44,748 nt of DNA. Origin: a virus. Positions within the stretch are counted from its first letter, which is position 1, and every line of letters starts with the position of its first letter. The position numbers and the translations under genes are program-made. Below the pieces are notes generated by a model. It worked only from the letters and a program-made list of their open reading frames with translations, made no database searches and was not told the DNA's origin. The DNA lies in the IMG/VR virus record IMGVR_UViG_3300010354_000158, positions 1 through 44,748 of that record. One strand, 5' to 3'. Shown one piece after another: positions 1 through 44,748 of the stretch.

Positions 1-918
1 AATGATAAGTTCACCTTCAGTGGAAATACCAGTAAAGTGGTTTTTTGTTACCCTGATTTTGGTTACTTTAGCAAGATCAATCGTCTTTCCATTGACTTTA
101 AACGGCAACTTCTTAACAGCAGCTTCCAACATACCACCAAAATGAAGTTTGACAGCCATATCATACACAAAAGCCAAACCACCAGTCTCTTTAGGGTTTA
201 CACTATTGCTGCCAGCGTGAAGCCTCATAATTGAAACAAAGGTGATATTGATTGGATATTCTTTGTACCTCGTCCTCGTAACAAGTGGTTCAATATAATT
301 GCTAAAATTGTTCTTGTGTACTTTTGCGTTGTGCATCGGAAGGTCCATTTTATCTTCCTTGATTTTATCCATAGCAGGAGCACATTTGAGTTTATTCTGA
401 CTATCAACAAAAACACAAATGTCTTGCGGGAATTTCGTATCTATTTTAGATGCAGGTACCAAGACATCTGCGATGATGTAGTCATACATCTCTTCAAGAT
501 TTTCAAAACCGTCTCTAAAAAGAAAATTACCTTTATCCCATACCTTGACAAGTTCACCAGTGTCTTCATCTACTACTTCTCGGTAATCACAATCCATACC
601 CATGAATTTCGCGTGTTCAAAAGAAAATTTACCTTCAGTTGAGACAATAATTGGATAGATGTTATTCTTTTGACATTCGATAATAGAATGCAAAAGTAAA
701 GTGGTTTTTCCTGTATCAGAATAACCTGTGATAGAAGAACAGTTATTTACTGGAAATCCTTTAAAACCTACTGCATCTGCCACACATGGTGGGAAATTAA
801 TATAACTAAGCGGTTTTTGTTTTCTTGATTGATTTGCAGGTGATTTTTTATAGGACGTCCAAAAGTCCATTTTGTCATCAACATCGTTTGATGCTGGTTT
901 ATTAGTTTTTTTTGCCAT
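1..918 (-). CDS. RecA/UvsX-family recombinase, partial (3' end outside window)
   Basis: ATP-dependent strand-exchange protein for recombination-dependent phage replication and repair. The frame opens with MAKKTNKPAS at 918 and stays open for 306 codons to the left edge, so the C-terminus is missing. A P-loop GYSDTGKT lies at residues 65-72, a strand ending in a likely catalytic Glu (VSTEG, E95) follows, and a Walker B-like VFVDSQ has D172. Near residues 238-248 an ETGGLAF stretch matches the RecA loop-2/TGG region, followed by KVTKNHF as in RecA cores. The N-terminal extension before the P-loop is typical of phage UvsX. It follows the SSB-like gene by 95 bases and is probably co-transcribed with it. 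The family is clear; UvsX versus RecA is not decided here. Confidence 0.88.
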   Translation of the reverse strand, partial: MAKKTNKPASNDVDDKMDFWTSYKKSPANQSRKQKPLSYINFPPCVADAVGFKGFPVNNCSSITGYSDTGKTTLLLHSIIECQKNNIYPIIVSTEGKFSFEHAKFMGMDCDYREVVDEDTGELVKVWDKGNFLFRDGFENLEEMYDYIIADVLVPASKIDTKFPQDICVFVDSQNKLKCAPAMDKIKEDKMDLPMHNAKVHKNNFSNYIEPLVTRTRYKEYPINITFVSIMRLHAGSNSVNPKETGGLAFVYDMAVKLHFGGMLEAAVKKLPFKVNGKTIDLAKVTKIRVTKNHFTGISTEGELII

Positions 919-944
919 AGTTTAATTTTTTAGACGGTTTAAAA

Positions 945-975
945 TGGGGACTACGAACTTACATCGCAATCCCCA
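945..975 (-). terminator. Intergenic hairpin between SSB-like and RecA-like genes
   Basis: TGGGGA (945-950) pairs with TCCCCA (970-975). An inner CGA/TCG helix (954-956 with 964-966) continues the stem beyond mismatches and closes a 7-base loop. On the minus strand only a short ATTTT follows, so this is a weak terminator, an attenuator setting the recombinase/SSB ratio, or an mRNA-stability element. The rest of 919-1013 holds no gene. Confidence 0.4.
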
Positions 976-1013
976 AAAAACCTAAATGAAACAGATTTAC
1001 TTATTACATTAAC

Positions 1014-2006
1014 TTAAAATGGAAGGTCTTCATCATCGCTGACAACAAATTCATCGTCATCTGGTGAAGAAGTTGCACCTTTCGATACAGGAACGGATGC
1101 AGGAGCCGTTGCGGGTGCATAATTGGTGACGTTTGCAATATCGACATCTTGGCCGATAGAAACGTACTTGAACTTAACCACACCGTCTTTGTCAACACCG
1201 TTTTCAACAAGGTCATATCCCATTTGGTTGAGAACCTTCAGGAACATATTTTTTGAAAAATTGACCATGTGATTTTTGATGAACTTGATGTAGAAAGAGT
1301 CCATAGAAGCCCTCAAAAGTTCTTTGTCGTCTGCATTGTCTTCCAGCAACTTGAGGTAGGTCTCATTCCAGTTGTCATTAACGACCTTGCTGGATTTTGA
1401 AGGGTCTCCAAAACGTGAGCCAATAGACTCTTCTCCCTGACGAACATAGATGTTGAAAACCTGCTTGCCATTGATTACAAGAAGTTCTTTGTAGTCAGGT
1501 GGGCAATATGCCTTACCAACACTGATAGTTATTGGCTCAAGCACATTCGGGTCTACATTAGCCAGTTTCTGAAGCATTTCCTTACCCTTGAGGGTAAAAG
1601 CAGTCTTGATGATGTAAACAGCTCCGATAGCCTTATTGTTCTTCGGATTGTTTTGGTCAACCGCTTCGAAGGGGTTGATGTAGGTTTGGTTCGGATCAAA
1701 CAGGGTGATTTGGATTTTCTTGGTAACTTTACCCTTAATTGTCTCTTCAATAACCGAAGCAGACTTCAAGAATCCAGAGACCTTCGTTTCTGAAGGAAGC
1801 GTCCAATATTCTTTACCGTCGCTATGGCGTTTTTGGTTGTCATCAAGCCTTAGCGTGACCCTGAAATGCGCGGTGTCGTTAACACCTTTTTGGTAATTTT
1901 CCTCGTTTGGAGCGAGGACATTGGTGAAAAGTGATAAGTAAGCTGTTTGAAACCCGACGAACGGGTTTTCTGATTGATTGGTACCATTGTTTTGGTTTCC
2001 TAACAT
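1014..2006 (-). CDS. Single-stranded DNA-binding protein-like
   Basis: 330 aa. Probably coats single-stranded DNA at replication forks and hands it to the recombinase encoded next to it. The clearest sign is the C-terminus: a low-complexity Ala/Pro/Ser linker (about residues 290-312) followed by a very acidic tip ending DDDEFVVSDDEDLPF. This closely resembles the acidic tip with terminal IPF/LPF of bacterial SSBs, which recruits partner proteins. The body (about 20-285) is a mixed beta-rich region that could hold an OB fold or a gp32-type core, but I see no diagnostic metal-binding cysteines. It starts with ATG at 2006, about 40 bases downstream of a TATCTTTG promoter element on the same strand. 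Function is inferred from the tail and from the RecA-like neighbour. Confidence 0.6.
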   Translation of the reverse strand: MLGNQNNGTNQSENPFVGFQTAYLSLFTNVLAPNEENYQKGVNDTAHFRVTLRLDDNQKRHSDGKEYWTLPSETKVSGFLKSASVIEETIKGKVTKKIQITLFDPNQTYINPFEAVDQNNPKNNKAIGAVYIIKTAFTLKGKEMLQKLANVDPNVLEPITISVGKAYCPPDYKELLVINGKQVFNIYVRQGEESIGSRFGDPSKSSKVVNDNWNETYLKLLEDNADDKELLRASMDSFYIKFIKNHMVNFSKNMFLKVLNQMGYDLVENGVDKDGVVKFKYVSIGQDVDIANVTNYAPATAPASVPVSKGATSSPDDDEFVVSDDEDLPF

Positions 2007-2045
2007 AACATTGAAAGTTTAAAGTGTGTGAAAAAAATTGTGCTG

Positions 2046-2053
2046 CAAAGATA
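2046..2053 (-). promoter_or_regulatory. Bacteroidetes-type -7 promoter element (TATCTTTG)
   Basis: The plus strand reads CAAAGATA, so the minus strand reads TATCTTTGCAGCAC. The same 14 bases occur at 23186-23199 upstream of the primase-helicase. It fits the TAnnTTTG -7 consensus of Bacteroidetes. No clean TTG is seen 20 bases upstream. It lies 40 bases before the SSB-like start. Confidence 0.6.
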
Positions 2054-2093
2054 CGATGTTATTTGGTAACTGAAAAGTTTTTTTCAAATTTTT

Positions 2094-2771
2094 TTAGAAA
2101 CTATTTTTTACGTAGTTTTCATCGTAGCCTTTCATTACATCAGAAGATTTTAAAATATACTCCTCTGGTGCCTTTTCGACATTTGGGAGATTTTTTACAT
2201 CGACCCTGAAAGTAGGGTCATCGTGCATATTCGTTTTTGCGTTAGCGACCATGTACTTATACTTGTCCTCCTGTGTCGGTTGCCAATAGTCAGTCAACTT
2301 GACATTGTAGGGGAAGCTGTGCAAGGATTGTAATTGCAATTTCTCTGTCGGTGTAGGAACGCGCATTTCCAATTCGCGTTTGACACGTTGTGCAGTTTCA
2401 GCAGATTTATTTTCCAAATCCTCGAATTTTTGGTTCAACTCTGATTTAAAGGATTCATTTCCTTTCAGTAGTTCACCTATCTTTCCAAGAACGTCTTGTA
2501 CTGTTTTATTTATTTCGTCTTGTTTTAGTACTAATTGGGTTACGTCGAGTTGGACGGCGTTATCTGAAACTTCTGCGGGTTGGGTGACAGTAGCATCAGC
2601 TGGGGCTGCATCCTGTGGGGCATTTGTGTCCTGTGGAACATCGCCTCCCTGTTGCTGTGCAGCGGCTGCTTGTGCAACGTCTCCCAAACCAAAGGCATCA
2701 TCAATCTCATCTTCGTTCAATGGCCTTCTGCCGTAGTAGTTGTAATTGGTTATAAAATCAAAGTTGTTCAT
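2094..2771 (-). CDS. Hypothetical protein with Ala/Gln/Pro-rich linker and coiled coil
   Basis: 225 aa, not recognised. The N-terminus (NNFDFITNYNYYGRRPL) and an acidic stretch are followed by an A/Q/P/D-rich low-complexity region at about residues 33-65. A heptad-like stretch, probably a coiled coil, spans about residues 75-135. The C-terminal third is a charged, aromatic domain (KLTDYWQPTQEDKYKYMVAN). It lies 18 bases after the 57-aa gene and at the end of the tail block, so it may be a virion or assembly protein, but nothing identifies a role. The 9-mer TGGACGGCG lies inside it at 2551 and is read as Ala-Val-Gln. Confidence 0.7.
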   Translation of the reverse strand: MNNFDFITNYNYYGRRPLNEDEIDDAFGLGDVAQAAAAQQQGGDVPQDTNAPQDAAPADATVTQPAEVSDNAVQLDVTQLVLKQDEINKTVQDVLGKIGELLKGNESFKSELNQKFEDLENKSAETAQRVKRELEMRVPTPTEKLQLQSLHSFPYNVKLTDYWQPTQEDKYKYMVANAKTNMHDDPTFRVDVKNLPNVEKAPEEYILKSSDVMKGYDENYVKNSF

Positions 2772-2789
2772 TCTTATCTGTTTTTAGGG

Positions 2790-2963
2790 TCAGTCTTTTA
2801 ATAGTTGTCTTCCATCTTCAACAAGAAAGGTCTTATCCACGACTTCCAACATACCATTAGACTCTTTCATTTTTACACTTTTCCTTTTTACAGTCTTCTC
2901 TTTTGTTTCAACTGCTTCAAATTTTTCAGTTTTATTCAGGTACTGATTCAAAATGTTTTTCAT
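2790..2963 (-). CDS. Small basic hypothetical protein (57 aa)
   Basis: An open frame from ATG at 2963 (MKNILNQYLNKTEKF) to TGA at 2790, rich in Lys and Glu. It fills the gap between the 1657-aa gene and the 225-aa gene and ends 18 bases before the latter. It has an ATTTAT-type element 19-29 bases upstream (2982-2992), the same kind found before virion genes. No domain is recognised. The position and the shared upstream element make it a plausible gene despite its size. Confidence 0.55.
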   Translation of the reverse strand: MKNILNQYLNKTEKFEAVETKEKTVKRKSVKMKESNGMLEVVDKTFLVEDGRQLLKD

Positions 2964-2981
2964 TTTTAAAAATTGTTTTTT

Positions 2982-2992
2982 AAATAAATATT
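2982..2992 (-). promoter_or_regulatory. ATTTAT element (putative late promoter)
   Basis: The plus strand reads AAATAAATATT, so the coding (minus) strand reads AATATTTATTT, 19 bases before the start of the 57-aa gene. It matches the element upstream of the tail sheath, tape measure and neck genes. Confidence 0.4.
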
Positions 2993-2998
2993 CAACTT

Positions 2999-5900
2999 TT
3001 ATCTTTTCGATGCAATGTTTATAGCTGTCGGCATAAATTGGTATGCCATGACAGGTATGAAGTTGGCCGCTGGTTTCATATTCGAGATTTTATTGTTACT
3101 ATGGAAATTATAAAAAATACCATTATAAAAAATACCAATATGTGTTATAATAGAAAAAGGATATTCGTTTGTTTTTGGTTTTAGATTGTCTGGAACCCGT
3201 CTGTTTATTGTCAATTGGTTTATTCTTGCTCGATTATTACTATTTTTAATAACTTCAAAAGATTCATCAATATATTTAGACCCAATTGTTAAACCAAAAA
3301 GAAAAGAACCATTTTTAAGCCCTGCATCTATAAGATCCTGATTACTCCAATTAGTTAATTTTTGATTTGGAGAGAAATATTGAACATTACCATTTTCTGG
3401 TAATCCAACAGCCCATTCCCAAGCATCTCCTAAAATATTTTGGTTTTTATATATACCGAGTTCTGAAAGTGCAAGTTTAACCCATTTTGCACAGTTTGCA
3501 CCAACGACACCGTAACTATTAAAATTGTTTGGATTAAATACAGATGCTAACTTACTACTAAACGTAGCTGAATTAATATTACTGCCCAATAAATACGAAG
3601 CAACTTTTCCATCTGAACCGACGACTCTAAAGACTTCGTTGGGGTTATTTACAGCAGTTGTTCCGATATTCAAGCCTCCAGATAAGATAGCATCTGCTTC
3701 TGCGGTAGTAAACCCGACATTTATAAGACCATCTCTACTATAATATTCACTATCTTTTCCATCAACGATTATGCTGTAATCTTGAGCTGCTGTAACATCT
3801 GTCTGCAATTTATCATTCACTCCGATGTTGAAGTAACTGGTAATCTTGTCAACAAGCGGATACACAAATTTTGAAATTCGCCGTCCACCAAACTCCGTGA
3901 CCATATCATGTGGAGTAATAGTATGTTTGACATTAGTAATCATGTGCGCACCATGAAACAAAGGTATGTTATCCAACTGAAAATACATGGTCGGGAAAAT
4001 CTGTGTATTTCCCATACATTCCACATCGGTTCTGTAACTTCTCACAGCATAGGCATTATAAAGGTCTGCACCCATATAAATCCTTTTTGTGCCGCCCTTG
4101 CCTCCAGCCAATTGATCCTGAATAGTCATGCTTTCAGCAGTCTCCCTGTGGTCTTCCTGTGTAACATTTACCTTTTTAAAAATGCTTTGATTTTGGTCGG
4201 CGTAAGAGACCCTGAAGATGCAGAGATTAAACTTGTCAAGATATTCTTTCGAGTATGGTGTAACACTGTTTACATAATAAGAAGGGACATTTTTTTGACT
4301 AAATCCAGGTGGCACAAACGTCTTACTTCTTGCATTAAAATCAAACCCATCGTTTAAGTAATAAGCACTTTCTGCATTAAGGTCAAGTACTTTACTGTTA
4401 CCAGCGACATACTGGAAAATCATACATGAACCACCTTCTGTATTTTCGACGTTGGTATAGGGTCTGAAGATATTAGACACCTCGTTTTTATTTCCAAATT
4501 GAACGAAAGCTGGGATGTTATAGAAGTTGAAATTGTTATCTTTTATTATCCTCGAAATGAAAAAATAAATATTCCCATCTATCTGACCCGAATACGTCAA
4601 AAGTGGTGTGGGATTAAGAACAACCTTATCTCCAATATCAGACCAAGTCCTGTCAATAAAATAACAATGCTCAATTAATTTTGTGGGCCGATTACCTTTC
4701 CTTAGATACCTTGAGAAATTATAAACCTTACCGTCACTTGTATTATACGAAAGCCATTTATCGTAAATGTTTTTTAAATGTTTGTAAATAACAATTTTTA
4801 AGTTCTTGTCAACCACTAAATTGTTTTCCTCTGCATTCTGTTCGGTATTTGCGTTGGGGGTAGCATTTTGTTTTGGGGACAATAGATAAACAAAAGTCTC
4901 TGCAAATGTTTTAGCATAAGCAGTAACCCTGTTGGTATCTGTCATATATACCATCTGGTTATCAGAAGGTACAGAGGGGATTATGACTTTGTTGACTTTT
5001 TTAAATAATTGTAATAAAAAATCTTTTGCTTGATTATATTGAGATTCTGTAATGTTTGTTCTCTTACGGTAATAAATATAATATACTAAAGCTGAATCAA
5101 GTTCACCAGAAAACAAAAATTCATCACTAAATTGTCTAAAAACATTAAAAAAATAATCGTTATTATCTTCAAAAGTTTTGAAAGGTTTAAATATGTTTTC
5201 ATTTGCTATCAAAGAAAAATTTGGATTGTTTTTTATATCTTCTGTTAAAAAATTGGGGTATTTTTTTTGAAAAGATATTCCACCCAAATACGCAGCATAA
5301 AGATATGGTATATTCGATAGATTTGCGGAAGTCTTGTCTTTTAGATTAGTATAATAACTTGAATCTTTAAACCCGATAGAATATAAAAACATGAAAGCTC
5401 TTGCATTATAATTGTTATCAGTATAATAAAATTGATTGAATAAATTAGCTCCTCTATTATAATTCGTAAAACTTTTACCCATACCACTAAACAATGTCAC
5501 ATCATCCAAAAAAGTAATTAACGGTTCTGTAGTATCCAAAGTCCTGCTACCGACCAATGTATTATATCTTAACAAAAGATGCTGATATATAGTCGGATTT
5601 GTGAAACAATCGGAATAATCGAGTATATTCAAAGCGATAGGTTCACTTATAAAGAAGTTTTCATTTTTTAACCCTTCAGATAATACAGTAGATATATTTT
5701 TCCTGATTCTATTCGTTAGAACGTCTGTTATATTGGCAGCAAAAGTCTTTGGTGCAAAACCTTTAAGACTTGTTTCAAGATTGTTTAAATCCGATAAAGG
5801 TATTTCGTATAATGGATTTAGATTGGTTGTAGCAGTGGATGTATTATATGATTGGTAATAATTTGTAAGATCACCTCTAACCTTTAGTCTTATGTTATCT

Positions 5901-7972
5901 ACGTTGTTTTGGGCGTATTGGACGGCGGAATTTACAAAATCCGTTATGTTGGTATTTTTTAAAGTCTCTTTGACATTCGAATTAAACACCTTGGAGGTAA
6001 AGTATGCTGCCTCAAGTTGTGCAAATGAAAGGATTTTGCCGTCTGTCTTTCCACTGGAAGATAACGAATAATCACTTAGAAGATGCAACCTTGAAAACAT
6101 TACCTCAAACAATTCATCGAAATTGTTTCCGTTGTAATTAAAACTGTCCGCTGTGTCGTAACCGTTGGCACTGTAATCAAATGGATGTATCGGAACCCAT
6201 TTTTCACCCAAAGAGGTTGAATAGGACTGTATACTCCCCTGAAGAATATCTGTAAGTTGTTCAGATAAAGAATTGTTTAAAAGTTGATTGACAATATCTA
6301 TTTCTGGGTAATAAGGATTCGTTTCTCCCACTATATCTCCAAGCCAAACATCCACACCTGCTTCATTGTAAACACCTGGAAATGGATAGATTTTGTCGTG
6401 TGTATGTGGTATATCAGTACTCTTCAACGAGTTTGTAGTCCTGAAATAGTCTGCAAGCAAGCCAACACGTTCCTGACCATAGCTTTCTGCCTTTTGACAG
6501 ACACTATAAAGCTGGTCCAAGAAGACATCAACATTACCCATAATAACCTCTAAAACATTCCTGATTGTGGGGTTAAAACCTATTTCTTGTATAAACCCTG
6601 CATTCAAATCATTTACGATTTTCTCTTGGGTATTTGTCCTAAGCTCATTTACTTTAGTATTTACTGAATCGACATTACTGCGGATTTCATAAAACGAATA
6701 ATAGTAAACAGGTGTATAGACACCCATTTTATTTTCCACATCGCTTAGAACATAATATGCTTTATAGTCGATAGATTCTTGTTCGAATATGGCATCGGAA
6801 ATATCAGTTATTAATTCATCATTAATCTCTGTATAACCCTTTGATTTAGTCGGTGTGAAATATTCGAGTTTATAACTGCTCAAAGAAGGATAACCCTCCA
6901 AGATAGTGTTTATCTCTGTAATCCTGTTATTGATATTGGATTGAAGTTCTTCAACATTCCCTATCAACTTTTCTCCGAATAAACCAATGTCCCTGAAGAA
7001 CATATAACCTTGCAAACTATTAAAGGTTTCATAGTTTATATTATTGCCATAAACCTTGTCTTCCCTTTTAGTACAAGGCAAGCCAAGTATAGTTATTAAT
7101 TCGTTTATCTTTTCAGAGACAGTATTCAAAGCAGTTATAATGGCTATGTCTGGATTATCCTTCTTCTGATTCTCGATATACGTTGATATTTTAGTATATT
7201 TCTGCAAAAGGTCTGGTATAGACATCAATCCAACATCGCCGTTCAACAACTCATATTTTGACAAAAGGTCTTTACCAACAGCGGTATTATTCAAATCTAT
7301 CACATATTTCGTAATAATATCTGCCAAAAACGCATAATCATACCCGATAAATTTTGTTTTTATTGAAAAATCCCCTGTTTCGCCGTCCAACGTCGCCTTA
7401 AAATCAATCAAATTCAAATAATATGTTGTAGCTTTACCATAGTATCCTTTTACTGTCAATTCAAAAATAGGATACGGCATTGTAAAGAAGGCATTATACT
7501 TTGAGGTATTATAATAATCCTTTCCAACCTGTCTTTCATAGTCATTGAAAATGGCTGCACCTCTTACATCTACGAAGTCTATTTCGACGGTGGACGGCGT
7601 AAACATATTCATGCTGATTCTTATATTCGTTATTCCCAACCCCTCCTCTGTTTTTCCGCCGTCCACCCCTCCAATGTTACTATAATCAGTGGTAAGGTAT
7701 CCATCACTCTTTTTATTCCTGCCTATAAAATAAATCCCGTCTTCGTCTTGAGACTTGCTACTATAAGTGTTATTGGAAACAATGGTACTCCTGTTTTGGG
7801 GGAAAGCGCGTAATCTCGCAAAGATAAAAAGGTCTTCCGTTGGAACAGAAATGTTTCCAATAGGGTTCGGATCAACCACACAAGTGAAGTAAGAATCAGT
7901 GTTAACATTACCATTTGAAGTAGAATCAAACAGGTCTTCTACTACATATTTCAGGTCATTTAGATTAGCCAT
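2999..7972 (-). CDS. Giant baseplate/tail protein with C-terminal NlpC/P60-like Cys-His domain
   Basis: 1657 aa. The N-terminal part (residues about 1-220) has beta-rich segments such as TMPYPIFELTVKGYYG followed by LDGETGDFSIKTKFIGYDYAF, a style seen in large contractile-tail baseplate proteins. The middle is long and Asn/Tyr-rich. Around residues 1310-1385 a conserved-looking block includes IFPTMYFQLDNIPLFHGAH and ITPHDMVTEFGGRR, hub-like in character. The C-terminus looks enzymatic: ANCAKWVKLAL with Cys1494 and ITHIGIFYNG with His1611 have the spacing and flanks of an NlpC/P60- or CHAP-type peptidase. That would suit a tail-tip murein hydrolase used during entry. It is followed by the 57-aa gene and preceded by the LysM protein. 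The baseplate role is inferred; the peptidase call is moderate. Confidence 0.65.
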   Translation of the reverse strand: MANLNDLKYVVEDLFDSTSNGNVNTDSYFTCVVDPNPIGNISVPTEDLFIFARLRAFPQNRSTIVSNNTYSSKSQDEDGIYFIGRNKKSDGYLTTDYSNIGGVDGGKTEEGLGITNIRISMNMFTPSTVEIDFVDVRGAAIFNDYERQVGKDYYNTSKYNAFFTMPYPIFELTVKGYYGKATTYYLNLIDFKATLDGETGDFSIKTKFIGYDYAFLADIITKYVIDLNNTAVGKDLLSKYELLNGDVGLMSIPDLLQKYTKISTYIENQKKDNPDIAIITALNTVSEKINELITILGLPCTKREDKVYGNNINYETFNSLQGYMFFRDIGLFGEKLIGNVEELQSNINNRITEINTILEGYPSLSSYKLEYFTPTKSKGYTEINDELITDISDAIFEQESIDYKAYYVLSDVENKMGVYTPVYYYSFYEIRSNVDSVNTKVNELRTNTQEKIVNDLNAGFIQEIGFNPTIRNVLEVIMGNVDVFLDQLYSVCQKAESYGQERVGLLADYFRTTNSLKSTDIPHTHDKIYPFPGVYNEAGVDVWLGDIVGETNPYYPEIDIVNQLLNNSLSEQLTDILQGSIQSYSTSLGEKWVPIHPFDYSANGYDTADSFNYNGNNFDELFEVMFSRLHLLSDYSLSSSGKTDGKILSFAQLEAAYFTSKVFNSNVKETLKNTNITDFVNSAVQYAQNNVDNIRLKVRGDLTNYYQSYNTSTATTNLNPLYEIPLSDLNNLETSLKGFAPKTFAANITDVLTNRIRKNISTVLSEGLKNENFFISEPIALNILDYSDCFTNPTIYQHLLLRYNTLVGSRTLDTTEPLITFLDDVTLFSGMGKSFTNYNRGANLFNQFYYTDNNYNARAFMFLYSIGFKDSSYYTNLKDKTSANLSNIPYLYAAYLGGISFQKKYPNFLTEDIKNNPNFSLIANENIFKPFKTFEDNNDYFFNVFRQFSDEFLFSGELDSALVYYIYYRKRTNITESQYNQAKDFLLQLFKKVNKVIIPSVPSDNQMVYMTDTNRVTAYAKTFAETFVYLLSPKQNATPNANTEQNAEENNLVVDKNLKIVIYKHLKNIYDKWLSYNTSDGKVYNFSRYLRKGNRPTKLIEHCYFIDRTWSDIGDKVVLNPTPLLTYSGQIDGNIYFFISRIIKDNNFNFYNIPAFVQFGNKNEVSNIFRPYTNVENTEGGSCMIFQYVAGNSKVLDLNAESAYYLNDGFDFNARSKTFVPPGFSQKNVPSYYVNSVTPYSKEYLDKFNLCIFRVSYADQNQSIFKKVNVTQEDHRETAESMTIQDQLAGGKGGTKRIYMGADLYNAYAVRSYRTDVECMGNTQIFPTMYFQLDNIPLFHGAHMITNVKHTITPHDMVTEFGGRRISKFVYPLVDKITSYFNIGVNDKLQTDVTAAQDYSIIVDGKDSEYYSRDGLINVGFTTAEADAILSGGLNIGTTAVNNPNEVFRVVGSDGKVASYLLGSNINSATFSSKLASVFNPNNFNSYGVVGANCAKWVKLALSELGIYKNQNILGDAWEWAVGLPENGNVQYFSPNQKLTNWSNQDLIDAGLKNGSFLFGLTIGSKYIDESFEVIKNSNNRARINQLTINRRVPDNLKPKTNEYPFSIITHIGIFYNGIFYNFHSNNKISNMKPAANFIPVMAYQFMPTAINIASKR

Positions 7973-8114
7973 ATCTGTTTTTTAAAAAAATGCTTGTAAC
8001 TTATTGGTTGTCAAGCAGTTGTAGAGGTTTTTTTGTATTCTGGCGGTGCTAAAAATATATATCTTTAAACCCCCGTAGATTACATTCTTCTTTCGAACCT
8101 ATATCTTATGAACC

Positions 8115-8130
8115 ATGTTCTTTTGAACAT
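8115..8130. promoter_or_regulatory. Perfect palindromic hairpin upstream of the 1657-aa gene
   Basis: ATGTTC-TTTT-GAACAT is a perfect 6-bp stem with a 4-base loop in the 162-base gap 7973-8134. A near copy lies at 11992-12010 in the next intergenic gap. It has no T-run, so it is more likely an operator, a processing site or an mRNA-stability hairpin than a classical terminator. The gap contains no other convincing gene. Confidence 0.4.
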
Positions 8131-8134
8131 ATCA

Positions 8135-8443
8135 TTAATAATAGCTTTTGAATTTTTCCATAATGTCAATGTAGCGTTGGACGGCGGATTTGTAGGGGAA
8201 GGGAATTAAGATTATGGAACCATCAGGTATTTCATCTTCGTTTGTCCCCAGTGTAGCATTCGCAAACATTATTAAGGTTCCCCCATAGGGTGTTCCATAA
8301 TACTTCTGCGAAATAACATCCATCCTATCCCTGTCCTTATTCCAAAGATAAGTTTTATCACCACTTTCTGTTGGAAAGTCAACGTGTGGCACAATGGTTA
8401 TTTTTTCGTTTTCTATAAACGGGTCGTATATGTTATAATACAT
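8135..8443 (-). CDS. LysM-type baseplate wedge protein (T4 gp53-like)
   Basis: 102 aa. The central and C-terminal part, from DRMDVISQKYYGTPYGG through LIMFANATLGTNEDEIPDG to SIILIPFP, is a LysM-like domain: an initial D-x-hydrophobic-I-s-x-x-Y-Y-G, an ANa/NP-type turn, and a final IPxGxxLxIP strand. Phage T4 gp53 and related small baseplate proteins have this domain, where it bridges wedge parts or contacts peptidoglycan. Its ATG overlaps the stop of the upstream 1181-aa baseplate gene (TAATG), implying translational coupling. The 9-mer motif at 8178 is read as Ala-Val-Gln. Confidence 0.7.
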   Translation of the reverse strand: MYYNIYDPFIENEKITIVPHVDFPTESGDKTYLWNKDRDRMDVISQKYYGTPYGGTLIMFANATLGTNEDEIPDGSIILIPFPYKSAVQRYIDIMEKFKSYY

Positions 8444-11400
8444 TATCCAATTATTTGTTTTTCTTCATTTGTTAAAGGCAGATTGAATCTGGATTTGAAA
8501 GCAGCAATATTTTCGCCGTCCAATGAATCCACAACACTATTCAAAGTCGGACTTGGATTTAATGGTGTAGAAGGAACTCCTTGTTTCAACACATCGTTTT
8601 TCCTTTGCATTCTATTATCATTTAATGTAGTTGAGTCATCTGTGACTTCATCAACATCCACGACTTTATTTAATCTTACACCTTCTTTGATATACCAAGA
8701 CTCTTCTTTATCATCTTGATATTTAAAACCATATTCAACGCTGTCGGCCCTTGGTTCAAACATATTCATAGAAGCATAGAAGTTATAAGAAAGTGCGTTC
8801 TGGAGCCTGTTTAGAGGCGCTACAAGCGATTGTCCGCCAATCAACGATATGTTTAATGTTATGTTCGCTATCATCGGTGCAACAAATCCTTCTGGGTTTA
8901 AATCCCATTTTATTTGTGCATCTGACTTATAATCAATATTCATGGATTTTATTACCATCTTGGTATGGAAAAAGTCGCCTATTCTTAGGATACATACAGG
9001 CGGACGGCCAAATGCAAGGTTGGTGGTAAAATCTATATTCTCTACACCAATGTTCCTTCCCTGTCTTGTACATTGGTGCAAGAAGTTCAACCTTCCATTA
9101 AATCCCTCTGGGGTCATGGAATGAAATGCAGGGTGGAAGTATCTGATTTTTTCTGATATTGACCTGTATGAGTGTGGGTCATATACTTCCAAATACTCGA
9201 ACATATCGCATTCTGTGATGGCAAACAATTTATCCAAAATATCTGGTGAAATGTCTTCATCTACAATCGGGTCAGAATCTGCATCATCTTGATTGAAATT
9301 ATCGTCATCTACAACATCATCTGGTGTTGCATCATCAGGGGTTGTATCATCTGGTACATCGAAATTATATTTTATATCAACTCTCCTTGCCCTTACAGAT
9401 TCGACACTACCCCTGTCAACATTTTCACCCGTTCCTGTTGAAAGAGTGTCAGATAAAGCCAACGATTTAAATACAAAATCTACATCTGTTAGATTATTGA
9501 TATAAGTGTCAAAATAATCTACAAACCAATTTTTTATGGATTCAGCCCTTTCTTCAGATAATTTTAAATTAGTTGTATCTAAAGGTGTTGCTTGACTGGC
9601 GGAGCCAACAAAATAGAACGTAACTTGTGTATATTGATAATCGTTTATCAGTTGTATTATTTCTATGATTTTTCTTTCTAATAAAGCATCATTAAAAAAA
9701 TCATCATTTACTTGGTAATTTGTTCTGTTATCGTAAGGGGGATTAAATTTTTTATCCCTTTTTACTCCTTTATAGTAGGTGTAATCCAATCCAGTGGGTT
9801 GGAAAGATGATTGATAACCAGGATTTTCATTTATATTACCATTTCTTACAGGTGTTCTTGATACATTATTTGGGAAATAAACTGAAATAAAATCATAGGG
9901 TGCATCAGTTGCTGCTTGTGCATCCTTGTCAACTTTTTTATCATCTTTTTGGCTTTGTGTTAATGCTGGTTGATTTGTTTTTTTAATCGGTGGTTTTTTA
10001 GATTTTGCTTTCTTAATTTGTTGTATTTCATCTTCTGTTAATCTTTCATAAAGCGTGTTTTCGATGATGTCAAAAACAGATTTGTCACCTTTGAAATATC
10101 TTTCCCAAATTTCAGTCCTCTGCCCCCTGATTTTATTAACGACCATTGGATGGTCAACAATCATTGAAAAAGTCAATGTACCATCCCTTGAAGTGTTATT
10201 GTATGTGTATATCGGTTCACCTCTTCCAATAAATTTATGTTCATTCCAGTCAACAGTTACAGATTCAGTGAAATCCAAATTATATGGAGGAAACCACATA
10301 ATTCTACCAGCCTTTCCAGTCAACAAATCGCCAGCACCTATTTCACAGTCTGGTAATTCTGCTAAATGGTCGCTCCATGCAAGATTTTCAATCGAAAACA
10401 TATATCTTTTTAGCAAAACTCCATTCGACCTTCTGAAAGTCGGAGCGAAGTTTAATAAACCATTATTTTTTAAAACACTTGGAACTCCTTTTCTGTCAAG
10501 ACCTCTGTGGGATATAGCCCTGTTAAGTTTTGAATATTGTCTATCTTTTGTCCATACGCGAAAGAAATCTCCAGCCTTGACATCGTATTCCAACCTATCT
10601 TCATCTACTGGCCAATCCCCAAAAGCAGTTACAGAATCACCTTTTGAAATAATGATTTCCTCACCTCCATCTGTTACTTTAAATTCCTTTAGGGTTGAAT
10701 CAAGGAATTGTCCACTTCCATTTGGTCTATCCCCTGCATCATTTACAATATCCTTTGTTTTTCCCAAAAGGGAATAAGGGCTTAATCTGTTTTCTTGGTT
10801 TGCATCTTTTACCCAATATACATCATTTGGATTTCTGTCTTCTCCTATTGTGAAGTCGGTGGACGGCGAAAAAACATCCACTCCCTTTCCACCTTTTTTG
10901 TGTTGGGTGATGTTGTATTCTGTGTTATAATATAATCCGCGTTCATCTGAAAAACTCCAATCTATACCACCACTTTTATTTAAAACTGTGGTTGCATCTC
11001 TAAAATTTATTATCTCGGCATTAAATTGCCCAGTGAAAGGTTTTGGTGCATTTGGTCCGACATAAAGATATTCATTACTCTTTACGGGGTAATCGTCATC
11101 TGGGATACTCGGTCTAAATGTATTCCTGTCTAAATGGTCTTGCAACGCCTGCTTTTGACCTGCACCAGTATAGTCAAGGATGTTCTTGTAATAAGCATCT
11201 CTGCTTATTATACCTTCACCTACCTCGTAATTTATATTGAAAACGTCGTTTGGGAGATAGCTTAAAGGAAATTGACCGCCAGATAATTTTTGCAGAAATG
11301 TAGCGGCTTTACCAATAGTCGTTCTTGGAACAGATATATCATAAGGGACACGCCGTAATGTACCGTTGGATACTAATTTAAACGGGTCTGTTTGCAGATA

Positions 11401-11988
11401 TTCACTGACTGTTTGAACGACATTCGATTCTATGTTGAGTCTATACTGGTCGTTCAAGGCTTCTGCACCAACCAAACCAATAGGGGTATCACTTAATTTT
11501 TGACCAGTTAAAATGGCAAAAGTGTCGAATATATTTTGATTATTTTGGAGTTTTCTTACATATTCCAAATAACTTTCCTCCTGTTTTTCAAAAGGAGGGC
11601 ATGGTTCCATACCAATAAATTCATAATCTTGATTCGCATAGAAATTACAACCGATAATGTCTCTGTAAAAACCTTCAGAGACATCGGATATGGACGGCAT
11701 ATCAATAACATTAATATCACCTATATCTACGGATTGGACTGCGAATTGTTGGGGGATATGAACATTAAGGTCAAATTTATCCTCCAAATATATTGCACCA
11801 ATATCCAGTGGATTAGGAGAATATGTTACTGGATTCCCATTGAATGGAATTTCAGCTTGCTCATAAAACCCACCTAAAGCATATTGACTATCTGTATCTA
11901 TTTTTGCTTCCGAAAGAGGGAAGAGGATTTTTGTTTTATCGTCTTCCCTTTTATCGGTCGCAATCAAATCAAGCAATGACTTGCACAT
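8443..11988 (-). CDS. Large baseplate protein with embedded OmpA-like domain
   Basis: 1181 aa. The middle contains RIMWFPPYNLDFTESV, then FIGRGEPIYTYNNTSRDG and LTFSMIVDHP, and near the C-terminus PPVCILRIGDFFHTKMVIKS and NITLNISLIGGQSLVAPL; such strings are typical of large structural proteins of contractile-tail baseplates. At about residues 775-875 lies an OmpA-like peptidoglycan-binding domain: VTFYFVGSASQ, then LKLSEERAESIKNWF, ending VRARRVDIKYNF. These match the beta1, the N-x-x-LSe-R-A helix and the RRV-x-I strand of OmpA C-terminal domains. An Asp-rich linker follows (about 877-912). It begins with ATG at 11988 after an intergenic hairpin. The OmpA call is good; the exact T4 counterpart is uncertain. 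Confidence 0.7.
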   Translation of the reverse strand: MCKSLLDLIATDKREDDKTKILFPLSEAKIDTDSQYALGGFYEQAEIPFNGNPVTYSPNPLDIGAIYLEDKFDLNVHIPQQFAVQSVDIGDINVIDMPSISDVSEGFYRDIIGCNFYANQDYEFIGMEPCPPFEKQEESYLEYVRKLQNNQNIFDTFAILTGQKLSDTPIGLVGAEALNDQYRLNIESNVVQTVSEYLQTDPFKLVSNGTLRRVPYDISVPRTTIGKAATFLQKLSGGQFPLSYLPNDVFNINYEVGEGIISRDAYYKNILDYTGAGQKQALQDHLDRNTFRPSIPDDDYPVKSNEYLYVGPNAPKPFTGQFNAEIINFRDATTVLNKSGGIDWSFSDERGLYYNTEYNITQHKKGGKGVDVFSPSTDFTIGEDRNPNDVYWVKDANQENRLSPYSLLGKTKDIVNDAGDRPNGSGQFLDSTLKEFKVTDGGEEIIISKGDSVTAFGDWPVDEDRLEYDVKAGDFFRVWTKDRQYSKLNRAISHRGLDRKGVPSVLKNNGLLNFAPTFRRSNGVLLKRYMFSIENLAWSDHLAELPDCEIGAGDLLTGKAGRIMWFPPYNLDFTESVTVDWNEHKFIGRGEPIYTYNNTSRDGTLTFSMIVDHPMVVNKIRGQRTEIWERYFKGDKSVFDIIENTLYERLTEDEIQQIKKAKSKKPPIKKTNQPALTQSQKDDKKVDKDAQAATDAPYDFISVYFPNNVSRTPVRNGNINENPGYQSSFQPTGLDYTYYKGVKRDKKFNPPYDNRTNYQVNDDFFNDALLERKIIEIIQLINDYQYTQVTFYFVGSASQATPLDTTNLKLSEERAESIKNWFVDYFDTYINNLTDVDFVFKSLALSDTLSTGTGENVDRGSVESVRARRVDIKYNFDVPDDTTPDDATPDDVVDDDNFNQDDADSDPIVDEDISPDILDKLFAITECDMFEYLEVYDPHSYRSISEKIRYFHPAFHSMTPEGFNGRLNFLHQCTRQGRNIGVENIDFTTNLAFGRPPVCILRIGDFFHTKMVIKSMNIDYKSDAQIKWDLNPEGFVAPMIANITLNISLIGGQSLVAPLNRLQNALSYNFYASMNMFEPRADSVEYGFKYQDDKEESWYIKEGVRLNKVVDVDEVTDDSTTLNDNRMQRKNDVLKQGVPSTPLNPSPTLNSVVDSLDGENIAAFKSRFNLPLTNEEKQIIG

Positions 11989-11991
11989 AAA

Positions 11992-12010
11992 TTATGTTCT
12001 TTTAACATAA
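11992..12010. promoter_or_regulatory. Intergenic hairpin related to the one at 8115
   Basis: TTATGTT (11992-11998) pairs with AACATAA (12004-12010) around a CTTTT loop. The core ATGTTCTTTT..AACAT is shared with 8115-8130. It lies 4 bases before the 1181-aa baseplate start and overlaps an ATAAATAA element (the coding strand reads TTATTTATG). Confidence 0.4.
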
Positions 12011-12026
12011 ATAAAGTCAAAATAAA

Positions 12027-13952
12027 TTAATATAATGATTTACTTGGGGTAGTATTCTTTCCGCCATTGTCGTTTGTGGATTTTAAGCTGCTTTCAATCT
12101 CTTGGTTAAATTCTTGTTTATAAGCATTTCTGAAATTTGGGTCGTTCTTTAAATCTAAGACTTTGTAAGTTTTCCCATTCATGTCTAATTTTATTACCGC
12201 TTCTCCACTTAAAAATAGTTTTGCTTCACTAGTGTTAGGTCGGTTTTTAGCATATCTTTCATAATTAAAATAAGATTTTACTAATTCTTTAGTGGCATTT
12301 TCATCATCTTTTATATCTTTAAAACTGCTAACAGATGTGGTTTTAATATTACCTTTATTAAAAGTAGTATCTTTGGATTCTGATGAAAAAGTTGGGAATG
12401 GAAGCTGCCCTGTTATAACCTTTGGAACCATTGATGCTAACATACCTACAAATGAACGACCTTCATCCATTTTTTTAAATACTTCTCCTGATTGATTTGC
12501 AGCACTTAATTTAGCCTGTTTTTCTAATTCTTGTCCAGTTCTAATTAAACCTGCCCCGCTTTCCATACTAGCTTTATCTAAAGCAGCCCTCTTTGCAATT
12601 GATAATTGTTCTGCATTTAAAATTTCAAAATCATTAGATAAAATTACAATTTGTTGATATATTTTCTGCAATTCTTCGGTTGCAGTTCTGTTAACCATAA
12701 TAAGATTTTCTAATGGATCTTTTAATGGGTCCATACCAATAGTTGATAATTTCTCCAAATCTTGTGGGGAAATTTGACTAACAAGTTTTTGTTCATTCCC
12801 TATTGTTATTTTTGGAGTACCACCTTTAAATTCAGCCAACATTGCAATTTTATTGATATACTCATCCAAATTTTCTTTTGAACCTGCTGCAAATTCAGGT
12901 GAAATATATCTCCTAACAATTTCTTCTTGTTTTTGTACCCTCCTTGTTCTCATCATCTCTTCCACAGGTATTCCCGAAATAGTTTCAAAATATTTTAATT
13001 GTCTTCTTTCTAAAGAAGAAAATTCTATTTCCCCTGTTGTTTTATTCAACATCCCCATCCCTTTTGTCAAATCTGACACCTTGTCTATCAAAGAACCGAC
13101 GTCGTTATTAGCATCATACATTAATTGAAAAACGTCACCAAATTGTGCAAACTCACCTCCCATCATTTGCAATGAAGCTGCCATTTCAATTGCGTCTTCT
13201 GCGTCATAAAACCTGTCAGAAAACTGTACGACCTTATCCATGCTAAGATTTAATCTATTGGCCTCAATTGCCATTTTCTTTAAGCCTTCTAATCCGTTTT
13301 TGAATGTATATCTATCAACGTCTGCAATATTTTTTTGAATGTCATTCAACACCTTTTTAACTGAAATACCGTATTTATCAGACTTTACCATTGCATCATT
13401 CAAAAAAGTTCTTGTATCTTGTATCGTTCGACCATACAATTTTGCAATAGGAATAAGACTATCAAATTGACCATCAAATGCTTTGTTTATCATGGCCATA
13501 TTTTTTATATCTTCATCTGATGGCGCAAAAGGTCTTCCATATTCTTCGACAAAAGTAGAATAAGCACTCGAAAAATTTTCAATATCTACATTATAACCAA
13601 GTAATGCGCTTTTACCTTTAATCAAATTATCTCGCAAATCTTTAGCTACTTGGCCACCGATACCTAACTGGAGATTGGTTTTATTTATAGCCCTTTGTAT
13701 ATCTTCCCAATATTTTGTCGTACCAAAAGGTGTAGAATATTCAGACCCTAAACTTAATCCAAGTTGTTGGGCCATAACAGACCCTTCAAAATATTGCTTA
13801 ACTGCTTTACTGGCCTCAAGCGCATAATATGCTGGACCATACGTTGCAAAGTTTTCAATATTCCTTGCTATTTTTTTTATAACTTCTCCTATTTCCCCAA
13901 CGGCACTTAAAATACCTTCAGCTTTTGATAAAAAACTTAATAATGCTACCAT
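12027..13952 (-). CDS. Tail tape-measure-like protein
   Basis: 641 aa. A largely alpha-helical protein with a hydrophobic N-terminal helix region (VALLSFLSKAEGILSAVGEIG) and long charged helices throughout. Its position downstream of tail tube and gp26/gp51-like genes and upstream of the baseplate genes is where tape-measure proteins lie. Stretches such as MAASLQMMGGEFAQFGD with many Met/Gln/Ala are typical of helical tape measures. The C-terminal 60 residues are Asn/Ser/Lys-rich and likely disordered. If it is the tape measure, its length sets tail length and part of it is ejected ahead of the DNA. No enzymatic motif is seen. The call rests on composition and gene order. It starts just after a strong terminator and an ATTTAT element, so it probably begins a new transcript. 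Confidence 0.6.
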   Translation of the reverse strand: MVALLSFLSKAEGILSAVGEIGEVIKKIARNIENFATYGPAYYALEASKAVKQYFEGSVMAQQLGLSLGSEYSTPFGTTKYWEDIQRAINKTNLQLGIGGQVAKDLRDNLIKGKSALLGYNVDIENFSSAYSTFVEEYGRPFAPSDEDIKNMAMINKAFDGQFDSLIPIAKLYGRTIQDTRTFLNDAMVKSDKYGISVKKVLNDIQKNIADVDRYTFKNGLEGLKKMAIEANRLNLSMDKVVQFSDRFYDAEDAIEMAASLQMMGGEFAQFGDVFQLMYDANNDVGSLIDKVSDLTKGMGMLNKTTGEIEFSSLERRQLKYFETISGIPVEEMMRTRRVQKQEEIVRRYISPEFAAGSKENLDEYINKIAMLAEFKGGTPKITIGNEQKLVSQISPQDLEKLSTIGMDPLKDPLENLIMVNRTATEELQKIYQQIVILSNDFEILNAEQLSIAKRAALDKASMESGAGLIRTGQELEKQAKLSAANQSGEVFKKMDEGRSFVGMLASMVPKVITGQLPFPTFSSESKDTTFNKGNIKTTSVSSFKDIKDDENATKELVKSYFNYERYAKNRPNTSEAKLFLSGEAVIKLDMNGKTYKVLDLKNDPNFRNAYKQEFNQEIESSLKSTNDNGGKNTTPSKSLY

Positions 13953-13965
13953 AATTTTATTTTAT

Positions 13966-13974
13966 TATAAATAT
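13966..13974 (-). promoter_or_regulatory. ATTTAT element (putative late promoter)
   Basis: The plus strand is TATAAATAT; the coding strand is ATATTTATA. It is squeezed between the terminator (13975-14014) and the tape-measure ATG at 13952, which is what a promoter restarting transcription would look like. T4 late promoters carry TATAAATA in the opposite orientation, so equivalence is only suggested. Confidence 0.5.
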
Positions 13975-14014
13975 GAAAAAAATGGTTCAGGAGTGCTCCC
14001 GAACCATTTTTTTA
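13975..14014 (-). terminator. Strong intrinsic terminator, usable in both directions
   Basis: AATGGTTC (13981-13988) pairs with GAACCATT (14001-14008), extended inward by GGAG/CTCC and outward by A/T runs on both sides. On the minus strand the stem is followed by T7. It directly follows the stop of the 68-aa gene at 14012. Confidence 0.85.
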
Positions 14015-14218
14015 TTGTTTTACAAAATCGTCTATTTTTTTTAGTAATTTTTGGTAAGTTTCTTCAAATTCCTCTTTGGTAGAATCCTGCCAACCAAATA
14101 ATTTTCCTTTACTGTAAGATATGTTTTTGTTGGTAACTTGTACCATTAAATCTGTATTTGAATCGTACATAATATAGGTTCTGTTATCGTCCGATATTAT
14201 TTTGTAAAATTCTTTCAT
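14012..14218 (-). CDS. Small hypothetical protein in baseplate-assembly operon
   Basis: 68 aa, not recognised: MKEFYKIISDDNRTYIMYD, then a beta-rich middle and a Lys/Glu-rich C-terminal helix. Its ATG overlaps the stop of the upstream 60-aa gene by 4 bases, so it is translationally coupled to the gp26/gp51-like pair. It is the last gene before a strong terminator. Its position suggests a tail-assembly role, but nothing in the sequence proves it. Confidence 0.65.
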   Translation of the reverse strand: MKEFYKIISDDNRTYIMYDSNTDLMVQVTNKNISYSKGKLFGWQDSTKEEFEETYQKLLKKIDDFVKQ

Positions 14219-14397
14219 TGTTCTTGTTGTTTTTGGTTATATTCAATTAATTTGTTTATATAAAACTTCCTTTCGTAAACTGGCATCATTTTAACATCGG
14301 CCCAACTGAAATTGCCGTGCTTTACTAATATTAAAAGTTCTTCCAATATCATTTCCAAATAACCTTCTGGTAATCTGAAAATTCTATCAACCATCAT
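14215..14397 (-). CDS. Small baseplate hub assembly protein, T4 gp51-like
   Basis: 60 aa. The central string HGNFSWADVKMMPVYERKFY with the tail INKLIEYNQKQ matches the pattern of small T4-type hub assembly proteins, where a hydrophobic-(L/M)PV-x-ER-(K/R)-x-(F/Y/W) helix is conserved. Such proteins act during hub assembly and need not be in the finished virion. It overlaps the gp26-like gene upstream by 4 bases (its ATG lies in the other's end) and the 68-aa gene downstream by 4 bases. The similarity is short, so the assignment leans on gene order. Confidence 0.5.
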   Translation of the reverse strand: MMVDRIFRLPEGYLEMILEELLILVKHGNFSWADVKMMPVYERKFYINKLIEYNQKQQEQ

Positions 14398-15122
14398 TCT
14401 ATACTGGGAAAAAAAAACTCCGACGTCATTTCAAGATATTGGTCTTTCATTTTACCTGTTTTAGGGCTTACAACAGAAATATTGAGGTCCATAGCAGGCA
14501 TTACTTCCCCCATATAGAAAAGAAGTTTATTTGCGTCCACAATATTCATCTGTTTAACAAACGTGGCAATCATTATCCTGTCTGTTTCGCCGTCCACCGA
14601 AGTAATCAACTTCTCCAACCTGATAGATTTTGAAGATATTATACTTTGATTACCCAAGCGCATTTGCTCTCTCCTCACCTCTTTTTCATCTTCCCCATTC
14701 ATCAACCTGAATGTTACTTTATGGTTGCTTTTCGGTAAAACAAATTCAAACTCACCTTTCGTGTTTGGTTTTATTTTCGGTTCTTTAACCAGCAGTGTTG
14801 TTAAATCAAAATCATAGGGTTCGCCGTCCACATCAATCCTATAAATCGGATCCATAGTAACACGAAGATAAATCAATATAGCCAACCTGTCTCCAATCAA
14901 CATTTTTTGTGGATGAATAAATGGCGTGCTTTCATCTTTGAATGTCACCTTCCTTTCAAGCAATTTGTCAATCATGTCCCCAGAGTTCAACAGATTTGGG
15001 GAGGTCATTATTTCCTCGTCAGCCAACGTCAAGTGATATACTTTCACTTCACTACATTTATTTTCATAGAATAAGCCTTTGGAAGGCAAAGAGATTATGT
15101 CGTATTTAGGTTCGAAATTCAT
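14394..15122 (-). CDS. T4 gp26-like baseplate hub protein
   Basis: 242 aa. The N-terminus DIISLPSKGLFYENKCSEV followed by VYHLTLADEEIMTSPNLL and a DKLLERKV segment is the hallmark of the T4-type base plate protein family: an LPSKG-x-FY start, a V-x-x-(L/M)T-x-x-EE-x-(I/L)-(M/L)TS block, then IGDRLAILIYLR (about residues 76-87). T4 gp26 is a baseplate hub component or assembly factor. Two copies of the 9-mer fall here (14588 and 14822), both read as Val-Asp-Gly-Glu. It is coupled to the two small genes downstream and starts after a terminator and an A/T-rich ATATATTTA element. Confidence 0.65.
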   Translation of the reverse strand: MNFEPKYDIISLPSKGLFYENKCSEVKVYHLTLADEEIMTSPNLLNSGDMIDKLLERKVTFKDESTPFIHPQKMLIGDRLAILIYLRVTMDPIYRIDVDGEPYDFDLTTLLVKEPKIKPNTKGEFEFVLPKSNHKVTFRLMNGEDEKEVRREQMRLGNQSIISSKSIRLEKLITSVDGETDRIMIATFVKQMNIVDANKLLFYMGEVMPAMDLNISVVSPKTGKMKDQYLEMTSEFFFPSIE

Positions 15123-15142
15123 ATTTCAATTCTGTTTTTTTG

Positions 15143-15151
15143 TAAATATAT
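15143..15151 (-). promoter_or_regulatory. ATTTA-type element (putative late promoter)
   Basis: The coding strand reads ATATATTTA, 20 bases before the gp26-like start and immediately downstream of the intrinsic terminator at 15160-15203. This is the same terminator-element-start arrangement as at 13952. Confidence 0.4.
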
Positions 15152-15159
15152 AACATATA

Positions 15160-15203
15160 AAAAAAAAGTGCTGCTTGGAACGAACTTCGCCGTCCAACAG
15201 CAC
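15160..15203 (-). terminator. Intrinsic terminator after tail tube gene, carrying the 9-mer in its hairpin
   Basis: On the minus strand GTGCTG-TTGGA pairs with TCCAA-c-AGCAC-type partners (15193-15203 with 15168-15179, one bulged C), and the stem is followed by T8 (15160-15167). The 5' arm and loop contain TTGGACGGCG (15188-15197), one of only two intergenic copies of the repeated 9-mer. Its TTGGA provides five stem pairs. Confidence 0.8.
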
Positions 15204-15227
15204 AAACAATAAAAATGTTTTTGATAG

Positions 15228-15719
15228 TTAATATAAAAGGACGCAATACTGTGGTTGGATAGTAAAACCTAATTCAACCACTTCATCACTTGCATAGTCA
15301 AAAGTGCTACCAAAATCAATAGTACCACTTAGAATACAGTTTACAAGAAGCCATTCTGAAATACGCACACCTGTCGGATCAAGCATTTCTAAAGTAATAG
15401 ATTTTGAAGAACCGACATTATACCCCATACGGCCTGTCACTGATTCTGCATGGAGCCTCAACCATTCGATTAGACCTTGGGAGGTGGACGGCGCAATGAA
15501 ATCACGTACTTTGATGTTCATAGAACTCCATTTATATGAACCATTTACGAATGTGGAAGTGTTGATAAACTTCATTTCGTTCGTGGTGATTTCCATTTTA
15601 GGTGCATCTACCGACTTACAAGCCCACGTTTGAATACCAATATCTGTTGGAAAACGAAGCAACCATCGGTTCTGCTTTTTGGGTTCTGATTTTAACGGAG
15701 ATTGCAAAAGAAGATCCAT
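15228..15719 (-). CDS. Tail tube protein (T4 gp19-like)
   Basis: 163 aa, the usual size of a T4-type tube monomer. The N-terminal KKQNRWLLRFPTDIGIQTWA segment followed by CKSVDAPKMEITTNEMKFIN resembles tube proteins, which open with an N-R-(F/W)-x-(V/L)-x-F strand and a W/A-x-x-x-x-x-P-x turn. The end has beta strands for the ring-stacking fold. Six-fold rings of this protein form the inner tube through which DNA passes, inside the sheath. It lies in the same block as the sheath gene with one gene between. A terminator follows. The 9-mer at 15485 is read as Ala-Pro-Ser-Thr. Confidence 0.7.
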   Translation of the reverse strand: MDLLLQSPLKSEPKKQNRWLLRFPTDIGIQTWACKSVDAPKMEITTNEMKFINTSTFVNGSYKWSSMNIKVRDFIAPSTSQGLIEWLRLHAESVTGRMGYNVGSSKSITLEMLDPTGVRISEWLLVNCILSGTIDFGSTFDYASDEVVELGFTIQPQYCVLLY

Positions 15720-15756
15720 GTTATTATATTTGGGTGTTTTTTTTCTTTGTGTTAAT

Positions 15757-15766
15757 TAATAAATAT
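15757..15766 (-). promoter_or_regulatory. ATTTAT element (putative late promoter)
   Basis: The plus strand is TAATAAATAT; the coding strand is ATATTTATTA, 38 bases before the tail tube start in the 59-base gap 15720-15778. Confidence 0.4.
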
Positions 15767-15778
15767 CATTTCAAAAAT

Positions 15779-16933
15779 TTATATTTTTGAAAGCTCTTGA
15801 CGTATCAATGACATTGTTTCTCTATTGAAACCAAAAACTGCTTGGATTAAAGAACCACCAGAGCCTAAGAGGTTGTTATCTGCAAGCAACCCGACAATAT
15901 TACTTAAAGCTAATCTTCCGCTTTTTAATCTGTCTACTTTAGCTTGCACTTCTCTAGCTATTATGTTAGTTAATGTTTCATTGAGGTCTGTATTTTTTCT
16001 GATTAACATATTAGCAATCAAATCCAATATCTCATCTAATACCTTATCGTTTGGTTTTAAACCGCTGAAAACAATTTGCGCTCTTTTAATAATAGCGGTC
16101 GCTGTTAAAACAGCCTTTCTGTTTTTGGTCTTATCTTTATTGTTTTCTAATTCCTGCTCAAAAATATTTTCTTCTTCAGATTCATCAGAAAAAAAACCTT
16201 TAGCTAAATTGATTGCAGTGTTTCCTTTAGAATAACTTAAAACCTCTTTTCTTATAAAAAATGGTATTTCTTCAAACCATTTAGGTATATCGTTATTCCT
16301 TAAATCGCTTAATAACCTTTTCTTTATCTCTTTTAAAATAAATGTATCAATCTGTTTATTACCAGTTATACTTAATGGCTTTTTCCCAGAAAAATAATAT
16401 GTTATGATAGTGTCCAAATAAATATCAAAAACATGATTTAAAATCTTACCCAAAGTTCTGTTTGTTTTATCACCAGCGACAAACAACAAAAGCTCCAAAG
16501 CAAATTTTTGATTGTTTTGATTTTTTATAAAAGCCATTCTTGCAAAATCACCACCTCTTTCAAAAATGAAAGGTATAAAAGACCTTATTATTTCTTTTGT
16601 TAATTCTTGCCTTTCGTTTTCAGGTAAATTCCTGAAATTTCTAAAGGCTTTATTTGGTGGAATTTCAGATTTCTCAAATCTACTTTTATTTTTTTCGTAT
16701 TCTTTTTCAGTGTCTTTTAAACTCGGCTTATCAAACTTTCTTTTCTTTTTCTTTTTTTCTTCTTGATTTTCAGGGTTTTCAGTCCTTTCGCCACCCATTG
16801 AAACCGTAAGCTCATTCAAACCCCGCAAAACCTTTTCACCAACTGTTTCAAAAATAGCATGAAACCCCCCAACGCTTTCACGCTGGGGAATTTCATGTCT
16901 AACAGCTTCACTTATTAATTTATTAATATTCAT
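15779..16933 (-). CDS. Virion-associated hypothetical protein with capsid-targeting-like leader
   Basis: 384 aa, not recognised by family. The N-terminus MNINKLISEAVRHEIPQ contains L-I-S-E-A, a candidate prohead-protease site like the leader of T4 internal proteins. A strongly basic and acidic low-complexity stretch (EEKKKKKRKFDKPSLKD) lies at about residues 58-75. The rest is alpha-helical with several Lys/Asn-rich helices, and the C-terminal 50 residues contain a Gly/Leu/Asn-rich stretch (VGLLADNNLLGSGGSLIQAV) that may be membrane-active or hydrophobic core. It starts 2 bases after the sheath stop and precedes the tube gene, so it is part of the late tail operon. Its function is unknown. 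Confidence 0.65.
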   Translation of the reverse strand: MNINKLISEAVRHEIPQRESVGGFHAIFETVGEKVLRGLNELTVSMGGERTENPENQEEKKKKKRKFDKPSLKDTEKEYEKNKSRFEKSEIPPNKAFRNFRNLPENERQELTKEIIRSFIPFIFERGGDFARMAFIKNQNNQKFALELLLFVAGDKTNRTLGKILNHVFDIYLDTIITYYFSGKKPLSITGNKQIDTFILKEIKKRLLSDLRNNDIPKWFEEIPFFIRKEVLSYSKGNTAINLAKGFFSDESEEENIFEQELENNKDKTKNRKAVLTATAIIKRAQIVFSGLKPNDKVLDEILDLIANMLIRKNTDLNETLTNIIAREVQAKVDRLKSGRLALSNIVGLLADNNLLGSGGSLIQAVFGFNRETMSLIRQELSKI

Positions 16934-16935
16934 TA

Positions 16936-19900
16936 TTAGATATTATCGAAAGTTGCACTATCGTTAGTAAGTGTAAAACCAATATTAATCTCTTCCAGTG
17001 CCAGTGTAGGTTGAATCAAAATCTTGCCGTTCAGTTGGTTTGTTTCGTAAGCACTTTGACTGTAATCCAACTGGATTCTGAAGTTGATAATACCCCTGTC
17101 GTTACGAATATTTGCCAAAATCGGGTTTACAAGTTGTTCAAACTGTCTGCGAACGGTTTCATCATTCTGCTCAAAGAGGAGATTTACAGATACGTCTGCG
17201 ATAAGCTGACGCACATAAATCATCAGCCTGCGGACATTGATTCTGTCAAGGACTGTCTCTTCAATCTGGAGGGTTTTATTACCCCAGTTTGTAACGACAC
17301 CTGCATCCCTCCACATACTGTTAATACGGCCTCCGTATAATGTATCCCTTTCGTCTGCCGTCGGATTCTTAACGACATCCACAAATACGCTGCCACCACG
17401 CTTTTTACCGCTTGGCGCAAACCATACACGTGAAACCCTGTCACTTACTGCATATACCCTTGGGAGATCAACACTTGCTGGCACATAAACGTAGGTGTTG
17501 TTTTCAGTGTCATTATAAATACAATCGTATGCGTAAGTTGCAGCATAAGATGTAGAATAAAGGCCGTCCAACCTGTCAGAAATCGTTTTTGCGCTGAATG
17601 GAATACCATCTGCATCCCTTGTAGGAGTATCAGTGATATAGAAAGCATCGCAACGAACTTCTTCCAACATCTCTACCATTTCTTCAATCAGATTTGAATT
17701 GTCGAAAGTATTGATATTTGGTGTTACAACGAGGTTATATTTAACCAGTTCTGGGTTAGAAATAACCCTGATTCCTTTCAGGTACGCATAGTAATCTGAA
17801 TTTATAACCGTTGAAAATTCGCCGTCGAAATCCTCCAAAACATAACTGTCAAAAGCTCCTGACTGAAGACCAAGGATACCGTTTGTACCGTTCATAGTAT
17901 ATTGATCCCCGATACTTCTGTTACCTGTTGTAAGACGGTGAATATCCCAACCATCGAATCCACCAAAGAACGCCATCGTGAATTTACGGGAGTTCAGTTT
18001 TTCGTATGTGGTTCCAACAAGGTCAGCATCATTTCTAAACTCGTTTACACCCACCTCAAACAGAATACTGCCAACGCCGTCCACCAAAGCACTTGAAGCA
18101 TCTTTGTCCATGTGGAAACCCTTTGTCTTTCCAGTGAAAGACAATGTGTTAACAGAAGGTGCGCCATGCCAATCGAAGAGGTCTTGGTCGTACCCGTCAT
18201 TACTGTTGAATCCGAGATATTCATAACGGACTTTATCTGTGGTCGCATAAGCGGTTTTATATTGGGCGATAGGCGCTTTTGCACAATCACCATAATCTAC
18301 TACAGGATAACCCTCGAAACCAGCAGGGAAAGCATCATAAACACAAGTAGCAGCTACATCAACACTGATATAAAGCGATTTTTGTGGGTAAATGTCATTC
18401 AATGCCTTACCACCAATCACACGTGCGATATAGTTGTTACTCTGCACATCCAGCGAACAATTCACAAACTGCTCCAAAATAACTGGATTTTTGTCTGTGT
18501 CATTATAGCTGCGAATCAAAACATCAAACAAACGACGGTCTGGGCGAATATTCACAAGACTTACCTTCACATAACGGTTAGATGAATCACCGTCACCGAG
18601 TGTCAGGAATTTAAACAAACGCACGACCTTGTTTCCACGAAGTTCTGATACAACATAAGGTGTTTCTGCACCCTGATATTGTTGCTTGTAATTGAAAAGT
18701 GTTGTGTTATGGCAAATAGTGGGCTTAATACAATAGATTTTATCTTGTGCAACAAGATTATCAAACATCGTCTGATACAATTCGGAAATATAAAGCGGAG
18801 AATCATTCTCACAGCAATTCGCACGAACACCGAAGACTTTGTTAATGTAATTCTTTTTGCGCTTGTCAAGTGATACGATGTAAGAAAACTCGACACCATC
18901 TGTGCCAGTACCAGTCAACTTGAAATCATCATAAGGTTTGATTGTCTGTCCTGCTACAAGTGGCTCAATAAGAATATTTGTGTTTTTAACCCTGAAATTG
19001 AGTTCTTCGTTTCCGTTATATGAACCCACACTGCGAAGTCCGCAAACAATCATGTCCTCATAAGAAGTGATTCCGCTTGCCGTAAGTTGTGTGGCATTTC
19101 CACTCAATTGAATAGTGACAATACCTGAAGGTATTTGAATTTCTGTTGACGTAGAACCAGACTGGAAGACAGGTGTGCTGATAACAGTTGTGCCTGTGGA
19201 AATGGTATATCCAGTTCCGTTGATTCCTTCACAATCATAAACAACACTGTTTGAACCGAGTTCACAGATTTTGTATTGTGTCCCGTTGAGAATATCTCCG
19301 TTCGGAAGGGTAATAGTACCGTTCAAAATGGTGATACTATCATCCATGTTGTGGGTAATTGTACCGCCTTTTACTACAATGATTCCTGCACTTACTGGCT
19401 CTACTTCACTCGAATTTACGTCAACGATTACAATAGGTGTCGCTACTGTGATATTGAGCGTAGAACCGATTGTTTGGGTTCCAGCACTGAATTGAACGTA
19501 ACAAGTAGTTGTGGTTGCGGTTTGTGTCACATATCCACCAGAAATAGATGTTCCTGTCAAGCAGATGTATTGGTCGTCACGCTGGGTTACATTGGCTGTA
19601 AAACGCGCACTTGAAAACAAGCCGTCACAATCTGAAACGAAAGCATCGAGGCTGTTGAAATTCAGTGTTGTTCCAGTAGCGACATTATATCCACCCAAAT
19701 CTTCAGCGGTCAAGACACCAGAATCAAACATATCCTGAATCGTAGTGTTGCTGAAGCTACCAGAAGTCAAAACACCGTTTGCATACTGGATTTCACCAGT
19801 AAAAGAACCTGTTGCTCCTTGGACGATAGTATTGGTATCTACATTCGAACCGATAGTAATTGACCAAAGGTCGCCAGCATCGTAACCAGAAAGACCAAGT

Positions 19901-20187
19901 ACACGGCAAATATATGCCTCATTCGACTCCTGAAGGAATTGCTTGGCTGTATATGCACCCTGGAATTTAAGTTGGTTGGTGTTTTTATATTTGCATGGGT
20001 TCAGTGAACCGAACTTAGCTGAAAATTCGTTGTAATTTGACACCCTTGTTACATCGAAAGCCGAACCGTATTCAAATTCACCCATAATCATCAGTTTGGT
20101 TAAGGCAAATTGACGTTGGGGGGTGAATGATAAATCGCGTTCAGAAAAGTTTACAGAGGGAGCTACCCTTATTCTATTATTCGCCAT
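16936..20187 (-). CDS. Tail sheath protein (T4 gp18-like) with large inserted region
   Basis: 1083 aa; T4 gp18 is 659. The N-terminus (RVAPSVNFSERDLSF, then LMIMGEFEYGSAFDVTRVSN and AYICRVLGLSG) is the usual sheath opening. The C-terminal about 190 residues (LYGGRINSMWRDAGVVTNWG, then LDRINVRRLMIYVRQLIADV, NDETVRRQFEQLVNPILANI and a final LALEEINIGF) are the conserved handshake region of contractile sheaths. Between about residues 115 and 395 lies a Thr/Gly/Ser/Ile-rich beta insertion (GTTLNFNS, GSTLNITVATPIVIVDV, TITLPNGDILNGT) absent from minimal sheaths, probably a surface-exposed Ig-like or beta-barrel decoration. It drives tail contraction. A coding-strand ATATTTATA lies 18 bases before the ATG. 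Confidence 0.93.
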   Translation of the reverse strand: MANNRIRVAPSVNFSERDLSFTPQRQFALTKLMIMGEFEYGSAFDVTRVSNYNEFSAKFGSLNPCKYKNTNQLKFQGAYTAKQFLQESNEAYICRVLGLSGYDAGDLWSITIGSNVDTNTIVQGATGSFTGEIQYANGVLTSGSFSNTTIQDMFDSGVLTAEDLGGYNVATGTTLNFNSLDAFVSDCDGLFSSARFTANVTQRDDQYICLTGTSISGGYVTQTATTTTCYVQFSAGTQTIGSTLNITVATPIVIVDVNSSEVEPVSAGIIVVKGGTITHNMDDSITILNGTITLPNGDILNGTQYKICELGSNSVVYDCEGINGTGYTISTGTTVISTPVFQSGSTSTEIQIPSGIVTIQLSGNATQLTASGITSYEDMIVCGLRSVGSYNGNEELNFRVKNTNILIEPLVAGQTIKPYDDFKLTGTGTDGVEFSYIVSLDKRKKNYINKVFGVRANCCENDSPLYISELYQTMFDNLVAQDKIYCIKPTICHNTTLFNYKQQYQGAETPYVVSELRGNKVVRLFKFLTLGDGDSSNRYVKVSLVNIRPDRRLFDVLIRSYNDTDKNPVILEQFVNCSLDVQSNNYIARVIGGKALNDIYPQKSLYISVDVAATCVYDAFPAGFEGYPVVDYGDCAKAPIAQYKTAYATTDKVRYEYLGFNSNDGYDQDLFDWHGAPSVNTLSFTGKTKGFHMDKDASSALVDGVGSILFEVGVNEFRNDADLVGTTYEKLNSRKFTMAFFGGFDGWDIHRLTTGNRSIGDQYTMNGTNGILGLQSGAFDSYVLEDFDGEFSTVINSDYYAYLKGIRVISNPELVKYNLVVTPNINTFDNSNLIEEMVEMLEEVRCDAFYITDTPTRDADGIPFSAKTISDRLDGLYSTSYAATYAYDCIYNDTENNTYVYVPASVDLPRVYAVSDRVSRVWFAPSGKKRGGSVFVDVVKNPTADERDTLYGGRINSMWRDAGVVTNWGNKTLQIEETVLDRINVRRLMIYVRQLIADVSVNLLFEQNDETVRRQFEQLVNPILANIRNDRGIINFRIQLDYSQSAYETNQLNGKILIQPTLALEEINIGFTLTNDSATFDNI

Positions 20188-20204
20188 TTAGTTTCAATTT
20201 TTTA

Positions 20205-20213
20205 TATAAATAT
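20205..20213 (-). promoter_or_regulatory. ATTTAT element before sheath gene (putative late promoter)
   Basis: The plus strand reads TATAAATAT; the coding strand reads ATATTTATA, 18 bases before the sheath ATG in the 43-base gap. It is identical to the 13966 and 32114 elements. Confidence 0.5.
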
Positions 20214-20230
20214 GCGAATAGTTGGAAATA

Positions 20231-21310
20231 TTAGGATGCTATTCCGTAGAGCTTTATTTGCACTGGTTTTGTTACTGTTTTATTGTATACCAGTTTCAAT
20301 ATGTCACCTCTGTTTATATTGAATGGGAGGGTGGACGGCGAATTGTTTACAAAATAATCCACGTTATTATCTGTGGTGGATTGGTTGTCGAATTGGACGG
20401 CGAAATTGGTGGTCAGCCTATATTCAATAGTCGTAGATGACTTTTTGTTGAGGTTGAATGTCAATGATTGGTTGCAATCATTGGAATTGGTTATCTCTTC
20501 TATACTGCAAACTTCTGGGGTGGACGGCGAAAGAGGTTCTGTGGACATTTTTATGTTGTTCACACTGCGCTTTATTTTGAAATCCTTTTCATCGAATATA
20601 AAGGCTTTCATGTTTATCACATAATTGGTTCTATAAAAGCGTCTCTCTTCTATTTCCTTTTTATTATTCTCTGTAATATCATCCAAAACCAATTCCATAT
20701 TATGCCCAAAAATGTTGATTGAGTTTTGGGGCTTTTTGAACTCCTGCAAAATCAATTCATTAAATTTGTTGGTCGTATGGATGTGGTTTGCAAATAAATT
20801 GATTTTATATTGCAAGTCCACAAAAGTCGGTTGGGGGATTTCAATATATTCAAATATTGTTTTTCCATTAACGACTTTAGGGATTCTATATAATGGAAAA
20901 GATTCTCCCGAAGGAAGTGTCGAAGAGAATCCCCCAAGGTAAGTTCCTTTTTTTCCAGCGGTTTCTTTCGTCACAGTTATAAGTGGCAGTTTCGGGTGAC
21001 TGGATTCATCCGTTTGGTTCCATGTCTGCATAAATTCTGAAAATCTTTGCAGGTTTATTTGGAACACTGGCACCAAAGAACCCTCTACTTCAAACTGCAA
21101 TGCCTTCACCCACTCGATAAAAGCATTGTCAAGGTCTTCCAAATGAATTGCCCTTGGAAACAAGGTCTCTCCATCTGTCACCTCTTTCATGCTCATTTCA
21201 GTAACCAAGTCGTTGTTTTCAACCAATTGTTGGACTGGCAAATCCAACAAATCAGTTGTTTTATTTGCTATTCCAGGTTTTTTAATTATTATTGACTTGG
21301 GTGGTTGCAT
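20231..21310 (-). CDS. Putative tail terminator/sheath stabiliser (T4 gp15-type)
   Basis: 359 aa. Around residues 165-250 the sequence runs IPQPTFVDLQYKINLFANHI, a T-N-x-x-N-E-L-I-L segment, an F-x-x-P-Q segment and RRFYRTNYVINMKAFIFDEK. This order (P-x-x-V-x-L-x-Y-x-V/I strand, helix with N-x-x-x-E, then an arginine/tyrosine strand) resembles proteins that close the tail tube and sheath top in T4-type phages (gp15). It lies directly upstream of the sheath gene, as expected. The C-terminal third is Ser/Thr/Asn-rich and beta-like. Three copies of the repeated 9-mer fall in it (20332, 20394, 20521). The role is inferred from pattern and position only. Confidence 0.4.
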   Translation of the reverse strand: MQPPKSIIIKKPGIANKTTDLLDLPVQQLVENNDLVTEMSMKEVTDGETLFPRAIHLEDLDNAFIEWVKALQFEVEGSLVPVFQINLQRFSEFMQTWNQTDESSHPKLPLITVTKETAGKKGTYLGGFSSTLPSGESFPLYRIPKVVNGKTIFEYIEIPQPTFVDLQYKINLFANHIHTTNKFNELILQEFKKPQNSINIFGHNMELVLDDITENNKKEIEERRFYRTNYVINMKAFIFDEKDFKIKRSVNNIKMSTEPLSPSTPEVCSIEEITNSNDCNQSLTFNLNKKSSTTIEYRLTTNFAVQFDNQSTTDNNVDYFVNNSPSTLPFNINRGDILKLVYNKTVTKPVQIKLYGIAS

Positions 21311-21325
21311 TTAAATTTTTATATT

Positions 21326-21739
21326 TTAATCACCTGTCCAACCTCCACGCCCACCGTACATTTCTGCGGTAATCAAATCCTTGATAACATCTTCAGTGTA
21401 CTTGGCTTCTTCATCAGACAAAGAAGATAATAGTATTTTTTTATCGGGGTTATAAGTTAAATTAGTTCCAGCTAAAGTTTGATTACCTAAAATAGATGGA
21501 TATTCAGCATTTTTGTAGATTTTTTCGATATTAAAGTCACCATTTTTCAAGAAAAATATTTCTTCTGTTGGCGATTTTACAACTAATCCGAAATCTAAAT
21601 TATTCTTCGGTAATTTTTTGAAACTGTCTTTTGAATTTTTTATAGTCAAAACATAACTTTTTATCGCTTGCTCCAAAGATTGTTTCGGTGTAAATCCGAA
21701 AACACTTTCTACTATATTAGAGAATGATATTTTTTTCAT
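21326..21739 (-). CDS. Hypothetical protein with possible cleavable leader
   Basis: 137 aa, not recognised. It begins MKKISFSNIVESVFGFTPK; the I-V-E-S stretch is a weaker match to the leader seen on several other proteins here. The C-terminus is Gly-rich (EMYGGRGGWTGD). It sits between the putative tail terminator (15 bases apart) and the 462-aa virion protein (1 base apart), so it is co-expressed with late tail genes. Confidence 0.6.
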   Translation of the reverse strand: MKKISFSNIVESVFGFTPKQSLEQAIKSYVLTIKNSKDSFKKLPKNNLDFGLVVKSPTEEIFFLKNGDFNIEKIYKNAEYPSILGNQTLAGTNLTYNPDKKILLSSLSDEEAKYTEDVIKDLITAEMYGGRGGWTGD

Positions 21740-21740
21740 A

Positions 21741-23129
21741 TTAGTGGAATATCGGTTTTGTAATTATGTTGAATTTTACTTGTTCTGGATATGTTTTGAC
21801 TGTTCCTTTGTTTAATATCTTGAAATCAAGCATATATGTTTGAGGGATCATCCAACTCGTATCCAAAAAGAACCAATTTTCACATACACCTCTATTCATC
21901 GGCATCCAGTCAATTATTGTTAATTCATCGTATGGTCCTTGCTTTATATATATGCGATAATAGATATTATCCACAGCAATTGTCTTGTGGGGGTTGGACG
22001 GCGATTTCACATCAATAAAAATTTTGCGAATATCACCCTGTCTGATAATCTCATCCCGCTTTATCCCCCTGAAACCGAAATTGAAATTTGTTTCTGGGGT
22101 CGGTGTATTATAACTGAAATCGTAATAATTTTCAGCAGGGACAAGATTGAATTTAAAAGATTGGTCTGGAAGGCTTTTTCCGTTTATATTAATGTCCGTC
22201 CACTTGTCCGTCCAAGCATAACATTTTTGAATACTGGCAGAAGGTATTTCAAATTCTATATAATATATCCCCTTGTCTTGACATTGACCTGTTAAAGTAA
22301 ATTGTAATTGGTTTAGCTCATTATACACCTCTACAACAGGGTCATTATCCAAAGCCACATTTTCGCCGTCCACCCTCGCATACAAATACAACCTATTAAC
22401 TTTATCAAGATAGAAATTTGCTCTATCATCTATTATAGGATTGACATACTCTGTTTCCAGGAACGGTTCAAAAAATGTTTCAGTTTCCTTTCCAAAGAAC
22501 ACAACGTGATTTTCAATATCAGAAAACTCTCTTTCGGATTCATAATGGAATGCAAGTCCAAAACCTTCGTTACTTCCACCAGTCAAAAGCATATTGTTTA
22601 CAATCGTGGTGACATCAAATTCCAAATCTGGGCTACTGCAACTGATATTTTTGCACATCAAATATTGTGGCGTCTGATATAATGAATCATATACCCCCTC
22701 TGTAGCCCAAGTATCTCCGCTTTGGGCGAAGTACCAGTTGGACGGCGATTTACTCACAGCACAGTTTAATCTCGCAAAAGAAGTGCAAAGTTCTGCACAA
22801 GATGTATCCGTTCCGCAACCTTCCTCCCAAAACTCGTTTATTTTAAAAAGACAGACAGTATAACTTGTCGGCATACAGGCATAAGGTGTCTCATTGAACC
22901 CAGCGTGTTTGAATTTCAGTTTGTGTTTGACATTTGACAAATCCCCCAACTCACAATCCAAAAACTTTTGTTCAAGGTTTTCCAATGGAAATTGAAATAA
23001 ATATCGAGAAAAGTTTGGTTTATCTCTGCCTCCACCATAGAATAAATCAATAGTAGGCATACTACCAAAGTTAAACTCTGATTTATACATGATGGTGTTA
23101 TCTTTGGTAAAGTACGTTCTGAAGTACAT
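21741..23129 (-). CDS. Beta-rich virion protein with DNRLRE/CBM-like segment
   Basis: 462 aa. It is rich in aromatic and beta-strand segments and Cys (EGCGTDTSCAELCTSF). Around residues 185-225 the run GFGLAFHYESEREFSDIENH followed by VVFFGKETETFFEPFLETEY looks like the end of a DNRLRE-type/carbohydrate-binding beta-sandwich, in which a closing FFS-x-E-x-x-x-x-x-P-x-L-x-(V/I) motif is typical. A probable Ig-like region follows. It is the first gene of the leftward late block, diverging from the replication genes. Such proteins occur as head, neck or tail decorations. The exact role is unknown. Three 9-mer copies lie within it (21995, 22364, 22739). Confidence 0.5.
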   Translation of the reverse strand: MYFRTYFTKDNTIMYKSEFNFGSMPTIDLFYGGGRDKPNFSRYLFQFPLENLEQKFLDCELGDLSNVKHKLKFKHAGFNETPYACMPTSYTVCLFKINEFWEEGCGTDTSCAELCTSFARLNCAVSKSPSNWYFAQSGDTWATEGVYDSLYQTPQYLMCKNISCSSPDLEFDVTTIVNNMLLTGGSNEGFGLAFHYESEREFSDIENHVVFFGKETETFFEPFLETEYVNPIIDDRANFYLDKVNRLYLYARVDGENVALDNDPVVEVYNELNQLQFTLTGQCQDKGIYYIEFEIPSASIQKCYAWTDKWTDININGKSLPDQSFKFNLVPAENYYDFSYNTPTPETNFNFGFRGIKRDEIIRQGDIRKIFIDVKSPSNPHKTIAVDNIYYRIYIKQGPYDELTIIDWMPMNRGVCENWFFLDTSWMIPQTYMLDFKILNKGTVKTYPEQVKFNIITKPIFH

Positions 23130-23147
23130 CGAATTTTTTTTTGTTAA

Positions 23148-23157
23148 AAATAAATAT
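23148..23157 (-). promoter_or_regulatory. ATTTAT element in divergent promoter region
   Basis: The coding strand reads ATATTTATTT, about 19 bases before the start of the 462-aa virion gene. It shares the 96-base divergent gap 23130-23225 with the rightward TATCTTTG element. Confidence 0.4.
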
Positions 23158-23193
23158 TTTTGTTTTCAGTTTCCGAAATAGTTCTTATCTTTG
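23158..23193 (+). promoter_or_regulatory. Bacteroidetes-type promoter for primase-helicase
   Basis: A TTTTG (-33-like, 23158-23162) is followed after 23 bases by TATCTTTG (23186-23193). The sequence TATCTTTGCAGCAC is identical to the one before the SSB-like gene on the other strand. The start codon follows at 23226. Confidence 0.65.
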
Positions 23194-23225
23194 CAGCACT
23201 GTTTAACAATCTAAAACACGGTAAC

Positions 23226-26200
23226 ATGAAGCAGATAAGTTTATTTACACACATTGACAGAACTTCTTCACCTCAAAAGTCGGTCGGTATCGAAGAAACC
23301 CTCGACTTAATCAAGAATCCCAAACACAAGGATTTAATTCTTCTCGCCAGATCAGCTGGGAAAACAGCCACCACCGACTTTGAAAATGGCGGTAGGTATT
23401 ATATTGACTATGACCAGTATAACAGCGTATTCAGAAATGACTATGTCGTTAAAGAATTGAATGAAATCTTTGACAGTACACTAAACGACATTATTTTTTA
23501 CAGTGAGAAGTTTGTTCCCTCCGAAATCAAATCAAGGCTTGATTATTATGGCGTGAAATATTCTAAAATCATCAAGATAGATGACTTTGTGGAATATTTT
23601 CAAAACAACACAAATAACAACGCCTTTATCTCTTTTGTCTGGGGTGGATATGATACCATCAAACAGGAGAAGACCGAACAGAAAGGCAGATTTAAAATCA
23701 CTGTAAGAAACTTTTACACTTTCATCAAATCCACAAAAGTTCCAGTAGTAACATGGAATGCGCAGTTTGAATCCAAACGCGCAATCAAAAATATTGTAAA
23801 TCTTTCTTCTTACATCTATATGGATGTGGACGACTTCGCTGAAACGTCAGAGGACAGGGTTTATAAAATCCTTACAGATAATGGCTTGTCTTTTGTCAAA
23901 GCCGTTTGGAAATCTTTTGGTGGAACTGGTTTTGGTTTTTTGGTTGAGGTGGACGGCCTTACAATGGATAACTTTAAATGGACGTGGATGTCTATTGCGA
24001 AGAAATTCAATGAACTGGGCGTTAAAGTAGATAAAGCGACTAAAGACATGACACGTATTAATGTCCTGTCTTATGACGAAAACATTTTCATACGTGAAAA
24101 ATGCAGCCCCCTCGCAGCCACAGATTCACTCCCAGAAAATCAGATTGAAATAAAAGTAGAACCCTTGAAAGACGAGGCGAAAATTGAAATCCTCGAACAA
24201 GTGGTTTCTGGTCTTTATTACAACGACGATAATTTCAACAAAGATGAAGGCAGACTTTCTTACAGGTTCTACCAAATCCTTTTCTCGAAGTTAAACCATA
24301 TTGGGATAACTTTGGAAGACACTATGACATTTTTAAGTCAGAACCACAGTGTCTATCCTGATATTCTCAATAACAAGAAATATAGTATTTATGAAATCGA
24401 ATATATTGGAAAGAACCAATATAGCGCCTATTCACATCAATTCGGGACGGTAACGGTTGAAAAGAACCTGCACGTTTCAGATGATTTTATTGTCTTGGGA
24501 ATATACAAACCCTTCAAAGGTGACATTGACCTGAAACTTAACGACCTTTTTGAAAAGGCCGTCCAAAAAGAATCAGACGCAAAAGCAGTGGTAGTATATT
24601 TGGCTTTGATTGCGAAACGTGCTGGAATATCCGCCAACGATGTGATTTTTTATGTTGAGAAGAAGTACGGATATAACCCAGACGACAAATTCAAAATCAA
24701 GAAATTATATTCCAACCCAAAATATCCTTTTGGTTTGCAAGTCAAATTAAAATCAAACATCGCAGAAAAAAGGCGGCAATCTTTTATAGAAAAGCTGACC
24801 AGCGAAGGAAAGATTGTAAATATTGTCGATGGAGTTGATAGTGAAAAGTATCTGCCAAATATTGTTAAAAAACATTTTGGTTTCACTAAAGTCACTGACA
24901 AGAACGCTACTGGATTATGTCGAAATTATTTTAAGGAATGTAACTCTTACAATATCCCTTTATTGGATGCAATAAAGTTTCTTGTAAAAAATTCAGAGTT
25001 TCATTCTATTTCTCGATATGCAAATCATTACGGAGTAGAAGTTTATGAATCTTACGCCCCCTACGCAGGTATCAATGTGAGCCGACCCGTAGAGGAGAAA
25101 AAAAAAATCAACCGCATAGATTATCTTCCAGCCAACAAGAAGTTATCTGACCTTGGTTTGGAGATAGAGGACAATACTATTCTTTGGGCTGATACTGGAA
25201 TGGGTAAGACCACTTGGGCTTGTACTCAATCCGATGACAAACGTATTATGCTTGTACCTACTGTGGGAGCATTGAAGAATATCGAAAGCAAGTATGGTGC
25301 AGCGACCTACTATGAGGGAAACAAGAATGTCTGTGCAGATGATTATTTGATTGTCTGCACATATTCTTCTGCACCAAAACTGTTCTCCCTTATTCAAAAT
25401 TGGGACGGAGGTTTAGGTAATTATACTTTGATTGTAGATGAACAACACAACTTCGCTGTATCTTCTGCAAAGGATTACAGAAACAGTGAGTTAAACTTTG
25501 TGATGGACCACATTCACTTCTTTAAGAAGCGTGTTTTTATGACAGGCACATTGTTTCCTGTCGAACACCCTTCAATCAAGGATTTGAAAATCCACAGGGT
25601 GAAATGGGAAGAGCAGACAACAAAAAATGCTTTTTTTGTTTGGTGTGAAGACAAGTATAAGGCAGTTGAAAAGAACCTTGTCAAAGGTAAAAAGAATATC
25701 ATTTATCTTCAGGACAAGCGGATGAACAAACAACTTGGAAAACTGGTTGACTATCTCAAAGGAAAGGGATGGAACTCAATTTATTTGCTTAATGCAAATG
25801 AAAAAAATGAACCTCACTTCAAGAGCTTGGTTACGACTGAATACCTCGAAAAAGACGCGGAAGTGGTTATAACCACATCTGTGACTGTTGAAGCAATCAA
25901 TATTTTGGATACTGATGTCGAGACAGTTCAATTTCTGACCTTTGAGAATCCAAGGCTTATGGAGCAGATGGTGAACCGTATGCGCAAAAAATTGCCGTCC
26001 AAAATCTTCATTTACAAAAAAACAAAATCCGATACAGTAAATGACACTATAAATGAAAGTTGGTTTAATCCAGTTTCAAATCAGGTAGATTTGGTTTCCA
26101 ATGCAGAAAGTTTGCTTGGTTTTTTATCGAAGCCAAAACAAAAGAAAAATGATACGTATGACACTGTCTCTGCTCAAAAGCTGTTTGCCAATCATATTTT

Positions 26201-27368
26201 TGAAAAGTCTATGCTTTTCAGGGTAAAGAGTGATGAATCTGCTTGGGATGTTGATTATCTTTCGATTGCCAATAAAGTCTTTAATGATGAAACCAACTAT
26301 GCCAAGAACAATCTGGAATATCTTAAAAGTATTTTGAGTGAATATGGTTGGTCTTTTGGGGAGGATTTGGTGGACGGCGAAAAGTTGACAAAAGAGGAGA
26401 AAGATTCTTTTACAGGAAAGAAGAAGGCTATTGAAGAAGAGATGAAAGAATATTCTTTGAATGTATTAGAGAAGGTTTCTAAAAAGACTTTATCTGAATT
26501 GAAACAGGAGGTTGAAAACAAGACAGTGTTTGATAATACACAGTACCCAGACATTGAATGGGATGTAAGGATTAAGGTTTTGAAACTTTCAAAGTATATG
26601 GAGCATTCCGAAGCCTGTAGAATGGTTTTGGAACTGATTGATGTACATAACAATTCAGATGAGAAGTTTAATAAAGTCATGCGAGAAATAGCGGTTAAAA
26701 TTGCAAGGGAAAGTGGCGTATTTGATAACAGTATTTCTTTGAATAATAAGTTTTCTCAATCGGTTGTTTCTCTTTATTTTGAGCAAAAAAAGAAAAGTAC
26801 CAATGGTATTTTGTTTACCAAACAGGAAATTGTTGAATGGTTTAATAGGAGAAAAAGGTTTAATATTGTTTTGAAGGATTTGGACGGCGAAAAATATGCT
26901 ATCGAAATTTTTAGCAAATATTTTGAGATAATTCCAGTTTTGAAGGGTACAGAAGTTCAATTTAAACTCGGAGGTATTAACCCGATGAATGATGTTTCGG
27001 AGTTTACACGGAAGTTTTATGAGTGGGCAGAGATTTCTGCTGAATGTGAACTTTCATTCAATAGTGATGAATTGACCAATATATTAAATTCTTTCAGGAA
27101 GGATTTACCTTTTCTATCCAAGTTCAAGTTGGATAATAAACAATCACTAAAACTTCTTGAGGATTATGTTACGGTTAAGAAAACAAGTAAGCGTGAAAAC
27201 AAGAATGTGAAAACCTCTTACAAAATCACAGAACTTGAACCAAAATTAACTAAAGGATACGAAGTTAAAATTAATCAGGAAGTTAAAAAAAGTGAAACAA
27301 CCCTTTCGGATTTTAATGATGTCTTCATCAAACAAATTTTTGAAAAAACTTCTAAAAAATTTAAATAA
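23226..27368 (+). CDS. Primase-helicase: AEP (BT4734-like) primase fused to SF2 helicase
   Basis: 1380 aa from ATG 23226 (MKQISLFTHIDRT). An in-frame TTG at 23160 lies on the promoter and is not used. The N-terminal part carries an archaeo-eukaryotic primase signature: IYMDVDDF (residues 197-204, metal-binding D-x-D), then FGGTGFGFLV near 231 and DMTRINVLSYDENIFI near 275, the order seen in BT4734/VirE N-terminal-type primases of Bacteroidetes elements. A helicase core follows: Walker A ADTGMGKTT (655-663), DEQH box at 738-741, MTGT near 772, and MEQMVNRMRK near 915 (motif VI). DEQH-type SF2 helicases include the herpesvirus origin-binding family. The remaining 460 residues are helical and unassigned. 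It likely opens and primes the phage origin. Five 9-mers or near-matches fall inside. Confidence 0.8.
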   Translation: MKQISLFTHIDRTSSPQKSVGIEETLDLIKNPKHKDLILLARSAGKTATTDFENGGRYYIDYDQYNSVFRNDYVVKELNEIFDSTLNDIIFYSEKFVPSEIKSRLDYYGVKYSKIIKIDDFVEYFQNNTNNNAFISFVWGGYDTIKQEKTEQKGRFKITVRNFYTFIKSTKVPVVTWNAQFESKRAIKNIVNLSSYIYMDVDDFAETSEDRVYKILTDNGLSFVKAVWKSFGGTGFGFLVEVDGLTMDNFKWTWMSIAKKFNELGVKVDKATKDMTRINVLSYDENIFIREKCSPLAATDSLPENQIEIKVEPLKDEAKIEILEQVVSGLYYNDDNFNKDEGRLSYRFYQILFSKLNHIGITLEDTMTFLSQNHSVYPDILNNKKYSIYEIEYIGKNQYSAYSHQFGTVTVEKNLHVSDDFIVLGIYKPFKGDIDLKLNDLFEKAVQKESDAKAVVVYLALIAKRAGISANDVIFYVEKKYGYNPDDKFKIKKLYSNPKYPFGLQVKLKSNIAEKRRQSFIEKLTSEGKIVNIVDGVDSEKYLPNIVKKHFGFTKVTDKNATGLCRNYFKECNSYNIPLLDAIKFLVKNSEFHSISRYANHYGVEVYESYAPYAGINVSRPVEEKKKINRIDYLPANKKLSDLGLEIEDNTILWADTGMGKTTWACTQSDDKRIMLVPTVGALKNIESKYGAATYYEGNKNVCADDYLIVCTYSSAPKLFSLIQNWDGGLGNYTLIVDEQHNFAVSSAKDYRNSELNFVMDHIHFFKKRVFMTGTLFPVEHPSIKDLKIHRVKWEEQTTKNAFFVWCEDKYKAVEKNLVKGKKNIIYLQDKRMNKQLGKLVDYLKGKGWNSIYLLNANEKNEPHFKSLVTTEYLEKDAEVVITTSVTVEAINILDTDVETVQFLTFENPRLMEQMVNRMRKKLPSKIFIYKKTKSDTVNDTINESWFNPVSNQVDLVSNAESLLGFLSKPKQKKNDTYDTVSAQKLFANHIFEKSMLFRVKSDESAWDVDYLSIANKVFNDETNYAKNNLEYLKSILSEYGWSFGEDLVDGEKLTKEEKDSFTGKKKAIEEEMKEYSLNVLEKVSKKTLSELKQEVENKTVFDNTQYPDIEWDVRIKVLKLSKYMEHSEACRMVLELIDVHNNSDEKFNKVMREIAVKIARESGVFDNSISLNNKFSQSVVSLYFEQKKKSTNGILFTKQEIVEWFNRRKRFNIVLKDLDGEKYAIEIFSKYFEIIPVLKGTEVQFKLGGINPMNDVSEFTRKFYEWAEISAECELSFNSDELTNILNSFRKDLPFLSKFKLDNKQSLKLLEDYVTVKKTSKRENKNVKTSYKITELEPKLTKGYEVKINQEVKKSETTLSDFNDVFIKQIFEKTSKKFK

Positions 27369-27381
27369 AAATCATAAAATT

Positions 27382-27591
27382 ATGAAAGACATTTTAAAAT
27401 ATATTGAAACAGGAATTACAATTAACGGCAATCCAAAAGATGGATATAACGTCTTCACTATTCCAACACAACATTTTAAAATCTCCTCTTTAGAAGAGTT
27501 GACACCTTCTAAATTCGAAGAAATGATTAAAAGGCAAGAAGATTATGAAAAATCGTCAAATGAATTATTAGAATTATTTGATATTTTTTAA
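27382..27591 (+). CDS. Small acidic hypothetical protein
   Basis: 69 aa from ATG 27382 (MKDILKYIETGIT). An upstream in-frame ATG at 27292 overlaps the primase-helicase gene and is less likely. The sequence is beta-rich in the first half (GYNVFTIPTQHFKISSLEEL) and helical and acidic in the second half. It sits 13 bases after the primase-helicase stop and is probably co-transcribed. No family is recognised. Confidence 0.65.
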   Translation: MKDILKYIETGITINGNPKDGYNVFTIPTQHFKISSLEELTPSKFEEMIKRQEDYEKSSNELLELFDIF

Positions 27592-27622
27592 TTTTTATTA
27601 CCAATAATCGGCACTTTTCCTT

Positions 27623-27630
27623 TACCTTTG
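27623..27630 (+). promoter_or_regulatory. -7 promoter-like element (TACCTTTG)
   Basis: TACCTTTG fits TAnnTTTG and lies 34 bases before the UvrD-like helicase start, in the gap 27592-27664. No clear TTG is seen 20 bases upstream. Confidence 0.45.
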
Positions 27631-27664
27631 CCAAAGATTTAATAACCATTTAAAATAAAAAAAC

Positions 27665-29155
27665 ATGGAATTTGTACCGAGCAAATATCAGCAAGATATT
27701 TTCGACGTCTGGGAAAAAACAGACAAAAATATTTTGGTTAGTGCTGTCGCTGGAAGCGGCAAAACCAAAACGACTTTGGAGTTGATGAAGCGCACACCCG
27801 AACATATTAAGGGTATGTATGTCGCATTCAACAAACACATCGTAAAAGAAATCCAAGAAAAAAATCCGCCGTCCAACTTCATAATCGGAACCCTGCACAG
27901 CAGGGGCTATCAAGCCGTTGCAAGGTCGAGCAGGACGAAATTAAAACTTGATGAATGGAAAAGTTTCTCTTTGATTAAATCGCACATCAAAGAAAACGCT
28001 GACATTTGGAAAGACGTACAAAAAAACAAGATAAATGGTAAAATTGCATCCATTTGCGAGTTTTGGGATTATTATAGGCTCTCCAATCAAAAAGACCTTT
28101 CCAATTTCAAATCTCTTGTTGAAAAGTACAACCTCAATGTTTCTTTTTCAGATATTAAGAAGATTGAAAGCAGTATCAAGGTATTGAATGAATATAATGC
28201 CAAGAGAAACAACCACAATCCTTTTGTGATTGATTTTGTTGACATGATTTATCTTCCAGTCCATTTGAATCTTCATATAGACCAAGTAGATGTTTTGATG
28301 ATTGATGAAGCACAAGACCTTTCGGTTATCCAACATGAATTTGTTAAAAAGCTGCTGAAGGAAGGTGGAAGACAGGTTGTTGTTGGGGATCCACACCAAG
28401 CAATCTATAATTTTGGGGGAAGCGACATTGAAAGCTGGAACAAATTTTCCGAAATGCCAAACGCCGTCCAACTCCCTCTCTCCTTCTGTTACAGATGTTC
28501 AAAAAATATCGTAAATAAAGCAAACGCCGTCCACAACATCATGGAATCTCCAGAGTGGATGCAAGACGGCGAGATTATAGAAGATGGTAATTTGCTTTAC
28601 GTTAAATCTGGTGACTTCGTACTTTGCAGGAATACAAAACCTTTGGTTGAACTGTATTTTACTTTGTTAAACCTTGAAAAACCGTGTTACATTAAAGGAA
28701 GCGATATTGGTAATGGATTGATTAAGGTATTGGATGAACACAAGAAATTATCAAGCGCCAGCACCTTGACAGAAATGAATAAAGAGCTTAACAAAATCTA
28801 CAGGGAGCTTATTGCATACGGCGTTCAACAACCACAAAAGAATCCGAAATATCTCTCTTACAAAGAGAAAATAGATATTGTGAGCCTATTTGCAATGAAA
28901 TGTAGGACTACATACGAAATCATCGAAAAGATTAAATCAATTTTTTCGGATGATGGAAAGGGTATAGTTCTTTCGACTATACACAAGGCTAAAGGTCTGG
29001 AGGCAGAGGATGTCTATATATATCTGCCAAGTCTTCTCCCTTCAAAATATGCAGAGACAAAGATTGAATTGGAGCAGGAAGCCAATCTGTTATATGTGGC
29101 TATTACAAGGGCGAAGAAAAAATTAACCTTTGTTAAAAACGAATTTACGTTGTAA
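27665..29155 (+). CDS. UvrD/Rep-like SF1 DNA helicase
   Basis: 496 aa, ATP-driven 3'-5' type helicase by family. Motifs in order: Q-motif region YQQDIFDVWE; motif I AVAGSGKTKTT (residues 27-37); motif Ia with YVAFNKHIVKEI near 60; motif Ib GTLHSRGYQA; motif II LMIDEAQDLS near 212-221; motif III VVGDPHQAIYNFGG near 240; motif IV FCYRCSKNIV; motif V STIHKAKGLEAEDVY near 438-452; motif VI LLYVAITRAKKKL near the end. It is compact, with short 1B/2B insertions like phage Dda-size enzymes. It lies in the rightward replication block and ends in a bidirectional terminator. Three 9-mers occur in it (27867, 28462, 28525), read as Pro-Ser or Ala-Val. Confidence 0.92.
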   Translation: MEFVPSKYQQDIFDVWEKTDKNILVSAVAGSGKTKTTLELMKRTPEHIKGMYVAFNKHIVKEIQEKNPPSNFIIGTLHSRGYQAVARSSRTKLKLDEWKSFSLIKSHIKENADIWKDVQKNKINGKIASICEFWDYYRLSNQKDLSNFKSLVEKYNLNVSFSDIKKIESSIKVLNEYNAKRNNHNPFVIDFVDMIYLPVHLNLHIDQVDVLMIDEAQDLSVIQHEFVKKLLKEGGRQVVVGDPHQAIYNFGGSDIESWNKFSEMPNAVQLPLSFCYRCSKNIVNKANAVHNIMESPEWMQDGEIIEDGNLLYVKSGDFVLCRNTKPLVELYFTLLNLEKPCYIKGSDIGNGLIKVLDEHKKLSSASTLTEMNKELNKIYRELIAYGVQQPQKNPKYLSYKEKIDIVSLFAMKCRTTYEIIEKIKSIFSDDGKGIVLSTIHKAKGLEAEDVYIYLPSLLPSKYAETKIELEQEANLLYVAITRAKKKLTFVKNEFTL

Positions 29156-29157
29156 AT

Positions 29158-29207
29158 AAAAAATCCCCCAAAGAAAAAGAAATGTTCTTCTCTTTGGGGG
29201 ATTTTTT
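29158..29207. terminator. Bidirectional intrinsic terminator between convergent genes
   Basis: A 17-bp perfect stem (29158-29174 with 29191-29207) contains CCCCC/GGGGG and is flanked by A6 and T6, with a 16-base loop. It ends both the rightward helicase gene (stop at 29155) and the leftward 107-aa gene (stop at 29206). Confidence 0.92.
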
Positions 29208-29529
29208 ATGCTATGTAGGCATTCAATTCATAAGTTTCCTTATTATTGTCCATTCTATATATTTGAAAATAAAGTGCTTTATTTTTCACTTTCTCACCAT
29301 TTTTGAATAAACTTAAAGTTATTCTGTTTGTCTCTCCTTTCTCTGGTTTTTTTGGTCCCAGCCCAATTTTTTCACCCATTTCTTCGCCGTCCAACTCATA
29401 GCCCCGCTCCTCTGCATATTTTTCAGCTGCATTAACTGCACTGGTGTAAGAGTTGTGGTGAAGCGGATAAGGACTTTTATTCGCTTCAGTAATCTTCTTG
29501 TAGGTTTCTTCTGTGATTTTTATTTTCAT
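29206..29529 (-). CDS. Hypothetical protein with capsid-targeting-like leader (107 aa)
   Basis: Begins MKIKITEETYKKITEANKS: a basic/hydrophobic start and K-I-T-E-A, matching the leader family described in the findings. After the leader come a short helix (SAVNAAEKYAEERGY) and a basic beta-rich region ending KALYFQIYRMDN. No fold is recognised. It is separated from the WxxGx-repeat gene by 21 bases with no clear promoter, so it is probably co-transcribed. The 9-mer at 29385 is read as Leu-Asp-Gly-Glu. Confidence 0.65.
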   Translation of the reverse strand: MKIKITEETYKKITEANKSPYPLHHNSYTSAVNAAEKYAEERGYELDGEEMGEKIGLGPKKPEKGETNRITLSLFKNGEKVKNKALYFQIYRMDNNKETYELNAYIA

Positions 29530-29550
29530 GTTTTTATTGTTTTTTTATTA

Positions 29551-30954
29551 TTATTTCGGAGGAGTATTTGATTCAATCCATTCTTTTTTATTTTCATCCC
29601 AAATTTTACCATTTTTCCAAACTCCTTCCTTCCAATCTCCTTTATACCAAGTACCATTCTCCCAAACACCGCCTAACCAAGTCCCCCCTTGCCAACCCCC
29701 ATTGCTCCAAATACCATCTTTCCAAACGCCGTTCTCCCAAGACCCATTTCCCCAATCACCATCTTCCCAAATCCCATCTTTCCAAATACCCGTTTCCCAA
29801 AACCCTTTTTCCCAAATTCCTTTTTTCCAAGTACCGTTTATCCATTCCCCTTTTTTCCAAATACCATTTTCCCAAAGACCATTATACCAATAACCTTTCA
29901 TCCAAGTACCGCTCACCCAAGTACCGCTCACCCAAGTACCATTTTTCCAAGTACCTTTTTGCCAAACTCCATTATACCATTTTAAATCTTCTTGGTCAAG
30001 TCCAAGTACAGCATCCTTAAAAATCGGATTTCCTTCATATAACCAAGGAAATCTTTTGGTAATTGTTTCAAATGTTAAACCATCTCTTAATTCTTTAATT
30101 TGGTCGCCGATTTTATTTTCAACTTCTTTTATTTTTTTAGCACTGAAATTTGCTATCTGTAATATACTATCATTATCATGTAAGTTTTTATCAATTTCAA
30201 AAATGCCTGTTTTTTCTTCCTGTGCTTCATCTAAAACAGAAATTAATTTTTTAACATATTTTTCGTTACCGAGACCATATTTTACAGAATCTCGTTCAAT
30301 ACCATATAATATGTCATCTTGGTCATTTTCGTTTATATAAGGTTTTATTGAAATTCTTGAAAAAGGGTTTTGAATATTTTTATCGCCTTTTTCAATTAAA
30401 TAAGATATTATGGTGCCTTGTTCTACATGAATTTGTACATAATCTTTGTTTGTTCCATCCCTCAAATTCAGACAGGATTTCCAATTTCTATCTGTTGACA
30501 TCCCGCCAATATCATAAGGATGCTTTGAAATAACCATCAGATATTCTGTACCAGTATTTGCAACAACGCTTTTCTCATTGTTATACCTTTGAAGCAAATT
30601 TAAAGCATCTTTATCAGTCTTACTAAACATTGTTAAAACCTTACCCAATTTAACGATATTTTTATCACCCTTTTTTTTAACAAATCCTTTGGAGAAGTCA
30701 ACAACGTCATAATTATTTTTTGATAAAAAATTGGTTATCTCACTTTTTGATGGAATTTCTAAATCATTTGATTGTTCAATATTAAAATAAAGCCTGTCAC
30801 CAGACCTATTTTTAGCATCTGCCATCGCCTCCAATCTTGGCCATATTTGATTAATACGCTCCATAGCCAACTCCCTTCCAACCTTCATCAAATCCCTAAA
30901 CTCCGAAGGCTTCAACGCTTCGTTAATAATTGATTCAGAAATTTTTACTATCAT
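29551..30954 (-). CDS. WxxGx pentapeptide-repeat protein with capsid-targeting-like leader
   Basis: 467 aa. The leader MIVKISESIINEALKPS contains I-I-N-E-A. Residues about 15-320 form a helical/beta domain of unknown function with KHPYDIGGMSTDRNWKSCLN and NPFSRISIKPYINEN as its most distinctive strings. Residues 326-450 are 25 tandem pentapeptides W-x-x-G-x (for example WKNGT, WENGI, WKKGE), likely a regular beta structure with stacked Trp and turn Gly. It reads like a MORN-related or adhesive beta-solenoid. No signal peptide is present. The 25 repeats are encoded by a 15-base tandem array with diverged copies. It might be a packaged, injected protein or a surface-binding protein; I cannot decide. 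It is followed by the frameshifted neck-type gene upstream. Confidence 0.6.
   Translation of the reverse strand: MIVKISESIINEALKPSEFRDLMKVGRELAMERINQIWPRLEAMADAKNRSGDRLYFNIEQSNDLEIPSKSEITNFLSKNNYDVVDFSKGFVKKKGDKNIVKLGKVLTMFSKTDKDALNLLQRYNNEKSVVANTGTEYLMVISKHPYDIGGMSTDRNWKSCLNLRDGTNKDYVQIHVEQGTIISYLIEKGDKNIQNPFSRISIKPYINENDQDDILYGIERDSVKYGLGNEKYVKKLISVLDEAQEEKTGIFEIDKNLHDNDSILQIANFSAKKIKEVENKIGDQIKELRDGLTFETITKRFPWLYEGNPIFKDAVLGLDQEDLKWYNGVWQKGTWKNGTWVSGTWVSGTWMKGYWYNGLWENGIWKKGEWINGTWKKGIWEKGFWETGIWKDGIWEDGDWGNGSWENGVWKDGIWSNGGWQGGTWLGGVWENGTWYKGDWKEGVWKNGKIWDENKKEWIESNTPPK
29605..29979 (-). repeat. Tandem 15-bp repeat encoding 25 WxxGx units
   Basis: On the plus strand each unit resembles CCAAATACCATTTTT, with degenerate copies in perfect 15-base phase. 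All 25 units keep Trp and Gly codons in the minus-strand frame, so selection acts on the protein. It is not a CRISPR array: there are no spacers. Confidence 0.9.
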
Positions 30955-30957
30955 AGT

Positions 30958-32096
30958 TTATATCGCCCAAATTCCATTAGGGACGTATTTGAGTGTTGTG
31001 TTGAGATTCGTTGCTTCTGCTGCACGTCTTTCCAATACCTTGTCGGATTGCAATGTTTCAAGCCATGCCTGTAATTCACTTATAAGTGCTGCTTTTTCTT
31101 CTTTGGATTCTGCCAACAGTGTTTCTGCATCCATAGAAACCTCTGCGTTTGGAACCTTTAAAGCACCACTAAATTTACCCCTCACCCTTCCAAGTGTTTC
31201 TTTTGATAATGCTGTCAGATATTTTCTAACCCATATTTTTGACATATCGTTGAGATCACAAAAATCCAGTTTGTTTACTGGGACTTCACTGGGGTATTTT
31301 ATGATGTCATTGCACTCCTGAATACATTTATTTTTATCCTCCGCACTCATATCCAAGGTATCATAATAAAAATACCAGACCTTGCATTTATAATGCTGCC
31401 TTCTTGTTCCGATGGTATTTCCACCATTCGGTGTCGAATACAAATGCAACAATTTTGTTCCATTCGGGCCGCTGTGATAGAATATGTTAAATCAGATTGA
31501 CGGATTCTGTTTTTAAATCCAACATCCATTGCGCGAAGCATCACATCAAACGCTGGTGCTATATAATACGCGCTATTGAAGAACGCACCGTTACCCCAGC
31601 CAGTGTAATAATAACTGTCACCAAATCCACCAATAGCACCAAAAGAGTTTTGATATGCCAGTGATTGTGCGAGTGCTTGGTCTATATCAGAAGGTGTTTC
31701 CCAAAGAACTCTGTTAATCAATCTTCCTGCTGGAATTTCATAAACCTGAATACCTTCTATTACATCAATATAATCCTTTTTAAGTTCATAGTTTCCCCTG
31801 CTTTGCAGTCCAACCTGTTTTGAATATGCCACAGAAAAATCGTATTCGTAATCCAAACTCCTTGTTGTAAGACCAAGGCAAATATCGGTCAAATTCGCTG
31901 GCTTACCTACCAAATTTGCCCAACGCTCTGTTATCAGATATTTTTGGAGTTGCAGTGTCAGTTCTTCAGTCGACAGCTTTAAAAGTGTGCAAAAAGCCTC
32001 GTCAGAGATTTCGATTTTACGAAGACCTCCCCCAAGCAGAAGACGTACATCTTCTATCAAACATTTTTTTTCTTCGCTGTTTACACAATCTGTCAT
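30958..32096 (-). pseudogene. Neck/head-tail-connector-type protein interrupted by a -1 frameshift
   Basis: Two overlapping frames read as one protein. The upstream frame (start 32096) runs MTDCVNSEEKKC to SDLTYSITA; the downstream frame (open to 30958) continues GPNGTKLLHLYSTPNGG. Joining them by re-reading one base at about 31470 gives SDLTYSITAGPNGTKLLHL, 379 aa in all. Without the shift the first frame ends after about 41 out-of-character residues. Strings such as FGAIGGFGDSYYYTGWGNGA and WVRKYLTALSKETLGRVRGK suggest a conserved phage structural protein, plausibly a T4 gp13-type neck/connector protein. The downstream frame alone has only a TTG start. The shift lies in a GCGGCCC context: a lost G or C (assembly error or true mutation) fits; no standard slippery heptamer is present. 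An ATTTAT element lies 18 bases upstream. Confidence 0.6.
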
Positions 32097-32103
32097 CTTT
32101 GCC

Positions 32104-32122
32104 TATTTATTCTTATAAATAT
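32104..32122. promoter_or_regulatory. Divergent pair of ATTTAT elements
   Basis: CTATTTATTCT on the plus strand (from 32104) points to the 153-aa gene at 32131. TATAAATAT (32114-32122; ATATTTATA on the minus strand) points to the neck-type gene at 32096. The two form an imperfect inverted repeat in the 34-base divergent gap. Confidence 0.5.
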
Positions 32123-32130
32123 TGTAACAA

Positions 32131-32592
32131 ATGAAATCTAAAAAGGTAAAATCTTGTTGGAAAAACATGGATGATTTGGGGGATATGATACAAAATGGTT
32201 TTGAAGTCCCCAACTGTATTCCAGATTCTGCATATAAATTGAACGAAGCACAAGTGTTTGTTAATAACAAAAACAGAGAGCTTCAATCCAAATACAAAAA
32301 GGTCAAACAATGGCTGGATGACACTATCGCTTCTGGTGACAAGGATTATGCAGAAAAACTGCTTGTCATCATTGACAGGTGGAGACAGAGTTATGAAGAT
32401 AAAATCAGGTCAGCTAAGAGCTTGGTTAAAGAAGGTAAGTCTGTTGATATTCAAATTCCAGATATTCAAAAACATCTTTCAAAAAATGAAAGAAAGATTA
32501 AAGAACAAATGAGAGTTATTAATGATGAAATCGAAATGGAATTGAAAGAGTTTAAAGAACGACTTTTCCACCAATCTCAAACACAGCCCTGA
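32131..32592 (+). CDS. Coiled-coil hypothetical protein (153 aa)
   Basis: Basic N-terminus (MKSKKVKSCWKNM), then almost entirely predicted helical with heptad-like Lys/Glu runs from about residue 45 to 145. It is convergent with and overlaps the leucine-rich-repeat-like gene by 41 bases at the 3' end. It has an ATTTAT element 20 bases upstream and diverges from the neck-type gene, so a late virion or scaffold-like role is possible. Scaffolding is only a guess from composition. Confidence 0.65.
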   Translation: MKSKKVKSCWKNMDDLGDMIQNGFEVPNCIPDSAYKLNEAQVFVNNKNRELQSKYKKVKQWLDDTIASGDKDYAEKLLVIIDRWRQSYEDKIRSAKSLVKEGKSVDIQIPDIQKHLSKNERKIKEQMRVINDEIEMELKEFKERLFHQSQTQP

Positions 32593-33025
32593 TTTCTTCT
32601 TCGGTGAAAATTTTTCCACCCCTTTTACCTTGATGTTTCATAGAAAAATTGCCGTAAACAATCTTTTTGGTGGACGGCAATTCTTCTATCATATTGTATT
32701 CACAGCTAAAATCTCCCATAACTTCGTCTGGGCAATATTCCAAACTTGTCGCGTCTATAAAATCGCAAGAGAAGTTTTCACCAACATAAATCGGGCAATT
32801 TTTTAAAGTAGTTAAATTGTTTATACCACAATTGAAATCACCTGATACTTCTTTGAATTTAACTGGAATTACTGTAAAATAATTGTCAGATATATCTACA
32901 TCATCTCCCACACTAACGAACCCTTGTTCGTCGATGGTATAATTAGTCACACCCAAGTCATACAACATCTCCCTTATTGGGACTACCATTTCCTCGTAGG
33001 TTGCTTCAGATATTCTAACTTTCAT
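32552..33025 (-). CDS. Leucine-rich-repeat-like phage protein with leader
   Basis: 157 aa. The N-terminus MKVRISEATYEEMVV contains R-I-S-E-A, a member of the leader family. Residues about 55-135 form a degenerate repeat of the type V-x-G-x-F-x-C-x-x-x-x-L-T-x-L-x-x-C-P-x-x-V (for example EVSGDFNCGINNLTTLKNCP, then EVMGDFSCEYNMIEELPST), common in phage-encoded repeat proteins and likely a beta-solenoid or LRR. The C-terminus is basic and helical. It overlaps the convergent 153-aa gene. A near-match to the 9-mer (TGGACGGCA) lies at 32671. The function is unknown; the leader suggests packaging into the capsid. Confidence 0.6.
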   Translation of the reverse strand: MKVRISEATYEEMVVPIREMLYDLGVTNYTIDEQGFVSVGDDVDISDNYFTVIPVKFKEVSGDFNCGINNLTTLKNCPIYVGENFSCDFIDATSLEYCPDEVMGDFSCEYNMIEELPSTKKIVYGNFSMKHQGKRGGKIFTEEEIRAVFEIGGKVVL

Positions 33026-33042
33026 ATTACTTTTTATTATAA

Positions 33043-35013
33043 TTATTTCATTATGATGTTTTTATTCTCCTGTTTCTGTCTGGCTCTTTCAAAAACCTCT
33101 TCTTCATGTGTCGCATCGAATAGACAGTAATAGACTGTAACATCTTCTTTTCTACCTATACGCCAGCTTCTTCCTTCGGCTTGTTCATGTTCACCACTAT
33201 TCCAATCGGGGGAATTAATGACAGCTACATCTCCTTTGGTAAGGTTGTGACCAGTACCCAAAGTTTTTATATTACCGATAATAACTTTTACTTTATCATC
33301 ATTTTGAAAACTATCTATAAGCCCTTGTTTTTTCTCTGGTGACATCGAAGCATTGATTCCCACGGCGATTTTTGAGAAGTGTTTCATAAATGCCTCATAC
33401 TCTTCTTTAAAATGTGTGAAGATAATTACCTTCAAACCATCTTCTATTTTACCTTCGACGAAATTGGTTGTGTGTTGTATTTTCAGTTTTGCTAAAAATT
33501 CACGCATCTTTATAGACTGGCTTACAATAGCCAATTCTTCTTGGCTTGCTTTCTTTATCGGTCTTTCGCTAAGATATTCTTCCCACATTGACCTGTATTC
33601 CAGTTTTTCATCGTGTGATAATTCAAAGTAAAGAGGAAAAACAAACTTGTTTGGGAAGAAATCTAATACCTCGGTTTTCTTTCTTACTATTTGGGTGTGT
33701 TTTATCCTCTGGAATAATTCTTCACTATTACTGTTCTCTATTTTCTTGTCGCCGACCTTTCTACCCAAGACCATAACCTTTTTTCTTTTGTCTGGCAGAC
33801 CGCTTCTTAATAATATCTCACAATCCTTTTGGGTTAATGTATTTACTGGTTTGACGGTGGATTGGACGGCGATTTCCCAATTTTTTCCTTTTTTATATCC
33901 GTGTTGTTCGATGATATTCAACACACCCTTAATCCTGCCAAAACTTTTCAAATTGTCAGGTATAACTCCCATAATTGACTCCTTATTGAATTTGCTTTTG
34001 GGTGTGTCTATAACCTGCTCATAAGCGTTGCAATAATTCAAGGCATATTCTTTATACTTGTCAATCATATCCTGAAACCAACCATTTGCCAAAACAAGAT
34101 CACTTACATTTGTATTGATTGTCCTACAAATGTTATAAAAATCTACATTTCTTTCAAATGGTGTTGCTGACAAACCAATTACTTTTTTTACAGAAGATTG
34201 TGAACAAAGTTCTTTGATACAGGCACTTTGAATGCTGTCTGGATTTTTTGCTCTATGCACCTCATCAAGGATTATACAATCATAGCGGTTTTCAATCAAG
34301 ATATTATTGTCGCTTTGTTTTTTTCCTTTTTTTACTGAAACGAAGTTTTTAAGTATTTCATAGTTTATGATGGTGAAGGTGGACGGCGAATTATTAAATT
34401 CCGTTCCAGATACTACTTTTGCAGTCTGCTTAAACATCTCCACTTCTCGCTTCCAGTTTAACTTCAAGCTGGCCAACGTCACCACCAAAACATTACTATA
34501 TCCGCAGTCCAAAGCAGCGACAATTGCACTGGCAGTCTTACCCAAACCCACATCATCCCAATTGAAAGCAGGATTTGCCAATTTCATAAATCTTACCCCT
34601 TCGACTTGGTGTGGAAACAGTGTTCTGTTTAAGGTATTATTTTCACCCTCATATTTTGTCGGGTCGAATGGAACCAAAGAAATTCTTTTCTTAAAGGGGT
34701 CTTCGCATTCGTCTTTATATACAAAAAAACTTGCTCTTTTATATCCGAAGTGATATACTTCGGATGTCTCCCCGTATAGGAAATCAATGGTTATTTCGGA
34801 GAAGTCTTTTTGGGTGCCAAATTGTTTATTCAGATATTCCACATTTCGCCGTCCAACCCCCAACTTCAAATCCTCGAATCTATCACCACAGTATCTTAAA
34901 TTAATTGAAAGATACTCTTTTTCAAAATCAGTTAGATTTCTTTTAGTTAATTCATTTTTCAGTAACAGAATAAATGGATTTCTCCCACTGTAATTTTTTA
35001 ACAATTCTTCCAT
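33043..35013 (-). CDS. SNF2-family DNA helicase/translocase
   Basis: 656 aa. ATP-driven DNA translocase by family. Motifs: Q-like LFPHQVEGVRFM (residues 132-143); motif I DDVGLGKTAS (153-162); motif Ia VVTLASLKLNWKRE; motif II ILDEVHRAKNP (248-258); motif III GLSATPFERN (280-289); then KVIIFTHFKEEYEAF; motif V GHNLTKGDVAVIN; and motif VI QAEGRSWRIGRK near 615-626, with the Snf2-type Q-x-x-x-R-x-x-R-x-G. It resembles T4 UvsW-like or Rad54-like repair and recombination enzymes, consistent with the RecA-like gene nearby in the genome. It carries a Bacteroidetes-type promoter. Three 9-mers are in it; at 34847 the motif is read as Gly-Arg-Arg. Confidence 0.9.
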   Translation of the reverse strand: MEELLKNYSGRNPFILLLKNELTKRNLTDFEKEYLSINLRYCGDRFEDLKLGVGRRNVEYLNKQFGTQKDFSEITIDFLYGETSEVYHFGYKRASFFVYKDECEDPFKKRISLVPFDPTKYEGENNTLNRTLFPHQVEGVRFMKLANPAFNWDDVGLGKTASAIVAALDCGYSNVLVVTLASLKLNWKREVEMFKQTAKVVSGTEFNNSPSTFTIINYEILKNFVSVKKGKKQSDNNILIENRYDCIILDEVHRAKNPDSIQSACIKELCSQSSVKKVIGLSATPFERNVDFYNICRTINTNVSDLVLANGWFQDMIDKYKEYALNYCNAYEQVIDTPKSKFNKESIMGVIPDNLKSFGRIKGVLNIIEQHGYKKGKNWEIAVQSTVKPVNTLTQKDCEILLRSGLPDKRKKVMVLGRKVGDKKIENSNSEELFQRIKHTQIVRKKTEVLDFFPNKFVFPLYFELSHDEKLEYRSMWEEYLSERPIKKASQEELAIVSQSIKMREFLAKLKIQHTTNFVEGKIEDGLKVIIFTHFKEEYEAFMKHFSKIAVGINASMSPEKKQGLIDSFQNDDKVKVIIGNIKTLGTGHNLTKGDVAVINSPDWNSGEHEQAEGRSWRIGRKEDVTVYYCLFDATHEEEVFERARQKQENKNIIMK

Positions 35014-35015
35014 TT

Positions 35016-35028
35016 TTATATTTATTTA
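35016..35028 (+). promoter_or_regulatory. ATTTAT element (putative late promoter)
   Basis: TATATTTATTTAG on the plus strand lies about 28 bases before the 174-aa gene at 35056. It overlaps the leader of the divergent SNF2 gene, so the region holds one element of each promoter type. Confidence 0.4.
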
Positions 35029-35041
35029 GAAAATCAAAGTA

Positions 35042-35072
35042 CAAAGATAAGACAAATGGATCAATTAGGCAA
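35042..35072 (-). promoter_or_regulatory. Bacteroidetes-type promoter for SNF2 gene
   Basis: On the minus strand TTG (plus 35070-35072) is followed after exactly 20 bases by TATCTTTG (plus 35042-35049, CAAAGATA). The SNF2 start is 29 bases downstream. The -33 part lies inside the first codons of the divergent 174-aa gene. Confidence 0.65.
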
Positions 35073-35580
35073 CGATAGAATAGGAAAATTTTTTGATGAA
35101 AACGAATACGACCTTGAAGTTCAAATGGCATACGAATATCTTTCAGATATAAACCAGAAGGTTTATCTATATGCAGTAGATATTTCTCAAGGTAACATAG
35201 ATAATGTTTACCGTGAAGCCTATCAAAATGAAATCGTGTTAAAGGAACCTGTTGAACTATACGGTCTGGTTGATGTTCTGGAACCTAAAAACCAGGCATA
35301 TAATGACGACAATACTTTGAGGATTAACGAATTGGGAAATATGCTTGTCCACGTCTTGATTGCAGAGTTAAAATTCAAAAATGTAAACCCCAAATATGGG
35401 GATTATTTGGTCTATATGATAGACGACGGCTTGAGGCAACCCTTTCCACTGGTTTATCAGATAGCAAACGACGCCAACAGGTTTTATGAAAATGTGCGTT
35501 CTTGGGCGGGGTTTAAATCCCATTTCAAAACCCTCGTCTGCACACCTGTTGATAAAAACGAATTGAAGTTTGAATTTTAA
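35056..35580 (+). CDS. Hypothetical, possible head-tail joining protein (174 aa)
   Basis: Acidic, mixed alpha/beta. Strings such as VELYGLVDVLEPKNQAYN, KYGDYLVYMIDDG and FKTLVCTPVDKNEL recall small phage connector or adaptor proteins with a central barrel, but I do not recognise a family. It starts with ATG at 35056, has an ATTTAT element upstream, and diverges from the SNF2 gene, with the next gene convergent. Confidence 0.5.
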   Translation: MDQLGNDRIGKFFDENEYDLEVQMAYEYLSDINQKVYLYAVDISQGNIDNVYREAYQNEIVLKEPVELYGLVDVLEPKNQAYNDDNTLRINELGNMLVHVLIAELKFKNVNPKYGDYLVYMIDDGLRQPFPLVYQIANDANRFYENVRSWAGFKSHFKTLVCTPVDKNELKFEF

Positions 35581-35796
35581 TTGAAAAAAATATCTGATTA
35601 ATTGTTCAAATAGTGTTTTCTCCATTCCGTTCTAAACTTTGTTGAAAATGACTGCACTTGGAATAACACGTTACGAATGTGCGTCAATACAGTGCTATTG
35701 TATGAATAGGTGCTATGAAGTAGCTGATATAAGCTAGTTATATGCAATGCTACGTTTCTGCTTCGTATTAAGTTTCGTTGTTATAATCTTTTTGTT
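35581..35796. other. Gene-free 216-base gap between convergent genes
   Basis: The gap lies between two stop codons and has a base mix less A/T-rich than other gaps here. It contains short inverted repeats, for example GCTA/TAGC around TGAAG (35714-35726) and TACG/CGTA around 35750-35768. No open frame longer than about 20 codons with a good start and no tRNA T-arm were found. It could encode a small RNA or be a degraded remnant. Confidence 0.4.
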
Positions 35797-36135
35797 TTAT
35801 TTTTTCTCCCAACCCCACTCTTTTCTTAAATAAACGATAGCATCAACATTTGGTTTTTCAACATATATTTTCCAAATATTATCATCATTTTTATAATGGT
35901 TAATGTGTGATATTGCTTCTTGTTTATCTAAAAAACTAACAGTAGAAATATGTTGATTTAAAAAACCAAAACATACTATAAAATACCTATCTGATGAAAT
36001 ATCATCCAGTGATAAGCCACCATTATTTAATGCTTGTTGCACTTGTTTTTTAACTGCGTCATATTTGAAATCGTTGATTGTTCCTTCTGTCAAATATTCA
36101 CATATAGCAGTCTTTATAAATTTTCTTAGTTCCAT
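35797..36135 (-). CDS. Hypothetical protein with possible capsid-targeting leader (112 aa)
   Basis: N-terminus MELRKFIKTAICEYLTEGT has the I-C-E and L-T-E patterns of possible prohead-protease sites, but not E-A. The rest is mixed, with a basic, aromatic C-terminus (AIVYLRKEWGWEKK). It is isolated: convergent with the 174-aa gene across a 216-base gap and divergent from the GMP reductase-like gene. A TAAATAG element lies a few bases upstream. The function is unknown. Confidence 0.55.
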   Translation of the reverse strand: MELRKFIKTAICEYLTEGTINDFKYDAVKKQVQQALNNGGLSLDDISSDRYFIVCFGFLNQHISTVSFLDKQEAISHINHYKNDDNIWKIYVEKPNVDAIVYLRKEWGWEKK

Positions 36136-36301
36136 AAAAATAAATAGGTTTAATGTATATATAGGTATTCAAATTTTAATTTCCCGTTCCAAAAATAAAA
36201 CAAAAAGGTTCATCTCTCGTATCAAATTTCGTGGCGATAAATCCGCACAGCATATAACAAGGTGTATAAGAAAGTTTGCTATTAACTGTTGTAGTAAATT
36301 T

Positions 36302-36325
36302 GAAAGTTTATTTAAACAAACTTTC
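36302..36325. promoter_or_regulatory. Inverted repeat upstream of GMP reductase-like gene
   Basis: GAAAGTTT (36302-36309) and AAACTTTC (36318-36325) form an 8-bp stem around an 8-base loop, 18 bases before the -33 element. A third AGAAAGTTT lies near 36270. It may be an operator. The rest of 36136-36390 holds no gene. Confidence 0.4.
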
Positions 36326-36342
36326 TCATATTCTGCTATCTT

Positions 36343-36374
36343 TTTGTTTAATCATTTCTTTCTCCCTATCTTTG
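36343..36374 (+). promoter_or_regulatory. Bacteroidetes-type promoter for GMP reductase-like gene
   Basis: TTTG (36343-36346) then 20 bases then TATCTTTG (36367-36374), start codon 17 bases downstream. The spacing is identical to the SNF2 promoter. Confidence 0.7.
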
Positions 36375-36390
36375 CATAAAATATTACCTT

Positions 36391-37419
36391 ATGCAACAAG
36401 ATTTAAACGATTACCTGATTTTACAATCGGCACAAGGCTTGAACAGCCGTTCTATGGTCGAAGCCTTTGATACTCTTCCTATTTTTACTGCTCCGATGGA
36501 CACTGTTGTTTCGGCGAATAATATGCAGGAATTTATTTCACATGGAATAAACGTCTGTCTCCCCAGAAACGAATTTTTTCAACCCGAAAATAATGTCTTT
36601 TCATCCCTCGGTCTTGAGGAGTTTATGTTGGAGATTTTGGGGGATGATGTGGTGGACGGCGAATATAATGGCAAAAAAATCCTGATTGATATTGCAAACG
36701 GGAATGTTCCGCTTCTGCATGAATCAATTATTAAATTCAAACAAAAACATCCAAGCGGAATAATCATGGCTGGTAATGTCGGCTCTGTATCTGCTTTTAA
36801 GGCACTTGCAGAAACTGGTTGTGATTATATCAGGGTCGGTATTGGCGGAGGCTCTGGATGCCTTACAACCGTTCACACAAGGGTTGGTCAAGGAATGGCT
36901 ACATTGATTCAAGAATGTAGGAAAGCAGTGGAAGAGAATAAATATTCCTGCAATATTGTCGCAGACGGAGGAATGCAGAATTACGGTGATATTGTAATGG
37001 CACTGGCACTCGGAGCGGATTATGTTATGCTTGGGGGTATTTTCAACCGTGCATTTGAAAGCTGTGCGAACAAATATGTTGAAACAAAGCGTGGTAATAT
37101 GAAACCACTGGAAGATTATTTGCGAAAGCATAACAAGACCACAAAGGAACTGATTGCCGAAAAAAGGATGTATGCTGATTTTAGGGGGATGTCCACAAAG
37201 GCCGTCCAACGCGCTTGGGGCAAAAAACAGTTGAGGTCATCTGAAGGTATTGTTAAATTAAACCTTGTGGAATATACGTTGAAAGGTTGGGTGGAGAACT
37301 TCAAAGATTATCTGAAGTCTTCAATGGCCTATGTTGGCGCAAAGAATTTGAAAGAGTTTAGGGAATTTGCGGAAATTGTTGAAATCTCCACAAACACCCG
37401 TAAAAGATTTAATAAGTAA
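36391..37419 (+). CDS. GMP reductase / IMP dehydrogenase family enzyme
   Basis: 342 aa, the usual length of GMP reductase (IMPDH is longer because of CBS domains, which are absent here). Features: APMDTVVS (34-41), the nucleotide-binding IIMAGNVGSVSAF (125-136), the catalytic loop VGIGGGSGCLTTVHTRVGQG with Cys157, the strand IVADGGMQNYGD and LGGIFNRA, and YADFRGMSTKAVQ, which matches the Y-R-G-M-S/G-S flap of the family. By family it would convert GMP to IMP (reductase) or IMP to XMP (dehydrogenase), both changing the guanine nucleotide pool. It has a Bacteroidetes-type promoter and ends exactly where the convergent kinase-like gene ends. Which reaction is catalysed cannot be settled here. 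Confidence 0.85.
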   Translation: MQQDLNDYLILQSAQGLNSRSMVEAFDTLPIFTAPMDTVVSANNMQEFISHGINVCLPRNEFFQPENNVFSSLGLEEFMLEILGDDVVDGEYNGKKILIDIANGNVPLLHESIIKFKQKHPSGIIMAGNVGSVSAFKALAETGCDYIRVGIGGGSGCLTTVHTRVGQGMATLIQECRKAVEENKYSCNIVADGGMQNYGDIVMALALGADYVMLGGIFNRAFESCANKYVETKRGNMKPLEDYLRKHNKTTKELIAEKRMYADFRGMSTKAVQRAWGKKQLRSSEGIVKLNLVEYTLKGWVENFKDYLKSSMAYVGAKNLKEFREFAEIVEISTNTRKRFNK

Positions 37420-38571
37420 TTACTTTTTTGCTTCGACCATGTTTATCGGAAGTCCGAACTCCTGCAATCCTTCAAAAAACTCATCCAAATAGGACATTTG
37501 GATTGATGGGGATATATCCCCGAACATATCTTTGTTAAATTTTTTGGGGTTAGATGTATTTTTTATTCCCATATCTAAAAAGTTCTCAATAAATCTAAGA
37601 AAACTTTTCTTGTTTATTGAGTTTTTTGAAGGGAAGTAATTGTTAAAAAGTTTTGAAATGTAGTCGTAGTTTTTTATGAAACGATAATCTGGTACTGAAT
37701 ATTTTTGACCGTATTGTAAATTTTTTTCCAAAAAATCTACAAAATCTTTACCTTTGGTTGTGATTTCAAAATAACTTGGAATTAATTTTATACTACCTTG
37801 GTTTGCGTACATCCCATCTTTATCAGACATTACTTCTAAAACCTTGTCAATTGACCTCCCAGGTTGTGAATTGTTATAAAACCCCAAACCAAATTTCTCA
37901 TCCAGCAGCAAAGCAGTTTGAGGTAATGTTAGAGCATAGGATTTATTTACATTTGATTCTAAAGGTGTTTTGGGGATTACTTCTTTGGATTGAATTTGTT
38001 TTTTATAAGACGGGCTTGCGAAATCGAAGACTTTTAAAACACCTTTAGAATCAAAACCATAATTACCAGAATGTAAATCTGGAGCTGTAAGATCTTGATA
38101 TTTTTTTAAAATTGAGTATAATTCTTCAGATATTTTTACAAACCTTTTAAAATAAGACTTGTAATCTTTGGTTATTTTTTTTTCAGCTTCTGTGACAATT
38201 TTTTCATTATCTTCTGTAAGACCAAAAAGTGCAATATCTTCAAGTAAATTTCTTAATCCGTGATTTAAAAATGAACTATTTATTTTGTTAAAAATTCTTC
38301 CTGCTTCTTTGGCATCCAATTTTTCTTGAATTATAACATAAGAATCACCTTCTCTTAATTTTTTCACAGATGTTTTTGGAAAAATGTTTTGATTTTCCGA
38401 CATCACTTTATATTGCAATAATTCAAAATAAGGGTAATCCCCTTCTATAGGTATTTTTTTAACTATCTTATCTCCTATATATACTACAGACGAAGTAGAA
38501 TTTCTACCCATTGGGTTCTCTCTCTTCGTACTTAATGCCTCGAATATATTTTCAGATATTTTTATTTTCAT
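37420..38571 (-). CDS. Protein kinase-like protein with capsid-targeting-like leader
   Basis: 383 aa. The leader MKIKISENIFEALSTKRE contains I-F-E-A. The kinase-fold features are: a glycine/serine loop GRNSTSSVVYIGDKIVKKIP with a likely Lys (about K38) after V-x-K, an alpha-C-like region, LREGDSYVIIQEKL in the position of a hinge, then APDLHSGNYGFDSKG with D165 and N170 in catalytic-loop positions, and VFDFASP with D183 of a DFG-like motif. It lacks a perfect HRD. It is probably an active or divergent kinase that would phosphorylate host proteins if injected. The start codon is preceded directly by one of the two intergenic 9-mers (38573). It ends back to back with the GMP reductase gene. Confidence 0.65.
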   Translation of the reverse strand: MKIKISENIFEALSTKRENPMGRNSTSSVVYIGDKIVKKIPIEGDYPYFELLQYKVMSENQNIFPKTSVKKLREGDSYVIIQEKLDAKEAGRIFNKINSSFLNHGLRNLLEDIALFGLTEDNEKIVTEAEKKITKDYKSYFKRFVKISEELYSILKKYQDLTAPDLHSGNYGFDSKGVLKVFDFASPSYKKQIQSKEVIPKTPLESNVNKSYALTLPQTALLLDEKFGLGFYNNSQPGRSIDKVLEVMSDKDGMYANQGSIKLIPSYFEITTKGKDFVDFLEKNLQYGQKYSVPDYRFIKNYDYISKLFNNYFPSKNSINKKSFLRFIENFLDMGIKNTSNPKKFNKDMFGDISPSIQMSYLDEFFEGLQEFGLPINMVEAKK

Positions 38572-38572
38572 G

Positions 38573-38581
38573 TGGACGGCG
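38573..38581 (+). repeat. Intergenic copy of the 9-mer abutting a start codon
   Basis: TGGACGGCG occupies half of the 18-base gap between the acetyltransferase gene's stop and the kinase-like ATG, ending one base from the ATG on the minus strand (cgccgtcca-c-ATG). It lies where a Shine-Dalgarno would be in other bacteria, although it does not resemble one. Confidence 0.9.
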
Positions 38582-38589
38582 ATTTTATA

Positions 38590-39783
38590 TTAATCTTCTT
38601 GGCTTAGGCTTTCTGCCAGTTCTACGATAAAAGTTTCGTATTCCTCTGCTTTAAGTCTGTCTTTTCCAGCGGCGAGAAATCTTTCTTGCCGCTCTTTGTT
38701 TGCGAGGTTTTCGTAATTTATTGGTTTGCCTTTGCTATATGCCAATCCATTTTTGATTTCGTATAACGATTTATCAATATGTTTATCAAACATCTTGTGA
38801 ACGTCATCTACAATCAAAGGTGTTTTTTCATCATATAGTCTCGAAGCAAGCAGCAGATTTAATATTTTAGATATGTCTTTTGGATTTGTGTAGAAAGAAT
38901 ACAACCTGTAAGCATCTTTCCAATCAAGATAAATCAAATGGAAGTGACCCAATATGGCTCTATTTATAAAAAAATCATTCATTCCTTTTTCGCCGTCCAA
39001 CCCCTCAAATATCTTTTTATTATAGACAGTAAAACTACTAGAATCTTTAAAGTTATGAACAAGAATTTCACCCTTGCGCATATTAAAATCTTGATTCGGT
39101 TTATTAGATATTATTCTTTGGGGAAGTTGCGAGATAATTTCTTTAACCTTCTCTTTGGTTATATGATTATTTTTTATCAGATAACTATAAAATCCTTTGC
39201 TCAAGTAATCACGGACAGAATTTTCGTAATATTTTTTGGTAAGATTATAACCTTTTTCTGTGAATCCACCAGAATCCATTTTAGGGTAATGTTTTCTAAA
39301 TTGCTTTAAAAGAATTTCCCCCAAACCAAAGCCTCTAAATTCCTCTACAACTGTTATTAAGACCGCTCCCCATTCATCCTGTGCAGCTCCGACTAAAACA
39401 TCATCTTCATCAAATATAGCCACAGTAATCGAAAAAGGATTAATTCCAAGTATTTTTAACTCATCATCATTAAAATATAATGTCTCACCGCTTTCATTTT
39501 TTATTTGGTCTCCATATTCGTCAGTCATCACATATTTTTCTTTGTAATGCTGTTCTCTTAACTCAAATTCCATTCCTTTTGCAACAAACCTGTTGATTAG
39601 TTTTGGAAAATTACTTTTTTGATTATAACTGCTGTTTTTATTGTCTTCATAGGTAGTTCTATATGCAGATGAAGGATGACTTTCATCCCTCTTATTAAAC
39701 TGCATATAGAACTCTTTCCATGTCATCAAAGCTGGATCAACCAACTTCTTAATATATTTTGTGGTAGCTTCGTTTAACATCAA
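38590..39783 (-). CDS. GNAT-family acetyltransferase with capsid-targeting-like leader
   Basis: 397 aa. The N-terminus MMLNEATTKYIKKL contains L-N-E-A. The GNAT signature lies at about residues 119-165: SITVAIFDEDDVLVGAAQDE then ITVVEEFRGFGLGEILLKQF, where RGFGLG (150-155) is the R/Q-x-x-G-x-G/A acetyl-CoA pyrophosphate loop. The remaining 230 residues hold an unrecognised helical domain with basic stretches. It overlaps the metacaspase-like gene by 4 bases, so the two are translationally coupled. T4-type phages inject enzymes that modify host proteins; this could be one, but the substrate is unknown. Confidence 0.75.
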   Translation of the reverse strand: MMLNEATTKYIKKLVDPALMTWKEFYMQFNKRDESHPSSAYRTTYEDNKNSSYNQKSNFPKLINRFVAKGMEFELREQHYKEKYVMTDEYGDQIKNESGETLYFNDDELKILGINPFSITVAIFDEDDVLVGAAQDEWGAVLITVVEEFRGFGLGEILLKQFRKHYPKMDSGGFTEKGYNLTKKYYENSVRDYLSKGFYSYLIKNNHITKEKVKEIISQLPQRIISNKPNQDFNMRKGEILVHNFKDSSSFTVYNKKIFEGLDGEKGMNDFFINRAILGHFHLIYLDWKDAYRLYSFYTNPKDISKILNLLLASRLYDEKTPLIVDDVHKMFDKHIDKSLYEIKNGLAYSKGKPINYENLANKERQERFLAAGKDRLKAEEYETFIVELAESLSQED

Positions 39784-40583
39784 TTCAAAAATTCCCTATA
39801 AGTAATCTTGTCCTTGTGGCCGTTAACAACCTGCAACTTCGGCGTTTGTGGATAACCAGTTTTGGCAATCTGCTCTCCAATCCGCTTGAAAATCTGAAAA
39901 TAATTCAATTGTTTATTTTCTTCTTTTTGGAAAATCTTTTCGATGCTGGCTGTAAACAAACCCATAGGGCGTTTATCAACAAACGACTGCATATCATAAG
40001 ATACCTGCTGTTCTGTCGAAGACGAATACGCTACAATATTGCATTTCAAGTCTTCTGCCTCTTCAAAAGCATCGCTTCCATGCAGTGCTTTTTCGGCATT
40101 GTCTGGGTGTGGCAGTGATTTAAATTCAACAAATTTTGGAACGCCGAAGGATTCAGCACCCAACGACTTGAAATTATCTCTTGCATGGCAGCAATCCGCC
40201 ATCCAAATTACATTCACACCCTCCTTGAATTTGCTTAACATTTCGCGGGTCTCATAGTCCCAAACGATTCTATCGTGCAAGCAGAGGGCTGTTCTGCGCT
40301 TCTCAACGCCATTCTCTTCATAGTCTTCGTATGTGCCATGACATGAGACAGTAAACAAGAATATATCGCCGTCCACCAACTCCTCACCCATTTTTGTCAT
40401 AAATTCAACATACTTTGAATAGGTGGCTTCTTTTGACAAAAATACGTTCGTATCATATCCTTTTTCCTTTGCTACTTCTGCAAGGTATAAAATATCGTTT
40501 TCACAACCACGAAGGTCGTTATCAGGCCCGTAATATTCGGGATCAAAATGTTTAATGCCAAAATGCAGTGATACTTTTTTCAT
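39780..40583 (-). CDS. Metacaspase-like cysteine protease (caspase/C14 fold)
   Basis: 267 aa. Features in order: LHFGIKHFDPEYYG and LRGCENDILYLAEVAKEKGY (caspase p20 start, with the L-x-G-C-x-N-D pattern), FLFTVSCHGTYEDYE with His82, MADCCHARDNF with the D-x-C-H arrangement and likely nucleophile Cys132, then AYSSSTEQQVSYD, which resembles the S1 loop, and GLFTASIEKIF. Metacaspases use this His/Cys dyad and often cleave after Lys or Arg. Its presence in a phage is unusual: possible roles are counter-defence, killing, or processing of phage proteins. It lacks the [IL]-x-E-A leader of its neighbours. It is coupled to the acetyltransferase gene and has an ATTTAT element upstream. Confidence 0.85.
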   Translation of the reverse strand: MKKVSLHFGIKHFDPEYYGPDNDLRGCENDILYLAEVAKEKGYDTNVFLSKEATYSKYVEFMTKMGEELVDGDIFLFTVSCHGTYEDYEENGVEKRRTALCLHDRIVWDYETREMLSKFKEGVNVIWMADCCHARDNFKSLGAESFGVPKFVEFKSLPHPDNAEKALHGSDAFEEAEDLKCNIVAYSSSTEQQVSYDMQSFVDKRPMGLFTASIEKIFQKEENKQLNYFQIFKRIGEQIAKTGYPQTPKLQVVNGHKDKITYREFLN

Positions 40584-40595
40584 GTTGAATTTTTA

Positions 40596-40605
40596 TAATA
40601 AATAG
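40596..40605 (-). promoter_or_regulatory. ATTTAT element (putative late promoter)
   Basis: The coding strand reads CTATTTATTA, 13 bases before the metacaspase start in the gap 40584-40621. A weak hairpin (GGGATT/AATCCC) overlaps the gap. Confidence 0.4.
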
Positions 40606-40621
40606 GGGGATTTTGGAAAAA

Positions 40622-41317
40622 TCAATCCCAATAACCTATATTTTTTTTGAAATGAGTTTTGTTGCCGATGTTCAAGAAATTTGTTATCAAGAGTTTAACC
40701 ATCCCAAAATATCCTATTTTTTTAAATCTCCTGTCATCTTGTCCGACATAAGAATTTAAAATCTTGAAATCCTTTTTTTCGATGTTCTCCGAAAAAAAAT
40801 AATCTTCAGATTGATGCAATGTTTCATCAAATCCTCCGATTTCCAAATAGGTTTTTTTTGTCACCATCATAAAGATTCCTGGGCAGAAAGATTTGCGGAG
40901 GAGGGATTGGACGGCGAAAAATAATTTGAATATAATGTCCACAATCAAATTATTATTGGTGGATTTTATTTTCGCACCGATTAGTTTATATTCTTGGAGG
41001 GATTGGACGGCGTTTTTTAAAATATTTTCATCCAAAAGAACAGCGTCGGCATCCAAAAAGAGCAGCAAATCGCCTCCCGCAATTTTTGCCCCATTGTTTC
41101 TTCCAACCGAAACCGTTCCACCAGCAGCGACAACAATCTTATTTTTTGAGGTCTTTGCGTATCCCCTCACTTTTTCAACTGTCCCATCCGTAGATTCGCC
41201 GTCCAACACCAAAACCTCCCTAACGAATATCGTTTGGTTATCAATGCTCTTTAATGTCTCGATGATATAATCCCGTTCATTCTTGCACGGAATAATAATG
41301 CTTAAATTCTCCTTCAT
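40622..41317 (-). CDS. Family 2 glycosyltransferase
   Basis: 231 aa. GT-A fold signs: LSIIIPCKNERDYIIETLKS at the start, VLVLDGESTDGTVEKV with the nucleotide-binding D-x-S-x-D-G-T, LLLFLDADAVL with the D-x-D metal site, then GGFDETLHQSEDYFFSENI with E-D as the likely catalytic region. It should transfer a sugar from a nucleotide donor; the acceptor is unknown. The start (MKENLSIIIP) overlaps the end of the LpxH-like gene by 41 bases, so the two are read together. Three 9-mers occur (40908, 41004, 41197). Confidence 0.85.
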   Translation of the reverse strand: MKENLSIIIPCKNERDYIIETLKSIDNQTIFVREVLVLDGESTDGTVEKVRGYAKTSKNKIVVAAGGTVSVGRNNGAKIAGGDLLLFLDADAVLLDENILKNAVQSLQEYKLIGAKIKSTNNNLIVDIIFKLFFAVQSLLRKSFCPGIFMMVTKKTYLEIGGFDETLHQSEDYFFSENIEKKDFKILNSYVGQDDRRFKKIGYFGMVKLLITNFLNIGNKTHFKKNIGYWD

Positions 41318-41975
41318 TATATATAATGTAACTGTTGTTTTCTATAAAATCTCCGCAGTTAAGATAATGAACTCCGTTGATAAACCTGTCATCTGGTTTG
41401 TGAATGTGACCACAAATAACGCCCTTACAGCCTCTTTTAACAGCCTGTGAAACCAATTCCTCTTCAAATATAGTGATGAATTTTACTGCCTCTTTGACAT
41501 TATCTTTCAACCACTTGCTTATGGATTTTTTATACCCCAAGCGTTTAAAAAATCTGTCTATTCTAATTGCGGCCTCATAACCAAAGGAACCCAAGTGGGC
41601 CAACCATTTCAGATTCATCACACCATCATAGGCATCACCATGAACCAAAAAATAATTGTTCCAAACATATTCATCACATATAACAATATTTTCATCGAAA
41701 TTGATTGGGGAATATTCCCTCAAGAAATCATCGTGGTTTCCAGTTATATAGACGACCTTTGTCCCTTTCTTTGAAAACGACAACACTTTTTTTATGACAT
41801 TTGTAAATTCTTGCCGCCAATAATGTCTTGATTTTAAAAGCCACCCGTCAATAAAATCCCCCACGATAAACAAGGTTTCTGGTTCATATTTTTTCAGAAC
41901 AGCCAATAGTTTATCTGCATTACATCCCCTGCTTCCTATATGGACGTCTGATATAAAAACTGCTTCTACTTTCAT
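41277..41975 (-). CDS. Calcineurin-like metallophosphoesterase, UDP-2,3-diacylglucosamine hydrolase (LpxH)-like
   Basis: 232 aa. The five metallophosphoesterase motifs are present: FISDVHIGSRG, IVGDFIDGW, YITGNHDDF, LVHGDAYD and VICGHIHKPDD, ending with HYLNCGDFIENNSYIIY. The latter is characteristic of LpxH-type enzymes, which cleave the pyrophosphate of UDP-diacylglucosamine in lipid A synthesis. Paired with a glycosyltransferase it suggests alteration of host envelope lipids or sugars. Its stop overlaps the start of the glycosyltransferase by 41 bases, and its start overlaps the CCA-enzyme stop by 4 bases. Confidence 0.8.
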   Translation of the reverse strand: MKVEAVFISDVHIGSRGCNADKLLAVLKKYEPETLFIVGDFIDGWLLKSRHYWRQEFTNVIKKVLSFSKKGTKVVYITGNHDDFLREYSPINFDENIVICDEYVWNNYFLVHGDAYDGVMNLKWLAHLGSFGYEAAIRIDRFFKRLGYKKSISKWLKDNVKEAVKFITIFEEELVSQAVKRGCKGVICGHIHKPDDRFINGVHYLNCGDFIENNSYIIYNEGEFKHYYSVQE

Positions 41976-43609
41976 TTGTTTAAAATTTGTTTGAACCTGT
42001 CCTTTTCCAATTCTTCAATCTTGTCCCCAAGTGCTTTTCCAGAGAGATTATATTGCCTTGCAACATCGTCCCCACCGATTGAAGGTTGGTATTTTAAAAA
42101 TGCGTTTATCAAATCGGAGTTTAGATTATAAACAGTTTTCAAAAAATATTTAAGTTCGTCTTCATCCAGATTTAATTTGTTTGCTTTTTTACGGAGTTGG
42201 ACGGCGGTTTCGGGGGATAGGTCTTTCAGAGAGATTAGGGTTGAAATATCATTGGCTTCTTTGGAGGTGTATTTCAATTTGTTTAGCATCTGAAAAACTG
42301 CCATTGGGTTGTTGTTTTTCAATAGTCCCGCTATCACCAAGACAGGATTTTTATTTTCCAAAAATGTTTCGGAAACCTGTAGTTGAGGAAAAATCTCTGC
42401 AAACAAATCCAGTTTTTTCAATAGATTGAGATAATAAACAACCGATTTTGACTTCAAAATCCCCTTAATAAATTCATCCCTTACCCTCTCCTTTGAAACG
42501 CCGTCCAACGAATTATTCCTCTTTATTTCCACCTCTATTTCGCCGTCCAACCCCGAACCAGTAACACCAGCAAATCTAACAGCTCTCAAAATCCTGATCC
42601 TGTCCTCACCAAATCTTTCTTTCGGATTACCAACAGTTTTGATATTGCCTTTGGATATATCGTCAATACCCCCAACCAAATCAATCACCTTGTCATTCAA
42701 AATGTCATAATATAAAGCATTGATGGTCAAATCCCTCCGCTTTGCATCTGCATCAATATTTGAGAATCTAACCCCCTCTGGCCTTCTTCCGTCCTTATAT
42801 TCGCCGTCCTCCCTGAATGTAGCGATTTCATATTCCTCCCCATTTATAATAACGGAAATGACCCCAAAGGCTTCACCTTTTGGGATGATTTTGTCATACC
42901 CTTCCGCTTGCAGGATTGATTTGATTCTATCTGGAGAAGCGTCAGTGGTTAAATCATAGTCCTTTGGGGTCTTACCCAAAAACATATCCCTGACAGCACC
43001 ACCGACCAAATAAAGACCGTTACCGTATTTCCCGAACTTTCTTGCAAGGACTTTAATATCCGAAGGAACATCCATCATTTTCAGACCGCCTTTATCAATG
43101 AATTTAAACTTGATGAAATCCGCAAAGTAAGGATTCTGTTCCAATTCCTTTGCCTTTTTATCTGTCATATTGGGGAGATTTTTTATTTTCATGTGACTTG
43201 CCACAATCTCCTTAATCCGTTGAACATCGCCACCCATACCTTTTATCCAATCGGCATATTTTTCCACCAAATCAGCAGAAACCTTTTCGTGCCCGAATGC
43301 ACTGGGATTGCCCGTTTTTGGGTTTATAGCGTAGACCGCATCCTTGCCAATATCGTGAAAGAAAGCAGCCAAAATCATATCAATATCGTTTGGATATGTT
43401 TTGATGGCCCTTTTGGTCACTTCCATCATGTGTTTCAAGGTATTGCCCTCTGGGTGGAAGTCTGCCCTTTGCTTAATATCCCATCCCTTGAAAAACCTGT
43501 CTTTCAATTCCTTGGGGGCAGAGTTGAAAAGTTTTTTAAAGTCGAGATATTCTTGGGAGAAGGCTTCTTTTATTGCGCCCAATTGGTTTTCGGTTATAAA
43601 AATTTTCAT
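41972..43609 (-). CDS. HD phosphohydrolase + tRNA nucleotidyltransferase (CCA/poly(A) polymerase) fusion with leader
   Basis: 545 aa from ATG 43609; the longer in-frame start at 43660 overlaps the next gene and is not favoured. The leader MKIFITENQLGAIKEAFSQ has I-K-E-A. Residues 50-150 form an HD domain (FHPEGNTLKHMMEV, AAFFHDIGKD with H85-D86, AFGHEKVSA). Residues 195-350 are the class II nucleotidyltransferase core: LYLVGGAVRDMFLG, KDYDLTTDA (D217-D219), RRDLTINALYYD and RIRILRAVRFA. The rest is the RNA-binding part. In E. coli the HD domain follows the transferase domain; here it precedes it. It would repair or add CCA to tRNA 3' ends, perhaps countering tRNA-cleaving defence. Three 9-mers occur. 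Confidence 0.85.
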   Translation of the reverse strand: MKIFITENQLGAIKEAFSQEYLDFKKLFNSAPKELKDRFFKGWDIKQRADFHPEGNTLKHMMEVTKRAIKTYPNDIDMILAAFFHDIGKDAVYAINPKTGNPSAFGHEKVSADLVEKYADWIKGMGGDVQRIKEIVASHMKIKNLPNMTDKKAKELEQNPYFADFIKFKFIDKGGLKMMDVPSDIKVLARKFGKYGNGLYLVGGAVRDMFLGKTPKDYDLTTDASPDRIKSILQAEGYDKIIPKGEAFGVISVIINGEEYEIATFREDGEYKDGRRPEGVRFSNIDADAKRRDLTINALYYDILNDKVIDLVGGIDDISKGNIKTVGNPKERFGEDRIRILRAVRFAGVTGSGLDGEIEVEIKRNNSLDGVSKERVRDEFIKGILKSKSVVYYLNLLKKLDLFAEIFPQLQVSETFLENKNPVLVIAGLLKNNNPMAVFQMLNKLKYTSKEANDISTLISLKDLSPETAVQLRKKANKLNLDEDELKYFLKTVYNLNSDLINAFLKYQPSIGGDDVARQYNLSGKALGDKIEELEKDRFKQILNK

Positions 43610-43620
43610 ATTATTCGTTT

Positions 43621-44748
43621 TCAATAAATATATTTTTTTATGAATTTCCAGTTGCCACAATCCCAGACCTTATCATAACCCAAACAAATCATCAATTGTT
43701 CTTCTGTCATCTTGGGGTCCATTTCGGGGTATTCTTTTAAAATCTTATGCTTTTGGAAGCGAACCCTGTTGAACAGTTTTTGCCCTAATTCTGGCTTGTA
43801 ATAATGATACACTGGCGGTTGCTTTTCAATCAATTCAAAACCCAATTTGGTGTATAAATTATTTTTCCCATCTGGTGTCCATCGAATGTCTGCAAATGTT
43901 TTTAGGGTGGACGGCGAATGTTCCCGTTCAAAATGTTTCAACATCTTGGATGCAAGCCCCCTGACATGGTAATCATAATTTGTGGCGTATCTGTTCAAAT
44001 CAAATTCGCCGTCCACTTTCCCCCGCAAAAATGTCATCACCCCAACCAATTCGCCGTCCAACCACGCCCCATACCTAATAGGTGCATTATCATGCCCTTG
44101 TATATGGAATTTACTTAAAAAATCTTTTGTGTTATTATAAGAAATCCGTTTTATTACGCAATCCCTCGCATTAACCTTTTTCCCCGTGTTTAATCCACAA
44201 GCGTTTAATAACTTGTTTTTCACCAGCTCTGGTTTTTCAAGGTATTCGTTTTCAAATACATGGTAAAGTCTTATGCCTTTGCTTGCTGCCAAATTGCTTT
44301 TTTCTATGTGATAATTCTTTGTCTTGGTATTCACTATTTTGTACTTATGTTCAACCAAACCTTCCCTGTGGAAAAGCAACCCATTAAATTCTATCCCTAT
44401 TTCGCCGCCGCTGCCATAGGCACCCACAAGCAAATCAATCTCCCTACCCTCCAAAATCTTCTTATTATGTTGTTCCACATTCTTCCCTAAAGAAGAAAAC
44501 AATTCAGCATACTCATTTTCTATTTTTGAAGAATATGCAGTACACTTTTGACAACCACCCCCAAGCAAATGTACATAAGGTGCGATTTCAAATATTCCAT
44601 GTTTTTTACATAGTATCTTTATCTTCTCCCGACAATCTTTATATTCATCCACATATTCGTATTTATCACCGTGCACACTTCTTGCCTTTTCAATATAGGT
44701 TATGGTGTCATAATTGTTAACAGTCTTTCCACACATCCCACAACCAGT
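43621..44748 (-). CDS. VSR/PD-(D/E)xK-type homing endonuclease with GNAT-like C-terminal domain, 5' end outside window
   Basis: The frame is open to the right edge; the ATG at 44736 sits inside a zinc-finger string TGCGMCGKTVNN, so the true start is beyond the window. A repeat unit follows (HGDKYEYVDEY, then KILCKKHGIFEIAP and GGGCQKC): a treble-clef zinc finger found in phage homing-type nucleases. Next a PD-(D/E)xK/VSR-like core: KIENEYAELF, GREIDLLVG and IGIEFNGLLFH. The C-terminal 150 residues resemble the Mom/GNAT-like region of these proteins (RYGAWLDGELVGVMTFLRG, DLNRYATNYDYHVRGLASKM, NNLYTKLGFELI). Such genes spread by cutting uninfected copies. Three 9-mers fall in it (43908, 44007, 44052). 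Confidence 0.8.
   Translation of the reverse strand, partial: TGCGMCGKTVNNYDTITYIEKARSVHGDKYEYVDEYKDCREKIKILCKKHGIFEIAPYVHLLGGGCQKCTAYSSKIENEYAELFSSLGKNVEQHNKKILEGREIDLLVGAYGSGGEIGIEFNGLLFHREGLVEHKYKIVNTKTKNYHIEKSNLAASKGIRLYHVFENEYLEKPELVKNKLLNACGLNTGKKVNARDCVIKRISYNNTKDFLSKFHIQGHDNAPIRYGAWLDGELVGVMTFLRGKVDGEFDLNRYATNYDYHVRGLASKMLKHFEREHSPSTLKTFADIRWTPDGKNNLYTKLGFELIEKQPPVYHYYKPELGQKLFNRVRFQKHKILKEYPEMDPKMTEEQLMICLGYDKVWDCGNWKFIKKYIY
43622..43632 (-). promoter_or_regulatory. ATTTAT element (putative late promoter)
   Basis: The coding strand reads AATATATTTATTG, 13 bases before the CCA-enzyme start and inside the last codons of the next upstream gene. Confidence 0.35.

Follow-up and report, generated by a model that had tools for sequence, protein, structure and literature searches.

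A 9-nt core that closes a one-sided G/T-rich tract: apparently a Chi-like or uptake-like signal for directional DNA processing in a genus of phages

To our knowledge, dispersed signals as strong as the one described here are limited to DNA uptake sequences, HIP1 and, in much weaker form, Chi. Known Chi sites are 5–8 nt long, polar in their action and far less over-represented, and we know of no uptake sequence in Bacteroidota. The Chi-bearing 3' strand is kept upstream of Chi and is coated with RecA (PMC5030088), which prefers TG-rich/TGG sequence, and such sequence has likewise been reported around Chi (PMC3763553). In E. coli, the GT-richness around Chi has been put down to codon usage, at least as the papers in question are cited in PMC3763553, and the precedent is contested. 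Among uptake sequences, DUS occur as inverted pairs at terminators (PMC3630211) and the USS of Pasteurellaceae are biased to gene ends (PMC2346458). Our literature searches returned no paper on a motif like the present one.

The window, that is, the whole 44,748-nt stretch of viral DNA analyzed here, contains 42 exact copies of the core TGGACGGCG, 21 on each strand, the first starting at 2551 and the last at 44052–44060 (Table 1). This count, strand balance and span had been reported in a first-pass annotation and were all recovered, and its chance expectation of about 0.05 copies agrees with zero- to second-order composition models (0.04–0.05) and with a third-order model in which the motif was masked (0.06). 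The enrichment survives synonymous-codon shuffling, the kind of codon-aware null by which the annotation proposed to test it, with 40 genic copies observed versus 0.40 expected (maximum 3 in 300 shuffles). Chance and base composition are thus ruled out as its origin. Across the motif-bearing phages, TGGACGGCG is enriched 750–3000-fold at 0.5–0.9 per kb, or about one copy per 1–2 kb. Only 14 one-mismatch copies occur in the window, and the backwards-read control word has none. Position 0, before the core, is T at 23 sites and G at 19, never A or C; position +10 is A at 29 of the 42 sites and +11 is A or T at all of them. The extended consensus is asymmetric, with a strict core and graded flanks. 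Gene calls made anew place 20 copies sense, 20 antisense and 2 between genes; these figures and the adjoining T/G and A likewise reproduce the earlier description. Because the core falls in four reading frames and on both strands, a protein-level repeat is ruled out; position 0 stays K and +11 stays W whatever the frame, which supports selection on the DNA, as had been proposed. An assembly artefact is ruled out by the presence of the motif in contigs from several separate metagenomes.

Even spacing was not found, the intervals between sites being random, and same-strand sites lie ~2–5 kb apart. There is no bias of sites to gene ends (KS p=0.19, with 13% within the outer 20% of genes), and no inverted core pair within 60 bp occurs in the window. 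The core contains neither CTG nor CAG. With regard to a restriction or modification site, TGGACGGCG is not avoided in the window.

Table 1. Positions in the window of the core TGGACGGCG and of associated features
Feature	Position	Strand	Remark
core	2551..2559	+	
core	3879..3887	-	
core	5919..5927	+	
core	7381..7389	-	
core	7591..7599	+	
core	7657..7665	-	reads TGGACGGTG in relative G001
core	8178..8186	+	
core	8514..8522	-	region not alike in relative G001
core	10860..10868	+	
core	14588..14596	-	
core	14822..14830	-	
core	15188..15196	-	intergenic
core	15485..15493	+	
core	18075..18083	-	in tail sheath gene
core	20332..20340	+	
core	20394..20402	+	
core	20521..20529	+	
core	21995..22003	+	
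core	22364..22372	-	G003 has site at matching spacing
core	22739..22747	+	G003 has site at matching spacing
core	26371..26379	+	
core	26881..26889	+	
core	27867..27875	-	in UvrD-type helicase gene
core	28462..28470	-	in UvrD-type helicase gene
core	28525..28533	-	in UvrD-type helicase gene
core	29385..29393	-	
core	33863..33871	+	in SNF2-type helicase gene
core	34380..34388	+	in SNF2-type helicase gene
core	34847..34855	-	in SNF2-type helicase gene
core	36653..36661	+	in IMPDH/GMP reductase-like gene
core	38573..38581	+	intergenic
core	38991..38999	-	
core	40367..40375	-	in caspase-like gene
core	40908..40916	+	
core	41004..41012	+	
core	41197..41205	-	
core	42198..42206	+	
core	42499..42507	-	
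core	42541..42549	-	
core	43908..43916	+	
core	44007..44015	-	
core	44052..44060	-	
example 25-nt G/T-biased tract 5' of core	10835..10859	+	statistical feature, motif strand, nearly every site
RecA-family (UvsX-like) recombinase match in open frame, left edge	550..777	-	candidate partner of signal

A longer polar element ends in the 9-mer: a C-poor, G/T-rich tract of ~12–25 nt, fading over ~1 kb, is followed by K-TGGACGGCG-A-W-W. At synonymous positions on the motif strand, G/T make up 90% of the ~12 nt upstream versus a background of 50%. The excess falls from +0.40 (-12..0) to +0.22 (-25..-13) and +0.068 (-100..-26), then through +0.045 and +0.041 to +0.025 (-1000..-501), with the site-bootstrap interval, a site-level one, above zero in each upstream bin; downstream of the core, the values from +26 on are zero or just below. 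Sense and antisense sites agree in the sign of the excess, as do W, G003 and G020, and in G001 it is weak beyond 50 nt. Control G/T-rich words show no comparable one-sided gradient. In orthologous stretches without a site the excess is +0.07, -0.02 and 0.00, versus +0.39, +0.20 and +0.07 with a site (standard errors here treat neighbouring bases as uncorrelated), and the far tail is likewise gone. The tract is independent of codon usage and is gained or lost with the site.

The motif is a genus-level property. It is present in 49 copies in a 66-kb relative (96.8% identical), 67 in a 136-kb relative (~67% identical) and 34 in a 72-kb relative, with balanced orientation in the phages examined and one intergenic cluster of cores in G003. 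The AT-rich relatives of the wider family (36–44% sheath identity) have no TGGACGGCG, which rules out a general trait of the family and speaks to the concern, raised earlier, that other AT-rich phages might carry the word equally often. Sites are conserved at 10/33 and 10/16, about ten-fold above the ~3% background, and selection is needed to account for this. Close relatives keep most of the sites they have in common intact, and of the three differences two amount to one substitution each, a pattern that disfavours the previously suggested hypermutable or spreading oligonucleotide. In orthologs that lack the site, the core codons differ more in amino acid than the flanking codons, again pointing to selection at the DNA level.

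Our preferred reading, to which we assign a probability of roughly 0.4, is that the motif works as Chi does, as a polar signal at which DNA ends are processed and RecA is loaded, its reader being a machine either of the Bacteroidota host or of the phage itself. The phages are probably large viruses of Bacteroidota, and the motif may be host-wide. The reader would be a host helicase-nuclease of the AddAB/RecBCD/AdnAB type that degrades or unwinds DNA ends or, less likely, an SbcCD/gp46-47-like complex of the phage. It would reach the motif from the motif's 3' side and then halt degradation, the product being a 3'-ended single strand terminating at the motif, and the strand upstream would receive RecA or a phage RecA-like protein. 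Sites lying densely in both orientations would shield the DNA of the phage and favour recombination. Among the proteins encoded by the phages are a RecA-family protein and SbcC/SbcD-like ones. The motif is non-palindromic, and its coupled upstream tract is the sequence footprint of a polar effect on the 5' side, which agrees with the polarity of Chi and the TG preference of RecA. Of the roles listed in the first-pass annotation, a Chi-like one fits this polarity best; its interpretation is partly supported overall, and it had noted neither the upstream tract and how this is tied to the site nor the restriction to one clade, the pointers to a Bacteroidota host and the likeness to uptake sequences. 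Against the Chi-like reading, the enrichment is closer to that of uptake sequences, and mutation without selection could have left the tract as its footprint.

The main rival, which we regard as rather unlikely, is that uptake by a naturally transformable Bacteroidota host prefers the motif and that the phages accumulate it, as USS accumulate in Haemophilus phages. As with DUS and USS, a word in the 9–12-mer range is hundreds-fold over-represented, genic and found in both orientations; its density compares with 0.53 per kb for USS in phage HP1, its sites are gained and lost by substitution, its extended consensus is asymmetric, and Pasteurellaceae phages do carry USS (PMC6776037). The motif is also present in a viral contig, L198, that has no gene in common with these phages and in which four inverted core pairs with A/T loops lie between genes, resembling DUS terminator pairs (PMC3630211) and to that extent counting against a Chi-like signal. 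L198 was the sole low-GC match in an inverted-pair scan of viral contigs; the five other matches (50–70% GC) were judged to be chance, and a tandem-pair scan brought up mostly GC-rich chance matches. However, TGGACGGCG is neither known dialect, lacking the CTG core of DUS and differing from the USS AAGTGCGGT; the large lytic phages of Pasteurellaceae have few USS (PMC6776037); the gene-end bias of Pasteurellaceae (PMC2346458) is absent here; and the USS of HP1, only 17 sites, have no upstream tract. None of the ~950 Bacteroidota genomes sampled is enriched for the motif, which weighs against uptake and Chi-like readings alike. A 15-mer search of genome contigs for the host gave single chance matches only, among the matches listed, and no tRNAs were found as a host clue.

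A binding site for a phage DNA-organizing, packaging, partition or methylating protein, most of which had also been among the earlier candidates, seems distinctly unlikely. Genome-wide, orientation-balanced sites with a strict core and graded flanks would suit it, but a G/T gradient on one side only, reaching ~1 kb, is no obvious consequence of plain binding, the spacing is random, and the motif is missing in relatives that face the same tasks. Very doubtful, too, is replication priming, in which the motif, on the template of the lagging strand, would be where the phage primase begins its primers and the tract would template an A/C-rich primer. The same-strand spacing is near Okazaki length, the strongest part of the tract is about primer-sized, and some phage primases, such as that of T7, use G/T-rich template immediately 5' of their recognition site; however, the sites of known primases are only ~3 nt, nothing comparable to the motif occurs in phages of the wider family that share the architecture, and a gradient of lagging-template exposure should rise away from the site, not fall. 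Finally, a mutational footprint, whereby an enzyme at the motif exposes or rewrites the upstream strand toward G/T and the word spreads without benefit, would accord with an effect strongest at synonymous positions and a far tail mainly of T over A, but is highly improbable given that intergenic sites are less, not more, G/T-rich than synonymous positions and tolerate A at several positions, and that individual sites are conserved well above background.

Taken as a whole, and at somewhat less than even odds, we suggest that a host-read DNA-processing signal of Bacteroidota, Chi-like or uptake-linked, has been imposed on large lytic phages, with a strict 9-mer closing an unstructured G/T tract that is under selection and serves to load RecA directionally; its enrichment would lie beyond that of any known Chi, and the tract would be the first site-coupled, codon-independent GT island. 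Whether GT islands around Chi are selected or mere codon usage is disputed, and because codon usage is controlled here and the tract comes and goes with the site, this question becomes testable. As a sequence tag, moreover, the motif could help to recognize which hosts this uncultured phage genus has, and for Bacteroidota it is a candidate signal for recombination or uptake.

Set beside known systems, the element seems to be a Chi-like or uptake-like signal for directional DNA processing, of a kind new to such phages. It resembles Chi sites in being short, non-palindromic and dispersed in genes, in its GT-rich surroundings and in a direction 5' of the site on the bearing strand, known here from the footprint; it differs in its longer core with extended flanks, its far stronger enrichment and a tract that follows the site and not codon usage. 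With Neisseria DUS (ATGCCGTCTGAA) and Pasteurellaceae USS (AAGTGCGGT), which are 9–12 nt long and occur about once per kb, it shares both orientations, hundreds-fold enrichment, occasional inverted pairs and presence in phages of the host, whereas it has another sequence, belongs to a Bacteroidota-type phage, has no carrier host genome among the ~950 sampled and shows the gradient that is absent at HP1 USS. HIP1 of cyanobacteria (GCGATCGC) is similarly over-represented to an extreme, genome-wide and within genes, but is palindromic and without polarity. Phage primase sites (T7, T4) are likewise polar, on both strands and adjoined by G/T template, but they are ~3 nt long and not hundreds-fold enriched.

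The count made in the first-pass annotation is borne out: the window holds 42 copies of the non-palindromic 9-mer TGGACGGCG, 21 on each strand, where composition models predict about 0.05. The enrichment also survives a codon-aware null in which synonymous codons are shuffled while each protein and its codon usage are preserved. Genes shuffled in this way carry a mean of 0.40 copies and never more than 3, as compared with 40 genic copies in the real sequence (genes were called by simple ORF rules, and the contigs are incomplete). One-mismatch versions are few (n = 14), the spacing of the sites is random, and the sites lie both sense and antisense to genes and use four reading frames.

When the count is extended to related phages, contigs of the same genus prove to be enriched as well. 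There are 49 copies in a 66-kb contig that is 96.8% identical to the window across 29 kb, 67 in a 136-kb contig at ~67% nucleotide identity (G003), and 34 in a 72-kb contig, and further fragments from the genus have similar densities. Phages of the wider family, whose sheath proteins are 36-44% identical, have zero copies of the motif and no comparable 9-mer either. Thus, the signal arose within, or was imposed upon, a single genus. The lineage of the window and its near relative G001 has 35-36% GC and the higher motif density (0.74-0.94 per kb); that of G003 and a further contig, G020, has 30-31.5% GC and 0.47-0.49 copies per kb.

When the window is compared with G003, 10 of the 33 sites that could be mapped remain intact; in the reverse direction 10 of 16 do, against 3% expected for any 9-mer. 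Near relatives have 24 sites in common and differ at three, two of these by one base. Where an ortholog lacks the site, amino-acid differences at the core codons exceed those at the flanks, so the DNA signal is maintained at some expense to the proteins.

The consensus reaches upstream beyond the core, with G at -1, exclusively G or T at 0 and W at +11, and this flank consensus holds in every reading frame. On the motif strand, third codon positions up to 12 nt upstream are ~90% G/T against 50% expected. Judged by site-bootstrap intervals, the upstream excess falls to +0.025 by 500-1000 bp from the site, and the downstream excess is zero or slightly negative from +26. The excess is of the same size at sense and antisense sites, and control G/T-rich words have no such tract around them. 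Intergenic sites are under no coding constraint, and their tract is rich in T, with G close to the core and C nearly absent. The tract is present in the window, G003 and G020, is weak past 50 nt in G001, and is essentially missing, both near and far, from orthologous stretches without the site. The one-sided excess and its loss in site-less orthologs show the element to be polar and the tract to be part of it. The far tail of the excess may be due to selection or to mutation.

Signals of a Bacteroidota host are found in these phages. The Bacteroidota promoter (TTG-N18-22-TAnnTTTG) occurs 34 times in their upstream regions against 3.0 expected, and a replication protein has a BT4734-like domain. 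The 15-mer GKTGGACGGCGAAAT is present in at most one copy per genome among ~950 distinct Bacteroidota genomes, in a search sensitive to strongly enriched genomes only. Low-GC motif-bearing contigs encode many proteins ~50-100% identical to those of the window, G001 or G003, with the exception of the 8.3-kb contig L198, whose gene content is unrelated to that of the window phage. Most of its motif copies stand between genes in inverted pairs, which form terminator-like hairpins, and strong Bacteroidota promoters precede many of its genes. L198 could be a separate element that shares their host, or it could come from an uncovered stretch of the phages themselves; given a weak DUF932 match in the wider-family phage G011, we keep both readings.

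Features of the window and of the contigs compared with it
Sequence	Position	Strand	Feature
Window	550-777		RecA-family protein
Window	29551-30954	-	Protein carrying WxxGxW-type repeats in tandem
Window	29609-29979		~280 bp self-similar DNA, within the WxxGxW-repeat gene
Window	36391-37419	+	Phage-borne IMPDH/GMP reductase-like enzyme
Window	39780-40583	-	Phage caspase-domain (Peptidase_C14) protein, conserved in G003 and G018 (a further contig)
G003	74639-75814		Protein start intein/Hint-domain-like (judged by eye), ahead of ribonucleotide-reductase-like genes
G003	115985-117265 (L160 15985-17265)		IS605 OrfB/TnpB-type (Cas12f1-like TNB) gene adjoining SNF2 helicase; window has the flanking helicase and downstream gene, TnpB-type gene absent
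L198 (IMGVR_UViG_3300032222_000394)	1-8330		Ten motif copies

Chi acts on its 5' side, on the strand that bears it. At Chi a helicase-nuclease ceases degrading, a 3' tail remains and RecA is loaded (PMC5030088), and RecA prefers TG-rich sequence (PMC3763553). A TG-rich neighbourhood of Chi has also been reported, but other authors put it down to codon usage (PMC3763553). We tentatively favor, at a probability of roughly 40%, the hypothesis that the motif acts like Chi, as a polar site whose strand is tuned for single-strand loading 5' of it. A helicase-nuclease would halt degradation at the motif, a 3' tail would be left once it stops, and RecA would be loaded onto this tail on the 5' side. 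The window encodes a RecA-family protein, and G003 encodes one together with SbcC/SbcD-like proteins.

It is less probable, and in our view doubtful, that the motif is an uptake-type sequence. Its density and the magnitude of its enrichment are similar to those of uptake sequences, which the inverted pairs of L198 also recall (PMC3630211, PMC6776037). However, the USS sites of Haemophilus phage HP1, similar to the motif in density, have no upstream tract, and large lytic Pasteurellaceae phages are poor in USS (PMC6776037). A polar uptake process feeding RecA could unite the two readings. The third option, a priming signal, strikes us as improbable.

Set against known systems, the motif resembles uptake sequences in density and in magnitude and, in L198, may do so in its inverted pairs, but its tract is absent at the 17 HP1 USS sites; the likeness to Chi would lie in its polarity and in a strand apparently tuned for single-strand loading on the 5' side.

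Follow-up and report, generated by a model that had tools for sequence, protein, structure and literature searches.

The window analysed here, that is, the whole 44,748-nt stretch of viral DNA, is an IMG/VR record with a T4-type tail sheath. Its minus strand carries an ORF, initiated by ATG, for a metacaspase-like protein, together with an upstream promoter-type element and a downstream GNAT-like ORF. The features of this locus are as follows:

38590-39780, minus strand: downstream ORF (phrog_29287), GNAT-like below threshold only, overlapping the metacaspase ORF by 1 base when read from its ATG
39780-40583, minus strand: metacaspase-like C14 protease, 267 aa (PF00656, E 3.3e-17; PDB 3bij, E 2.7e-15 by sequence and TM 0.83 by fold)
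40188-40190, minus strand: codon of the catalytic Cys132 (D-C-C-H), invariant in 33 aligned sequences and in the three phage lineages
40194-40196, minus strand: Asp130, S1-pocket residue by alignment with MCA2 D211, invariant in 33 aligned sequences
40338-40340, minus strand: codon of the catalytic His82 (S-C-H-G), invariant in 33 aligned sequences and in the three phage lineages
40344-40346, minus strand: Ser80, S1-pocket residue by alignment with MCA2 S156, kept in an alignment of six and in the three phage lineages
40494-40505, minus strand: Cys27-Glu-Asn-Asp30, two of the four S1-pocket residues (Arg/Lys at P1); C27 and D30 are invariant and align with C92 and D95 of T. brucei MCA2
40598-40605, minus strand: CTATTTAT, late-promoter-type element (predicted), 22 nt upstream of the ATG of the metacaspase

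The sequence-only reading had recognised a metacaspase-like C14 protease in this ORF, and both the profile search and the predicted fold bear this out. PF00656 (Peptidase_C14) was the sole Pfam match, and lies far above chance, given a score of 63.4 bits, where 21.4 is the cut-off, and coverage of profile positions 3-225 out of 233, i.e. nearly the whole profile. The Peptidase_S77 profile, that of the T4 gp21 prohead protease, was not matched by the protein, and searches of PHROGs, NCBIfam and PADLOC-DB returned no match. The p20 part is followed by the p10 part in a single chain with no evident signal peptide. The C14 domain begins at residue 2-4, which means that there is no N-terminal prodomain, and such a direct start is also seen in most bacterial relatives of the GSU0716-type group. 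By sequence the nearest solved structure is GSU0716 of Geobacter (3bij), T. brucei metacaspase 2 being marginal. An AlphaFold model built from an alignment of 33 sequences (A6; the query and 32 relatives) reached a pLDDT of 83.4 and a pTM of 0.84, and represents a caspase fold closest to metacaspases: Foldseek placed 3bij at the top (E 1e-20), followed in the PDB by plant, yeast and trypanosome metacaspases and then by MALT1 and caspases. A model computed from the single sequence was poor (pLDDT 50) and was replaced by the alignment-based one, yet 3bij was already its best PDB match. Confidence in the final model is low over residues 131-180, which form the linker between p20 and p10, the expected place of any self-cleavage.

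The motifs pointed out earlier, SCHGTY with His82, D-x-C-H with Cys132 and an L-x-G-C-x-N-D start, were all found, as S80-C81-H82-G83-T-Y, D130-C131-C132-H133 and L24-R-G-C27-E-N-D30, respectively. Residues H82, C132, C27, D30 and D130 are invariant across alignment A6, the conservation of S80 having been scored in the smaller alignment of six, and the motifs SCHGTYE and DCCHARDNFKS are kept in three phage lineages. The residues C27, D30, S80 and D130 align with C92, D95, S156 and D211 of MCA2, which we take to be the S1 pocket selecting Arg or Lys, and from this intact pocket we infer cleavage after Arg or Lys. The dyad and start motif had been read as an active C14 fold; the fold is now predicted and the dyad intact, whereas activity is a matter of probability, in that the protein is very probably an active cysteine protease.

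Calcium-binding acids underlie the calcium dependence of most metacaspases, although they are not a criterion of C14 membership. In the phage protein these acids are mostly lost: R97 stands at the position of MCA2 D173, and Y110 replaces the second Asp of the DD pair, of which D109 is kept. The loop at this site reads EKRRT, EKRKT and EKRRT in the three phage lineages, against Asp-Glu in the bacterial relatives. This replacement predicts calcium independence, that is, the enzyme probably does not need calcium. The departures from the family consensus could also indicate a catalytically dead or decoy caspase fold, since the flanks of the motifs are divergent (HARD for HSG), the p10 motif is SSST instead of SGCQ, and some prokaryotic relatives are thought to be inactive (PMC5756287). 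However, the full dyad and all four pocket residues are kept in three lineages, and we regard a dead fold as improbable.

Scans with the neighbouring genes and with the metacaspase gene itself identified orthologues at the same locus in other IMG/VR contigs, namely L074 (73% identity) and the pair L079/L080 (63%), the two members of which are 99.98% identical over 14 kb. A CCA/HD enzyme, the ORF at 35056 and a helicase are neighbours common to the window, L074 and L080; in addition, a phosphoesterase and a glycosyltransferase neighbour are shared with L074 and an IMPDH neighbour with L080. All contigs recovered that cover the locus have the metacaspase gene, leaving aside the more distantly related L098, which at 6.5 kb is too short for a judgement. 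The other scans were less productive. A single-protein scan of viral contigs gave nothing, alignment A1 was too divergent to serve as a search query, and the GNAT-like neighbour retrieved no relatives. The IMPDH neighbour led only to unrelated phages, and the phosphoesterase to L074 and four contigs without other shared genes.

With same-locus orthologues in two other IMG/VR lineages that retain every catalytic residue, the gene is a stable phage gene, and its earlier description as phage-encoded holds. In the phylogenetic tree the three phage lineages group as one clade (100/100 support), placed among bacterial proteins of the GSU0716 type and set off by a long stem. Outside this phage group, the nearest relatives with a solved structure or a known sequence are bacterial, as would be expected of a bacterial gene or a misassembly; the syntenic orthologues and the single, fully supported phage clade already contradict such an origin, to which we give practically no credence. 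C14 proteins were also found on the phage contigs LR745208.1, L008 and L009. The tree favours two separate origins of phage metacaspases, but a single clade was not rejected by the AU test (p 0.60), and two origins are therefore not claimed.

Between the window and L074 the metacaspase shows about 73-74% identity, compared with 69% for the helicase and 38% for a kinase-like neighbour. Judged by these values, the metacaspase evolves as slowly as core genes. Such slow evolution argues against an arms-race role, while leaving room for counter-defence. Synonymous sites of the gene are saturated, so that no dN/dS estimate was obtained.

The gene had further been described as coupled by 4 bases to an acetyltransferase, a proposal that turned out to be weak. 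The overlap is 1 base when the downstream ORF is read from its ATG (TGATG at 39778-39782), and 4 bases only from a TTG start; moreover, its GNAT match is sub-threshold (PF13508, E 0.055, 14.3 bits against 27). Because the downstream ATG overlaps the metacaspase stop by one base, translational coupling is plausible in the window. However, a homologue of the GNAT-like ORF (32% identity) lies upstream of the metacaspase in L080, and it is not adjacent in L074, so that a fixed functional pair is not supported.

The sibling contig L080 (G001; 136 kb) encodes a gp23-type capsid protein, a gp21-type prohead protease, a portal protein and a terminase. The best reference matches for capsid and sheath were Microcystis phage Mel-JY01, Flavobacterium immuto phages and uncultured huge phages. 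A BT4734-like domain, which points to a Bacteroidota host, is present, as is the TAnnTTTG promoter word, typical of Bacteroidota; taken together, these suggest that this T4-like phage group probably infects Bacteroidota. No metacaspase match was found in the related Flavobacterium immuto phages and Mel-JY01, indicating that T4-type assembly as such does not depend on the protein.

The word ATATTTAT was the most enriched one upstream of 149 ORFs from the window, the sibling and L074 (28 ORFs, against 1.7 expected). With one mismatch allowed, it occurs 18-30 nt before the start of 10 of the 31 window genes, whereas in 500 shuffles the count averaged 1.5 and never exceeded 6. It precedes the sheath and other tail-type genes in the window and, in the sibling, the terminase, portal, scaffold, prohead protease and baseplate wedge genes. 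In its place, the genes for DNA polymerase, exonuclease, primase, helicases and IMPDH have TAnnTTTG, replication genes being preceded by a Bacteroidota-like TATCTTTG element. The element, a statistical motif, is read as a predicted late promoter. A ATATTTAT-type element stands at about -22 of the metacaspase gene in all three lineages, and since it is shared with virion genes the metacaspase is predicted to be a late gene. As a separate observation, the two promoter-type words are nearly exclusive of each other and split the genes by function in the window and in L087-L093, ATATTTAT going with virion genes and TATCTTTG with replication and nucleotide genes.

A late protease whose gene lies within a few kb of that for the gp23-type capsid protein, as in L080 and L074, could be thought to replace gp21 in prohead maturation. 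However, a gp21-type enzyme is encoded by a separate gene directly in the head gene cluster of L080 (PF03420, Peptidase_S77, E 1.8e-22). The role of main prohead (capsid) protease was for this reason rejected, and we consider it very improbable.

The sequence-only reading had offered counter-defence, a lysis or death effector, or a processing protease as possible roles. In the first, the targets of the protease during infection would be immune proteins of the host or its caspase-type effectors. Caspase-like proteases do occur in bacterial anti-phage systems, e.g. Craspase (PMC9729208), C14 relatives are common among bacteria, including Bacteroidota, and late expression would not in itself keep the protein from acting on host defences. 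Nevertheless, the late-type element upstream in all lineages, together with a conserved locus and a core-like pace of evolution that differ from those of typical arms-race genes, weakens counter-defence as first choice, and no PADLOC-DB model was matched; we rate it as rather unlikely, if the most serious of the rivals. We find it more probable that the enzyme processes phage or host proteins late than that it counters defence early. As to an effector of host death or superinfection exclusion, proteolysis of host proteins would shut down or take apart the cell as infection ends, or would block rival phages. The intact active site and the predicted late timing are compatible with this, and caspase-family proteases act elsewhere in programmed cell death (PMC5756287), but the protein has neither a sensor domain nor a partner gene, and broad toxicity is only hypothetical, which leaves such a function distinctly doubtful.

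The best explanation as a whole, in which we have moderate confidence, is that of an active Arg/Lys-specific metacaspase carrying out late, limited cleavage of phage or host proteins beside the gp21-type protease. That is, a small soluble enzyme would be made late, together with the virion genes, and would cut a limited set of proteins in the phase between assembly and lysis, working alongside the prohead protease and not instead of it; that its targets are assembly- or lysis-stage proteins is a guess. More tentatively, in Bacteroidota T4-like phages a calcium-independent metacaspase might constitute a dedicated second, late proteolytic step beside gp21, which would complete assembly or the dismantling of the host by cleaving defined proteins of phage or host.

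The protein resembles GSU0716 of Geobacter sulfurreducens and other bacterial C14 relatives in length, in p20-p10 order and in its catalytic and pocket residues. It differs from them in that identity is only about 22-28%, with the phage clade on a very long branch, in the loss of most of the acidic loop and of one residue of the DD pair, and in its motifs (SCHGT, DCCHAR and SSST, against SGHGG, DSCHSG and SGCQ in the GSU0716 group); furthermore, it is encoded by a predicted phage late gene, whereas GSU0716 is a bacterial gene. With type I metacaspases such as T. brucei MCA2 and yeast Yca1 it shares the caspase fold, the His-Cys dyad and the four-residue, basic-specific S1 pocket, but not the N-terminal prodomain, and most of their calcium-site acids are not conserved in it. 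The C14 proteins of LR745208.1, L008 and L009 are likewise phage-borne and have a full dyad; however, they carry canonical SGHG and DSCHSG motifs, are about 23-28% identical, and have no other recognised window genes beside them. T4 gp21 is also a late phage protease, but a serine protease of another family (Peptidase_S77).

Both cells and giant viruses of eukaryotes are known to have caspase-type proteases, and C14 matches in the viral structure library came almost only from such viruses. Those of Medusavirus, HaV01, Fadolivirus and others are virus-encoded and have the same fold as the phage protein, but belong to viruses of eukaryotes and are only moderately similar to it in structure (TM up to 0.70). 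No description of a metacaspase from a phage turned up in the open literature covered. If true, the present reading would give phages a second class of protease, in the form of a conserved metacaspase of late type, and would offer a simple system, probably independent of calcium, in which to study metacaspase chemistry. A further question is what a phage would cut after Arg or Lys at the end of infection.

Other features of the window deserve mention. An N-terminal MK-x-[hydrophobic]-x-I-[ST]-E motif followed by a helix-like stretch occurs on unrelated proteins, in 5 of 33 window ORFs against 1 of 201 internal Met controls, and is also found at L080:8874 and L080:7708; the metacaspase does not have it. 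This start might serve as a sorting peptide, for capsid targeting or otherwise. The five window ORFs are:

29206-29529, minus strand
29551-30954, minus strand: C-terminal half a run of short NGxWxxGxW-type repeats, with no Pfam match
32552-33025, minus strand
37420-38571, minus strand: kinase-like by eye (DLHSGNYG, VFDF), with no significant Pfam match and a fast-evolving homologue in L074
41972-43609, minus strand: HD and CCA-type nucleotidyltransferase gene

The last of these is differently reduced in the other lineages, the HD part and a C-terminal remnant being kept in L074 (4230-5058) and only the nucleotidyltransferase part in L080 (7708-8871). The ORF at 2999-7972 (minus strand) encodes a protein of 1657 aa, the C-terminus of which looks by eye like a CHAP/NlpC-type peptidoglycan hydrolase. 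Finally, the 10-mer [GT]TGGACGGCG occurs 42 times on both strands of the 44.7-kb window, against 0.05 expected (e.g. at 2550-2559, 20393-20402 and, on the minus strand, 40367-40376 and 44052-44061). Copies of its 9-mer core TGGACGGCG number 67 in the sibling (136 kb) and 7 in L074, but the core is rare in the bacterial loci compared. The repeated word resembles an iterated signal of the uptake, Chi or packaging type.
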